Below, one piece after another: positions 1 to 64,000 of a DNA stretch of 64,000 nucleotides. This DNA comes from Notamacropus eugenii (Eukaryota; Chordata; Mammalia; Diprotodontia; Macropodidae). Position 1 is the stretch's first letter. Each line of letters opens with the position of its first letter. Location: the NCBI RefSeq assembly GCF_028372415.1, contig NC_092879.1:71158412-71222411 (forward strand). The letters are read 5' to 3'. The translations under genes were made by a program, and so were the position numbers. The notes beneath the pieces are model-generated. The model saw nothing but the letters and a program-made list of their open reading frames with translations, did no database searches and was not told where the DNA came from.

Positions 1-237
1 AAAAACTTTTCACCTGTGTGGGTGGGCACCCCTTTGCCCATCTTTATAAGGGTCTTTACATGATTGAGATATTGTGCACAGTTTAGGGGCATGGAATTTC
101 TTGCCCAAGCTTATATGTGGGTTTTTTTCCGTGGCCTACCATGAAATGTTAAGGTACATACTAGCAGGTAAGCTAAGATTCCATCCAGCTTTGGCTGTGA
201 AATATTCAAAAATAATTGGAAATAAATATTTTGTGGT

Positions 238-486
238 GGTCAAATAATTTTTCAGCCATGTCCAACTGTGACCCCTTTTGGAGTTTTCTTAGTAAAGATA
301 ATGGAGTAGCTTGTCATTTCCTTATCTAGCTCATTTTACAGATGAAGAAACTGAGGCAAAGAGGGTAAATTGACTTGCTCAGGGTCACACAGCTAGTAAG
401 TGTTTGAGGTCAGATTTAAAGTCAGGAAGATTAATCTTTCTGACTCCAGGCATGGCACTCTACCCACTACACCACCCAGCTGCCTT
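238..486 (-). repeat. Marsupial SINE (WSINE1/Mar1-like), antisense
   Basis: Contains the antisense hallmarks of the family in order: 'gtccaactgtgacc', 'ttgtcatttcctt', 'gctcattttacagatga', 'gggtcacacagctagtaag' and 'cactctacccactac'. The same core recurs at 28752, 36750, 7510 and 47515. The family name is from memory. Confidence 0.85.
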
Positions 487-1379
487 TACATTTTGTAGTT
501 GGATCTCTCCCCCTCCCCCCGCCCCGGTTTTGTGAGAAGACATTTCTATTTTCAATCAATTAAAGAAAGTCTGATTTCCCATCATTTTCTTGTGAAGACC
601 AGGCTGGGCATTCTCATACCTTGTTCTGAGTCCTATGTATATCTGGACTCCCATTTTCAGTATGTGGTTGGGCAGGATGGATAAGATTTGGAATATATGT
701 GATTGAAAGCTCTTCATCCCTTCAGTGCTGAGTCCTAACTGCCTCTGTGTGTCTTCTTCCTGGTGCCACCTTTAAATCCTTGCCAATATGGCTTCCTACC
801 ACCCTACTGGAACTGCTTTCTCAAAAGTCAACAATGAGCTATCTTTTTATGGCTATCACCGATGAGTCTTTCCCCAGTCCTCAGGCTTCTTGAACTTTCT
901 GTAGCATTCAGCACTGACTGACCCCCTCCTTTTGGATATTCCTTCTTTCCTTGGCTTCTTCTACCCACCTCTCCTCTGGTTATTTTCCTGCTTGGTCGTT
1001 CACTCCTTCATTTCCATCACTGATTTGCCATCCTTCATTCATTCTAAGTGAGGGTGTTCTGGAAGGCTCTCTAATTATAGGCCCACTTTTCATCTTTCTC
1101 TACCCTCTCTTCCTTGGTAGTTTCATCTACCACCATGGATTCAGTTATATTTCTTCACAGATGACTCTGGATCAGTATAACCCATCCCAATCTCTCTCTC
1201 CCCTGAGCTCAAGACCCATTTCTCCAACTACCTACTTTAATGGCTCTACCTGGATATCCTCCTACCATGCCATTGAACTCAGCAACTGAAAACTGAACTC
1301 ATCTTGTCCCTTCGGCCTTTTCTTCTTCATAATTTCCTTATTTCATTTTCCCAGTATGAAGGAACATTCCATGATGGGG

Positions 1380-2000
1380 GACAGGAAAGGCAAGGGAATG
1401 AGAGCTAGAATGTTCCATTTGCTGTGTTGTAGAGCAGTAAAGGGGAGAGTCAAAGCTAAGAAGACTAGATAGATAGAAAGGGGTCAGATTATAAAGAACT
1501 TTTAATGTATATCATTTGACTTGATATTTGAACCTGGATAAGGAGCCTGTGGGGTGGGGTGAGAGGGGAAATAGGGTCATTGGGAAGGAGAGGAGAACTG
1601 GGCAGTGGGGAGGGGATTGGGACAAATCAGCTTGGCAACCGAGTGGAGGATAGATTGGAAAGGGAGAGCCTTGAGCTGGAGAGCCCAGTTAGAAGGCTGT
1701 TGTAGGAGTCCAGCCTGAACATGAGTGAGGACGAGGGGCCATGGGTGTGAAATATGGTGAAGGTGGAAACGATGAGATTTAGCAGTAACTGGACACAGGA
1801 GCTGAGTGAGCCTAGGGGAGTTGAGGATGCAGTAGCAAGGCTGAGAAGCTGGCTGACTTGAGAGGATGTTAGTTAGAAAACAAGCATCTATTTATCGTGT
1901 TTACTGTGTGCCAGATACAGTGCCAAGCAGTGGGTATAGAAAGAAAGGTAGAAATATAAACCCCAGGCCTCAAGAAACTCCCATTCCAAAGACAACATGA
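1380..2000 (-). repeat. L2-like fragments (two pieces), antisense
   Basis: The first piece (about 1380-1860) carries the degraded 'attataaagaactttta', 'gcagtggggagggg' and 'gttagaaggctgttgtagg' pattern seen more clearly at 21230-21830. The second (about 1870-2000) is an antisense L2 3' end: 'tgtgtgccagatacagtgcc', 'caagcagtggg', 'ctcaagaaactcc'. Confidence 0.6.
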
Positions 2001-2470
2001 ACAAATTGCATATACTCTTGTACTTGGAAAGTTGATTTTTGATCTAATAAATATTCCCTTTAATCTTATTAGATCTGACCTGACAGAGTCTAGCCTGCTG
2101 ATACCTTTTTTGGATCTGTGTTCTGATCCAAGAGTCTCATCACCTAATGTGTTAGCTGTCCCTCTCAGCTTGATACCACCTGCAGATCTGCTGATCATAC
2201 AGTTGTGCACTTTTCTCCATGTTATTGTTAAAAGCAGCCAGTAGCACAAAGTCACTCATTTCCAAATTCACATTGAATCATTAATGACTGCTCTGTAGGT
2301 CAAATCATTCAGTCAGGTCTAACTGTACTTTTCCCCCAAGAATTACGTGATTTTTTTTTTTTTTGCTGTAAGCGTTTTGCTAAAATGTATCAATATCATG
2401 TCAGTTACAACTTTGGTGCTGAGATCTGAGGTCATAAATCTTTGGAAACCCCCACCAGGTTACCAGAGCC

Positions 2471-2510
2471 TTTAAAAAGCCTCCCTTGGAGCGGAGAGTA
2501 CAGTAGCATT
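2471..2510 (+). promoter_or_regulatory. Candidate core promoter: TATA-like TTTAAAAAG
   Basis: TTTAAAAAG at 2471-2479 sits about 165 bp before the exon 1 ATG, in a short stretch free of recognisable SINE or L2 sequence. A start site about 25-35 bp downstream would give a 5' UTR of roughly 140 nt with no upstream ATG. There is no CpG island around it, which suggests tissue-restricted rather than housekeeping expression. The assignment rests on position and motif only. Confidence 0.35.
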
Positions 2511-2645
2511 GGGCTACTTTGTGGAGAGGTGCTGGGGAGAGCTGAGCTCAGTTTGGGCTTTTGGTGTCCTGTGCAAAGGATTCCTGCCTGAGCTTTGAGA
2601 CGCCACCCAGAGCAGGCTGAGACAGAAAAGGCCAGATTGGAGAAG

Positions 2646-2669
2646 ATGAGTGAAAGAAAACCCCGAAAG
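2646..2669 (+). CDS. Exon 1, coding part: start codon and residues 1-8 (MSERKPRK)
   Basis: ATG AGT GAA AGA AAA CCC CGA AAG is followed by a GTATGG donor and ends in phase 0, which fits exon 2. The ATG has A at -3 and is the first ATG after a TATA-like box at 2471; I see none between 2481 and 2646. An in-frame TGA just upstream closes the frame. The exon probably includes 5' UTR from about 2500. Homology cannot support it because CLOCK and NPAS2 do not have this segment. An alternative is that exons 1 and 2 are 5' UTR and translation starts at 11791. Confidence 0.6.
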
Positions 2670-5600
2670 GTATGGTGGGCTTTTGGGGACTGCAAGGGAG
2701 ATTGGACCCATTTTTCAATTGGGGCACCTGGTGGGAGTAAAATCTGTTCTACACTTCTAGTATTTTCCCTGCTTCCCCCAATGTACAGTATTGGGAAAAA
2801 TTCATTCTTTAGCAATGGACCCTGTCCTTTCCCCTACCCCTGTGTACTTTGAAGGAGCAGAGAAAGAGGTGACCCTGGTTACAAGTCTCATTGTGGTCCC
2901 CCAGACCTTGCTTTGAATGTTTGTTTTGTTTGTTTTTTAATGCTGTTAATAAATTGAATATGTATTGCATTTTTGACTAAATGTATAAGTTTGTAATTTG
3001 AGATCTAGAGAGGGGAAATGGTCTCATGGGTGATGAAATTGTCCTAATTTTATTCTAGGTTGAAGACCAAACCAGTTAGAGAATTTTGAGAATTTGGGTA
3101 ATTTCTAAGATTATTTCAGGGTGTACCTACTAGACTGCTTTCTATTCCTGGAGATAATTAACAGTATGAACTAGTAGTAAAGAGGTATAAACATGGTTAA
3201 GCCTGGTTTTCCTTGAATTCACTTGGATGGTATTTCTCACACCCCACAAAGCTGTACTTAAAAAGTGGGGGATTAGTTTCTCATTACTTCTTTTAGAATT
3301 TAAGTTAGTGCTTTGAGATCCCCACTTACATAATTTTGCCAGGAGTCAAAGATAAGCTCTGGAGCTTGTGATTTGGTTCATTCCCCCCCTCTCCCCCCCC
3401 ACTCCCCCCCCACCCCACTGCTTTTTTCTTTTAAACAAGTGCAAGCCAAGCCCTTCACTAGTCCTGTACTGTACCACCCATCGTTGACATTGTTAAGTCA
3501 CCATATCCAGCTGCCCTTTTAATGCCCTGGGATGGCAATCCTCTGGACCTGGTTTTCTGAACTCCTCCAGAAACATGGAGCTCTCTTAACTCTGTCTCTC
3601 TTTATCTTAGTTATCAGTTTCATAGCAGCCATTTTCTTCTTGTCCTTTCCTGTCCAAAGACCATCAGCAGAGAAAATAGAAGCAAAATTAAACCTGTACA
3701 GTTAGGTCATTCCTCTGTTTTACTTTATCATTTTCCCATGTTCCCTGAGCACCGATCCCATTCCTTTGGGACCTTCTGCCTTCCCACTTTGGTTGTCTTT
3801 CATTGTCTTTGCCAAACATTGCCTATCCAGTCATGACTTCATTGTATAATGTAGGATGCTTCAGGGGGAGATGTGGGGCTTGGAAAACCTTGCTGAAATC
3901 CCACTGTCTGCAGAAAGAGTGCATGAGTTAACCATTGCAAATATTCATTTGAATTTGTCTTGAATTTGTTTCCTTTTATATATTTAATGTGTTTTAATAT
4001 TGAAATTATTATAATAATCTCCAAACAGCTAATTGAAATGTACTTTTTTTTTTCTTGAATTGAGGTTGAGAGGGAGAATCTATCTAGTACAGTTATTCAG
4101 GGATATTAGCTAGTCCAGTACAGTTAGCTCCAGGGTGAACCAAAGCCACGGTGTTCTCTAGTGAATTGTTCTGGTTTCCCCCCTCCCAGATAATAATTAA
4201 AACTGTAATAGTAATAGATAACAGATGAGCTTCTACTATGTACCAGCATTGTGCCTGACTCCAGGAATCTATTCAGTATGCCAGATTAGCAGCAGGGTAT
4301 AATAGTATGCCCACAAATAGTCCTAGGTAGTTGGTACAACTGAGTGAGGCCTTGGAACATCAGTCTAGTGGGCTTATGGACACAGTGGATCTGGAGTCAG
4401 GAAGAGCCAAGTTCAGATTTGTCCTTAGACACTTATTAGCTTTGTTGATTCTGGTCAAGTCAATGAAATGCTGTTTGTTTCAGTTTTTTCATCTGTAAAA
4501 TGGGGATAATAATAGCACCTGCCTCCCAGGGTTGTTGTGAGGATCAATTGAGATAATATTTGTAAAGATGCGTATTTAGCACAGTGCCCGGCACACAGTT
4601 TGAACTTCATAAAAGCTTGTTGTTTGAAGTAGCTGAATTCAGCAGTGAGCCTTTGACATCTTTAAATGTTGAGAATTTTGTCTGTCTAACTAGATGTGAT
4701 AGGATATGTTGTATATGAATTGTTTGACTACTTTGGTCCTTTGGTGGAAGCCAAGATAGGAGGTCATAGGAGGCTTAGGAAAAATCCCAGGGATTTGCTC
4801 AGCCAGTGTCCAGAATCGATCTTGCTCGGTCTGAGGCTTGGCTGGTTCTTGTTAGCCTTATGTCCTGGCAGTACTGAACCAGGGGGATTAAGAGGGGAGA
4901 CTTCTTTGATTATACACCTTATCTCAATTATATTTTGATTATACGTCTCATCACAATTGACCAAGCTAGCCATGTCTGAGTGATTAAATCTGAAATAAAG
5001 AAATCCAGTCGCTAATTATGAAATGATCTCATCTTCCATTCCGTTAGCCTATTTTATTCCTTTCTGTTATTTGGTCTTGACTTACGAAGGAAAAAAACTC
5101 CAGAAAATTCAAAGACCAAGACAAAAAGCCACATAAAATAGAACAAGATGAAAAACCCAAATGAGTCCCTTTCAAAGGTGATTTTGAGCCTTCCCATGCT
5201 TTTTCAGTATTTGAAAAGATGTCTTATTTTTGTGAACTTGGGCATTCTACCCATTGGCATGGCAGGGCTTTGTTCTATAGGGTGTGAGTTTCCAAAGCAT
5301 ATTACCCATACCAGCCTTATGAGGCAGGTGGTGTGGGTAAATTGGCTTTCTAGAGAGTTACCCTAGCCCCAGACAGTCACCCTTGGGTGGCCAACCTTCT
5401 GGCATGAAGCAACAGAGGCCATCCCCAGGCCTGGATATGATGCCCAGAATTACCCCAACAACAACCTGGGGATAGGAGCAGGGAGACTTTTGTGGAGGAT
5501 TCTCCTACTATCTTTAAATAATATCATATTGTGGGAGTCAGGGCTTTTGAAGCTTTTTCACTGTTCAATTTAAAATTGTACTGCTCTAATTAAATATCAG

Positions 5601-8600
5601 TTTGCATGTAGCAGTTCTGAGCACTTAGGAATATCCTATAGTATTGACCCACGACCTCTTTTAGGTTTTTAATGCCTTTTCTCTGGGTAATTTCTGTCTG
5701 ATTGTTTTCTCTTGGAAGAGATTAGCACATGGAGGGTGACTGGAGTGAGTTTATTGTTGGGAATCCTTTTTTCCCAGTAGGAGAAAAAGTTGTTCAGGGA
5801 GTTACCAATCTGAGTGCTTACTAGGGGCAAGAGCTAAGGGGCTTTGAAGTAGAAGATACAGCTCTTTCTTTTTTTTTTTTTTTTTATTTTGTAATGTTTA
5901 ACAGTCACTGCCATACAATTGTGATTTTATCCCCCCCACCTACCCCCCACTCCCCCCCTCCCTCCCCACGACTGCATACAGTTCTGTATAGATTCTACAT
6001 ATACTTTCCTATTGAGTATATTTTCACTATAGTCATGCTATGTAGTCAGACTAAGATAAATGAAAGAAATCGTATAACAAATCAGAACATGATACACAAA
6101 CACATACACATACACAAACATGATCTGCTACAATATGTGAGTGACTTCCATATTTCTCTCTCTGAGTGTGGCAGGCATTTTGCCTTGAGATCCTCCATTG
6201 GGATTTTTTTTTTTTTTTTTTGGTAAGAAGTTCTTGTGTTATTACAAAAATCTAAGTCTACCAGAAAAAACTCTCACACACTGTGGTTGTTGCTGTGCAT
6301 AAAGTTCTCCTGGTTCTGCTCCTTTCACTCAGCATCAGGTCATATAAGTCCTTCCAGGCCTCTCTGAAGTCTTCTTGTTCATCATTTCTTATGGCACAAT
6401 AGTACTCCATTACATTCATATACCATAATTTATTCAGCCATTCCCCAATTGATGGACATCCCCTTGACTTCCAGTTTTTGGCAACTACATAGAGTGCTGC
6501 TATAAATATTTTTGTACATGTGGGACCCTTTCCCATTTTTATGATCTCTTGGGGATATAGTCCTAGTAGCGATATTGCTGGGTCAAAGGGTATGCACATT
6601 TTTGTAGCCCTTTGGGCATAGTTCCAAATTGCTCTCCAGAATGGTTGGATGCGCTCGCAGCTCCACCAACAATGAATTAGTGTTCCAACTCTCCCGATAC
6701 AGCTCTTTCTTACCCGTGAATTGCTTATAATCTAGTTGAGTCTAGTCACCCCCAAATTCCCAGAAGCATACTGGCAGAAGATGGGCTAATGTCCCTAAAT
6801 CAGGGATTTAAGGAGTCCATGAACCTAAGTTTGTTTGCTTTTAAAAATGGACATCTGTATTTAGTGTAATATGGGGTTTTTGTATGTTCCTACATACTTC
6901 TATTTTATGCATTTAAAATATTATTCTGGGAAGGGGCCCATAGACTTCACCAGACTGCCCAAGGGGGTCCATTGAGAAACAAGGTTAAGGACCCTTGCCC
7001 GAAATGATAGATTTGTGATTTTAGAGATACACAAATATTTTGATCACCCAAGTGATTGGCTCTGCCACTTACTACCTGTGTGACCTTAGAATAGTGACTT
7101 AACCTCTTAAGGTCTCAGTTTTCTCATCTGTAAACTAAGGGACCTAGGCTAAAATACCTCTAAGATCCCTTCCAGCTGACTCGATCGTCCTATGATTAGA
7201 AAGGTATGCCACAAATCTGACAATTTAGTATAGGAAATATTAGTAATACACATGTATCAATCAATAAACACCTGTTAAATGCTTACTGTGTGCCAAGCGT
7301 GGTGCTAAGCAATGGGGATACAAAAGGAAGCTAAAGACAGTCCCTGTTTTTAAGGATTTTACAATCTTAAGAGGGAGACAACATATAAACAAATATAGAC
7401 AAAGAAGCCGTATACAGGATAAATAGGAAATAATTAACAGAGGAAAGGCACAGGAATTAAGAGGGGTTGGGGAAGGCTTCATATCAAAGGTGGGCTTTAT
7501 GTGGGACTTTAAAGGAAGTCAGGTGGTGCAGGGAATAGAGTGCTGGGCCTGTTCACATCTGGTTTCAGATGCCTACTAGCTGTGTGACTGGCCAAGTGAC
7601 TTAACCCTGTTTGCCTCAGTTTCCCCATCTGTAAAATGAGCTGGAGAGGGAAATGGCAAACTGCTCTAGTATCTATGGTTAAAAAAAAACTCCAAATGAG
7701 GTCATGAAAAGTCACATGTGACTGAAATGATTAAATAAGACAAAGGAAGGTGGGGAGTTTAGTAGATGAAGTGGAGGAGGGAGAATGTTCTAGGCGTGGG
7801 GGACAGCCAGAGAGATTGCCCAGAGCTGAGGGACGGAGGGTGTTTTTTATATAGCCACCAGGAGGCCAAACAAGCACATGAGCAGAAAGAATTTTTATTA
7901 ACACATAACCCTTGTTTGCTTCAGTTTCCTCATCTGTAAAATGGGGTTAACATTATCTCCTTTCCAGGTTTGTTTTGAGGGTTAAATGAGATAATATGTG
8001 TAAAGTACTTAGCACAGTGCCTGGCACATAGCAGATTCTAAAAAATGTGTACCACTACTACTGTTGCTGTTACATGCCAGCATCTTTAAAGTGCATTGTT
8101 TGTATGTGTGTACTGTCCATTCAGGGACTTGACAAGTATCTGTTAACCACATACGATCTGCAAATCACCGCTCAGGTATTGCTCTTGCTACTGTTCACAT
8201 AACTCGCTGTTTTCTTTTCTTAATAGGTACAAGACAAAGGAGTCCAAACCATGCCGCTGACTGACTTGGCAGAAAGTGAGGAGCAGGCTGCGCTGGACAT
8301 TGTCCCGGGAGCAGGCCAGGCCACCTCCATTGAGACCACACCACCAGGTAGACTTCGCAGGGACAGTGGGCACTCTGGCTCTCTGGTTTTCTGTCTTTGT
8401 CTCTCTGTTGTGTCTCTGACCGTAACCCTTTTTGTCTCTCTGGGGCCACTGCCTTTCAGTCTCCCTGACTCTGTCTCTCTCCTTCCTCCTCCTCCTCTCT
8501 CTCTGTCTCTTGTGCCATGTTCTCTCACCTCTCTCTCTCTTCTCTCACTCTCTGTCTCTCTGTTTCTCTCTTTCTCTGTCTCTCTCTTCTCTCTCACTCT

Positions 8601-8759
8601 GTCTCTGTCTCTCTCTATTTCTCTCTGTTTCTCTCTGTCTCTCTGTTTCTCTCTCTGTCTCTGTCTCTTTGTTTCTCTGTCTCTCTGTTTCTCTCTCTGT
8701 CTCTCTCTCTGTTTCTCTCTGTCTCTCTCTGTTTTTCTCTGTGTTTCTCTCTGTCTCTC

Positions 8760-8793
<34 letters not shown>

Positions 8794-11700
8794 GTCTCTG
8801 TCTCTCTCTCTTTCAATTAAATGTAGACACTGCAATCCCCAGGGTCAGGGGTATGGGCACCCCAGGCTCTCCCAAAGAAGCTGGGCATAATGAGGATAAT
8901 AGCTTGCAAGTAAAAAGGCAACTTTGAAGAAACAGAGGGCAGACTCTCCTTGGGAAATTCCTTCCAGAGCTTTCCGTGTGAAGTACAGAAAGAACTGGCT
9001 GTCCAGGTTAGAGAGAGTTGCTTGAGAAATCAGCTCTTTCTTGTTCAGCCTTCTTGGTGGAGCGCAGTGTGATGGCCTCTGGCCGTCTCCAATTACTCTG
9101 GGTAATAAAGGTCAGGCAGCTTTGCAGGCAGGCAGCATGCTAGTGCTTTGCACCTCTGGGTGCTCATTGTGAGATCTTGCTCTGTGTCGCCTTCTCCCTC
9201 GGAATTCAGGCCAGTGCAGTGAAATGATTACCTTTTTAATGTACGTTTAATGTACATGTAATTTTTTTACAGAAGACTTTCAGGGTCCTCTTTACAGTTT
9301 GTCAGGCATCAAGTGGGAAGGAAGCGTGGTAGGTAGGCAGCTTTGGGCTTCAGATGGGGACCCCGATTCCAAACAGGCCTACTCTGCCCAGTGGCTTCCA
9401 CCACCCCACCCACCTGGATGGCTCAGTACTTCAAAGCAATGAAGTTTGTGTTCTCATCAGGTCAGTCTGGTGGTTCCTATCCCCTCAGTGGGCACCAAGC
9501 CCAAAGCCTCCTTCCGGGAGTGTTTCTTTACTTATGTTGGCAGTGCTGGGATTTTCCTAATCCAGCAGATGGCTTCCCATCATCCCAAGGGTGAGAGCAT
9601 TGTCAGCTCCTAGAGATCAGAACTGGAGAAGTAGAGTTGCTGGAGAAGAGAAAGGGTGTGCATTTCCCTTCTCAGCGATTCCCCAGTCTGAGGTAGAGGA
9701 TGGGAGGAGGAGTAAGAGTTGGAGCACCCTCTTCCTGCTTGGGGTCAATTGCATTGCATGAGAGTCCTCAGCACTTAATGAACCCTGCAGGAGAGAGGGG
9801 GTGAGTTGCCTGCTATCTCATCTGCAATGTGGGGTGCTACATTTCTCCCCCCTTTTTTCCGAATTAATAATCATGGCAGTACAGTAGGATCAGGAGAACT
9901 GGGTTTACTTCCTCATTTTGCATGTCTTTTTATCTGTAAAATGGTGTGGGGGTGAGGGGGGTGTCAGACTCCATGACTTTCCAGGTCTGATCCATGATTC
10001 CCATATCTTCTTTACCCACCTAAGAGGGCTTCACTTAGGAAGGTCAGGCTCCGTACCCAGCATCATGACTTGGTAGTGTTCTGTAAGCCACTGTGTACTA
10101 GCAAGGCCCTGTGTTAGGTTCGTTCATTCATTCATTCATTCATTCAATAAACATTCATTCAGCACCTACTGGGTGCTAGACTCTGTGCTAAGCACTGGGG
10201 ATACAGAAAGAGACAAAAGCCAGTCCCTACCCTCAAGGAGCTTACAATCTGGGACATACAAAGGAGCTTACCTAACCCTAACAAGGAGCTTACTTGTTTG
10301 TATGGAGGACTTAAGACCTGTGTGCAAGTGGCTAGGATGAAGGAGAATTTGCTACGTGTATGGGGAAGGGGAAGGAGCTTTATGTCTGCACACAGAGAAT
10401 TCTCTGACTTGTCCTTAACGTTTATTTTGAATAAATATATTTATTTATTTTGATTTATTCTGAAAACCTAAACCATTGTAACAAATATGTATAGTCAAGC
10501 AAAACAGATCCCCACATTGGTTGTGTCCAAAAATGTATGTCCCATTAGGACCTCTGGGTCCACCACCTCTGGGTCAAGAAGTGGGTAACCCTGATTTTTC
10601 AATTGGTCCTCTGGAATTGTGGTTGGCTACTGCATTGCTCAGCGGCCTTAAATCTTCCAGAATTGTTTGTCTTTGCAATTTTGATCTTGTATAAATTGTT
10701 AGGATTCTGTTCCCTTCATTTTGCATCAGTTCCCTGGTTTCTCTGAAACCATCCCGTTCATCATTTCTTACAGTATAATAATATTCCATTACATGCATAT
10801 GTGATAATTATTCAGCCATTTTCCAATTGATATCCCCCTTTGTTTCCAGTTTTTTGCCACCACAGAAAGAGTTGATATAAATATTTGTGTACATCTGGGT
10901 CCTTTGCAACCTTCTTTGATCTCGTTGGGGTAAGGACTCAATAGTGGTCTTGCTGGTTAAGTGACTTTGGGGGCCTACTTCCCAATTGCTTTTCAGAATG
11001 GCCGGACCATTTCCCAGCTTCATCAACAATGTATCACTGTTTTCCTTCAACCCTTCCATCATTTTTTCTTTTCCTTTTCTTGTTCAGCTTTGCCAGTCTG
11101 ATGGGTGTGGGGTAGAACCTTAGAGATGCTCCAATTTACATTTCTCTAATTATTCGTGATTTAGAGGGTTTTTTCATGATTGTTGATGGCTGGGATTTCA
11201 TTCTTTGAAAGTTCACTGTTTATCCTTTGACCATTTGTCAATTAGGGAATGACTCTTACTCTTAATAGTTTAAATCCATTCCTTCTATATCTTGGACCTT
11301 TGTCAAAGAACCTTGGTCTCAACTCTCCCCTGCCCTTCAAGTTAACTTTCATTGCTTCTCTTCTTTCTTGTGGGGAACAAATTGGCCATTCCCCAACTTC
11401 TGTTGAAGATAGTGGGCGTTCAACTCATTTAGGAGACCAGGATGACCATGAGTTTATTTCTTAAGTGAAGAGAAAGTTGTGTACCTGCACTGAATGACCT
11501 TTAAAAGCCTTGAAAATACATACATTTGTAGTGGATGATTATAGATATCGAGTGAGGCTTTCACAATAAAGCACCTAAGATTAGTTGCCCATCCACACAC
11601 CACATTAGTGGTCTAATGGAATTTGATGTCACCACGCTCTGAAAAGCACTTTGCAGAAAAAATGCTTGGTAAGTAAAGGATACAATTAGTCATATCACTT

Positions 11701-11963
11701 AACGCTTAGTCACTACCAAGAAAATAAAAACTGAAGAACTCACCAAAATGCTCTGTTTGAATTTCAGAACCTAGTTGCTCAAAGGAAGTGATGGATGAAG
11801 AAGAAAAGGACAGGCTGAAGAGGTAAGAGAAACTTCCATAGCCTTTTCATTCATGAGATTGCTGCTTGGGGCTGGAGGCCTATCTAGCCAGTCCAAAGAG
11901 CTCAGACAGATTGAGGTTCATGGATCAACAAGTAAATACTGCTTAGATGTATGCGTGTGCATG

Positions 11964-12007
<44 letters not shown>

Positions 12008-15000
12008 TAGTTCAGCCTTTTTTCTAAATTTCTTTGGTGCTGGCTTTGCTCTGGCTCTCTCTTTAATCATTCCTAGGGTATAGTGATGGCTAGATGGAGT
12101 GTGTTGTGATATGATCTTTCGGTGGCTGCTAAGACAACATGATGGAATGGAGGCCATGAAATGGGTTCCAGGAAATTTGGAATGTAGGCTATGGTATGTT
12201 AGGGAATGAATGGATAACATGGATGGCAGTTGCTCCAATGTTACCCTTCCCCCACCCCAAGATGAGTCATCACCTTATTCCTGTCCCTTCGCCTCCCTTC
12301 CCCGCCAGTGCCTTCTCTCTGAATCCCTAGCACCACAGTTGCTGGTGACACCATTGTATTTTCTTTAACCAGGGCATCCCGGAACAGGTCAGAAAAGAGA
12401 AGGAGAGATCAGTTCAATGTTCTCATTCAAGAGCTTTGCAGCATGCTTCAGGGGCAAGGGCAGCCCGTCAAGATGGATAAGGCTACCATATTACAGAAGA
12501 CCATTGACTTTTTACACAAGCAGAAAGGTATCTTTGGGGGTGCCTGGTGGTTTTCCATTTTCAATATGAAAATAGATCCTAGTCAGTTTCGTTATGTCAG
12601 TCATTCTCCCAGGAGTATATTCCGGGGGGGGGGGGGGGGGGGGGAAGCAGTCAGGGCTGGGAGGCCTCTGATGGTCTTGTCCAGCTCTTAGCATCTAGTA
12701 TTCTCGGATGCAGCAGTTTGTTTGTGACAGGTGCTTAAATGTCATTGTAATCAATGCAAAAGAAGAAAAATAGAGTGGAAATAATTAGAAGCGTAACTGG
12801 GCAAAATCTCATCTCTGCTGCTGCCACAACCTTCCACTTGTATTTATCTAAGAGGTAGTAATGGAATAATTAGGTTAGACTACAAGCGATTTTGGGGATT
12901 TTAATCCTTTGTTAAAAGGGCAGCATGGGGGAACTATTAATTTAGTGGTACATTTAGAGGTAAGCAGAATTGAACACTGAAAAGGTCACAGAATCTTTCT
13001 CCAGTGAGACATTTAACAAGTGTTGTTGGGGGGAATACATTATTCTTTGCTTCTAAAGACAAGGAAATGCAGTGAATTGGAAAGTTGGGGTTTTAGTCCT
13101 GTCCCCTGTCACTGTCATCCTGTGACCTGGATAAGTCACTTCACTCCTGTGAGTCTCAGTTTCCTTTTCTGTAAAGTGAAAAGATTGAACTAGATGGTTT
13201 CTATAGAGCCTTCTAGCTCTTACCATTCCATGATACTCTGAAATTGACAGTACATGTACAAGGGACATTTCCTGGGTCAGAATTCCAAGACCATGAAAAC
13301 GTACAATTTGTTTCTGGTTTCCCCATTTATGTAGGTAACTTTTATAGCCAGGTAATAGCTGTTGGGCTGCAATTTTGATTGGGTATTTTCTGAGCCAAGG
13401 AAGTAGGGAAGTAGCCACCTAAGGGATATATTGAGGTTCACTAACATAACACTAGAGCTTGTAGGCCTGCAGACTTTTAAGTCCCTGCATGGATCAACAG
13501 TAGTGGCTCAACCAGAGGCAAGAGCTCAGGCCCATATTTTACCACCTCTACGGGATTTGGGGATGATGAAGTGGTCAGCATACATTCTGGCCAAATCACT
13601 GACAGAAAGTACCCTTTTTAGACCAGATGTACCCACTTAATACACTGTGGCTTTAAGCACTGATTCCTTTGCTACAATGGAGTAAGCCCAAGTTTGGTGT
13701 CAACGGCCCTGGGTTTGACTGCTGGCTCAGTTACTTCAACTTTTTGGACCACAGTTTCTTCACCTTTAAAATTAGGGGGTTGAACTAAAGGATCTTTGAC
13801 ACCCCTTCGGGCCTTAAATCCATGATCCCCTTTTCCTTAAAGTAGAGCTGCAGGCAGGGGGGCTGTTTTTGAATGTGTTTAATGTAATGCCAGTTTGTTT
13901 TTGGTGCGGTTGGCTAAGCTGCTATAAGAAAAATTTTTTTTAATCTGACCCCACGATTTCATGAGGGAAGGAATTCTCCCTCCCAGTGAGGAAACTCCTT
14001 CTCCTATTACACATGGGCACCTCTCTGCAACTTAAGGATCTTAGAACTTGTGGCACCAAAAAGTTAAGTGCCCAGGGTCACATAAACAGTGTAAGTCAGA
14101 GGCAGGACTTGAACCCAAATCCTCCTGTCTGAGGCTGGTTCACTATTCCAGTGGTCACTATTCACTGTCAGGAAAAGGAACACAGGAAAATTTGCAGCTA
14201 AGGTGTCTTTTTAAAAAGCAGTTGCTAATTGTTACTAGTAAATAAGTAACCTACCCATATCTTCTGTAGGCTTGGGCCATGTACCAAAGGGGAGGGATCT
14301 ACATGCCTCCTTACTCTGGTACTTCCAGACTCCATGCTTTGGTTTGTGTGTGGATACCTTTTATTGTCCTCTGGAGCTTCTGGAGTCAAAAGAGGTGGTT
14401 AGTTGGTGGGTACACTCTTGGTGTGAACTGGCCAAGCTTGGGCTCTCCAGGCATAGCCTTCAAGAACCCAACCTCAAAGAGGCATCAGGTGTGTGGGGGA
14501 GGAACCTTTGTCTTCAACAAGAGTGAGAATAGGCTGAAATGCTTCCTTTGGTCAAAGCTAGACACAGGGTCAATTTAAGTACCAAACAATTAGCCACCAA
14601 TAAAACCTCAGTATGATTTCAGAGGATGCTCTGCTCCAAAATGGATTGTAACTTTGGAAAAAAAGAGATATTCCCTATAGTCATTTCAATGTCTTCTCTT
14701 TCCTTGTTTGTTTCTCCTTTAAAGAAAAGGAAAGCCAGGCACAAGCTGCTAGTGCCAGAGGGGCCTGGAAACCATCAATTCTTAGCAATGAGGAATTTAC
14801 ACAGTTGATGTTTGAGGTAAGAAACCTTCTAAAATGTGTGTGCATTGTACATGGAAGATATACAATAGACCTTGTCACTGGGATAGGAACTGGAAATTTC
14901 AGCCAAGTTGTGAGGAGTTTAGTGATTACCTAGGGGATTCAATCAGTGTACAGAGCCAGCCTTGATCATGTAAACTCACAGATCCTCCTTGGGCTCCCAA

Positions 15001-18000
15001 GTGGAGTTTTGCATCAGGCCAGCTGTGTAGAGGAGAATGTCACAAAGTGTACTCCTAACCTTGGTCAGCCATCAGATCTGTGATACTAGAGCTAGAAGAG
15101 ACCTTGGAGACCAGCCAATCCAATCCCTTCATTTTACAGATGAGGAAACAGGCCTATGGAGATTAAGTGACTTGGCCAAGGTCATACAGCTAGTAAGTAT
15201 CAAAGGCAGGATCTGAACTCATGTCCTTTGACTCAAGAGCCAGTTTTCTTTCCACTGTGCTTCACTGCCATAAGAAGCAGAACTCTGGGCTGTGGGCCAT
15301 TGGTTGTAAGTTGTAAGTAGCTGTTCCTGTTTGAGAATATTTCTTTACAGGGACTCAAACTAAGAAAATATGGCTGCAGGCTGATGTCCACCATTGGGAG
15401 AATAGTGCAAAATGCATGCGGGCCTTGCTTCTAGTATATATGCTAAATCCACCCCCATTCAGGTAGCATTTATTATGCACCTAGGGTAAGTGTGGCACTA
15501 GGATAAAAGTGGCTTTTCCACTTGGACTAATTTATAGACATTTGGCTGGCCTGTAAAAGCCCCACTTTGTTTATAGGCCTTTATTTCTGTGGATCCAGGG
15601 TTGTGCTCAAGCCAGCTTGAACTAGTTTGGGAGAGCCAGTTGTGAAATTTTCACCATGAGTGTTTGCACCTCAGAAATCAGCAGATAACTCAAGTCAGGG
15701 GTTGTTGATTTGTTGTTGTCTTGCCCAGATTTAAGAAGGTAATGGAGAAAATATTAATGCAGATTAAACCTAAAAGTGTGTGGTGTGGATTTCCGCCTCC
15801 CCTCCCCCCAGAGAGCTGGTTGTTAAACACCCCTGAATGTATCCTCCCAACAACTCAAATGGCTCTTTCCATTTTGCTGGTGCTTCTGTTGATTATAGAA
15901 GTGATAACTGTGAAGAGGCTGCAACCTATGGGTCTGCAGCCAATGGGTTGGATCAGTTGGCCTCTGACGACCCTTCCAATTCTGAAATGCTGTGATTCTG
16001 TGAGTGATTCTTTTTATGTCACCACCAAAGAGTTATATTGGGAAAATGACAGAAGGGACACCATCAGAGAGCTACATAGCTGGGTGTGGGTTGAGAAAGC
16101 ACAAGGGATACCTGATGCTTCACTGGCACCCATGATCTAGTGAGAGGTCTAGATGAGGGCTCCCCAGCATGTTGGATGAATCCCTTTTGGAGGATATTCC
16201 TGGGTGGGCCTGGACAGGAAAAAAAACAAAAGAGCTGAGGCCAATTTGCACCCCCTCCCCAGCTCCTACCTTTCATGATCTCTTGGGAAAATTCAATGTT
16301 CCCCTCCTCAAAACTGCCTCTAGCCGGACTCAGCTTGGAATCTGGGCCTGGGGTGAAGGGGCGGAGGTCTCATGCCTCAGCAATGACCCTTTTGAATCTG
16401 TTCTGAGGGAACTTTGGCCTCATGTCACGTTCCCGATTGCACCATCTGCTTGAGGCAGAGCAGAGCCGGTAATGAGGGACGGCTGTTGCGACTGGGGATG
16501 CGAGAAGAAGCTGCCAGCTGCCCAGCTCCTTGATGAGCCTTGTTGACTTGACTCCAATCCCCAGCAACATAAGCATTGGCTCTGGGGGTTTCAGTTTTTG
16601 CCTACATTGCTGGGAAGGGAAAAAATGCATAGATAGGGAAGATGGAAATAGCACAGTAGGAAGGATGCCAAATACAGTGAGTGGAGGGAGGGACAGTGAC
16701 CCTCCCTATGACTGCACATGCTCTGTGAAGACCTTTATTCATTTGTCTGTGTGTTCCTTTGTGGAGCTGGACCTGTGATTTCCCCAGTGTAGGGAACCGG
16801 GTATCATTTTAAGAGCTTTACCTATTTTAGTTCTTTTGATCCTTACAAAAACCTCATGAGATAGGTGCTGTTATGATGCCCATTTTACAGTCAGGGAACC
16901 TAAGGCAGAGGTTAAATGACTTGCCCAGGATCATAGAGCTAGCAAGTGTCTGAGGCTAGATTTGAACTGCTCTCTTTCTGAATCGAAGTCCAGTGTTCTG
17001 TATACTGTACCACTCAGTTGCTTTTAGAACCTAGCTGATAGTGAAAGGTTGGATGACTTTCTGTCCAGTTTGCCTCCCTGCCTCTCAGGGACCTTCCTAT
17101 TTAAGAAATCACCTTTGACTAGGAGCAATTAGGAATTTCAAGATTTTTAATAATTCTAAGAAGTGTGTCCTCAGAAATCCTTCTAGCAGTTTTTTAAAAA
17201 GGGAGCTAAGGTAAAACTGAAATCAAACACAAGGGTAAAGTTGTTCAATTTGAACTACAGGGTTTATGGTGCAAAGTATGTTATTTGGGAATAGTTGGAA
17301 ACAGTGGCACGTGATTTATTACAAATCTCTTGCTTAACGTGAAGTTTAGTACATGCTGAGACATGAGGAATGTGACTTCACTAACTTCTTGGTACTGTAC
17401 AATAACTGTGGGAGTGAGGAAGCCCTGGGTTCAAGTCCTGTCCCTGTGCTCCTGGCTGTGGGCTCTCTAGGATTTGGAAGTTGAGGTATGGGCCCTGCTT
17501 TGCCTCCAAAGCCTATCAATGCCATCAAAGGCCTAGCTTAAGAACCTTTTAATGATTTATACCTTCAGGTACTACCTGTGGCATTTGGCGTTATACTCCT
17601 TTCCTCTAACAGACAGGCTTCAGTGTGGCGGGGAGGGGCAGGCGTGGTTCCAGAAAATAATCTGTGTGGTTCATGTTTGTTCCCACCCAAGACTTAGACT
17701 CTGGGACTGGCAAGGTTGGACTTCTTAGTTCCAGGGATAGTTCATTTTCTTGCAAGCATTTCAGGCTAACAAGGCCTATGTAGGACAGGTCTTATTAAAA
17801 TGCCACAATGACAGCATGCCAGAGCCCATAGACACTGAAGACACTTGGTCTCCTGGTGTGCTCCCTGCCCCCTAGGTGTCTATAAAGTCACTCTGTCTGT
17901 GGTGCTTCCCTGAAGTTGAGTCCCCTCTCCCACATCTACCTCCCATGTGGGAAAAGAACTCTGGATTGCTCATCATACCTGTGGTGAGCACCACCTTCCC

Positions 18001-21000
18001 CGGGGATCAGGACGCTCATAGGGGCAAAGGACTTGCGGGTAGCTCAAGCACTAACTTCCTCACCCTTATCTGCACAGTCTGCAGAACTCACAGTACCTGG
18101 AAAGGCCAAAGCCCAGGACTGCCTTACCACCCTGTGGCTCTGCTTTCTGTTGCTTCTTGGTCTGGTCTCCACCTCCAGTCCTCTGGTTCCCTGCCATACC
18201 CATGTCTTCTCACGTCAGCTCTCCCATCATTGCGCCCACCTCTCTCCAGCAGTGTCCCATCTCTCCCTCCTACCAAAGCTTGGAAGTATCCATCGTTTAC
18301 CATGCTGCTGCCAGTGCCATTGTCACTGACTCCAGGAGCAACTGTGGTCAAGAGAGAGCTAGAGTTTTTAGTAGGATAGCCAGAGTCAACCAGCCACTGG
18401 GCTAATCCCCTTAACTCCAGCTCTTGGATTTTAGTCAGGCCTGAAGCTTTGCCTGCTTTATACATAAAAGGGACCTTCTGATTCGTTCCTGATGGGTCCC
18501 CAGCCTACTTTCTATGTAATTAAAACTAGGGGAAAAACCTAATAACTTTTGTATATGTTTTCATTCATGTTTCTAGTCAATCAATCAATCAATCAATCAC
18601 CAAGCATTTTTTAAGCACTTACTAGATGCCACAGTTCTAGGCACTGGGGGATACAGGGACAAAGAATGAAGTGAGTTCTGTTTACATTATTTCTAATCTT
18701 TTTCCCAGTTCCTGTTGTGTTCCTTTCACCCGCCCCCACCCCCTCCCCTAGCTACCCCCTAGAATCGAGTCTTGCACATGAGAGGCCTCATGAAAGTACT
18801 AGAAACCCTGGGAGGGGAGGGGCCAAGGTGGCAATAGCCCTGAGGAGGCACAGAGCTGAAGTCCCATGTTCATGTCTCTTTTCTACAAGAAATAAAGCTT
18901 AACATGGTATTGTTGTATTAACATTTGGGTGGTACTGTTTTCTTTCTCCAATAGGCACTGGATGAGTTTCTGATTGCCCTGACCACTGAGGGAATAATTA
19001 TTTATGTGTCTAATAATGTCACTTCTCTCCTGGGCCATATACCGGTAAGTTCCAACACCCATCTGAGACTTTCTCAACCTGTTCTTTTGGGCTCTTTATT
19101 TTTAGCTGGATGAAGCAGATGATTGAGAAGAGAAGGTGTTTAACATAGGCATACCATGTGCCCCTGTTCTGACAAGTGATCTCCATTGTTGAAGGGTTTG
19201 TTTAAAGCAGTCTATATAACTGAGGTGGGTCTAGGAAGTAATGAGACTGGGCAGGCTCACTTGGTCTCTGATGGCCATTTTTGAAGAGTGTCCCTATAGC
19301 ATGTATGACACAGCAGTGATGTTGTGGGACTGGATGGATCATCCCAAGGGAACTCTTTTGAAAGGACCACAATGTCCACTTAGATAAAACCTGCTTGTTA
19401 AAACAGCTCCAACAAAGCACTAATCATATTACTTTAGAGCAGGGAGTCTTTGCCCAAGATCTGTGAATTTGTATTATTTTGATTATCTATTGCCATCTAA
19501 TTGCTTTCCTTTGTAACACTATATATTTTATTTTATGTATTTAAAATCATGATCCTGGAGGAGGGGAGGGAGTCCTAGACTTCCCTTGACTGCCAAAGAG
19601 GTCCATGACCCAAAAAAGGTTAAGAATCCCTGCTTTGGAGACACACTTCCCACATGAAGGGACAATTCATTAAACAATAAAAGACTGGATTTGTTTATTG
19701 CCAGGTCATGGCAGCCATTTCCAGGTGTAATTAGCTACTTGTCTTTTTCTGTTGAAGGGCAAATTATGTTCTCGTTTAGAAACTTAGAGAAGCAATTACA
19801 TGGTTAAGCACAAATACTGGCTCTCGGGCAACAGCAGCTGGAAAGGGGTAGCCAGTCTCTTCAACAAGTGTCTGTGAAAGGGCACATGACCATTATTCTT
19901 TTAGTTGCCAGCCCTGGCAGCCTCTGGTTGGCTGGAAGGGCTTCCAGTGTGGTGCCTTTGCTAGACATTGCCCGCCTCTCTACATTCTAGCAGCTTGGCC
20001 ACAAGCACCTTCAGCCATAGCAACCCAGGAAAGGGAGAGTAGACACATCCTCATAAAAACTGTCAAATATAAACATAGCACATTCTCCCTGCAGCCCAGC
20101 TAATTGGGATGGTGATTTTAGCCCTAACTGGCTGGTGTCCCATCGCTGCCTATTCCCCACTCTTGCCTCGGGTTTCTTCTGACACTTGGCAACTGCTCAC
20201 TCCAGACTTCAGAGGAATGCTTGGAGTCTCCAATGGCACATCTCATCACGAGGGATTGGAGGCAAAGACAAATCGGGAGTTGCCTATAGTCTTTAAGGCC
20301 TGTGAGAACAGCCCCCTTGGACACCCTCAGTGCTTTCCTGCATTTTTCCCTTTCCTAAGAAATGCTGGAATTTCCTCTCAAGTTTCTTTTTTAAAGAAGT
20401 GGTTTCCATTATTTGAATCCGTTTATACCCCTAGGATCCTAAGAACACTTGAAAGAGCTCTAATTTTTTTTTTATCCTATTGAGTGGGTATAACTCAAGG
20501 TCCTCCTAGATCTACTTCATATGGAAAACGTGAGCCATAGTAGCCCAGATTCGACAGCAACCCAATCCCAAAGGAATACCCGCAGTCTTTTGTTGGGCCA
20601 CCGTGGGTGCATTGGGTGCATTAAGCTTAAAGTAAGGGGATTATTGATCAGGTTTAAGTGGGTTGGTGATTCTGTAATCGACTAACCCTGGAAAGTCTGT
20701 TCGACCCGAATGTCTTCATTGTAATGGCATTTGTTGTTGTCCCTTTATGTGTTAGGAGTCATACAGACTCAACTTTCAAAAGACCTACCCCTCCCCCCCC
20801 ACTTGATCCTGCACTTGGGGTACACTGCCACCAGGTGGCAGTGAGGTCCTTGGTAATATGGTGCAAACTACTAGGCTTAAACCATAAGCACCCTCAACTG
20901 AGAAATGAGCATCGTTTTCTCATCCCCTGTTTTGAAAGTCAAACTATAACTTTTTATTAAAATGACTAAATTTAAATATTGAAGTTGAAAGTCATTGGAC

Positions 21001-24000
21001 TTTTAAAGAAATGAACCCCATACTGTAATTTAGTACCTTTTCCACAAGCCTTGTTATCAATTTATCCCTGATCTTATTCACACTTTGATTGGGATATTCT
21101 TTTATCATTTACCCTGTTTATATTTATCGACATCCCCGTCCATTCCAAGGTCTGCATAGCTCATTTTTTTCCTCACCAGTAAGAGATCTAATTGAATGTT
21201 TTCAAATTAATCAAAGGGCAGGCTTTAGTTAATCAACAAACATGTATTAAGGGCTTGGAAAATACAAAAAACAGCTCCTGCCCTCAAGGAGCTTATGTTT
21301 GAATGGGAATGACAAGGTTTACATAGGTACATACAAGATAAATGCAGCTTGGCAGGGTCAGAGAAGAAAAGTCACCTTCCAGGGGAAAGTTCTAGTGGCT
21401 GAGGGGCCTGGAAGGGCCTACTGTAGAAGGTAGTGCTTGAGCTGAATCTTGAAAGAATCCCAGGATGGCAAGAGGTAGAGGTGAAGAGGAAGAGGGAGAA
21501 AATTCTGGGCATGAGGGATAGCCAGGGCAAATGCTGAGAGATGGGAAGCGGTGTGGTATGTGTAAGGGACAGTGAGCAGGTCAGTGCATCTGGATCATGG
21601 AGTGTGTGGAAGAGGAGAAGACTGGCCAGTGTGTGAAGAGCCTTAACTGCCTAACTTGGTATTTGATCCTAGAGGTAATAGGGAGCCATTGAAGTATTGG
21701 GAGCAGAGGGTTATTGTGGTCAGACCTATACCTTAGGAAAATGACTTGGGCAGCTGAGTGGAGGATATGTTGGGAGTAGGGAGAGACTGGAGGCAAGAAG
21801 ACCACTTAGAAGGCTATTGCGTTGGTTGGGTGTTGTCCTTTGTTCTTGAAATGGACCAAAATGACATCACTATATTAGAGTTATTAGTTTACCTTTTGCA
21901 ACTCACCTTGTACAGCTCATTTCCTCTAAGGGGTCACACAACATTGCTTTCCAAAAGGCCGTGTGGGGTATCACCACACAGATAGCAGCCTCTGCCCCAA
22001 TTTGCAGTCTATAGCAGCTTTTCCCCCATCACAAGTTTCCTTGGCTGCCTCCTTCTGGGAAAGAAAGACCCAGGGAAGTAAGGCTATTGATTTTAACTGG
22101 GCATAGCTCAAAGACATCCGCAATAAGCTCCCTTCGCCTATGAAATTTGCAAACTGCCTTGGCCAATGGTATCACACTCCAAAAGAAATAGAACCATTAA
22201 GAGGTACGTAAGGATCCCTTCCAGCTACATATTGATTTAGAAAACGACTTGCTATCTATGTTTTAGTATGTTTTTATTTTGTTAAATATTTCCCAATTGC
22301 ATTTTAATCTGGTTAAGGGCTGTACTGGTAGCCTGGGCGGTGCTAAGAGCTACGTGGGGGATAGGCCCTATATTTGACTCTGACTGTTTTAACAAGAGAA
22401 TTCCTTAGGATTGCTTTCAATTCCACTCAAAAGTGTTTATTGAACAGTTTTGTAAGCAACTTTACATCTCTGGGCCTTAGTTTCCTCCTATGTAAAATGA
22501 GAAGGTTGGTTGGACTAGGTGACCTCTGAGGTCTCTTCCAATTCCAGACCCTTGAAGCAAGGGAGACATTTCAACAAGGAGAGATTGTAATAGAAGCATG
22601 GATGGAATAGAATGGGATCCAAGGCTTGGATGGAACTAGGCACCCTCGGACTCATGGAATGAGTCTGATGAAGACCTTTATGGTGCTTATAATCTAGTGG
22701 GAAGAAAAGATTAAAGAGATTAGGGGTGCAGGGCAGAATATCAAACAACGTAATGGTTTTGAAATGGTGTCTTAAGGGCTGACGTTGGGATCTCCTCTCC
22801 TTTCTCCTCTCCTTTCCTTCCCTTTCCTTTCCTCCTTTCCTCTGGTCTCCCCTCTCCCCCTCTCCCCTCTCCAGAGACCTTCAGTGCAATGATGATTTGC
22901 TGATGCTCTATTTCAGTGCAGGCCTGATTAGCACCTTCCCCATGAAGCTTCTCCACCTCGAATGGGAAGGAAGCCCCTAAAGATGTGCCTGTTTCTTAGG
23001 TTCTCAGTTTGTCTACATGGCTCATCAGCTAGGATATGCTCCCGGAGCTTGGATCACCTACTATCTTTTTTTGATAAACTTACTGGACTGGTCTCTTTCT
23101 GCCCATTACTATTGCTCTAACAAGAGATGGGACACAAGGGATTGACATTTGCACTGGCTCTTGACCTCCTGGAAGGCCAGGCTTTCTCAAAGCCTCAGTT
23201 CAAATGCTACCTCCTACAGGAGGCCTTTCCCAGACTCCCCCAGCTATTTGAACCTTACTCTCTAAAGCCGCCATACAGCAATGGCAACATGTATAGAATG
23301 CTCTGAGGTTTGTAACCACTTCACGTGTATTTTTTCAGTTTATCCTCACAACAACCCTGGGGAGGCAGGCAATGTTATTATCCTCATTTCATCATAGATG
23401 GGGAGACAAGCAGACAGTGAGTGGTTAAGTGACTTGCCAGAATCACATGGCTAGGAAGTATCTGAAGTGGAATTTGAACTCAGGCTTTTGGACTCTTGAG
23501 TCTTACACTCTCCTAACCCTCATGGCTGCCTTCCAGCTTCTCTGGATGTATCCTGGCTACATGTTGACTTCCTCATCAGAATATAGGATCCTTGAGGGTA
23601 GGGACCATTGAGGCTTTTTCCTTGTAACCTCAGCACTTAATGGGGTACCGGGCACATAATAAGTGCTTGCCAAGGCTTGTTGATTCATTGAACGATTGTT
23701 AATGTATCTGCCAATTTACTTGCAGAGAAGTGAGCCCAGAGCTTTGGTTAAACACTTAACAAATGAGCGAAATCAGGAAATGAATTCAGAAACAGTTGTC
23801 ATTGTCCCTATCCCCTTGAGAATCAATGCTATGAGAACGGAGTTACTCTGATTTCTCTTAAATGAAAATGTCACCTCTCATTCTACTTTGAAAAAATAAA
23901 ATAATGAATGGATGGGCACAGTATTTGATGTAGAATGGCCCATATGCAGAAACTGCCAGTTTATGTGATCCAACCCATCTGCAAATTGGAAGGGCAGTGC

Positions 24001-26371
24001 TTTTCCAATAAAGTAAAAAAAAAAGCCAAACATTATGAAGAACAAAATTAAACAAAACAGAGGTATTTTCATTGAGGTCAGAAACACTAACAAAAGCTAT
24101 GGCATTATTTTTATAACTCAATAAGATGATAATTTTTCAAACTTGTCCACTAATTCAGATTTTATTGCCTTTCCCCCTCCCCACCCCCCCAGCAAGCTTT
24201 TCACTTGGGCAGGCTAAACTGCATATGAGCTAGTCCATAGCTGATTAAGGGACTACAGCTCTAGGATTCTATTGGTACCCCACTGATGTTGGAAGGCCTC
24301 CAGTGTATCAAGTGGACCCCCTCTGGGGAACTTCCTCTCTGGAGGCATATAGGGCAGACAGGTATGGATGAGTTGCTTCATTGGAGGGCATATCCACAGA
24401 TCCATTGGGATATTGGAGTAACCATAAATAATTAATGCTACTTTATTCAAATGACAAATCCATCTTAATTTTGGACTCATCCTTAAAACAAACTATTTAG
24501 TTCCAAAGGATACTTCGTACATTATTTTCTTGTGTGTTTAAAAAAAACATTGCCAAGACTTGCATCCTAGTTAATTTACCAAAGAGCTGCCATATCCTGA
24601 CTGTGTTGTAACAAAACATGTATATGACAGGCTTTTCTTTTATATCAGTCAGAGCTGGTGCACAAGAATATATTAACCCTTCTCCCGGAGCAAGAGCACA
24701 GTGAAGTCTTCAAGGTACTCTCTCCGCTGACAATACTGCCAGCCCCTGTCTCTGCTGATTTTCTAAATGGTAAGTGTTTTGATTTGAAGGGGAAGGTAGC
24801 AATCAGAGAGGAATATAAGAAGCAGTAAGAGCCAGTACCTATAATGAGCTCATGGCACAAACATTGATCAAAATACTGACATTAGAGGATCAGCTCCTAA
24901 CACCATCATATCAGTCCTAAGGGGTGATAGTCATAACTGCTCATATGAATTACATTGGGCTGGCTAGTGTACAGGAATATTGGAAAAGTTTAAAAGGGAT
25001 CGAGTGCTTTGTGGTCTTATAAGAGGTGGTAAAAAGACAAAAAAGAAATCCTAGATGGAAGGGGTAGTTGTTGGAAGGTTAAAGTGCCTCAATAGCTACT
25101 TTGAAAGCAATGCGTAACCAACCAAAAAGGATTCTGTGAACTTAGAGCCTTGCCGGGTAAAAACTTCACTGAAAAGAAGAGGCAGAAACCTTTTCAGTCC
25201 CGAGTGTGCCACTATGAGAAATAAGTAATGACTGGGGGCCCACTGGCTGGCCTAAAAACATAGACAGGGAAGTAGGAGAAAGGATAGAAGGGAGAAAGAA
25301 GGAAAGGAAGGGATGAGGAGGAACCGTACAGGCCCTCTCTTATTCTAGCTTCTCTGTTCCAATTTGTGCTCCTCAGGAGGGCCTTTACTCCTTGGGCATT
25401 TGCTTGCTGGCTGAAGAGGCTCAGTGCCAGGCTCATCTTAGGGCATGAAGGTCACTCTCGGGTGGTTACAAGTAACGCTGCCAGGGGAACACCAGCTGTT
25501 CAATCAATTAATCAATCAACAAGCTTTTCTTAAGTGCCTACTGTATTCCAGGCACTGTTTCTTGGTGCTGGGGAGACAAGCACAAAGAGAGAAAAGGTTG
25601 GATGGGAGAGATGTTTTGAAGGGAGAAATGACAAGATTTGGCGAGTTTGGGGGTGGTTCTTTGGCCCTCCTCTCTCATAAGAGTCTAAGGCACTAGATTC
25701 TTTAAGCTTTTACAAGGTTTTGTGGTCAAAAGCTGGAAATGTACCGTCATTAATATGTGGGTAGATAAAAGGAGCTGGGATATCTGGCATCCAGAATTAA
25801 TGGACGGAACTCCCACTATGGAAACATCTTCCACTATGACCCTTCTGTAACTTAGTAGGGAAGCCCTAAGAAGCTGCCTGAGACACACACACGGGAAATG
25901 ACTTGCCCAGGGTCTTACCACTAGTAAGTGTCAGAGGTGGAATTTTCACTGCGATCGTTCCTGACTCTAAGCCCAGACTCTCCTGTATGCCACAGAGCCT
26001 CTACAATGAACGGGTGACTTTTCATTACTCTACCATTGTTATCCATTTCAAATATTACATTTTTTCTTATAAAAGAGGTGATGTAGTAGAAAGAACGCTG
26101 GTTTGGAAGTCTTCTTTCCCCATTCTGCCATTTATGGTCTTAGGAAAGTTATTTCACCTTGTTGGGGCCTAGTTTCCTCATCTGTGAAATGAATGGGTAT
26201 GGACAAGACCATGTCCAGGCTTTTCTAGCACTAAGACTCAGCGATTCTGTTATAGATTGGTTTTCCTCCTCTTCTCCCATCTCCACTCATTTCTTCGGTG
26301 ATTTAGATAATTAATGGCACATAATTCTCTTGATGATGGTGTCAGTGAATGATAACAATGAATAATCTCTC

Positions 26372-26419
<48 letters not shown>

Positions 26420-29400
26420 TGTATATATATGTGTGTATACACACACACAGCCCTTTCCCAACAGCCCAGTGAAGTCAGTGAAACAGACATTGCCTCCATT
26501 TTATAGATGAGGAGGCTGAGAGCACACTCAAACACAACAGTAATCCAGGCTAGATCAGAGAATATTTACCTATCTTGGACACAAGCAGACAGGACTTGTC
26601 AGGACTGAAAAATAAACTTGTTGTATGTGTTTGTTTCCTTTTCAACAGGTAAACAAATCGAGTTTTCCTGCCATTTAGCAAGAGGAAGGGTGAACCCGAA
26701 TGATCCTGTGATATATGAATCTGTGAAATTTTTTGTGAGCTTCAAATACCTTTCTCACCGTAAGTTCCCTTTTTCTAAAGACAATTCACCCCTTCACTGA
26801 GACCTGGCCCTCCTGGCTCCTGAGCTGACTGTTTTGTTTCCCCTCGGGCCTCTCCCTACCCCCTGCTCTCAGAGACCCTCTCAGATTCAACACAAGCTTC
26901 TTAGAGTGCGGTTATTACATGGCTCAGCAGGAAATAGGTCAGGTCACACCCCCAGCACACAAGCAGTACATACCTGATCTCCCATGGTCACCCAAATCTC
27001 TCCCTTCATACCAGTGTTACAGAGGGCCTCATCCTGTCGTAAAAGGCCAGCATTGGAAAGAAATGAATCGGAGCTAAGAGTGTGCTATCTAGGGTATGGT
27101 CTGAATATCCCTCATGGCATCGCACTGTCCCACTGCTAAGAGTTCTTCCATTCCCTGGGCAGGCCAGGGTGTGCCCTTCCCAACCTTGTTAAGCAGCAGC
27201 CAGGCCTTGGTCCACTGCCCTGGTGGCAGTGTTTACGCCACAGTCTGGTTTCCGAGCACTGGGCAAGCCATCAATGACAGTTAGCTTGCCGCCACTGGTG
27301 TCTTGTAAAAACAGTAAATACTTTTCTTGGCCACAAAGAGAAAGGAACCTCTGTCTCCTTCTACTGGCAGTGTACCAAACGCGCCAGTTTTTGTTTTAGC
27401 TCTGATTCTACCTCTGGTTATTACAGGGCTTTTAGTGGCAAATTGTTTTGAAATATGGATTTTTCTCGTCAGCCGGTCTTTTCTTGTCTGAGTTCCTCTC
27501 AGGAGTTTTCGGCCCACCCTCTGGAAGATGGATTAACCAGTTCAGACCTCTTGCAAATTACCTGTCAAGTGTACTCTGGCTGACTTAGTACTTGGGAAAT
27601 AACAGTGACTACAAATCACTGGCTTCTGAGTTTAAACTCCATCCTTCTGAATCAGGATAGAGGACTCTTGTGTTAGTCATGGCATTTGTCACCAATGGCT
27701 GGAGAGGCCAGCCCACTGGTGCCTTTGGGGATCATTCAAGCTTGCTGAGGCATCTCGCATGAGCCACAACCATTCATGAGTTATTGGCCCAACCTAAGGG
27801 TAATGTAACAGCTAAACAGTCTTAAATCCGATTAACTCTTCTTAGTCCTGTCCTCATCTCTCCGCATTTCCATTAATACCATATTTGCTTTCGCTCCGAA
27901 TCTGCCGACTTTTTAGACACATGCCCAGAACCAGAGTGGGACATAGACAGGTTCCGTCTCCACTGAATCCCCTCTCTTTCTCCCCAGTCAGGGCTCTTCT
28001 GGGCCTCCCCTTCTCTCAGCTAGCCCAACCTACTTTCAGATTCCTCATTCTCACTGAAATGCGATGACTACTGCAATTTAAAGTGTGACCCTTTGCAGCG
28101 GGATCTGAATTCCAAAAGGGATAAAGGCCTTAAGCCAAAGGGTAGAGTTTGTATAGAAACCTAGACTTAGATGGTGTATTAAAAAGGTGTATTAGATTGA
28201 CCTATTGCTTTTACCCAGTTTTTACTGTAAACATACCAAATGCTAGCAAGCACAGTGGCAGACATATATAAAGCAAAGGAGATAAATCCTTCTGCAGCCC
28301 CCTAGCCTTCAATGAGGAAAAACTGAAAGGATCAGTTGGGAAGGAAACAAGAGGCCCTTGTTCAGAATACCCGGCAGGCAGCTACAAAATGTTGCCACCT
28401 TTTACCTAACTGTTCGTTCTTTCTTCTTCTCCTTGAAAGATGTTTTAGCATATAGCAGTTTAGCAATCTGCTTTTGTTGATGTTACTCATGCGAATCTTT
28501 CCATATTTCCTTGTACGTTTCATATTTATATTTTGTTATAGCATTGTAATGTTCTATCCTATTACTGCATCAGTTAATGACTTAACAAACCTTCACTGAG
28601 CACTGATAGACCAAGCACGCTGTTGGATACTGTTGATAACATTGCGAAAGTGGAGGAGGACCTGTTGGCAACATTCCATTCAGAGGGCTGCAAATCCGTA
28701 GAGCCCTACTGAGTCCTTGGAGAGATTTCGGAAGTCCACAGAGTTCTTGTTCTAGTTCAGTTGTTTCAGTTGCATCCAACTCCTTGTGACCCCACGTGGG
28801 GTTTTCTTGGCAAAGATACTGGAGTGATTTGCCATTTCCTTCTCCAGCTCGTTTCACAGAGAAGGAAACTGAGGAAAACAGAGTTAAGTGACTTGGCTAG
28901 GGTCACACAGCTAGTAAATGTCTGAGGCCAAATTTGAACTCAGTAAGAGGAATCTTTTTGACTCCAGGTGTGAGATTCTATCCACTGTGTCATCTAGCTA
29001 CCCCTGTATAAAGAATATTGAACCTAAAATCAGAGGATCTGGATCTGAACTTAGATGAGAAAAATATTTTGACAATTGTATTTGAATATAATTAGCTTCC
29101 TTTGTAATTCCATATATTTTATTTTAGTTATTTAAAGATGTGATTCTGAGCAGTGGTCCCTAGGCTTCCCAGACCAACAAAGGTGAAGAAGTATAGAACG
29201 TAGAACAAGATATATACTTTTGTAATATAGCATATTTAATATATCTATTGATATACTTGCGTATACCCCAAACTATTCTACTGTTCTCCAGTTGTTACGC
29301 AGATAGGTTATTTCTAATTTTCTGATCTTAGAAACTATGTGTATTTTTCTCTAGGACATTCCCCCTCTCTCATGGTGTTTTTGGGATAGTGTGTTAGCAA

Positions 29401-32400
29401 TGGAATCATTGGTATGATAACTAAGTATGATAAGTTTTATGACTGATTCCATTTTGATTTCAAAATTTTCTACCTACCAACAATGTATTCCAATGGTTGT
29501 GTCCCCATAGCCCCACCATTGCTGGACTTTGTCACTTTCTGAAAAAAATCTTTTTCCCCATTCTAATGAGTGTAAAGTGATATCTTTAGTTAGTCAATTA
29601 ACTTTTATTAAATTGCTATTATGTGCTAGGCACTGTGCTGAGAGCTGAAGCAATACAAAGAAAGACAAAATGACAACAACAAACACAAAATGACAAACAA
29701 AACGAACACACAAAAAAAACTATCCTTTCTCTCAAGGAACTAATAGCTTTTTACCTATGTATAAACAACACACACATGCATGTGTGTGTGCACATACACA
29801 CACAGAAACTAACTTGACAGTAATCTAAAATGGAAGGAACTAAGATTAAGGGGGGTTGGAAGAGGCTTCTTTTAGAGCATGAGACTTGAAGGAAGCTGGA
29901 GAAGCAAGGAGGGAGAACATTCCAGATATAGGGGCAGCCAGTGAAAATGCCCAGTTGGACGACAGAGTATTGAAGGAGCCATATGGAGGCCAGGGTCACT
30001 GGGTCACAGAATATGTGGATGGGAGGAAGGTGTAAGAAGACTGGGAAGGTAGGAAGGGGCCAGCTTAGGAAGGACTTTAAAAACAAAAGCTTTTCTTAAG
30101 TCTGTGTGGAAGCATTTCTTCCTCTTTCTGTTCCAATCATTTTGAAGCTGTCATCTTAAGTCCTCTTGTATGTCTTGAAGTGTCAGCATTCAAACATTTT
30201 CTATAGTTTGTCATTATTGAAAAAGGCATTTCTATTTACATCAACACCTTCTGATTCTTGGTTGAGGTATATCAAAATGCATATGATTTTACGGATTTAT
30301 CTTGGATCCTGCAAGCCATGTATTAAGTCCATTAATTTTGGGGAGGTTGACCATCTTGGGCTTTCTAGGTATATGATCATGTCAACCATAAATCGGGATC
30401 TTTTACTTTCATTCCCAATGCTTATTCCTTTTTTTGTGCCTTATTGCTAAACTATCTAAAACTATGTTAAGCAGGAGTGACAATAGGAGATCCCTATTAA
30501 CACCTGATTTAAGGGAAATATTTTTAGCGTTTCTCCAAGTATCATCTAACTTTTACCTAGACTTTCTCTGGAATCTTCCTTCTTCTCTACTGGTCCATTG
30601 ACAACTGGAGAACCTTCCTCCCTGGTCTCCTTCTCTCTTCATTAATTTCTCCTTCAATGGGACCACCATTTTGGAAATGACCCCCCCCAGGCATGCTTCC
30701 CCTCATTTGCTTGCAGCTCTCTGGAATCCTCCTCATTTTCCTCAGTTACTTCATTACCATCCTAAGAAATGTCCAACCTGGGGGTCCTCTTCTCCTTATC
30801 AATGACTCCCCATTTAGACAAGACCCAAGCCTTGCTTTTACCTCACTAACAACTCTGCTATCTCCAGAATTATCTTCCTTATCCTCCATTGCCAAATGGC
30901 ACCCTGAGAAGTCTCTTCCTTGGAGTTTTCCTTTCCTTTCCTTGTAACTCCTTCCCTGAAACCTCCATTTTAGAAAGGATCCTAGCCATGTTTCCCCTCA
31001 TTTACAACTTGACTTTATCCAATGTTCTCTAGAATCTTCCTCCTTCTCCTTGACTGTCAACTAACTAGCCATGGAAATCTCTGCTCTAGGATCCTCCTCT
31101 CCCTTTTGGTGACTCTTCCCTTGAGGTGACCATTTTAGGAAGGACCAAAGCCTTAAAAATATTAAGAAATTATCAATACATTGTTCGTTCTCATCTTTTG
31201 TCATCTGTCCAGTTTGTAGGGTATGAGGGGAAGCTTGAGGGTTATCTTGATTTGTTTTTCTCTTATTAGTGATTTGGAAACTATATGTATCATATAGTTG
31301 TTAATAATTTGGATTCTCCTTTTGAGAATTATTCATGTTCCTTGTCCACTTATTTATTGGTGAATGGATTTTGGTCAGGAAGTGAGAGTGAGGCAGAGCA
31401 GCTAATGTGAGTGAGAGAAAGAGGAATTTTGCCTTGGGGAACTTGTTCGTAGGGAGGCCTAACAGGAGGGAAAGCTTGAAGATGTCAATGCTCCCTGGAT
31501 TGGTAACATGTATAAACTTCTTTGTTACCATGGTGGGATTGGCTTTCTGCTGTCTGAGTAAATTTCTTGGTTTCATCCTTGAGGAGGAGAGTTTGTTATA
31601 TTTTGTCATTCAACCTTGGAAATATGTCTGCATATTCGTAGCAATTGCTTTTGGTATCGAATTGGTGACATATTTGGATATTATATATTATGATGATGAT
31701 GATTTAGATATTTTTCTTAGTTGTCTGTTATCTCCAAGATGCCAAACTCTTATCTGAGGAATCTGATGCAAACCATTTTCCCATTTAGTTGATTTCCTTC
31801 TTATTCCAGATGCATTATTTTTGTTTGTGCAGAAACTTTTCAATTTCATATAATGAAAATATTTGGTCTTCTGTAATTGCCTCTATCCTTTGCTTGGTTA
31901 AGTAAGAATACATCTACCTAGAGTTGTGAAAGGTAAATGACTTCTTTCTATTTTTTTAAAGGTGTGATCTTTAATTTTCACGTTATGTATCCATTGTGAA
32001 TATTTTTGTGGAATATGCATACATCTAGTTGAATCCCCAATGCTTAGCACAGTACCTATACATAGTTAGCACTTAAATGCTTTTCCTTCTTCCTCTGTTC
32101 TTTCATTCCTTCCTTCCCCTTGTTCTCTCTCCTCCTCCTCCTCCTCCTCCTCCTCCTTCTTCTTCTTCTTCTTCTTCTTCTTCTTCTTCTTCTTCTTCTT
32201 CTTCTTCTCCTCTCTCTCTCTCTCTCTCTCTCGTGATTTCTTATCGTATTATGGAAAGGTCATGTCTTACTCATTATATGCAGTACTTGGCATTGGGTTA
32301 CCATTCTGAATGTCAAGGGTACACCACAGTAACTAGGAAACTTGCAGCCATCCCTTTGTTACCACCAAGCTCTTTCCTCAGAGCTATTCCATAGGACCCA

Positions 32401-35400
32401 CTAATCCATAAAACATTAGTTAATACAAAAATTCTTGTACAAGTCATGTCCTTCTAGAAACATAGTCCTTCCAGGAGCTAATATTCTAAAACAAACCCTA
32501 GCAATAAGGAAATAATAGGAATTTATTCAATTCACAAAGTTTTAGACTCAGAAGGGATTACAAACATCATCTAGCCCCTCTTACCTAGACCAGAATCACT
32601 TCTACAAGGTTCTTAGTAAGTAATCATCCAGCTACTATTCACGGATGTCCAGTGATGGGGAACTCACTACCTCTTGAATATGTTTGGACTCCTTGGCTAT
32701 GTTTGGAAATCTCGAATTGTTAGGACCGCTTTCTGTGAGCCCAAATCTACCTCTCTAACCCACTGCTCTTAGTTCTGCCTTCTGAGGACAAACGGCAGAC
32801 CAGTCTTTTTCAAGTGACAGCCCCTTAAATTCACGGAGACAGATAGAAACCCCACCCCCCCATCCTTGGCCTCGTTTCTGCAGGCTGTCCTCATGTGGCG
32901 TGGTTTCACAACCCTTGACTTTCCTGGTTGCCCACATCAGGAGGTGCATGCTGCAGCTTGTAAATATCCTTCCTAAAATGTGGTGTCCTGGTATGGTCCG
33001 ACAAGGGCAGAGGTTAGGGGTACGATTTTTTCCTATATCACCTCTCATCTCCACGCCTTTGCACAAACCAGTCCCTTATGCTTGGAATGTACGCCTTCTT
33101 TACTATCCCCTCTTAACCTACTTCAAACCCCAGGTTCAAGTGCCACTTGAGGCCTTTCCTGATGTCCCTCCTCTATTTTACAGAAGAGGAAACTGACGTG
33201 AAGCGAATCACTTGCTGTTACATGACTAGCAGGTGATGGAATCAAGAAAACCCATGTCTTCTGCCTCCCCTTCCAGATATAACTATGAAGTAAAATAAAA
33301 AAAAGACTTAAAAAAAGACTTAATTTTTAAAGAAAAATAATACTAAGCACCTTTTGAAAAGCAAAGAGAAGTAAAATGTAGGGTTTTCCCCCGGAACAAT
33401 TTCCAATCTGATTGGAATGATAAAAACATCTCCTTATGAAAAGTTAAATATGTGGGCATATAGAAGCTTATGAATCATGTCTTTCAGATGCCAAACAAAT
33501 TGCTTTATAGTTATATCGGGGAAGGGTGTATGCCACTTAACTGTAGATCAGGGAAGGTGATTGATCTAGCCAGTGTGCGCTCCATGGACCCACAATTCCA
33601 TTTCTACCTCTACCTCTGATTTTTGGAAAGTCACAGGCTGGGGCCTTTAAGTCTCTCACTCATAGATTATAGGATAACACTGCCTGTCTCCCTCTCCCAT
33701 CTCATACGGGTATTTTAAAAAAGATGACTCATCTTCTTCTATCCATACTTATTATTAGCAGTAGCTGTAATAATGACGAGAATAGCGGTTCCAGTTTCTA
33801 TAGGACGTTTTGGTTTCATAGAGCTTCCATCCCAGCAAGTCCCACAAGGTAAAGCTATCTCAGCCCCACAGACAAAACACTGACCCTCAGGACAGAAGGA
33901 AGAAAGTTTGTGGAAGTTTTTTTTCTGGTTAGGAGTAATATACTTGCCTTGCCCTAATATACTTGCCCAGTGCCCTATGAAATACCAAGTGTCAGCAAAC
34001 ACTTAGCTTAGACACCAAGGAGGAAACAGCATCGTTCTCAAAGCAGCAAATGGTCAGAGTCCTTTTAAAAAAATAACCCCAAGCCTAATTCAACTCACTG
34101 TACTTTTAGTCTGCCTTTGATTCATTTTCCAAACTCATTTCTCGCCTAGTACCCATCTCAGAGCTCCTCCTGTCTCTTTGATCTGCTCCTACTGGGCAGT
34201 CAGGTCAGGCAGGAAAAATACCATTTACTTGACCATTTGAGTGTTCAGCCTCTCTTGTTTCCAGCCTGGGCAGTCCCCCCACTGACTGCAGGATGATTAC
34301 AATGACTCTTAAGAGTTCTTCTGAAATCTTTCCTCATCCTGTTCATGCTGTTCCATCTGCCTTAAATATCCCAGTTCTCTTTTCTCTCCCTCCATTTTTA
34401 CCTCAGTCTTCTGAGCCCTGCTCAGATCTCGCCTCCTTCACAAAGAGCCTTCTCAGCCTAATCCATGTCTGTTTCCCCCTTTTCTTAATTCTTACTGTTC
34501 TTATAGGCAAGCAAACCCAGTGCAGCATTTAATTGTTCTCAGTTTTGTTCATATGGGCATAGAGGACACCAAAGAAATTAAAAAAACCTAAGTCCTAGGA
34601 GTTGTCTCCCCAACTAGATTGGCAAAACATATACAATAATTAAGCAGCTAGAGAAAATGACCAGGCAGTGACTAAACCAGGGTATGGGAGCAAACTGGAA
34701 ATGGTGAATAATGAGTAAAAAGAACGCTGGTCTGCAAGTCAGATCTGGGGTCAAACCCCAGGTGATACACTTAAAATATGGAAATATGGGAGAAAGATTT
34801 TATGCTATGCACATATTTATGTAATACATGTATGTGTAAGTACATATAATCACATATATACACACAACTCCCATGGGGACTCACTTTTACAAGAAAGACC
34901 CTACATTGACCATTGGACTAACCAGCTACTCTATGTTGTTAATTTCTTGCAAATAGTCAGAATTTCTGGTGTTCTTTTGATTTGTGTTTTCACTATGTAT
35001 CCCTTTACACAAGCCTTTCAGTATTTCTCTGTATTCTTCATATTTGCCATTCCTTATGGCCCAATAATATCCCATTGCATTCATGTACCACAGTTTATTT
35101 AACCATTTCCTAGTCATGGGGCACATAATTTGTTTCCAGTTTTGTTCTATGATGAATAGTGTTGTGATGAATGTTTTTGTGCAGAAGGATGGTTTCTTTC
35201 CCCATGTTGTTAACTTCCTTAGGTTATAAACCCAGGGATGGCGTGGCTGGATCAAAGTATATGAACGCCTTTGTAACTTTCCGTGTATAGTTCCACATCG
35301 TTGATACTTATGAGTTGCATGACCCTGAGCAAAAATCACTTCATTTCTTTTTCCCTCAGTTTGTTCATCTGGAAAATGGTGCCAGTGATAACTTACACCA

Positions 35401-38400
35401 TTGAATCTATAGGATTGTTGTGGAGAAAATGCTTAGGAAATCCTAAGTCACTGTATCAATGCTAGTTTTTGTTATTACTTTAAAGGGTGGGTGGTCTCTC
35501 CACTGACAGAGGTCACAACCTTTCCATATCTTCATGGATGGTCTCCCTGAGTTACTGTGGCTAGAAAAGGCCACACTCTGTGGCCAACCTGGTGCCAAGT
35601 CTCTTTGACCTCAGTCAGATTGGTTCCAGTCACTGATGATGTCAGTAGGCCCACACTTGAGGCCTTTTCACTCGGCGGGGGGAGTTCCTCCCCAGCATGT
35701 TCACTGTATAATGACATTGCTTTTAGAGCCCAGGGTCTCCTCTTTGTCAGGAGGAGGCAGGAGAGGAGCATTCTTATTATGGTATGAGAAACCAAGTGCC
35801 AAAAGGAATGGTGGTAAGTAGAGTCAGAACCCAGCCTTCTCAAGAGAGGTAAATTTTCAGTTAATTCCTGTGGGAAAGTGAGGGACAGGATTTAATGAAG
35901 CAGATGTGAGAGGGGCCTCCTGGTGGGTTAGGAAGCTTCAGGAACTTGTGTCTTCTGGTCTTTTCTCCACACTTGCTGCCTCTGCTTCCTCATTCCCTGT
36001 TCAGCCTCTTTCAATTGCCTTTGCTGCTCCAAATTCTCTTGAAATAGCTTTTTAGCGTCTATGTAATTTGACTTAATTGTCAGATTCAATTCCCATTTCC
36101 TCGGTTCTAATTTTCTTTCACCTTTCTGTAACACCATTAGCTGCCTTATCCTTCTCAATGATCTCACCTCTTTTAGCACCTAGGATATTGAATCAGTAAT
36201 ATTGGAGTAGGAAAGGACCTTAGTGTTTCTCTAAAGCAAGGGGTGTTTCACTTTCCTTGTGCCCTGGCCCCCTTTTGCAGTCTAGAGAAGCCTAATGTCT
36301 CCTTCTTTGAATCATGTTTTTAAATGCATATGATATAATACATAGGATTGGAAAGGAAACCAATTATATTGAAACACAGTTATCAGTACATACATATGTA
36401 TATACATATATACGTACATATATATACACACACACACACACATATACATATATATATATTTTAAAACCAAGTTCATGGATTCCAGGTTAAGAACTCCAGA
36501 TCTAGACCAATTTCCTCATTTAGCATAGGAGGAAACTGAAATCCACAGAGAGGTAAAGTGACTTGTCCAAGCTCACACAGCTACTAAGGGATAGAGCCAA
36601 GGGTCACAGAATCTCAACGAGCTTTCATCCTGCCTTTGATTAAAGGTCCAAGAACTTGAACTCATTGAGAACATTCAGATACCACCTGAGCATTTCTTCT
36701 AATAATATGAGCAAGAGTGACAGCTTGCATGTATAGTACACCTTAAGATTTGTTGTTCAGTTGTTTCAGTCACATCTGACTCTTAGTGACTCCATTTGGG
36801 ATTTTCTTGGTAAAGATACTAGGGTGGTTTGCCATTTCCTTCTTCAGGTCATTTTACAGATGAGGCAAATGGGGTAAAGTCACTTTCCCAGGGTCCCACA
36901 GCTAGTAAGTGTCTGAGGCCAGATTTGAACTCATGAAGATGGATATCCACTGCAGCTCCACCTAAAGGTTTACAGGGTGCCTTACATACATTATCTCAGC
37001 TCAGCTCATCGTGAAGACACAACCAAAAGAGGGCAGGAATATCACAAAAATCAAAGAAAGTCCAAGGCTGACCAGCAGGCCCTGTGCATGTGCAAGGATC
37101 CCTCTTTTACAGTATATTTACCGAGTGGTCAGCTGGCCTATGACCTCCAATGAATCATTTCTCCTTGTGCTTTTAGAAGTTCATTCTTGAGAACATGCTA
37201 TCCCCTCCTGGACTGACTTTGCCTACGCAACGGTATTAGAACGTTGGCCCCAAATCTGATTCTTACAGTCTTTACACCACCCACATCCTCCTTCTTCTAC
37301 CTATTGCTCTCCATTTTCTCGTCCTTTTTTAAACAGGGGTAGGCTAGCAGATGTTCACCAGCTATCTCTCTCAAAGAAAATGTAGGTGCAACATACCTTT
37401 ACGTTTAATCTGTGGGATCACCATTTTTCTTATCACTTTCTTAAGTCCAAATAATCAACCAAACAATAGATAAGCTCTGACTTGTTGAATTTGTTGATTT
37501 CTGAGGTGCTGATGCTCACCCTAAAAATTGAATAGTCTGTTCCTCTGAGGAATTTAACAATTGGTTCTCATGAGTTGATGTTACCCTACTCCAGCACACT
37601 GTTGTCTAACCCACTCCGACTCCTTAGCCTCTTTTACTGGTTAATATTTCTTTTTTGATCCCCTAAATGGAAGTTCGCCCCAAAGCATCAGCCCTCTTCT
37701 TTTCTGTGGACACTCCTTTTCTGTGATATCCTTCCCACTCCTAAACTGATAAGTCCCTAATCTCTTATGTGTACTTATGTGTGTAAGCACATTTTAGATG
37801 TGTCAGCGTCCCCTATCTCTCCTCTTAGCTCCAGTCTCCCATTTCTAATTTCCTGTTAGACGTCTCTGCCTAGATATCCCACTGGCCTGTCGTACTCAAC
37901 ACCTCCCAAATGGAACTCATTGTCTTTACCCCAACACCTGTTCCTTTCACCAATGTTTCTGTTTCCGTTGATGGTATCGCCGCCCTCAAAACTTGGGAGT
38001 AGGCCTGAGTTTTCTTTATCCTTGTCCCAACATCCAACTACCTCCAGGCTCAAGCCCATTCCCTCCTCTTACTTATGCTGGTCTCCCTGTTTCAGATCCT
38101 CCACCCACATGGATGCAGCCTTCATTGCTTCTCACCTACACTTTTGTAACGATCTCCTTCTAATTGGCTACCCAGACTCTAGTCTCTTCCCCTCTCTGAT
38201 CCATTCTTCTTATAGCTGCCAAAATCATCTTCTTACTACGTCTCCCTCTTTTAAAAAGTTTTTCAGCAAATCATAGAATGTCATATTAGAGTTGGAGAGT
38301 CTCATTCGACTCACTTAATTGAGCCCCCTCATTTTGAAGGCAAGGAAACTGAGGGCCAGAGCTGTTAAGTGACTGACCCAAAGTCAAACAGGCTGTAGAC

Positions 38401-41400
38401 ACAGAACTCCTATTTATATTCTCCAACTCTGAATAACCCAAACTTTTCAGTTTCCTATCACTTGTAGGATAAAATGCAAACTTCTTATTCTAGCATTCAA
38501 GGCACTGTACAGTCTGGTTCCCACTCTCTTGGGTGGTTTCCATTCCAGGCAAGTAGGACTGCTAGGTGCTCCTTCATCTCATCCCGCTCTCTCCTCCTTC
38601 TGGATCTATTTCTGGAGCATCCATACCCTTTCAACCTCCTGGTCTTCTCTTTCATGTTCAGGACCATGCTCTGGTGACATTTCCTCCATGAAACTTTCCC
38701 TCATTATTCCCTTCAAATGGAAATGAGCTCACTCTCTTCTCTTTCTCTCTCTGTGTCTGTCTGTCTCTCTTGTCTTTCTCTCTCTGTGTCTCTGTCTCTC
38801 TTAATGTCTGTCTTTGTCTCTGTCTCTGTCTGTTCCCTCCTCCCTCTCTCATCTCTTTTTGTCTCTGTTTCTTCTCTTTGATTCTCTCCTGAAATGTTTT
38901 CCTAGAGCACTTTGTCTGTACTCCTCACTTTTACCTTGGATCCTCCTTGGATCCTAGTACCCAACATGGCTTCCCATTCTTTGGTGTGTATCTGGAACAC
39001 TGGGGCCTTGCTCTTTTTCCCCTTCTTAGCCTTGGCACCAAGCACAGTGCCTGACTACACAGAGTAGCCACTTTCTAAGTATTTAAGGAATTGAATTTCA
39101 GATTTTTGGCCCCCTTCCTGTACCCAGGTACCCTGGGTGCCTTCAGTATCTCTTTCAGGACAAGGCTGTCCTATCTGGAACACCAGACTTTGGAAACTGA
39201 GAGCTGTATTAACGAAGAACAAAATTTAGTGGTTTGCACTTTTTAAAAAAACCCATTTTTTGGCTGTCTGTGTTGAGCATCTAACAATGAAGCAGGTTTC
39301 TAAAGTTCATTTCTCTCATTAGTACAGCAATCAGTCACCTGAGTGGAAAGATTTTCACCACTGAAGGTTAACACAAAAATGTACAAATCAAATAAACTCT
39401 CCAGTGCAGTACACCTCCAGGCATCATGAACCCAAGCCTGCCTAGACTCTTTTCATTACAAGAATGAAAAAGGAATAACTGAAAAGGATGAGAGCTATTA
39501 CAGGGGGAATCTTGGAAGCTGCAAAGATCGTAAAAGCCGCAGAGGGGGTTGGCTGACGTGCTGCTTTGGAAGTTGGAGTGTAATAGCACTTGATGCCTTA
39601 TTTTCTTGGTTCTAAAAATCATAGCTTGATACCCCTAGATATCTAGATATTTACATGGCTGCATTTGCCTCTGGGGGAAGACATGTGTCTTTTACAGGGG
39701 CTGAAAAACAGTTGATCCTGGGGCCAGCTGACTTGCCTGCCTGCTGTCCATCAACAGGTCAAGAACACAGGCAGTAACACAAAGTCTCCCGAAGAAGGCC
39801 GATAAACTTACATTGGGTATCGGGGGCAGAAAGAGAGCCCGGGGTTCTGAGTTACTGTGCAGATTAAAGATGGGAAGCCAAGTAGCCCTTGGTGTTAGGG
39901 CAGGTAGATCGGCTTTTGCATCAGATAAGTGGGCCTCACTTTGGAGAAAGAATACTACTCATTAGCCTTCTATGTGTTTTTATTTCTTTTAGTGCCTATA
40001 CCATCCTGCAGTGACTTTGAGGCGGTGGTTGCCAAGGCGTTCAAGTCCCCCAAGGATGATCCACTTTGTCTGATAGCAACAGTTCGCCTCAACTTGCCCC
40101 AGCTTTTAAAGGTGAGCCATCCCTCCTTGCCAGCTTGGCATGAGGCTCGAAGGCTTTGGTGAGGACCAGTCCATGCAACCCTTTTCCTCTTTCCCTTTTG
40201 CGAGTTGTTCAGGCAGGAGGGAGATCAATGGAAGGCTTTGAGGCCTGGTCCTGAGCACTTAAAAGTCTGTTTGGGGCAGAGAAGAAGAATCCGGTGAGAT
40301 ACTTGGGAAACGAAGCTCATAGGATACTTCTGGTACAGGAAGGGAATATTAAGCCCTGCCTGAACTGTGCTCCAGGTCAGGAGGTGCATTGGCAAAATTT
40401 CCCCAATGTTTAAAGGTAGTTGAATGATTACAGAGAGGTTTGGCCACTTAGTAGTAATGATGTGACCAGAAAAATAAATCTGGGAAGCACTTAGCCTGGT
40501 GCCTGGCACACAGTAGGCATCATATAAATGCTTATTCCCTTCGCTTAATATCGGTTGGCACCTGCTCAGTAACTTCTAATCTTAGCGAGTCACCTAGAGC
40601 ATTGAGAGGTTCAATGACTTGCCTAGGGTCATGCAGCCAGGCCACGTCAGAGGCAGTAGCTGAACCCAGGTCTTCCTGGCTTCAAGTCTGACTCTGTCCA
40701 CTATATCATGCTGACTCTCATTATTTAAAAAAAATTAAAAGAACATGTTTGTTGTTATAGTCTTCAAGGCACTTTCACAGATATCCCATGTGATCTGTGA
40801 GATTAGCTATGGCTAATCATGTTACAGGTGGGGAAACTGAGGCTCATAGAGGTTTAGATTAGATGCCAAAATTGGGTAGAAGGGAGCTTTCCTCATTAAT
40901 AGCACAACATGGCAAAAGGCACGATGCCAAATAGGAAGTCAGATTTGATTTGGGTTCCCAGCTATTCAATTGAATGGATGGCCATGCTTGAGTGAGTAAC
41001 ATCCACATTTGGAGATTTTTCAAAGTCTGTACGAATATATTAGGATTCAGAGCTGGAAGGGACCTTGGAGATTGTCTGGCTCTACTTCATTTCACAGAAG
41101 AGGAAAGTGGGTCCCCAAGGGAAGGTGACTTGCCCAGTGCCTTTCCCCACTAAGAGGCTTAGCAGCTGCCCCTTGTCTTCACTTCGCTTACTTTCTCAGG
41201 ACCTCAGTTTCCTTATTTGTAAAATGACAGGCTTAGACTAGTTAACACAAAGGTCATGTCCAACTGGAAATCCTTGCTTATTGACCGACTTACTGGCTGT
41301 ATGGCTTTGGGCCAGCTATTTAAAGTCCTCCCTGGGCCATAGTTACCTTAGATTAGAATGGAATTAGAATTGAATCTAATTAGAATTAGAATTCCAAGAA

Positions 41401-44400
41401 AGACCCTTAACTAAAGGCCAGAGCATCCAGTCCCCTCATGTTACAGTTTTTAAGATACAAAAGTGAAGTGATTTGTCCAAGGTCACGCAACTAGCAAATG
41501 GCAGAGCTGGGCTCTGAGCCCAGGTTTTCTCCCTTTAGGTCCATGTTATACCTTCCTCCCTCCCTCTCTCCCAAGGGCTGCGCACATGTGAAGGGAAAGG
41601 GAAGTGCTTTTTAAACCCCAGAGCACAACATAGATGTAAAATATATTTACGATTAGGATTATAATCTTTGCTTTAATATGCACATCCATATATGCCTACT
41701 TTTCTACAGGAAATTTGCCCTGTTGATGAACCTGGTGAAGAATTTACCTCAAGACATAGTCTGGAATGGAAGTTTTTGTTCTTGGATCACAGGTGAGAAT
41801 TTGGTTTTTTTGATATGAGTGTATTTTGGGAAGCAATGGTCTCTTCTCTTCAAAAAAAAATGTTAATTTTCAAAAGAAATTCTTTCGAAACCAAGACAAT
41901 GGGAAAAACCGTCGCAACCACTTCCTAACCAGAATCATTGGAATTGGAAGGGATTTTAAAGCCCATCTGATCCAACCTCAAGGAACAAACGAAGGCCCCT
42001 AGAGAGGAGAGACGTGTCCAAAGTCACTAGTTAAGAATTGTCTGTCCCTTTTTTGGCAAACGAGATTTATCATTTTCTAACCAAATAAAGTAGGAAAAAA
42101 AGAAAGTAAATACAAGTGTCTGAATTGAGTGAAATTCGAGATAAGGGAATACATATTTCACCCAGCAAGGGCTGGCTTACTCTTTATTTGATCTTGATAA
42201 AGATAAAGTTGAGGCAATATTAAAAAGAAAGAGAAAGTTGAAAGGACAAGTAAACACTCCGAACATTTTGTGAGTACTTTTAAATGATATTTCAATTTTA
42301 ATAAATCGAGTTTAACAGAAGGAAAATGAACTCAGTGGTCAGAATCCATCCCATTTAAATTCTCCAAAGCCAAATGTTATCCATTAGGAGAAAGAAAGGT
42401 TTCCTAACCAAGGTCTTTGTAAAATTACTTCTTCTCTGAGGACTTCTCTAAGAAATCGCTGTTCTCTCTTGTATTTGTGTATAAAAGCACCGATAGAATA
42501 GTTAATGATTTCATAATGAATTGCTTAATGTTCATTAAAAACAAACACCAGGTATTAGGGTTGTTTAATGTGAATCAATCAAGCTCAGGGAAAATATTAT
42601 TTCTAAGTTAACCCATTTAGCCAAGCAGATCCTCCCAGAATGACATCCTGGTCATCCATTTAACACTGAGGTCACTAAGGTACTACCAGAAGAGTTAGTA
42701 AACGATTGTAAATATTACCTTATTGTCTTCTAATTCCGCATCGAATCTTTGTCAAAGTCTTCTACCATAACAGTTTGAAATAATGGAAAGAGTGTTGAAC
42801 TTGGAGTCAAGAAGACCTGGATTCAAATGCCACCTTGATCATGTACTAGCTGTGTGATCCTGGGCAGGTCACTTGCTCTCTGTGAGCCTCAGTTTCCCCA
42901 TCTGTAAAATAGGGTTACTGCAGTTATGTGGAGCAGTAGATAGAGCACTGGGTTCAGGAAAATCTGATTTCAAGTACAGCCTCAGATACTTATTAGGTGT
43001 GTAACCCTGGGCAAGGCACCTAACCGTCCGTGTGCCTGAGTTTGCTCAGCTGTAAAATGGTACCTGCCTCTCAGGGTTGTTATGAGAATCACATGAGGTA
43101 ACATTTGTAAAGCACTTGATTTTGCACAGTGCCTGGCACATAGTAGGTGCTACATAAATACTAGCCATCATTGTAATTATTGCTATTATATTCCTCGTAG
43201 GGCTGTTAGGAGGCTCAGGTGAGATCACATCTGTAATGCTACCCTATATAAATGTAAGAGGGCTTTGGAGCTTCGGGCCTAGGCCACCTTTGGCAAGCAG
43301 CACCTGCTTTGGGGAAAAGCCAACTCTTTGTAGTAACTTAGTAGAAATGCAGTCTCCTCTCCACTTGCATAGCCACCAGCTCCCTCACATGGACTGTTGC
43401 AATGGCTCTGCCTCTCTGTTCTTCCCCTTCCAGCCCAGGATTTTGGTAAAGATGACCCCCAGTGCTGGCATGGAATCTGGCTCTTTGAGGAGGAGGTCTA
43501 TGGACTCTATCTCAGAGTTAGGTTTTTAAATACCTAACGTAAGATATAGAGGATTGTGTTTATCAAAATATATTTTCCATCCAACTTCTTAACTCCCCTG
43601 AAAACTAACCACAGACTGTCTACGGACCCTCGGTTAGTTAAGAGCATTCTTGCTCCAGACCATCTTTAACCCAGCTACCCAAATTATCTTTCTAAGGCAC
43701 ATGTTTGATTGGTCACTTGCCTGTTCAAAAACTTTCAGGGGCCCCCATTGCCTATAGGATCAAATGCAGATTCCTTCACCTGACATTCAAGGCTCTACAC
43801 TATCAGGGTCCATACCTACATTTCTAGCCTTAACTTCCCATGACATTCCCATATACATCATCTACATCTTAACCAAACGGAACTTGATTGTCATTCTCCT
43901 ATCTCATCATGCCCCCCTCCAGCCCTTCTGCCTTTGTGCAGCCCCCCCCATGTTTCCCTAGTCCTTAAGGCCCAACTCAGGTGTTACCTCTTCCATGAAG
44001 TCTTCCTAGATTTCTTCAGCCCAAAGTGATGGCTGCCTCTACCAGTTCCTCAGGGCACTCTTACCTGCTCTCTGGATTTCCCCTATGATCACTGCTGCCA
44101 GTTACCTGTGCACTTGGCTCATTGCTACCCACCCCAGCATTATTCATGGTCTTCTTCCTTCCCTTTATTTGTATACTGAGTGTGGCTTTGGGTTGTTTTC
44201 TCTTTCTTTCTGTTTATATAGACTTCTCCAGCAGTTCCTGCATTTTATTCTCCATTTTGGAATTTTACCAGTAATGACTTGTTCTGTATTAAATTACATT
44301 CCCCTTGTCAGCTTTCATTGGAAAAATTTGGGTAGAATTATCCATTCCTAACATAAGGAATTGCTTCTAGTTATAGTATTTGAATGATCTGTTTTATGAA

Positions 44401-47400
44401 AAACATTTGAGGCAACATGGTTTGTTGGAGGAAGAGATGGGCTCGGAGGGGGGCACTTGATCTCTCTCTGGTCTTTGGTTTGCCCCTCTGTGAAACAGGG
44501 ACCATCCTTCCTTCACCATTCCATCCCACAAGATGGCTATGAGGAAAGTGCATCACAGAGGGTAAAAGTGTAGGTTTGTGAGCTAGGATGCTGCCGAAGG
44601 AGATGCTATCTCTGTCATAGCTTTTCTTGAGAGAGCATGACATTAACAGTAATAACTTTGAGGAAGAAAAGGTGATGTGATTGTATCATATTAGATTTCA
44701 GTCATCCCCTCTGATGGACCACATTCATCCAGAGAAGACAATGTCCTCTGGGAAAGATCCTAGGATCTCAGATCCAGAAGGGACCCCTGGGATATTTAGT
44801 CCATCCTATATTCCAGCTGAAATCCCTTCTATCCCATTCCTTTATAGGTCCAGCCACTGCTGGGAAACTCACTGCCTATCCTAGGAGACAGTTCCACTTT
44901 TGTATTTCTCGAGCTTTTTGAAAGTTCTTCCTCATATTGAAGTTGAAATCTGCCTCACTGTAACTTATGATTATAGATTCAGAGCTGGAAGGGTGGGGGG
45001 GACCTTTGAGGTCATCTAGTCCCATCCCTGCCTTTTAGAGCCGAGGAAACTGAGATCCGAAGGGTAGAAGTGATTTGTCTGAGGTCACACAAGGAAGAAA
45101 GGGCAGAGCCAGTATTGGAACACACGTCCTCAGATTCCCAATCTAAAGCTCTACTTCACTTGGCCCATGGTTCTTAGTTTTTCTCCTTTGGGCACATGAA
45201 GAGAAGTCCATCAATTTCCCTAAACTCATGCATTTGGTTCTGACTAAAATAATACAGAGATATCAGAAAAGCAAAGTCCAAATGAATTCCCTGATATGCA
45301 TCATTGGCAATCCTTTTCAAGGTCTCTGTTTGCCATTAGCTCAGTTTGGTCTTTGCTCTGGACACGTACCCTTCATATAGACCCTAAGGTTAGCCAAGTC
45401 AGACCAAGGAATCTGCTCCCTGATTTGTGTAACCGGACTTGGATTAGTCTCTCTTCCATGCTTGCTGTGTGTTCACAGGACTGACAGCCAACTAGCTAGC
45501 CCTTGGGGCCATCTTCAGTTATGATGAAAACACTTTGATTAGTTGAAAATGCATCAGATCAGTGGGTGTTTCTATGAAATGTGAAATTTGATCAGAAAAT
45601 AGTACTTGTTTAAAAAAATGAACAACCAGGGAAAAATTATCTTCAAGAGGCTGCGTTCAAAGGTTTGCATTAAGACCCCTCTGAAAATGAATATTGAAGT
45701 GACTGAGGCTGAGTATTAGGAGATAATGAGAGGCTAATAAATGTCCTGGTTTCCAGAAATCTGGGCCAGAAGGAAAACAAGTCATGGTGGGGCACCAGTT
45801 CAATTTGAGAAGCATCTGTTGTATATGGGATACCCTCTTAGGCCCTATGGTCAGTCATCACTATGGGCCAGGCACTGTGCTGAACTAGGGCCAGGGGGCA
45901 TACAAAGAAAGTCCAAAATAGGCCATGTGTCCAAGGAGCTTGCATTCTCCTGGGGGAGACAGATGGCAATTTCATTTGAGAATGGAGAGAACACTAAAAC
46001 TAGATGTGGGATGGGGGCAAGCAGTCAGGAAAGGGTTCCTATTGGAAGTGCCCTCTGAGCAGAGCCTGGAAGGGAAACCAAGATGAGAAGGGAGAGCATT
46101 TTACACCTGAGGCACAGCCCGTGCAAAGGCATGGAGGTGGGAGATGGAATATCGTGTTCAGGGGATAGCTGACAAATTAGATCCATACCAAGGAAGGTAA
46201 ACCTCTTTTGTAGCAGGTTTCCCTAGTTAGAGGTTTAATATTTTATGTAATCCTATGGGGGCAGCCAGGTGGCAGACTGGGCCTGCTGTCAGGAAAACCA
46301 GAGTTCAAATTCAGTCTTATATACTTACTAGCTGTGTGACCCTGGGCAAGTCACTTCACCCCTGTCTGCCTCAGTTTCCTCATCTGTAAAATGGAGATGA
46401 TAACAACATCTGCCTCCCAGGGTTGTTGTGAGGCCAAAATGAGATAATAATTGTAAAGCACTTAGCACAGTGCCTGGCATACAGTAGGCATTATAGAAAT
46501 GTTAGCTGTTCTTCTAATTATTGTCTTTCATTTTTCATCCTGGCCACACACATGTTGTTTCCAAAAGCCGGTGAACACTTCAGCTCTCTTTGAGCAAATA
46601 ATTTTTTTTTCTTTTTCTGGAATCCCTTTTCATCCTAAAATGCTTTATGAATGGTGCCCAGCTAATACCACAGCTTTGGAAGGAGCTAGTGGTGATTGCT
46701 TGCTGTCTTGGGGAAAGGAGGGAGGGAGAAAAGTTTAGAACTCAGTTATACAAAAGTGAATGTTGAATCTTTACATGTAATTAAAAATATAAAATAACTA
46801 TTAAGAGTGAGCGACAAAGATTTATTGGTATCAGTAATACAGCCAAATCAATTAGGGAGCAGCATTCCAGAGATTTCGTTCTAGTGGAAAGCACCCTGGC
46901 TTTGGACCCAGGGGACCCAGCTGTGCTGCTTATTACTGCTTGGATGATCTTGGACAAGTCCCTTTCCCTCACTGTGCCTTGATTTCCTCATTTGTAAAGT
47001 GAGAAGTTGGACCAGCTGGCATCTGAAGTCTTTGTTAGCCTCAGAGCCTCCTTTTTTTTTGTGGAAAGTGCCTTGGACCCAGAAATAATGTCCTAGGCTT
47101 CATGCTGACTGCTGTCTATATGTTCTTGTCCTGGGAAAAGTCATTTGCTCCTTCAGTGTTTCTGGATGCCTATTGTGCACCCTGCGTAGGCCTTTAAAAC
47201 TTTGAAATGTGACTGGCTTTCAGGAGCATCAGGGCAGTCAGTGTCATTTGCTTGATTGGATCTTTTGGTTTCCGTTTTCTGAGCAGCCTTTAAAGTCCTC
47301 CTAACCTGCCCAGGTGGGATGTTGCACGTGATAATCACAGACTCTACCTTGAGTCCCATGATACTAAAACTGTGGCAGTTACTCCAGGTTCAGTTTTTTA

Positions 47401-50071
47401 GACACCAAGAGAGGGAAATGTTTTTTCTCAAGGTCAGAAATTGAAACATTAGTGGACCTGTGTGGGAGGCAGGAAATGTGGATCAGATAAGGGAAAAGGA
47501 CATTATCATATATGAGTCAGCAAGGTGACACGGTACATGAAGTGCCTGGCCTGGAGTCAGGAAGACCTCAGTTCAGATTGGTCCAGAGACTCACTAGCTG
47601 TGTGACCCTGAGCAAGTCATTTAACTTGCTCTGTTTTACCTTGATCCACTGGAGAAAGAAATGGCAAACCAAACCCCAATGGACCAACTAAATGCCTAAT
47701 CAGTGGTAACACTGTAGTAAGGGAGCATGTCTTGATCTCCTATATATGTGTATAATAGACATTAAAATGTCCCCAACTTGATGATGATTAAAGATGATTG
47801 ATGATGATGGTCTTAATAACACCTAGCACTTTTTTTTTAGCACTTTAAGGTTTGCTAAGTGCATTTGAGCCCACAGTAACCTTGGAGGAGGGTAGGTGTT
47901 ATTAATATCTCCATTTTGCAGATGAGGTAACTTTAGACAAACAGCGATGAAGTGACTTGTCCTGGGTCCTACAGCCAATAAGTGTCTGAGGCCAGATTTG
48001 AACTCAGGTTTTCCAAACTCCAGGCCAGGCGCACTGAGCATTTCCCTATCCGGCTACCTCTCACATGTTAACATTCTACTCTATAACTGGATGTGTGGAC
48101 AGAAATGACGTAAGCTCACACTGAGACTTCTGACACGTTTGACCCAGAAGTCATCTTGGTTCCACCTCCTGATTTAACAGATGAGGAAACTGAGGGGTTT
48201 TGTATCAGAGGCCTCTTTCCCCGCCTCTAGCTCTCTTTCCATCTCATAGCCCTGTGGTCGGTCCTCTTCTTATTCTTTCAAGTGCAGTCACATGGCTGAT
48301 TCTCCACGCTCTCAGGATTATAAAGTCAGAAGTCACACATGTGAATCAGTCTCCTTATTTCCTAGTCATTTGAGTTTGCTCAGGCAAAGATTAACTTGAG
48401 AATATGAACAGATTTTTCCTCTTTTTTCACATATACAGCGACTCCGCTGGTCTGTTCCTTTAAAATATATGCTATTTCCCCTGCTAAAACATAAGCCTCC
48501 AGAGGGCAGGCTGTTTCCTTTTTGTCCTGGTGTACAGCAGGTACTTCCTAGGGAGGTTTCTTTTAAAAGGGTCACTTGTTACTGACTTGAATCAACAAGG
48601 CATAAAGATGGGAAACTTGGCCTACTTGGGCCAATCTTGTTCTCAAGAAGGATTTGAGTCCACTCTATTCAGAAATAAGTGCATTTTCCTGTGTGTTTTC
48701 TTAATTTAAGAGTAAGTTTTTAAGTTTCTAAGGGTATGTTTTTAAGTTTTAAGTGTGGAGGCAACAATTTTGACAAAACTCTGACTGATGGAGTTCAGGT
48801 CACAAACTTAGATCGCAGGTCATCCAATGCTGGACGAAAAAGTGATAGTATAAGATTTGATATGATACTGGATGCTTTTTAAAAATAACTTGTGAATAAC
48901 TCTCAGAGTTGGGTCTTAAATGAATGAAACAGCATTTATTAAGTGCTGACTATGTGGCAAGCCCTGTACTGTACGAGTAGAAAGATTGAGATAGTCTCTG
49001 GCCTTGAGAAGCTCTCAGTTATAACTGAGAAAGACAACGTATAAAAAAAGTTCAGCTGTACATACAACAAAAAGGCCCAGGTGTGCCAAGGAGTCTTAGG
49101 CTAAAGGGAACCCCAAATACTGGCTGTTTCTTGATGTCAGGAAACCACCATCTGCAAAAGAAGACCTGATAATGAAATGGGGTTACAGATTCACATTTTG
49201 ATGGTTACAACCCAGACTCAGTTCAGAACTTTGTTTTTCCTCCAGGTATGTTTTGACACGAAATGTTGATTTCAGTGTCTCCTTGCTTTTAATGAATGAG
49301 TTTCTTCCTGGGTGATTGAGATTGGTCACAAATACATGTTGGGCTATTGTGTAATCTGGAAATTTGTTCTGCATAATGAATGTCTTCAGTGTTAGCTGCT
49401 TCCTCAGGCAGTAGGCCAAACATGTTCAAGTAGTGACTCACCTTCCAGTTGAATTCAATCTCCACATATTAAGCAGGAGTAAAGCATGCAACACCAACCT
49501 TCTTCTGAAGGAACCATTTGGAAGAGGCCAGTGCCTGTGATGGGCGTTGGGGGAAGGGTGAAGCTTGAAATGTTTATCTTGGATCGGCCAATAAGAGACT
49601 GAGATTTCATAGCCACCTAAGTTAGATCGACTCATTTTCTTTCTCTTTGGTCCCAGGGCCCCACCCATCATAGGCTACCTACCTTTTGAGGTGCTGGGAA
49701 CATCCGGCTATGACTATTACCACACCGATGACTTGGAGCCTCTCACAAGATGCCATGAACAATGTAAGTTTCCACCTTTCGAGTCTCCAAAGGAAATACT
49801 AATGAGTGCCCTTAGGTTCTTCTTTCCTTGTGTGATGTCTTTGTGAAACTCTTTAGTAGTGCTAAAAATGAAAGCACTGAACTAGCCTTTGCTGAATCAT
49901 TTGTTCAGAATTACTGTTAAATGTTATGGTATGTTTAGTGAGTGAGATGGTACTTTAGGGAGGGGCTAGTTTGGTTTTCTCCAAATTTTTTTAATTGATT
50001 GATTGATGGTTTTCTGATACTCTATGTTGCTTATAGAATAGTCATGTCCTAATTACCAGCACACATGCACA

Positions 50072-50139
<68 letters not shown>

Positions 50140-53100
50140 CCACGTAGACTTATCTCGTAACAAAGAAAAAAATGATCTGAAACAAACCAACATCTTGACC
50201 ACGTCTGGTGACATATGCAACAATCTACCATTTTGTAGTCTGTCACCTCTGTTACTTAAGGAAGAAGCTATGTGAGAAAGGAAATGGAAACGAAATGATT
50301 CATTTTTTAATTTTCCATTTCTTTCTGGGTTCCCCCCACGAACCCCCAGCTTACATGGCTTCCCTTCTAAAGCTACCTTCTGTCTCTTCTGTATTTATCT
50401 TGCATATAACAACGTTTGTACACGTCTCTACCATTAGAAAATGAGCTTCTTGTCGCAGGGACTGTTATTGTTTTTGGTTTTTTTGGTATTTCCAGGGTTT
50501 AGTGTAGAGCCTGGAACATAGTAAGTGCCAATGAATACCTGTTGATTGATTCCCTTGGTCACCATCTTCAGTTTGTGCGTCAGCGGCTTTTTGATATTTC
50601 TTTACAGTTCCGTGCTTGGGGGTTTGGAGGATTTCTTCACATTTGTTTTTGTCTAGGAAAAGGTGGTGAGATCCCCATGGCGGAAAGGTGTGCCACACTA
50701 CTGGAAATAGAGTCCCCAAAGGATCTGAATATCTCTCCTACTTCAGCTGATGCAGCCATGTGATAAGATTCACTTGCCTGTCAGATAATGAGAAAAGGGA
50801 CCGTAGAATCAAAATCATTTAAACTCGACATTTTCTCTTTTGTCAATGTTTACAGTATAATATGTAACATCCTTTGCACTGCTCTTTGTATTGCAGATTC
50901 AGTTACACAAATGTCAGCCAGGGCTCCTGGAAGATAGATTTGAAAAGCAATCAGAATATATCCTCACAGCTGGAGGCGTGATGGGGGGAGGGGACAGGAG
51001 AGGAGTAGGTTGTCCTTCCTACCACTGGTTCTGGTGGCTTGATAAATGTATCCCTCCATTTTAGCAGCCCCAAAGCACCCTAGATCTTCCTCTTGGGGCC
51101 AGGATGTGATAGTGCTTTAGAGGGTACCCCGAGAGTGGAGCAGTCACGGTGGGGAGAAGGGGCAATTCTTACCCAAAGCATTCTACTTCCAGCTTTGCCT
51201 ACACATATTTCTACAGAGATGGTGGGTCCAGGAAGGCAAATATGCCCATCATATTGCTAGGACTTTCCTCTAATCGTGCTTGTATCAGCTATTGGATAGT
51301 AAAACCAAGAAAGCGTTGGATCCACAGCAGCAAGGGACTGGCCATTGTCACATCCCCATAACTCATAATTTCTGTATCAAATGATATATTTTGCCTACAC
51401 AGACTTTCCAATAGTAAAATTTATTGTTGAGGCCAAAAGTAAATTTAGGGAAGCTGGAATTTTCTAGAAGGCCAAAGGAAAGGTCTGTTCTTTGAATGAT
51501 GAGATTGGAATAAACAGGATTTCTTGTGCATCTGTTCGTGGAAAATGCACACTTGAAAGAATTCTGTTCAGTCAGAATCTTGCCAAGTTAAAATGGGCTG
51601 GGCTCCTTTAATGTGAATCTTGACTGGAGCCCTAGAGGTACAATAGGCTTCAGTGCTCACGAAGGGAAAATTAACCTTGAGGTTTTTTTCCTGCTTGTGC
51701 TATTTACTATGAGCTTTGCATTTTTATGTTTGGGTTTTATTGGTTTAGGCAGATGAATTCATTTTAGAAGTCGCCACCTAGGAGAGGAGAGGCAGTATAG
51801 CATTGGGTTTGAGGAGCCAGCCTCAGGGCAAGAAAGGTCACCCCTGACGCATCCTAGTTGTGTGACCCTGGCCAAGTGCTTTCAGTGCTAAGAAGATGAT
51901 GATCTGGACTAATAGAGGGGATTTTCTTTATCTAGCAATTTCCTGTAGCAGTGAATGCAATCACAAGTCCTGGCCCTCTTCCTCTCCCACCATGGCGATG
52001 AGAAACTTCCCAGAAAATTCTACTAAGAAAGCCTCAAGATGACTTGTCAAACCAGGGCCATTAGTTTTGTCCAGATGACTCTTAGGATCTTTCCAGCTTT
52101 GCAAGTTAGCAATTCTGTTGTCCTGCCAGCAGGATTTCTCAGTGGAAGGTCACCTGGGGACTTGAGTGTCTGGCACAAGCTGATTGGCCTGAAGTTCTAA
52201 ACTCCTTGGCCTCCTTTCAGGAGGCTGCCATTCTGTTGTAACTCATACAGAAAGGGCTGTGCCAGGTCCTTGAACTCTAGAACTTGGGAAACCCAAGTCA
52301 TCAGGAGTGAAACCTTGGGGTAGTCTTATTAAAGAAGGATATGCGCTAATCATTAGAGCTTTAATGGCCAAGTACAGTAGGTAAAAGTGCCTTCCCTTTG
52401 CTTCTGATTCTGTAGAGGTTTGGAGCATTCTAGATATGTAAGGGGTAACTGGAAAACCATAAGACTCATGTTTATACATATGTTTCCAAAACCAAGAGCA
52501 TGTTATGTTAAAATCAGATGAGAGCATGTTACGTGGGTCTGACCAGGACAATCTAGAAGTGCCCAGCTGGATTTGAACAAATTCAAAGTCCCAAAGTTCC
52601 TACTTCTCTCAAATGGCTTAGAAAAATCTTGGTGCCCGCTAAGCCAGCTACAAGGAAGGACTGTTTCCCATGTTCAGTATTGCAGAGGGGTGAGGGGTAG
52701 GTTGTCCAGAGATTGTTTTGGAAGCCTTGACATAATTAGGTAGGTCTTTGATATCTGAAAGCATCATGAAGCAATGTAAGATAATTATTTAGCATCTCTA
52801 TTAACGATATATCCTCTCCCCCCTTCCCCCATTGCCTGACTATTCTGGGGGGAAGTGCCTGAAGGAGAAAAACATGGTTTCACAACATGGCTGCTAGAAT
52901 TAACCAGAACACCATAATAAAAGGAAATATAAGCAGACATCCCATTCGTTCAGTGAATATTTATTGAGCACTTATTATGTGAGATAAAAAATTTTAGATG
53001 AGCCCCCATCCCTGCTCTCTGTACTTACAATACAGTAGGGGATAAGGATAAAGTTATAATACACATATTATAATAATGATAGGATGTAACCAGACGTCAT

Positions 53101-56100
53101 ATGAGATTTGAGAGGGAAGGTCATTACCCATTGGGGACTCAGAGGAGGCTTTTTGGAGGAGACAACCCTTGAATTGGACTTTGAAGGATGTGGTGGGAGG
53201 CAGGAAAGCATTTCAGGCAAAGGGAACATTGTGAGACAAGAGGCAGAGGTGAAAGAGCTCAGAGTCTTTTGGAAGGAGAGAAAAGTCCAATTTGGTGGGA
53301 ACATGAAGTATGTAGAAAGTATGAGATAGGACTGGAAAGATGTGGTGGCACCAGATTGTGGCAATCCTTGAGTGACAGGATGAAGAGTTTGCATTTTATT
53401 TGATTTACAGTAGGGAGCTACAGAAGATTTTTGAATGAGGTAATAGCATGACCAGATCTATGCATGAAAAGATTAGTCTTCCATCAGTTTGAACTCTGGA
53501 TTGGTGGGGGTGGAGAGGACAGCAAGGACAGCCTGTTAGAAGGCTATTTCTATGATCTAAGCAGGTGATGAGTAGGGACTGGTATAAGATAGTAGCAGTA
53601 GAGAGGGATGGAGAGGAGAGGAATGGAGAATAATTGCCGAATACATAAATTCACATTATGCAAATGCTACTTCAAAGAATTCTGAAAGAAATCCACATTC
53701 CAAAAAAACACCTATGTGAACTTTACCCTACTGTGCTCTCTCTACTCCTGCCCCTTGGCTAGGCATTCTGGGCCTCTCGCGATCTTCCCCCCAAAAACAA
53801 CTAAAACAAAAATCTCTCCAAGTGAAAGCATCATAATGGAAGCTGGGAAAGACTGCCCTCAATGACTGATCAGAGGCTTAAGACTTTCTGAGCTGAGGGA
53901 GAGACTTTTACCCTGATCCACCCATCCCAACCTGAGTGCCTGTCTTCCATTGGTACGCTCCCGAACCCCATGTCTTTCCCCAGCCCTGCCTGTTGCCCAT
54001 CTTCTCCTGTCTGTATCTCTTGTCTGGCTCCCATGTGTCTGTCTCCACCCCGTTCTTCCTCTTGTTCAGGTCAACACCAGCCTAGTTGCAGGGGTGGGAC
54101 TTTCCTACCTCCCTCCCTTTCCATGTCTGCAGACAAATTCATATTACATAAAAATCATTTTAAGTATAGGTCTGTGGAATAATCCACTTAGGTAAAGTGA
54201 GAACTGTCTCTCTCTGTGTGTGATAGAGAATGTGGGGAAAAAAGAGTGACAGGAATGAGATGAGGTCAATAAAGGAAGACTATTGGGGTGCTTGAAATGA
54301 ATTTAGAAGGAAATGAAGGACATAGTTTGAGGGTAAGAAATTCAAAGGACATTTCATATAGGAATTTCATGGAAAACCCACTTCTAGTAAGCTGGTAAAT
54401 TAGAGTTTGGTGACCCTTTGAGAGACTGACTCCCAAAGTTCTGGCACCCAAGCTGGCAGATAGGAAGAACATTGGCATGAGAGGAAACTTTGCTTCTGAT
54501 ACCAACTGGACTGCCCACTTATTGTGGGAAAGCCATTTGCTCCTTTGAGTCTCAGTTCGTTTCTCTGTAAAATGAATAGTTTGAAATCTAGTTTTTCTCT
54601 TAAGTTCCTTCCAAGATTTTCCATTATAGAAATCTTTGAGATTCAGTCACTTGTGGAAATAGAAATGACTTTTCAAGGTCCTCCGTACAGCTTGGTGAAT
54701 CCAGTTGCCAGTAGGAAGAGCTACAGTTGAATTTCCCAGCCCAAGGTGACTTTGAGCATCCTTGCATGGGGGTAGTGGAAGATGGGGCAATCCAGGGCCA
54801 TTCTACTTTGATTTTTGCCATAAGTCACTATCGTGAGTGGACAGTGAACATTCTTACCTGTCTCTTCTGCGGGTGAGCATCTCAGCTGTAGGTTAAACAA
54901 GGAAAGGCTTCTTGGATTATATTTCTGCTACCTTCAACTTCAGCCAGAAATAAATGCTCAAAACACCCTTAGATTTGTATTCTGTTAACGTAGGAAAGGA
55001 CAGTGCTCGATTGACATCTTTTGATATTTACAGTTCTCTGTATATAGCAAGTAAAAGTAAATGGGTTTTTTTTGTGCATCCAAAACAACCTTACATTAAA
55101 GTAATTTAACACTCCTGAGGACTCTGCCAATGGATAGTAAATTTTAAACTTCAGCACAAGATACAGTGTGATGTCACAAAAAAAGTGGGAGGTTTAGAGT
55201 CCTCGAAGAACTTGGGTCTGAACCCCTTCAATCACCTCTTCCATGTGTTACCTTGCAGGAAGTCACATCCCTTCTCTGGGCCTCAGTTTCTTCTTTTGTA
55301 GAATGATTGGATTTCCTTAGGTCATCTCCATGGTTCCTTCCACCTCCAAAGCTAGGATTGGAGTTGTATAAAATTCCAGTCTAAGATGAGAAGTGTATAA
55401 AGTAGGTAAGGACTATGAAGAGCTCAATTCAAATGTACCATCTTGTGATCTCTCTCTCTCTCTCTTTTTTTCTTTTTTGAAACCAAGTGATGCAGTGTGG
55501 AAAAGGAAAGTCCTGTTATTATCGGTTCCTGACGAAAGGCCAGCAGTGGATTTGGTTGCAGACTCAGTATTACATCACTTATCACCAGTGGAATTCCAAA
55601 CCTGAATTCATTGTTTGCACACACACTGTAGTTAGGTAGGAAATTTGACTTCATGCTTTTAAGAAAAAAACCCAACCTCTGTGTTTGTCTATTCACTTTT
55701 CCCTTTTGGTTAGAAGGTAAATATTTTACCATCTGTATGGTCTCAACTGTAAAACTAATTCATGGAAGAACTTGGAAAATTGGCTTGTCAGACTTGGCTT
55801 TCACTTCTCGATGTCCAGGTCATTGGAATGCAAGTCCACCATAGCTGCAGCTGTTAATGCTCCGTTGGTGTGAACAACAGTGTCACGTGGAGGCATTCGT
55901 TGTATCCATTGTCTCTTTCCCTGAAATGATTTTGATATTGACTATAGGGCTACTATACCCCAAGAAAGATCTAGAGATTTTCCTTCTTTTCTTTTCTTTT
56001 GTGTTTTGTACAGAGAGTAGTTACTTTCAATTTATAAGCAGCCTTTAGGCTAAGGATATATCCATCTCGATCCATTTGGTGCAAGCTTTCTGATTGAATT

Positions 56101-59100
56101 ACTGGTCACTTCTGTCGAGGAACTGATCATTTTCATTTTTTAAAACCCAGCTGTTTGCATTTGCAGATCCCTATGTACAAGCCATATTAAGATTTCCATG
56201 GCTTTGGGGTTTATGTAAGGGTCTATTAGGGATTAATTCCATCGAAAGTTATGTTTACATGATGCTGATACATGCAATCAGATCTTCAGGTCAGTAAGAA
56301 ATGCATGTAATTGATTTGGTTGACATGTGTAAACAGAGTATCCAGAAAACTTACTTAATTGACTAGATATTTTAATGCCATGTAAATAATTACTTCTGAA
56401 ATACAATATACTTTTAAAAGACCCAAATATATGTACATCTATATGTATAATCAAACTGCCTTCATATTTTGAAAATAAGAAATATATGAATTCAGTCAAA
56501 TAGAATTAAGACTAGTGGTCTTGAAAATGTCGAATGGAAAATTTCCATTGTCCTTCCCTTTTTGAATGATCAGGTCCCTCCCTTTTCATTTCTTGGCTTC
56601 TGTCTCCATCAGGGGACTCACATATGTCACTGCACTGCTAGCTTCCTCATTTATGACCTTATTTTTTATGTATGTCCTAACAGTCTCTGAAGTATACATT
56701 CTCATCCTTGGAAACCACAGGGATTTTTGCTCTCTGATATTCACCAGAAAACTCCTCTAGAATGGAAATGCGTTACTGCAATGGTTCCTTCTCAGTTAGG
56801 AAACTCGTATTTATGCTTGCAACACTCCCCTCCAAACAACTTTAAAATAATAAATACTGCTTGAATGAGCCTGGGACTAGTGGGAAATAAAGTGTCTCCC
56901 AAGAAGATGATGCTCGAATCTTACTGCAGCCATGGGGATTCTTGTTTCTGAGGCCATGAAAATGAATTGCAAATGCACCAAAGAAGGGAGGGTTTTTAGA
57001 ATTACAGTAAAACCAAATAAAATTTGGGCTGAAGTAGTTGGGCTTTTAAAGACTGAGTAATGGAGAGTTCCCCCACATGCCATCTGTTAGCACAATCAGG
57101 GAGGCAGGACAGCTGATCTGTGAGCGGGAAGACAGCAGCAGCTGCTGTCATGAGCCTAATGAGGGTACCGGCCTCTGCCCCAATCCAAGGCTGGCTCTTG
57201 GTGGCTTAGCAAAGCAGAGATTGGCCTCGCCAGGGAGCCGCTGTTCCCTAACCCAGCCTCTGTATCGTATCATTGATGATTTCTAAGACAGTCAGATGAG
57301 GCCCAGTCTTGGGAGAGCAGTGAGGCTGTGAGGAGTCTAGTTCCCTGGATAATTTTCCCTGTGCGTTCCTTGAGAGTGCCAAGCAGTGGGCTGTGCAATA
57401 GCCTAAACCACATAGAATGAAGAGCCTTGGGCACAGTGGCTGTGTGCTTGGCAGTCTCTTCTGTGCCCTTCCCTATTCAGATGCTGCCTCTGATGCTTGC
57501 CCACCAGCTTGGTGACCATGGCCAAGTCACTTCTGTTTTCTTCTCTGGAAACTAGAAAAGTACCTCTCCCATGGTTGTTGTGAGGCACAAAGGAGAATGA
57601 TATCTCGGTGTCAGATTGTTGTGACTGTATTTGGGAATAAGGGTAAACTCTGAAGGATCACTGAGAAAAGTTGACTCTCTTTTCTTTTGTCTAGTCATTC
57701 CCAGATTCAGTCAGAAAGAAGAAAAGAACTTGGGCTTGAAGTGCCATCGGTAGCAGAAACAGTCACTGTGCCCTTCAGGGTATGTAGATGGAAAAGCACA
57801 AAGACTTTTCCAGGGTTATAGTTTCACACCCTTTCTGGTGGTGGTTCATGGGTAATTATTCATTCCACTTCCCATTCCCGACCCCCCAGCTGTGTGTTTC
57901 TTTGTACTAGACCAAGCCTGATGACATAGGAATCCAAACCAAAGGCATTTAATGAAATAGCAAGGAATTGAATTGGGTATTGAGCTCTCTTGGCACTCAT
58001 TCTCAAATGGCTACCATGTTCAGCATGTCTCCTGCACATGCTAGTGGCATCTCTATGAACTCTCCTTTGTCCCCAACATAGCAAGAGAAGGACATGTCAG
58101 TTCACCCCCAGATAGGGGCTAGAGAAATGGTCGTGGCTCTTAGGCGTAACACCCAGGGAGCAATGTGGAGATCACGTTTGACGTTACTTGGTATAATAAT
58201 AGTAGTGGTCTCATGTGCACTGACCCCTTTCTGGGCTGAAGCCTATGGTTCTTCCTGATTCCCTCAGTTGTTAATGTCTTCCTTTAAAATAACTGTGTTT
58301 ATTTTGTTTCTATCTATCAACAACATGTTCATCTCCAGTAGGGTGGAAGCTGTCTGAGGGCAGGCACTATCTCTCTTCTGTAGCTGTATCCCCAGCACAT
58401 GGGACAGTGCCTAGTGTACTGCATGTGCTTAATAAATGTTTGTTGGTTGAGGTCTCTCTTGCTGCACATGGACAAAGCCAGTCTTTTTCCCTTTTGTCAC
58501 TTTTATGTCTCACGTGCTTGAAGGATGCTTACCTACCCAGAGCCCTTGGGTGGGCAACATCGCTATGCTGCAGAATCCACAGTGCCTTCTAAGAGGGTAT
58601 CCAAAGAGAATTTCCTTCAGTAAGGAAGGCTTTCTCAGCTCTAGCATTATGGGAAGAGGGTGCATGCATAGGCACTCCCAATTATTTCAGAATAGACCCT
58701 TAAGTAGCTTAATACTTCATTAAGCCAGAATATGTCCAAACATTTCTTTTTAAGGCTTTCTTCCTCATAAATTAATGTCTTTTACTTGCTGCTTTGGTCC
58801 GAGTGAGCTCATCAAATTTCTTGAGCTCCATGTAGTAAAAATCAGTAAGAACTAGGTCCTTTATTTCACATGTAAAGTTCTATAGGTTGGAATTTGTTGG
58901 CTAATAACTCTCTTTTTGAGAAAATTTGGAATCTTTACCTGTCTCTTGGGCTTCTCAGGGCAAGTCTGGTCTTGCTACATGATGACTGGAGGCTCCTGGT
59001 AAGGACAGCCACTTTCCCCCAAACTCCCCAATTTATTTATTTTTTTACATTTTTTCAATTACATATGAACAAAATTGAACATTTAAAAAAAATTTTGAGT

Positions 59101-62100
59101 TCCAAATTCTTCCCCTCCCTCTCCCATATTTGAAAAGACAAACAATTTGATATAGACTATACATGTGCAGTCATAAAAAACATTTCCCTATTAGCCATTT
59201 TGCAAAAGAAAACAGATTTTACAAACCCAGGAATAGGAAATGATAAATAATAATAGTAAGGAAGGTACAAAGGTATGCTTCAGTCTGCATCCAGACTCCA
59301 TTTAGACTGCAACAGTTCTTTCTCAGGAGGTAGATAGTATTTTTTTTTTTTTACCATAAGTCCTTTGGAAATAAAAGACAGCTAATTTTGATAGCAATTC
59401 AACAAACATCTATTAAGCATCTTCTGTACAGAGGAGGTATATATTCATTACCTTGGAAAGTAGACTATTTGGATAAGACATGGTGCCCAGCTTCAGGGAA
59501 CTTATACAGAATCTCTTGAGGAACGGCCTTGATCACAATTCTCCTATGCATTTGCAGAAGTTTCTCTATTTAATCTGGAGCCCCATGGATGCCCCTTGTC
59601 TAAGGCCACGCCCATCCAAATACCTTTAGGATGAAAAAACTCAACCCTAATTTTAGATAGTCTGTGCAAACTTCATTTTCCCTGTTCCAGATGACTTTTA
59701 CCAAGTCAGGGTGAGTTAAAACAGAGGTGTCGAGCAGGCATCCACAGCACAGTGAAGCCTGAACTAGATTAAAATGTAATTGGAAAATATTTAACAAAAT
59801 AAAGTACAGTAAAACATAGATAATGTTACATTGTCAAACTAAGTCAGTATGTGCCTGGCCTGCAGGGATCCTTCCGTAGGGATTAGTGGCTCCCTTTCTA
59901 GTTGAGTCTGATACCACTGAGCTAAAACATCTCTTAAGCAGAAATGTTGAAAAAGCATGTGATTGCCTCCCTGGCCACAATTTCCCTTAGTTCAGAGGTT
60001 CTTCACCTCATTTGGCATCATAGTCCCCTTGGATGCCTGGGAAAGCATATGTCTCCCTCCTTGGGAACATGTTTTTAGATGTATAAAATATAGATGATGA
60101 GAAAGGAAACCAGTTACATTGACATACTGCTATCAGAGTATCACAAAACAAATAAAAACCAGCTGCTTCACACACTCCAGCTTAAGACCTCTCGGACTAC
60201 ATGAATTGGGAAAAGCCTTGTACTCCAATTCTGCATTACATATGAATTTATTCAATTGAACATACATTTCTTAAGCACCTACTCCGTGCAGAATACCATG
60301 GTAGTCTGTCTAAAACCCCCAAATGATAAATCCAACCTTGTTACTCTGGCTGGGGAGCATGAGCTGGCACATGTGAGCCATCCTAGGAAGCAGAGCCCTT
60401 TGGTTGACTTGGCCCAGTCTTACTGTCTTCCTTCTCATCCTCTCACCTAAACCTGTGGGGTTCAGCACGCAGCTACCCTTACCATTTTTTTCACCACCAT
60501 CCTTGGCTGCTGCTGGAGTATCCCCACTCAGATCCCATTGCAAGGAATCGGTTTTGTTCGACCTTTAGACTTGAACCAATTTATTTATTGTGATGTTGTC
60601 AAAGGTTCCGTATTGGCATTGTATTTGAGCTTATTTTGAGAACACGTAGTTTATGATGCCCATGATCTCTGCCCTTTGTCACATTAAATCATTTTAGGTG
60701 CCAGACGAGAATGAGTGCTTCCATGGTAGGCGCTAATTTCCAAGGTTGGGTAAATGTAGTGTGTGTGAAAAGAGCCCCGCTTTGGGCGGACTGGTATGTT
60801 GAGTTTGGAGGGTGTTTTAGTCCTTTGAAGTGAAATGTTTTATATTGTTTTCTCTTTCTCTTGAACAAACAAAAATACAGAGTTCTGACAGTTCCATGGA
60901 TGTTTCCGAGTGTGGAAGAAGCCCGGATGTGAGGAGGAAGACACCATCAGGGTCATCCCATGGCCTCTGCAAACCATCCCTTACGGGCCTGTCCAGTTCA
61001 GCATGTACGTATACTACAAACTTGGTACCTATGGTGTTGCCCAAGAAAACAGAATTTACAAAGTAAGAGCCATCACAAGGAAAATGCTCCTGTAAATGCT
61101 ATCCTGTTTGACCATCAAAGCTCTCATGAATTTCCCTAATCTTTAGGTTTTGAGAATTGTTCCTGGGCCGCCAAACCCACGCTGAAAATTGTTTTATCAG
61201 TGATTAAAATGTTAGCAAATGTAATGTTTTATCAGCTGTTCCTTTCACTTGCATCTGATAAGGATTTATAGTCTTTCTTACAGTTCTCTGGAGGAATAGG
61301 ATGAGTTCTTCAGTTTTCTCCATTGTACCAGTTATAGGTTTTGTTTTTAATTGTTGATGTGAAGTTGCTTTATTTCTTTCTTTGTTTTTTCCCAAGAAAT
61401 TGCATTTGAGAAGGATTGCTGACAACCTGGAGAGTTTATTCATCCACTTCAGAAATAGTAGAAGTGTAGGGGACATCATTGTGCCTAATCCTGTGCAATT
61501 CCAGTGGGGCATCGCAAGGTTATCCTGGGCAGGTGTAACTCCTTGGGCACTGATGCCTTTGGACAAGTTGGTTCAGTTTTTTCTTCTGGGATTTTATAAC
61601 CCCCGAATTTGACCTCCCAGCATTTACTAGTTTTAATTGTAGTTAGGTGGGAGAAGGAGCGCATGACTTCTTTTAGGGAGAAGGGGTGCGAAAAGAAATA
61701 GTCATCACATGGGCCTCTGCTCCTGGTACCACTCCATCTCTATTGGCTACATGTGTCAGAAGAGGGCAGGCAGGCAGGCTCAGCTACTGTCAGAATTTTG
61801 GGATGGTGAGGCCAGATATCACCTCCTAGAGGACCTTGACTCTACTGTCACGGAATCCTAGTGAGTAGGGGCTAGCAAGTGATGGCAGTAGAAGAGAGGG
61901 GTGGACTGGTTCCGAATGGCACAAGGCTAATATGGAGACGCTTGTCACCTAGAGCTTTGATACATGTTGGTCGGAGAGCCAGGTAGGTATGAGACTGAGG
62001 GAAAAGAAGGAGGGTTAGAGCTTCCATCTGGGGCTGCTTGGCAGTGGTGGCCCAGGTGCAGGGGATAGCCTAGCACAGGAGTGGGGAGCCTACAACCTTG

Positions 62101-63835
62101 AAGCCACATGTGGCCCTCTAGGTCAAGTGAGGTCCTTTGACTGAATCCAAACGTCACAGAACAAATCCTCTTAATAAAAGAATTTGGTTTGTAAAACCTG
62201 GACTCAGTCAAAAGGCCGCATCCAAGGACCTAGAAGGCACATGTGGCACATAGGCAGGTTCCCTACCCCTGGCCTGGCAAACAGCTCACATTCCTGAATT
62301 GCCTTACAAGTTTCCAAAGTACTTTCCTACTACAGTCTGGCTTGGTAGGGCAAATTTATATCCCCATTTTTGGATGTTGAAATTGAGTTTTAGAGACATG
62401 AAGATCACTAATGCAGATCAGAGGCAGGACTTGAACCCAGGTCTTCTGACTCCAGTGTTATTGTAGTTGGTTTTCATTATATCTTACCATGCAGGGCACA
62501 AAGGATAGGGGCAGGGCAATACAGGGTGTCCTTGTAGATATTATAATAGGGTAGCTGAGGTAAAAAGGGGTGGATGGGCTGCAGAATTCAGTGCTGTTAT
62601 TTTCAAAGGCGGAAAAAGGACCAGGAGCTATACACTTCATAAACCCAGATGAATTTAGGAGTAGAAGTCCCCAGAGCAAGACTCTGCCCCTCGAAGTGCT
62701 AAAAGTAGTGGTGGGCCTTCACGCAATACCCTGAGCGAGATATTCTAAATGTAACTGAGTCAGAAATGGCCCAAGTTCCAGATGGAAGGGTTGTCAAGTC
62801 TGCTGAGATTTTTTGTGCAGGTCAAATTGTCAGGGGCTGAGATTTCCTTTTCCCTGTGACTTCAAGTGCCAAGAATGGTGTTGGCAGGATGGTGGGGACA
62901 GTTGGGTTTCAAAGGACTAATGAAAAGGTGTGATAGTCGACCCTTCCATGTCTGTAGGACCTTTGAGTTCACATTTAAGAGATCATCTGAACCTCGCATT
63001 TTTGGGAGGTGGGCAAGGCTCTCATTTTACAAATGAGGAAACCGAGGCCCAGAAAAGCCCATAGCAACTTAGCAGCAGAATTAGAACTGGACCCTAGGTC
63101 TTTAGACTCTAAGCCCAAGCTGCTTGTCTGCTATGGTTTCCCTGAACCACTTGTCAGAGTCCTTTTTATTTAAAATTATAGGTAATAACAGTGCAACTTT
63201 GCCATCTGGAGGTGGATTGTAAGTGGATTTAGTGTTCTCTTTTGGAGGATCATATGATATCTTTTTTTCCAAGAGCAGAAATTCTGCAAACAACCCTTTT
63301 CTCTGCCTCATGCCCCCAGACTCCATAGAGTTGTAGGAAGGAAGGGAAAAATTGATCTTTCTACAACTCTGGGGAACAGAAAGTAGCTGGTGATGAGGCT
63401 AGGGATATTTGTGTGCCAGGTACAAGCAAACAGGTGCAAGGACCGGCTCATGACTCTGTGGATGGAATCCAATCCACGGCTGCCTTTTTTAGAAACGAGT
63501 TCTTAGCAGATGTTTGCGTGCTGTGCTGAGGAAGTCCAGGTGCTCAGTTGTCATCAGCCCATCTCTCCCACCTTGTCAGGGAAAGAAAGGAGGACCGGAC
63601 TTAGTCATGAGATTAGAAAACAAAGCGCCCTGTTCTCTTTTCTAATACTGATATTCTGATTTGTTTGTTGCTTTTTGAATTTCCCCCTGTCAGCCAAATT
63701 GCCACTGCCACCCAAAAAACCCAGCAAGACTTTTATGAGGTGGGGTCTGCCCGTGGAACAGCCAGCTAAGAAATATGACAAGATATTTCTCAAGGAGGCA
63801 GCCAGCAGCAGCAGCAGCAGCATCAGCAGCATCAG

Positions 63836-63875
<40 letters not shown>

Positions 63876-64000
63876 AGCAACAGCAGCAGCAGCAGCAAGA
63901 TCTACACCCAGGTACCTCCCTCCAGGCTCCTTGGGGTGGGGGGGCCTCCATTTCCCCTTCCGCAGTAGTGGAACAGTCTCGGTATTATGGGAGAACAAAC
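2646..64000 (+). CDS. CLOCK/NPAS2-family bHLH-PAS transcription factor gene (gene-level entry; 14 certain exons, 3' end outside window)
   Basis: Splicing 2646-2669, 8227-8347, 11768-11822, 12373-12527, 14725-14816, 18955-19044, 24649-24769, 26649-26759, 39993-40111, 41710-41792, 49657-49763, 55488-55635, 57695-57779 and 60881-61062 gives one uninterrupted frame of 497 codons plus two bases. Domain order: N-terminal extension (1-56), family N-terminus (57-67), bHLH (about 68-118), PAS-A (about 140-255), linker (257-296), PAS-B with PAC (about 297-408), Ser-rich linker (438-497). CLOCK and NPAS2 heterodimerise with BMAL1 in the nucleus and activate E-box genes of the circadian clock. The E-box contact residues and the CRY-contact Gln-Trp of PAS-B are kept, so the same kind of activity is inferred. 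PAS-B is close to CLOCK/NPAS2; bHLH loop, PAS-A and linker differ from both. I read it as a third paralogue, possibly orthologous to eutherian PASD1. Intact frame and splice sites argue against a pseudogene. Confidence 0.93.
4380..4630 (+). repeat. MIR/CORE-SINE
   Basis: Nearly full length: 'ctggagtcaggaagagcc', 'gtttcagttttttcatctg', 'taaaatggggataataatag', 'ggttgttgtgaggat', 'cacagtgcccggcaca' in MIR order. Similar copies lie at 46255-46505 and 42920-43200. Confidence 0.9.
5855..6711 (-). mobile_element. 5'-truncated L1 retrotransposon with 16-bp target-site duplication
   Basis: The identical 16-mer gatacagctctttctt lies at 5855-5870 and 6696-6711. Between them is a minus-strand insert that begins with a T run (the poly-A tail, 5871-5885) and contains an L1 ORF2 C-terminus on the minus strand at 6258-6599: [20 protein letters not shown] and [20 protein letters not shown] match the L1 ORF2 end pattern (KxFIAALF..AKxWxxPxCPS, W.KKMWxxxxMEYYAAIKND). 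Length about 825 bp without TSD. A perfect TSD implies a relatively young insertion. It is only the 3' end and cannot move by itself. Confidence 0.93.
6801..6997. mobile_element. hAT-type MITE with 8-bp TSD
   Basis: Termini CAGGGATTTAAGGAGTCC and its imperfect inverted copy ending GGTTAAGGACCCTTG bound a 197-bp element. Flanking octamers ccctaaat (6793-6800) and cccgaaat (6998-7005) match at 7 of 8 positions, the TSD length of hAT transposons. Internal 'tattttatgcatttaaaat' and 'gaaggggcccatag' match the copies at 19440, 29060, 36237 and 59993. Confidence 0.8.
7050..7200 (+). repeat. MIR fragment
   Basis: 'ctctgccacttactacctgtg', 'cttaacctctta' and 'tctcatctgtaaac' occur in MIR order; ends with the 'gatcccttccagct' variant common in marsupial copies. 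Confidence 0.8.
7255..7500 (-). repeat. L2 3'-end fragment, antisense
   Basis: 'tcaatcaataaacacctgtt', 'ttactgtgtgccaagcgtgg', 'gtgctaagcaatggggata' and 'acaaatatagacaa' follow the antisense L2 3' end. Confidence 0.8.
7510..7735 (+). repeat. Marsupial SINE (WSINE1/Mar1-like), sense
   Basis: Full pattern from 'gtggtgcagggaatagagtg' through 'tagctgtgtgactggccaag', 'aatgagctggagaggg', 'aaatggcaaactgctc' to 'aaaagtcacatgtgactgaa'. Confidence 0.88.
7905..8045 (+). repeat. MIR 3' half
   Basis: 'cagtttcctcatctgtaaaa', 'gagataatatgtgtaaag' and 'cacagtgcctggcacatag'. Ends about 180 bp upstream of exon 2. Confidence 0.85.
8227..8347 (+). CDS. Exon 2: residues 9-48, acidic N-terminal extension
   Basis: The acceptor is a T-rich tract ending TTAATAG and the donor is CCACCAG|GTAGAC. 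The exon enters in phase 0 and ends in phase 1, consistent with exon 3. It encodes [17 protein letters not shown]... ending IETTPP, with many Asp/Glu and no recognised domain. It holds a second in-frame ATG at 8251. CLOCK and NPAS2 proteins start close to the bHLH and have no matching segment, so this is either a lineage-specific extension or an open 5' UTR exon. An extremely biased TCTCTG tract begins within 30 bp of the donor. Confidence 0.72.
8374..8815. repeat. TCTCTG/TCTCTGTCTC simple-repeat tract
   Basis: About 440 bp of almost pure pyrimidine with G every few bases on the + strand, most regular after 8520. It begins 27 bp after the exon 2 donor. The long open frames on both strands here (Ser/Leu-rich on +, Arg/Glu-rich on -) are artefacts of the repeat. 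Confidence 0.95.
10110..10260 (-). repeat. L2 3'-end fragment, antisense
   Basis: Starts with an (ATTC)n run, then 'aataaacattcattcagca', 'tgtgctaagcactgggga', 'caaggagcttacaatctg'. Confidence 0.88.
10430..11250 (-). mobile_element. Old L1 3' fragment, antisense
   Basis: The minus strand contains [20 protein letters not shown] (10574-10798), the degraded C-terminus of L1 ORF2, and on the + strand 'tgccagtctgatgggtgtgg' and 'catttctctaattattcgtg', the usual antisense L1 text. No clear TSD; several frameshifts. Confidence 0.82.
11768..11822 (+). CDS. Exon 3: residues 49-66, family N-terminus ([11 protein letters not shown])
   Basis: Acceptor TTTCAG, donor AAGAG|GTAAGA; enters in phase 1 and leaves in phase 2. 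It encodes [18 protein letters not shown] with the split codon R67. [11 protein letters not shown] matches the start of NPAS2 (MDEDEKDRAKR) nearly residue for residue, so the ATG at 11791 lies exactly where NPAS2 starts. This makes 11791 a serious alternative initiation site, giving a protein 56 residues shorter at the N-terminus. Confidence 0.95.
11823..12372 (+). other. Intron 3 (0.55 kb)
   Basis: Phase-2 intron carrying a (TG)n microsatellite 143 bp after its donor. The rest is unique sequence without a recognised element. Confidence 0.85.
11966..12006. repeat. (TG)n microsatellite
   Basis: About 20 TG units in intron 3, shortly after exon 3. UG/CA repeats near splice sites are known to influence splicing in other genes; no effect is shown here. 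Confidence 0.97.
12373..12527 (+). CDS. Exon 4: residues 67-118, basic helix-loop-helix domain
   Basis: Acceptor TTAACCAG, donor CAGAAAG|GTATCT, ending in phase 1. The basic region [19 protein letters not shown] keeps R70, E74 and R78, equivalent to the CLOCK E-box contacts Arg39, Glu43 and Arg47. Helix 1 ([13 protein letters not shown]) and helix 2 ([18 protein letters not shown]) align with CLOCK and NPAS2 without gaps. The loop between them is QGQGQPVK where CLOCK and NPAS2 have six residues (PGNARK / PGNTRK), so it is two residues longer and has lost the Pro-Gly-Asn turn. DNA binding and dimerisation are predicted to be retained. Human PASD1 lacks this domain. Confidence 0.97.
12624..12644. 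repeat. Run of 21 G, 97 bp after the bHLH exon
   Basis: An uninterrupted poly-G run on the + strand. Such runs can form G-quadruplexes in the transcript and are error-prone in assembly, so the exact length is uncertain. Confidence 0.95.
13040..13240 (+). repeat. MIR fragment
   Basis: 'gtgacctggataagtcactt', 'gtctcagtttccttttctgt' and 'ccttctagctcttaccattc' in MIR order. Confidence 0.75.
14725..14816 (+). CDS. Exon 5: residues 119-149, bHLH-PAS-A linker and PAS-A A' helix
   Basis: Acceptor TTTCTCCTTTAAAG, donor TTTGAG|GTAAGA; enters phase 1, leaves phase 0. It encodes [15 protein letters not shown] then [16 protein letters not shown]. The second half matches [17 protein letters not shown] of CLOCK and [17 protein letters not shown] of NPAS2. 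The first half (Ala/Gln-rich) does not match either paralogue. A second AG six bases downstream would put a TAG in frame, so the first AG is chosen. Confidence 0.96.
15070..15275 (-). repeat. MIR, antisense
   Basis: 'cattttacagatgaggaaac', 'gtgacttggccaaggtcata', 'cagctagtaagtatc' and 'gatctgaactcatgtc'. Confidence 0.88.
16840..17035 (-). repeat. MIR, antisense
   Basis: 'acctcatgagataggtgctg', 'cccattttacagtcaggga', 'tgacttgcccaggatcatag' and 'gtaccactcagttgc'. Confidence 0.88.
18575..18670 (-). repeat. L2 3' end, antisense
   Basis: (AATC)n start, then 'ttaagcacttactagatgcc' and 'ggcactgggggataca'. It lies about 285 bp before exon 6. Confidence 0.82.
18955..19044 (+). CDS. Exon 6: residues 150-179, PAS-A core
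   Basis: A 90-bp phase 0-0 exon with acceptor TTTCTCCAATAG and donor ATACCG|GTAAGT. It encodes [20 protein letters not shown] then [15 protein letters not shown] has [20 protein letters not shown] and NPAS2 [20 protein letters not shown] here; human PASD1 has LLDGFMITLSTDGVIICVAE. The glycine of 'LDG' is Glu here, and the hydrophobic residue after 'EG' is shared in kind with PASD1 (GVII/GIII) rather than with CLOCK/NPAS2 (GSII). Confidence 0.97.
19440..19632. mobile_element. hAT-type MITE with 8-bp TSD
   Basis: A 193-bp element bounded by CAGGGAGTCTTTGCCC and an imperfect inverted copy ending GGTTAAGAATCCCTG. Flanking octamers ctttagag (19432-19439) and ctttggag (19633-19640) match at 7 of 8. 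Same family as 6801-6997. Confidence 0.85.
21230..21830 (-). repeat. Long L2 fragment, antisense
   Basis: From the 3' end inward: 'caacaaacatgtattaaggg', 'cctgccctcaaggagctta', 'ggcatgagggatagccaggg', 'gggagccattgaagtattgg'. Other copies at 29585-30090 and 52945-53640. Confidence 0.85.
22785..22872. repeat. Polypyrimidine/polypurine tract
   Basis: Nearly 90 bp of C and T on the + strand (variants of CCTTTCCTCTC) with one GG interruption. Mirror-type pyrimidine tracts can form triplex (H-) DNA. Confidence 0.85.
23150..23700 (+). repeat. L2 fragment interrupted by an antisense MIR
   Basis: L2 sense text 'aatgctacctcctacaggag' / 'gcctttcccagactccccc' (23200-23250) and 'ataggatccttgagggtagg' / 'gggcacataataagtgcttg' (23580-23670) flank an antisense MIR at about 23330-23525 ('gttaagtgacttgccagaat'). 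Confidence 0.82.
24649..24769 (+). CDS. Exon 7: residues 180-219, PAS-A (helical bundle and G-strand side)
   Basis: Acceptor TTTTATATCAG, donor CTAAATG|GTAAGT; phase 0 to 1. Encodes [20 protein letters not shown] followed by [30 protein letters not shown] matches NPAS2 ([12 protein letters not shown]) and CLOCK (FIPEGEHSEVYK). The last 17 residues diverge from CLOCK (THLLESDSLTPEYLK) although length is conserved. It belongs to the PAS-A dimerisation module. Confidence 0.97.
24770..26648 (+). other. Intron 7 (1.9 kb)
   Basis: Phase-1 intron. Antisense L2 3' end at 25500-25620, MIR pieces at about 25895-26000 and 26080-26250, and the (TG)n tract. Remaining sequence unique. Confidence 0.8.
26374..26449. 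repeat. (TG)n with TA/CA end
   Basis: About 22 TG units followed by 'gtatatatatgtgtgtatac' and (AC)n. Lies about 200 bp before exon 8. Confidence 0.95.
26649..26759 (+). CDS. Exon 8: residues 220-256, PAS-A C-terminal strands
   Basis: Acceptor TTTCAACAG, donor TCTCACC|GTAAGT; phase 1 to 1. Encodes [20 protein letters not shown] followed by [17 protein letters not shown]. The pattern EF-CH-RG-YE-VKF is the PAS-A signature of CLOCK/NPAS2. IEF and V at 'RGRV' are like human PASD1 (IEFCCHLKRGNV), whereas CLOCK and NPAS2 have LEF and I/L. A long (TG)n microsatellite ends about 230 bp upstream. Confidence 0.97.
28752..29010 (-). repeat. Marsupial SINE (WSINE1/Mar1-like), antisense
   Basis: 'cagttgtttcagttgcatcc', 'gtgaccccacgtggggtttt', 'ggagtgatttgccatttcct' through 'gtgtcatctagctacc'. 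Confidence 0.92.
29585..30090 (-). repeat. L2 fragment, antisense
   Basis: 'ttatgtgctaggcactgtgc', a low-complexity AC-rich stretch (29660-29810), then 'gggagaacattccagata' and 'ggggcagccagtgaaaatgc', the same arrangement as at 21230. Confidence 0.82.
30566..31145. repeat. Degenerate tandem repeat, about 4 units of ~150 bp
   Basis: The landmark CTCTGGAATCTTCC recurs at 30566, 30719, 30862 (as CTCCAGAATTATCTTCC) and 31027 (as CTCTAGAATCTTCC), spacings of about 153, 143 and 165 bp. Each unit also repeats a 'cattttggaaatgacc' / 'attttagaaaggatcc' / 'attttaggaaggacca' block and a 'catgcttcccctcatttgc' / 'catgtttcccctcattta' block. I do not recognise the unit. Confidence 0.75.
31150..32045 (-). 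mobile_element. Old L1 fragment, antisense, with an internal insertion
   Basis: Antisense L1-like text on both sides: 'tatttattggtgaatggatt' on the left and 'tctgatgcaaaccattttcc' / 'gtgcagaaacttttcaattt' on the right. About 31378-31661 between them does not fit L1 and looks inserted; I cannot classify it. Confidence 0.7.
32126..32232. repeat. (CCT)n(TTC)n(TC)n microsatellite
   Basis: Three successive pyrimidine repeats of changing unit. The Ser/Pro-rich open frame across it is an artefact. It follows an L2/MIR 3' tail ('gcttagcacagtaccta'). Confidence 0.96.
34925..35310 (-). mobile_element. Old L1 3' fragment, antisense
   Basis: The minus strand reads [20 protein letters not shown] and [20 protein letters not shown], the L1 ORF2 C-terminus, followed by degraded 3' sequence. 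More diverged than the copy at 5855-6711. Confidence 0.85.
36237..36499. mobile_element. hAT-type MITE, diverged, with internal TA/CA microsatellite
   Basis: Starts CAAGGGGTGTTTCACTTTCC, ends GGTTAAGAACTCCAG; internal 'ttaaatgcatatgatataat' and 'ggaaaccaattatattgaaa' match the family. An imperfect (TACA/CA)n expansion fills 36390-36462. Flanks ctctaaag and atctagac both approach the hAT target nTCTAGAn but match at only 5 of 8. Confidence 0.7.
36750..36970 (-). repeat. Marsupial SINE (WSINE1/Mar1-like), antisense
   Basis: 'ttgttcagttgtttcagtca', 'gtgactccatttgggatttt', 'gggtggtttgccatttcctt', 'cacagctagtaagtgtctga'. Confidence 0.92.
37850..38680 (+). repeat. L2 fragment, sense, interrupted by an antisense MIR (38275-38420)
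   Basis: 'caatgtttctgtttccgttg', 'gcaaacttcttattctagca' and 'ttcaaggcactgtacagtct' belong to the L2 3' region. The MIR between reads 'cattttgaaggcaaggaaac' and 'tgttaagtgactgaccca'. Confidence 0.78.
38735..38885. repeat. CTCTGT/CTGTCT simple repeat
   Basis: About 150 bp of variants of TCTCTGTCTCTC, the same kind of tract as at 8374-8815 but shorter. Confidence 0.92.
39993..40111 (+). CDS. Exon 9: residues 257-296, inter-PAS linker and first PAS-B strand
   Basis: Acceptor TATTTCTTTTAG, donor TTTTAAAG|GTGAGC; phase 1 to 0. Encodes [20 protein letters not shown] followed by [28 protein letters not shown] resembles PSPSCNGF of NPAS2, and [17 protein letters not shown] resembles VCFIATVRLATPQFLKE. 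The central part, [13 protein letters not shown], is unlike both. The exon follows a 13.2-kb intron, the largest in the window. Confidence 0.96.
40112..41709 (+). other. Intron 9 (1.6 kb)
   Basis: Phase-0 intron filled largely by MIR copies: a tail at about 40485-40540, antisense copies at about 40590-40720, 40770-40880, 41035-41150 and 41385-41540, and a sense piece at 41190-41340. Confidence 0.8.
41710..41792 (+). CDS. Exon 10: residues 297-323, PAS-B
   Basis: Acceptor TTTCTACAG, donor ATCACAG|GTGAGA; phase 0 to 2. Encodes [20 protein letters not shown] and KFLFLDH, then split R324. From [19 protein letters not shown] on it is identical to CLOCK and NPAS2. This strong conservation contrasts with exons 7 and 9 and marks the start of the PAS-B domain, which binds BMAL1 and cryptochromes in CLOCK. 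Confidence 0.98.
42785..43200 (+). repeat. Two adjacent MIR copies in tandem
   Basis: The first (42785-42915) has 'ttggagtcaagaagacctgg' and 'cctcagtttccccatctgta' but stops after the CORE. The second (42920-43200) starts again with 'gcagtagatagagcactggg' and runs to 'cacagtgcctggcacatag' and the tail. Confidence 0.88.
43650..44060 (+). repeat. L2 fragment, sense
   Basis: 'tcacttgcctgttcaaaaac', 'tgcctataggatcaaatgca', 'ctgacattcaaggctctaca' and 'aactcaggtgttacctcttc'. Confidence 0.85.
45850..46200 (-). repeat. L2 fragment, antisense
   Basis: 'tatgggccaggcactgtgct', 'ccaaggagcttgcattctcc' and 'ggcacagcccgtgcaaaggc'. Confidence 0.82.
46255..46505 (+). repeat. MIR/CORE-SINE, nearly complete
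   Basis: 'gctgtgtgaccctgggcaag', 'cctcagtttcctcatctgta', 'ggttgttgtgaggccaaa' and 'cacagtgcctggcatacag'. Confidence 0.93.
47515..47700 (+). repeat. Marsupial SINE (WSINE1/Mar1-like), sense, 3' truncated
   Basis: 'gcctggagtcaggaagacct', 'gctgtgtgaccctgagcaag', 'actggagaaagaaatggcaa'. Confidence 0.85.
47830..48065 (-). repeat. MIR, antisense
   Basis: 'gcactttaaggtttgctaag', 'tccattttgcagatgaggta', 'aataagtgtctgaggccaga', 'tttgaactcaggttttcc'. Confidence 0.88.
49657..49763 (+). CDS. Exon 11: residues 324-359, PAS-B
   Basis: Acceptor TTTGGTCCCAG, donor GAACAAT|GTAAGT; phase 2 to 1. Encodes [20 protein letters not shown] followed by [15 protein letters not shown]. The first 22 residues are identical to CLOCK and NPAS2 ([22 protein letters not shown]); differences begin at [10 protein letters not shown] (NPAS2 IDDLELLARC). 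A (CA)n microsatellite of about 78 bp begins 296 bp after the donor. Confidence 0.98.
50059..50136. repeat. (CA)n microsatellite
   Basis: About 35 CA units with few interruptions, 296 bp after the exon 11 donor. Confidence 0.97.
52945..53640 (-). repeat. Long L2 fragment, antisense
   Basis: 'tattgagcacttattatgtg', 'cttttggaggagacaaccct', 'caggaaagcatttcaggcaa', 'gtagggagctacagaagatt' in the same order as at 21230. The open frames of both strands here belong to the repeat. Confidence 0.85.
55488..55635 (+). CDS. Exon 12: residues 360-408, PAS-B with HI loop and PAC segment
   Basis: The acceptor follows a strong TC-rich tract (TCTCTCTC... then GAAACCAAG); the donor is TAGTTAG|GTAGGA; phase 1 to 2. 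Encodes [20 protein letters not shown] followed by [20 protein letters not shown] and [10 protein letters not shown]379-W380 correspond to the Gln-Trp of the CLOCK HI loop that contacts cryptochrome (mouse Q361-W362), so CRY-mediated repression could be kept. CLOCK and NPAS2 have [14 protein letters not shown]; here the His is Gln. Confidence 0.98.
55636..57694 (+). other. Intron 12 (2.1 kb)
   Basis: Phase-2 intron of mostly unique, AT-rich sequence, with a MIR piece at about 57470-57600. No extra exon recognised. Confidence 0.8.
57695..57779 (+). CDS. Exon 13: residues 409-437, post-PAS helix
   Basis: Acceptor TTTTGTCTAG, donor CTTCAGG|GTATGT; phase 2 to 0. Encodes [20 protein letters not shown] followed by [25 protein letters not shown] aligns with SYAEVRAERRRELGIE of CLOCK and SYADVRVERRQELALE of NPAS2. 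The remainder is not conserved. The phase-0 end fixes the frame of the next exon. Confidence 0.95.
58330..58450 (+). repeat. L2 3' end, sense
   Basis: 'ctgtctgagggcaggcacta', 'tgtatccccagcacatggga', 'cagtgcctagtgtactgc', 'gcttaataaatgtttgttgg'. Confidence 0.9.
59030..59370 (-). mobile_element. Marsupial L1 3'-end piece, antisense
   Basis: 'gagttccaaattcttcccct', 'caatttgatatagactatac', 'atgtgcagtcataaaaaaca' and 'accataagtcctttggaaat' match text that recurs in marsupial genomes and that I attribute to an L1 3' end. The family name is uncertain. Confidence 0.6.
59993..60194. mobile_element. hAT-type MITE, diverged
   Basis: Begins CAGAGGTTCTTCACCTC and ends GCTTAAGACCTCTC (imperfect inverted copy). 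Internal 'atgtttttagatgtataaaa' and 'ggaaaccagttacattgaca' match the copy at 36237. No TSD that I can see. Confidence 0.68.
60881..61062 (+). CDS. Exon 14: residues 438-497, Ser-rich linker
   Basis: Acceptor AAAAATACAG after a T/C-rich tract, donor TACAAA|GTAAGA; phase 0 to 2. Encodes [20 protein letters not shown] then [16 protein letters not shown] and ends [16 protein letters not shown] lies where CLOCK has SQDSGSD, and the Ser-rich, basic composition fits the CLOCK segment SPTPSASSRSSRKSSH, but identity is low. A second frame through the exon is open from 60889 and reads [20 protein letters not shown], but a TGA at 60886 and the phase of exon 13 exclude it. Confidence 0.78.
62076..62271. 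mobile_element. Near-palindromic hAT-type MITE with 8-bp TSD
   Basis: Termini CAGGAGTGGGGAGCCT and AGGTTCCCTACCCCTG are inverted copies, and the complementarity continues inward ('ccacatgtggccctctaggt' against 'gacctagaaggcacatgtgg', then 'ggtcctttgactga' against 'tcagtcaaaaggcc'), so most of the 196 bp could fold on itself. Flanking octamers gcctagca (62068-62075) and gcctggca (62272-62279) match at 7 of 8. Confidence 0.88.
62285..62460 (-). repeat. MIR, antisense
   Basis: 'tatccccatttttggatgtt' and 'cagaggcaggacttgaaccc' then 'ggtcttctgactcca'. It starts directly after the MITE TSD, so the MITE sits at or in the edge of an older SINE. Confidence 0.78.
63694..63911 (+). CDS. Candidate exon 15 with CAG/CAT triplet tract; reading frame unresolved
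   Basis: A strong acceptor (T-rich tract then TTCCCCCTGTCAG) precedes 63694 and a fair donor, CCCAG|GTACCT, follows 63911. Three outcomes are possible. Splicing directly from exon 14 (phase 2) reads [20 protein letters not shown] and stops at TAA 63767, giving a protein of about 522 residues. Entry in phase 1, which needs an unseen exon in 61063-63693, reads [20 protein letters not shown], then a poly-Ser run, and exits in phase 0. A weaker internal acceptor after GGAGGCAG (63802) would give a 32-codon Gln/His run (63803-63898). CLOCK and NPAS2 have Gln-rich C-terminal regions, which makes the Gln register attractive but does not prove it. Confidence 0.45.
63803..63898 (+). repeat. CAG/CAT/CAA triplet tract, 32 triplets
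   Basis: Imperfect (CAG)n broken by CAT and CAA triplets, 96 bp without a frame change. In one register it codes only Gln and His, in the others Ser/Ile/Asn and Ala/Ser/Thr. The interruptions suggest it is fairly stable. It lies inside candidate exon 15. Confidence 0.95.

Follow-up and report, generated by a model that had tools for sequence, protein, structure and literature searches.

The tammar wallaby gene taken for NPAS2-like is a PASD1 orthologue with a complete CLOCK-type bHLH-PAS-PAS core

PASD1 is known as a mammalian gene. Its human product (CT63, PAS domain containing repressor 1) inhibits CLOCK:BMAL1 and is described in a review as a cancer/testis repressor. The human gene is placed on the X chromosome in a table in PMC1890293. 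Among the literature matches listed, none dealt with full-length PASD1 outside eutherians, which is not a claim of absence from print. The window (the whole stretch of 64,000 nucleotides of DNA that was analysed) contains, as judged by sequence, exons 1–15 of the PASD1 orthologue of the tammar wallaby (Notamacropus eugenii), which joins CLOCK and NPAS2 as the third of these vertebrate paralogues.

The exons were located independently with tblastn, joined at GT/AG sites and refined against the predicted tammar protein P0124 ("NPAS2-like", 893 aa). The 15 exons at positions 2646–63911 (Table 1) splice to residues 1–551 of this protein, to which the product is identical at 551 of the 551 positions, with GT and AG at each internal junction, consistent phases and no stops. 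The C-terminal 342 residues of P0124, including the coiled coil, match six blocks 1.4–16.6 kb past the window, and the remaining gene is intact, reaching about 17 kb beyond the window end. The initial annotation had proposed fourteen exons at 2646..61062. It starts precisely at the exon 1 ATG, and the number of exons given corresponds to exons 1–14, but exon 15 was missed and the gene continues; an end of exon 14 at 61062 instead of the donor 61004 was rejected, as it breaks the frame into exon 15 and leads to two stops. A segment at 61516–61626 matching Sminthopsis residues 386–420 has a stop in tammar and was not counted as an exon. No CpG-rich start was found across the first 6 kb (CpG observed/expected 0.05–0.25), and the Rfam scan of the window gave 0 matches at the gathering threshold.

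Table 1. Exons of the tammar PASD1 orthologue in the window.
Feature	Position	Strand	Support
Exon 1, ATG and MSERKPRK	2646..2669	+	P0124 residues 1–8
Exon 2, N-terminal extension	8227..8347	+	Identical to P0124; 60–68% to koala, wombat, brushtail possum
Exon 3, 19 protein letters	11768..11822	+	Matches NPAS2 start; P0124 match
Exon 4, bHLH with 7-residue PASD1-type loop	12373..12527	+	PF00010 42.9 bits, cut-off 20.7
Exon 5, linker and PAS-A start	14725..14816	+	tblastn, P0124 match
Exon 6, PAS-A	18955..19044	+	tblastn, Pfam, P0124 match
Exon 7, PAS-A	24649..24769	+	tblastn, P0124 match
Exon 8, PAS-A	26649..26759	+	tblastn, P0124 match
Exon 9, PAS-A end	39993..40111	+	tblastn, P0124 match
Exon 10, PAS-B start	41710..41792	+	tblastn, Pfam, P0124 match
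Exon 11, PAS-B	49657..49763	+	tblastn, Pfam, P0124 match
Exon 12, PAS-B with HQW loop	55488..55635	+	92% to human CLOCK; P0124 match
Exon 13, directly after PAS-B	57695..57779	+	tblastn, P0124 match
Exon 14	60881..61004	+	P0124 match
Exon 15, polyserine exon	63694..63911	+	P0124 match; gene continues beyond window

In the Pfam analysis of the tammar product HLH, PAS, PAS_11 and PAS_3 all exceeded their cut-offs, and bHLH, PAS-A and PAS-B are complete and in order. Together with the GT/AG joins and the identity to P0124, this bears out the complete bHLH, PAS-A and PAS-B, consistent phases and lack of stops proposed initially. The product had also been called CLOCK/NPAS2-like from end to end, which holds for the bHLH-PAS-PAS core, while past PAS-B the protein is far less similar to CLOCK and NPAS2. 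The phmmer comparison with solved CLOCK chains (E 2.5e-159 for 8osj, 1.3e-154 for 4f3l) excludes chance likeness. The residues R39, E43 and R47 (CLOCK numbering), which we take to be those contacting the E-box, were kept in tammar, in 8/8 marsupial rows and in 16/16 other PASD1 rows, as were W284, Y310 and the H360, Q361 and W362 of the PAS-B HQW loop, presumably the CRY contact. Two tammar substitutions were V315 to T and F104 to I. Tammar and platypus PASD1 are 62% identical in PAS-A and 87% in PAS-B, and platypus and pigeon PASD1 share 62 of the 62 positions of the bHLH and 118 of the 120 of PAS-B. The AlphaFold2 model of P0124 (50-row alignment) was poor (pLDDT 49.4, pTM 0.36, blocks of residues 301–410 at 25–51) and was set aside. 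That the gene is dead or decaying, its frame being open by chance, is very improbable and was rejected: the fast evolution of the tammar sequence could be read in that way, but the 15 window exons are stop-free, the remaining protein is intact downstream, the eight marsupial predictions cover the core, and the contact residues are kept.

The nearest relatives of the product are the marsupial PASD1s, that of Petaurus being 87% identical. Orthologues were identified in seven further marsupials, and six of these are named PASD1, while tammar's own is named NPAS2-like. This label, and a PAS-B 85% identical to those of human NPAS2 and CLOCK, would suit a fast-evolving tammar orthologue of either gene, a reading left with practically no probability, as the trees and the presence of two further loci in the genome refute it. 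The tammar genome has all three genes: PASD1 on contig C25, CLOCK on contig C23 and NPAS2 on contig C15. The eight marsupials formed a clade supported at 100/100, and in the rooted tree the PASD1 sequences of tetrapods and coelacanth grouped together (98/91), apart from CLOCK (100/100) and NPAS2 (98/93). On PAS-A, the AU tests rejected joining the marsupials with NPAS2 (p 0.0002) and with CLOCK (p 3e-5); for eutherian PASD1, the AU test on PAS-A alone left both NPAS2 (p 0.098) and CLOCK (p 0.101) unrejected. The separate loci and the AU rejections confirm the initial annotation in its third paralogue that is neither CLOCK nor NPAS2. A position inside the NPAS2 or CLOCK clade with no other copy in the genome, named there as the outcome that would speak against it, was not what the analysis gave, as the product belongs to a clade of its own and both other genes are present.

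Also the bHLH loop separates the genes. A loop longer by two residues, with the seven-residue pattern QGxGxPx (QGQGQPV in tammar), was present in 144 of the 146 PASD1 rows of tetrapods and coelacanth, the pattern not being found in the other two, and it was missing from all CLOCK (19/19) and NPAS2 (6/6) rows as well as from tammar CLOCK and NPAS2. This marker was found in the present analysis and is not a published definition of the group. VMA21, which presumably adjoins PASD1 in human gene order, lies about 270 kb upstream of PASD1 exon 1 on the same strand (two exons, C25:70.89 Mb). Contig C25 may be the X. Beyond the last coding block, at a distance of 28 kb, there was a weak PRRG3-like match (E 0.008, 22%), which was not counted as synteny; no Gla motif was found in the five stretches scanned.

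PASD1 with a full core was present not only in other marsupials but also in platypus, birds, reptiles, amphibians and coelacanth, and the fish genes labelled "NPAS2" grouped within the PASD1 clade. The window gene had initially been regarded as a further partner in this lineage, one that might compete with CLOCK or NPAS2 or replace them in some tissue; by its sequence it is instead the orthologue of a known mammalian gene with a full core across non-eutherians to coelacanth, and no lineage-specific extra partner. The marsupial branch of PASD1 is long (0.33), as might be expected if CLOCK or NPAS2 had been duplicated in marsupials only, but the orthologues of platypus, birds, reptiles, amphibians and coelacanth share the loop and the core and refute such an origin, which we consider hardly credible.

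In eutherian PASD1 the bHLH has decayed: it was recognised in 34 of the 38 long-enough N-termini, and R39 was kept in 0/35. The PASD1 bHLH profile reached up to 57 bits on the 38 eutherian N-termini, the NPAS2 profile at most 31 and the CLOCK profile at most 36, while 1,807 scored shuffles reached 7.6 at most. Tamandua PASD1 is still above the Pfam HLH cut-off (23.4 vs 20.7). PAS-A is kept and the coiled coil mostly kept, whereas nothing alignable to PAS-B was found in eutherian PASD1. A search with the human PASD1 sequence gave PASD1-group proteins of birds and reptiles as its best matches outside eutherians.

These sequence features make it probable that tammar PASD1 is an intact CLOCK-class partner of BMAL1 and that the eutherian line turned such a partner into a repressor. 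Tammar PASD1 would pair with BMAL1 through the bHLH and both PAS domains and read E-boxes with R39, E43 and R47, and CRY could hold it via the PAS-B HQW loop; it may act chiefly in germ cells, like human PASD1. Eutherian PASD1 would have lost DNA reading through decay of the bHLH, and also PAS-B, retaining PAS-A and mostly the coiled coil, and these losses would have made the former partner a non-DNA-binding repressor, as known from humans.

It is also conceivable, if rather unlikely, that the marsupial form of the same gene is already a repressor, pairing with BMAL1 or CLOCK:BMAL1 and lowering output despite its intact bHLH. The inhibition of CLOCK:BMAL1 by human PASD1 and the retained coiled coil are in line with this, as are the low PAS-A identity to platypus, F104I, V315T and the long marsupial branches, above all that of tammar (0.097, the longest of the eight, compared with 0.006 in Petaurus). 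However, 8/8 marsupial rows retain the entire core together with the E-box residues, although a repressor acting by protein contact only would need neither, and PAS-B has remained close to that of platypus. The long branches, the PAS-A divergence and the two substitutions nevertheless suggest that the function of tammar PASD1 may already be drifting.

A wider proposal, to which we give slightly less than an even chance, is that PASD1 is the third ancestral CLOCK gene of vertebrates and still serves as a functional partner of BMAL1 in non-eutherians, marsupials included, that fish "npas2" is its orthologue, and that the eutherian switch from activator to repressor came about by bHLH decay and PAS-B loss with PAS-A and coiled coil kept, the wallaby representing the state just before the switch. 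If marsupial PASD1 is a complete CLOCK-type factor and the eutherian bHLH a relic, the repressor becomes interpretable as a disarmed activator, and a comparison of PASD1 proteins from marsupials, xenarthrans and other eutherians could then locate and test the step of the switch. The NPAS2 name of the sampled fish genes is put in question, with consequences for how fish clock genetics is interpreted.

Compared with the described systems, tammar PASD1 is closest to the database predictions of PASD1 from other marsupials, platypus, birds and reptiles, with which it has sequence, tree position, loop length and bHLH-PAS-PAS layout in common; among the eight sampled marsupials it differs by the longest end branch and by its NPAS2-like name. 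Human PASD1 is its orthologue, and PAS-A and the coiled coil of the two align, but the human record P0206 is without a recognisable bHLH and an alignable PAS-B, both of which are complete in tammar. The domain order is that of CLOCK, whose E-box and CRY contact residues tammar PASD1 keeps, and that of NPAS2, to whose human PAS-B the above 85% identity applies. Both differ from it in being separate tammar genes, each with a 5-residue bHLH loop and a clade of its own.

Exon-sized matches to human CLOCK and NPAS2 (tblastn) lay in order on the plus strand of the window, and joining these exons at GT/AG sites produced a 441-residue product with zero stops. Across the matched core the product was identical (422/422) to P0124, a predicted tammar protein of 893 residues labelled NPAS2-like in the database. 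The window corresponds to C25:71158412–71222411, and contig C25 has 103,022,542 bases, the same length as the contig given for P0124. The 15 exons within the window reproduced residues 1–551 of P0124 exactly, and the remaining 342 residues were found as six matching blocks 1.4–16.6 kb beyond the window end, the coiled coil among them. The coding gene is therefore complete and open, with approximately 78 kb between its ATG and its final codon. The initial annotation had described an intact multi-exon gene including 14 of these first 15 exons, and needed only small corrections in this respect.

Coordinates of tammar PASD1 and of other features observed in the window and the tammar assembly (C, contig; L, locus)
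Feature	Location	Strand	Observations
PASD1, exons 1–15	window 2646–63911	+	rest of the gene past the window
GCA trinucleotide repeat in exon 15	window 63798–63897		ca. 33 units; encodes a serine-rich tract; length varies among marsupials
Segment similar to Sminthopsis model P0002	window 61516–61626		65% similar to residues 386–420; tammar copy with a stop; suggests conserved non-coding DNA, a lost exon or a model error
Long open frame	window 6258–6731	−	presumably resembling an L1 ORF2 fragment
CLOCK	C23:106.85 Mb		own bHLH and PAS-B exons; five-residue loop
NPAS2	C15:409.09 Mb		own bHLH and PAS-B exons; five-residue loop
VMA21	C25, ca. 270 kb upstream of PASD1 exon 1	same as PASD1	two-exon gene
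VMA21-like open frames L032, L033	C1:549.81 and 722.79 Mb		two further copies without intron; look like VMA21 retrocopies
PRRG3-like match	L029:4468–4923 (C25:71266879–71267334)		downstream of PASD1; weak (E 0.008); transmembrane-like stretch; no Gla motif found near the match
PAS-B-like loci	C23:31875513 and C4:178162987		ca. 50% PAS-B similarity; bHLH matches some 20–30 kb off; perhaps BMAL1 and BMAL2

The protein search with the 441-residue product gave 1,020 matches. Among the best 120, the closest were PASD1 of Petaurus at 87% and, at 77%, a CLOCK-like protein of Sminthopsis; proteins from birds and reptiles (mostly 62–74%), which carry the labels PASD1, NPAS2-like or CLOCK, came next. 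Searching with the Petaurus protein (best 120 of 2,281) extended the set to koala, wombat, brushtail possum, tammar, Antechinus, Tasmanian devil and platypus.

The tree of 45 sequences placed the tammar product inside a clade of eight marsupials (100/100), adjoining the other tetrapod PASD1s. Grouping the marsupials with either NPAS2 (AU p 0.0002) or CLOCK (AU p 3e-5) was rejected with PAS-A. The outgroup tree divided the vertebrate sequences into tetrapod NPAS2 (98/93), CLOCK (100/100) and a third group, formed by tetrapod and coelacanth PASD1 (98/91), joined by teleost proteins labelled NPAS2 (100/95) and by cartilaginous-fish proteins (99/98). The root is the weakest point of this tree because the outgroup, Drosophila CLK, has a long branch (1.51). 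With its own clade, the rejected groupings and separate tammar CLOCK and NPAS2 loci, the gene stands as the third CLOCK/NPAS2 paralogue initially proposed. The proposal of a further partner in this lineage was not upheld, the gene being PASD1, with relatives in platypus, birds, reptiles and coelacanth.

VMA21, located upstream, is also a neighbour of PASD1 in human, where PRRG3 lies downstream. For chicken chromosome 4, a table of differentially expressed genes lists PASD1 between SLC25A43 and GPR50, then MAMLD1 (PMC9911055).

Loop length in the bHLH is a mark of the PASD1 group. Seven residues were counted in all 38 teleost rows and in 144 of 146 rows from tetrapods and coelacanth, the other two giving no match to the pattern; 19 CLOCK, 6 NPAS2 and 3 cartilaginous-fish rows had a five-residue loop. 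These rows are non-independent (isoforms, close species, tammar twice) and were assigned by nearest anchor on a FastTree tree. The teleost proteins P0050, P0058, P0072, P0073, P0075, P0096 and 32 others, mostly labelled NPAS2, belong to the PASD1 clade, and a grouping of six of them with tetrapod NPAS2 was rejected (AU p 2e-5). The fish genes named 'npas2' may be PASD1, and true fish NPAS2 may be under-sampled since the searches started from PASD1. The 2004 description of human PASD1 names zebrafish NPAS2 as the closest relative apart from the mouse homologue (PMC2364759), which agrees with the tree.

The best 120 of the 274 matches to human PASD1 included 60 eutherian rows (P0206–P0265), none of which, among the matches listed, had a precomputed HLH domain. 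After these came proteins of birds and reptiles under the labels CLOCK, NPAS2-like or PASD1, and all non-eutherian matches listed belonged to the PASD1 group, except for a single fish row, which fell with the teleosts. In the PAS-A tree the 15 eutherians sampled grouped together next to the tetrapod PASD1s, their branch being very long. Holding them with the marsupials gave a log-likelihood 0.99 higher (p 0.567), and holding them with NPAS2 or CLOCK was not rejected (p 0.098 and 0.101). On eutherian affinity the bHLH is clearer than PAS-A. At least 40 residues precede PAS-A in 38 of the 60 rows, including several near-identical dog-family records; the shortness of the other 22 models may reflect annotation or the isoform chosen. 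The non-eutherian PASD1 bHLH profile recognised 34 of these 38 N-termini (E ≤ 0.001) with up to 57.2 bits, and the NPAS2 and CLOCK profiles 28 each with up to 30.7 and 35.9 bits, while none of the 1,807 shuffles scored (1,900 made) exceeded 7.6, 9.5 and 10.7 bits, respectively.

The eutherian relic retains the HGYP-type loop. In the basic region (CLOCK numbering), aligned for 35 of the 60 rows, R39 was present in none, R47 in one (Tamandua) and E43 in 34, two of the 35 rows (P0264 and P0265) being missed by the profile and possibly misaligned. Residues 9–50 of the Tamandua (anteater) protein P0261, with R47 kept and R39 lost, scored as HLH with 23.4 bits against the Pfam cut-off of 20.7, which would represent an in-between state of decay; no HLH is shown by the wolf and human PASD1 records. 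Among the 15 eutherian rows shown, none had alignable PAS-B beyond PAS-A and 14 had an alignable coiled coil, the exception being Ictidomys.

Platypus and pigeon PASD1 differed at 0 of 62 bHLH, 10 of 179 PAS-A and 2 of 120 PAS-B positions, and between tammar and platypus the differences numbered 12 of 62, 67 of 178 and 16 of 120. The marsupial stem had 0.33 changes per site and the tammar terminal branch 0.097. PASD1 looks to have been tightly constrained until early mammals, evolving faster in marsupials and, by PAS-A, far faster in eutherians. With this tempo, function may already have shifted in marsupials.

All core domains are complete in tammar PASD1, and solved CLOCK is homologous to it across the whole core. 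R39, E43, R47, W284, Y310, H360, Q361 and W362, which we take to be contacts according to work on CLOCK:BMAL1 and CRY, were kept in 8/8 marsupial and 16/16 other PASD1 rows; V315 and F104 are altered in tammar, which counts against conserved function. By its domains and residues, tammar PASD1 would most likely pair with BMAL1, bind E-boxes and be under CRY control.

Human PASD1 is described in a review as binding the CLOCK:BMAL1 pair and inhibiting it (PMC5412454), and is listed in tables of another paper as a cancer/testis gene on X with dN/dS >1 between human and chimpanzee (PMC1890293). Public databases already contain the predicted proteins. Within a limited literature check, what is added here is that marsupials have the full-length form of a gene which was known in a disarmed state from eutherians, and that a relic of the bHLH persists in eutherian PASD1.
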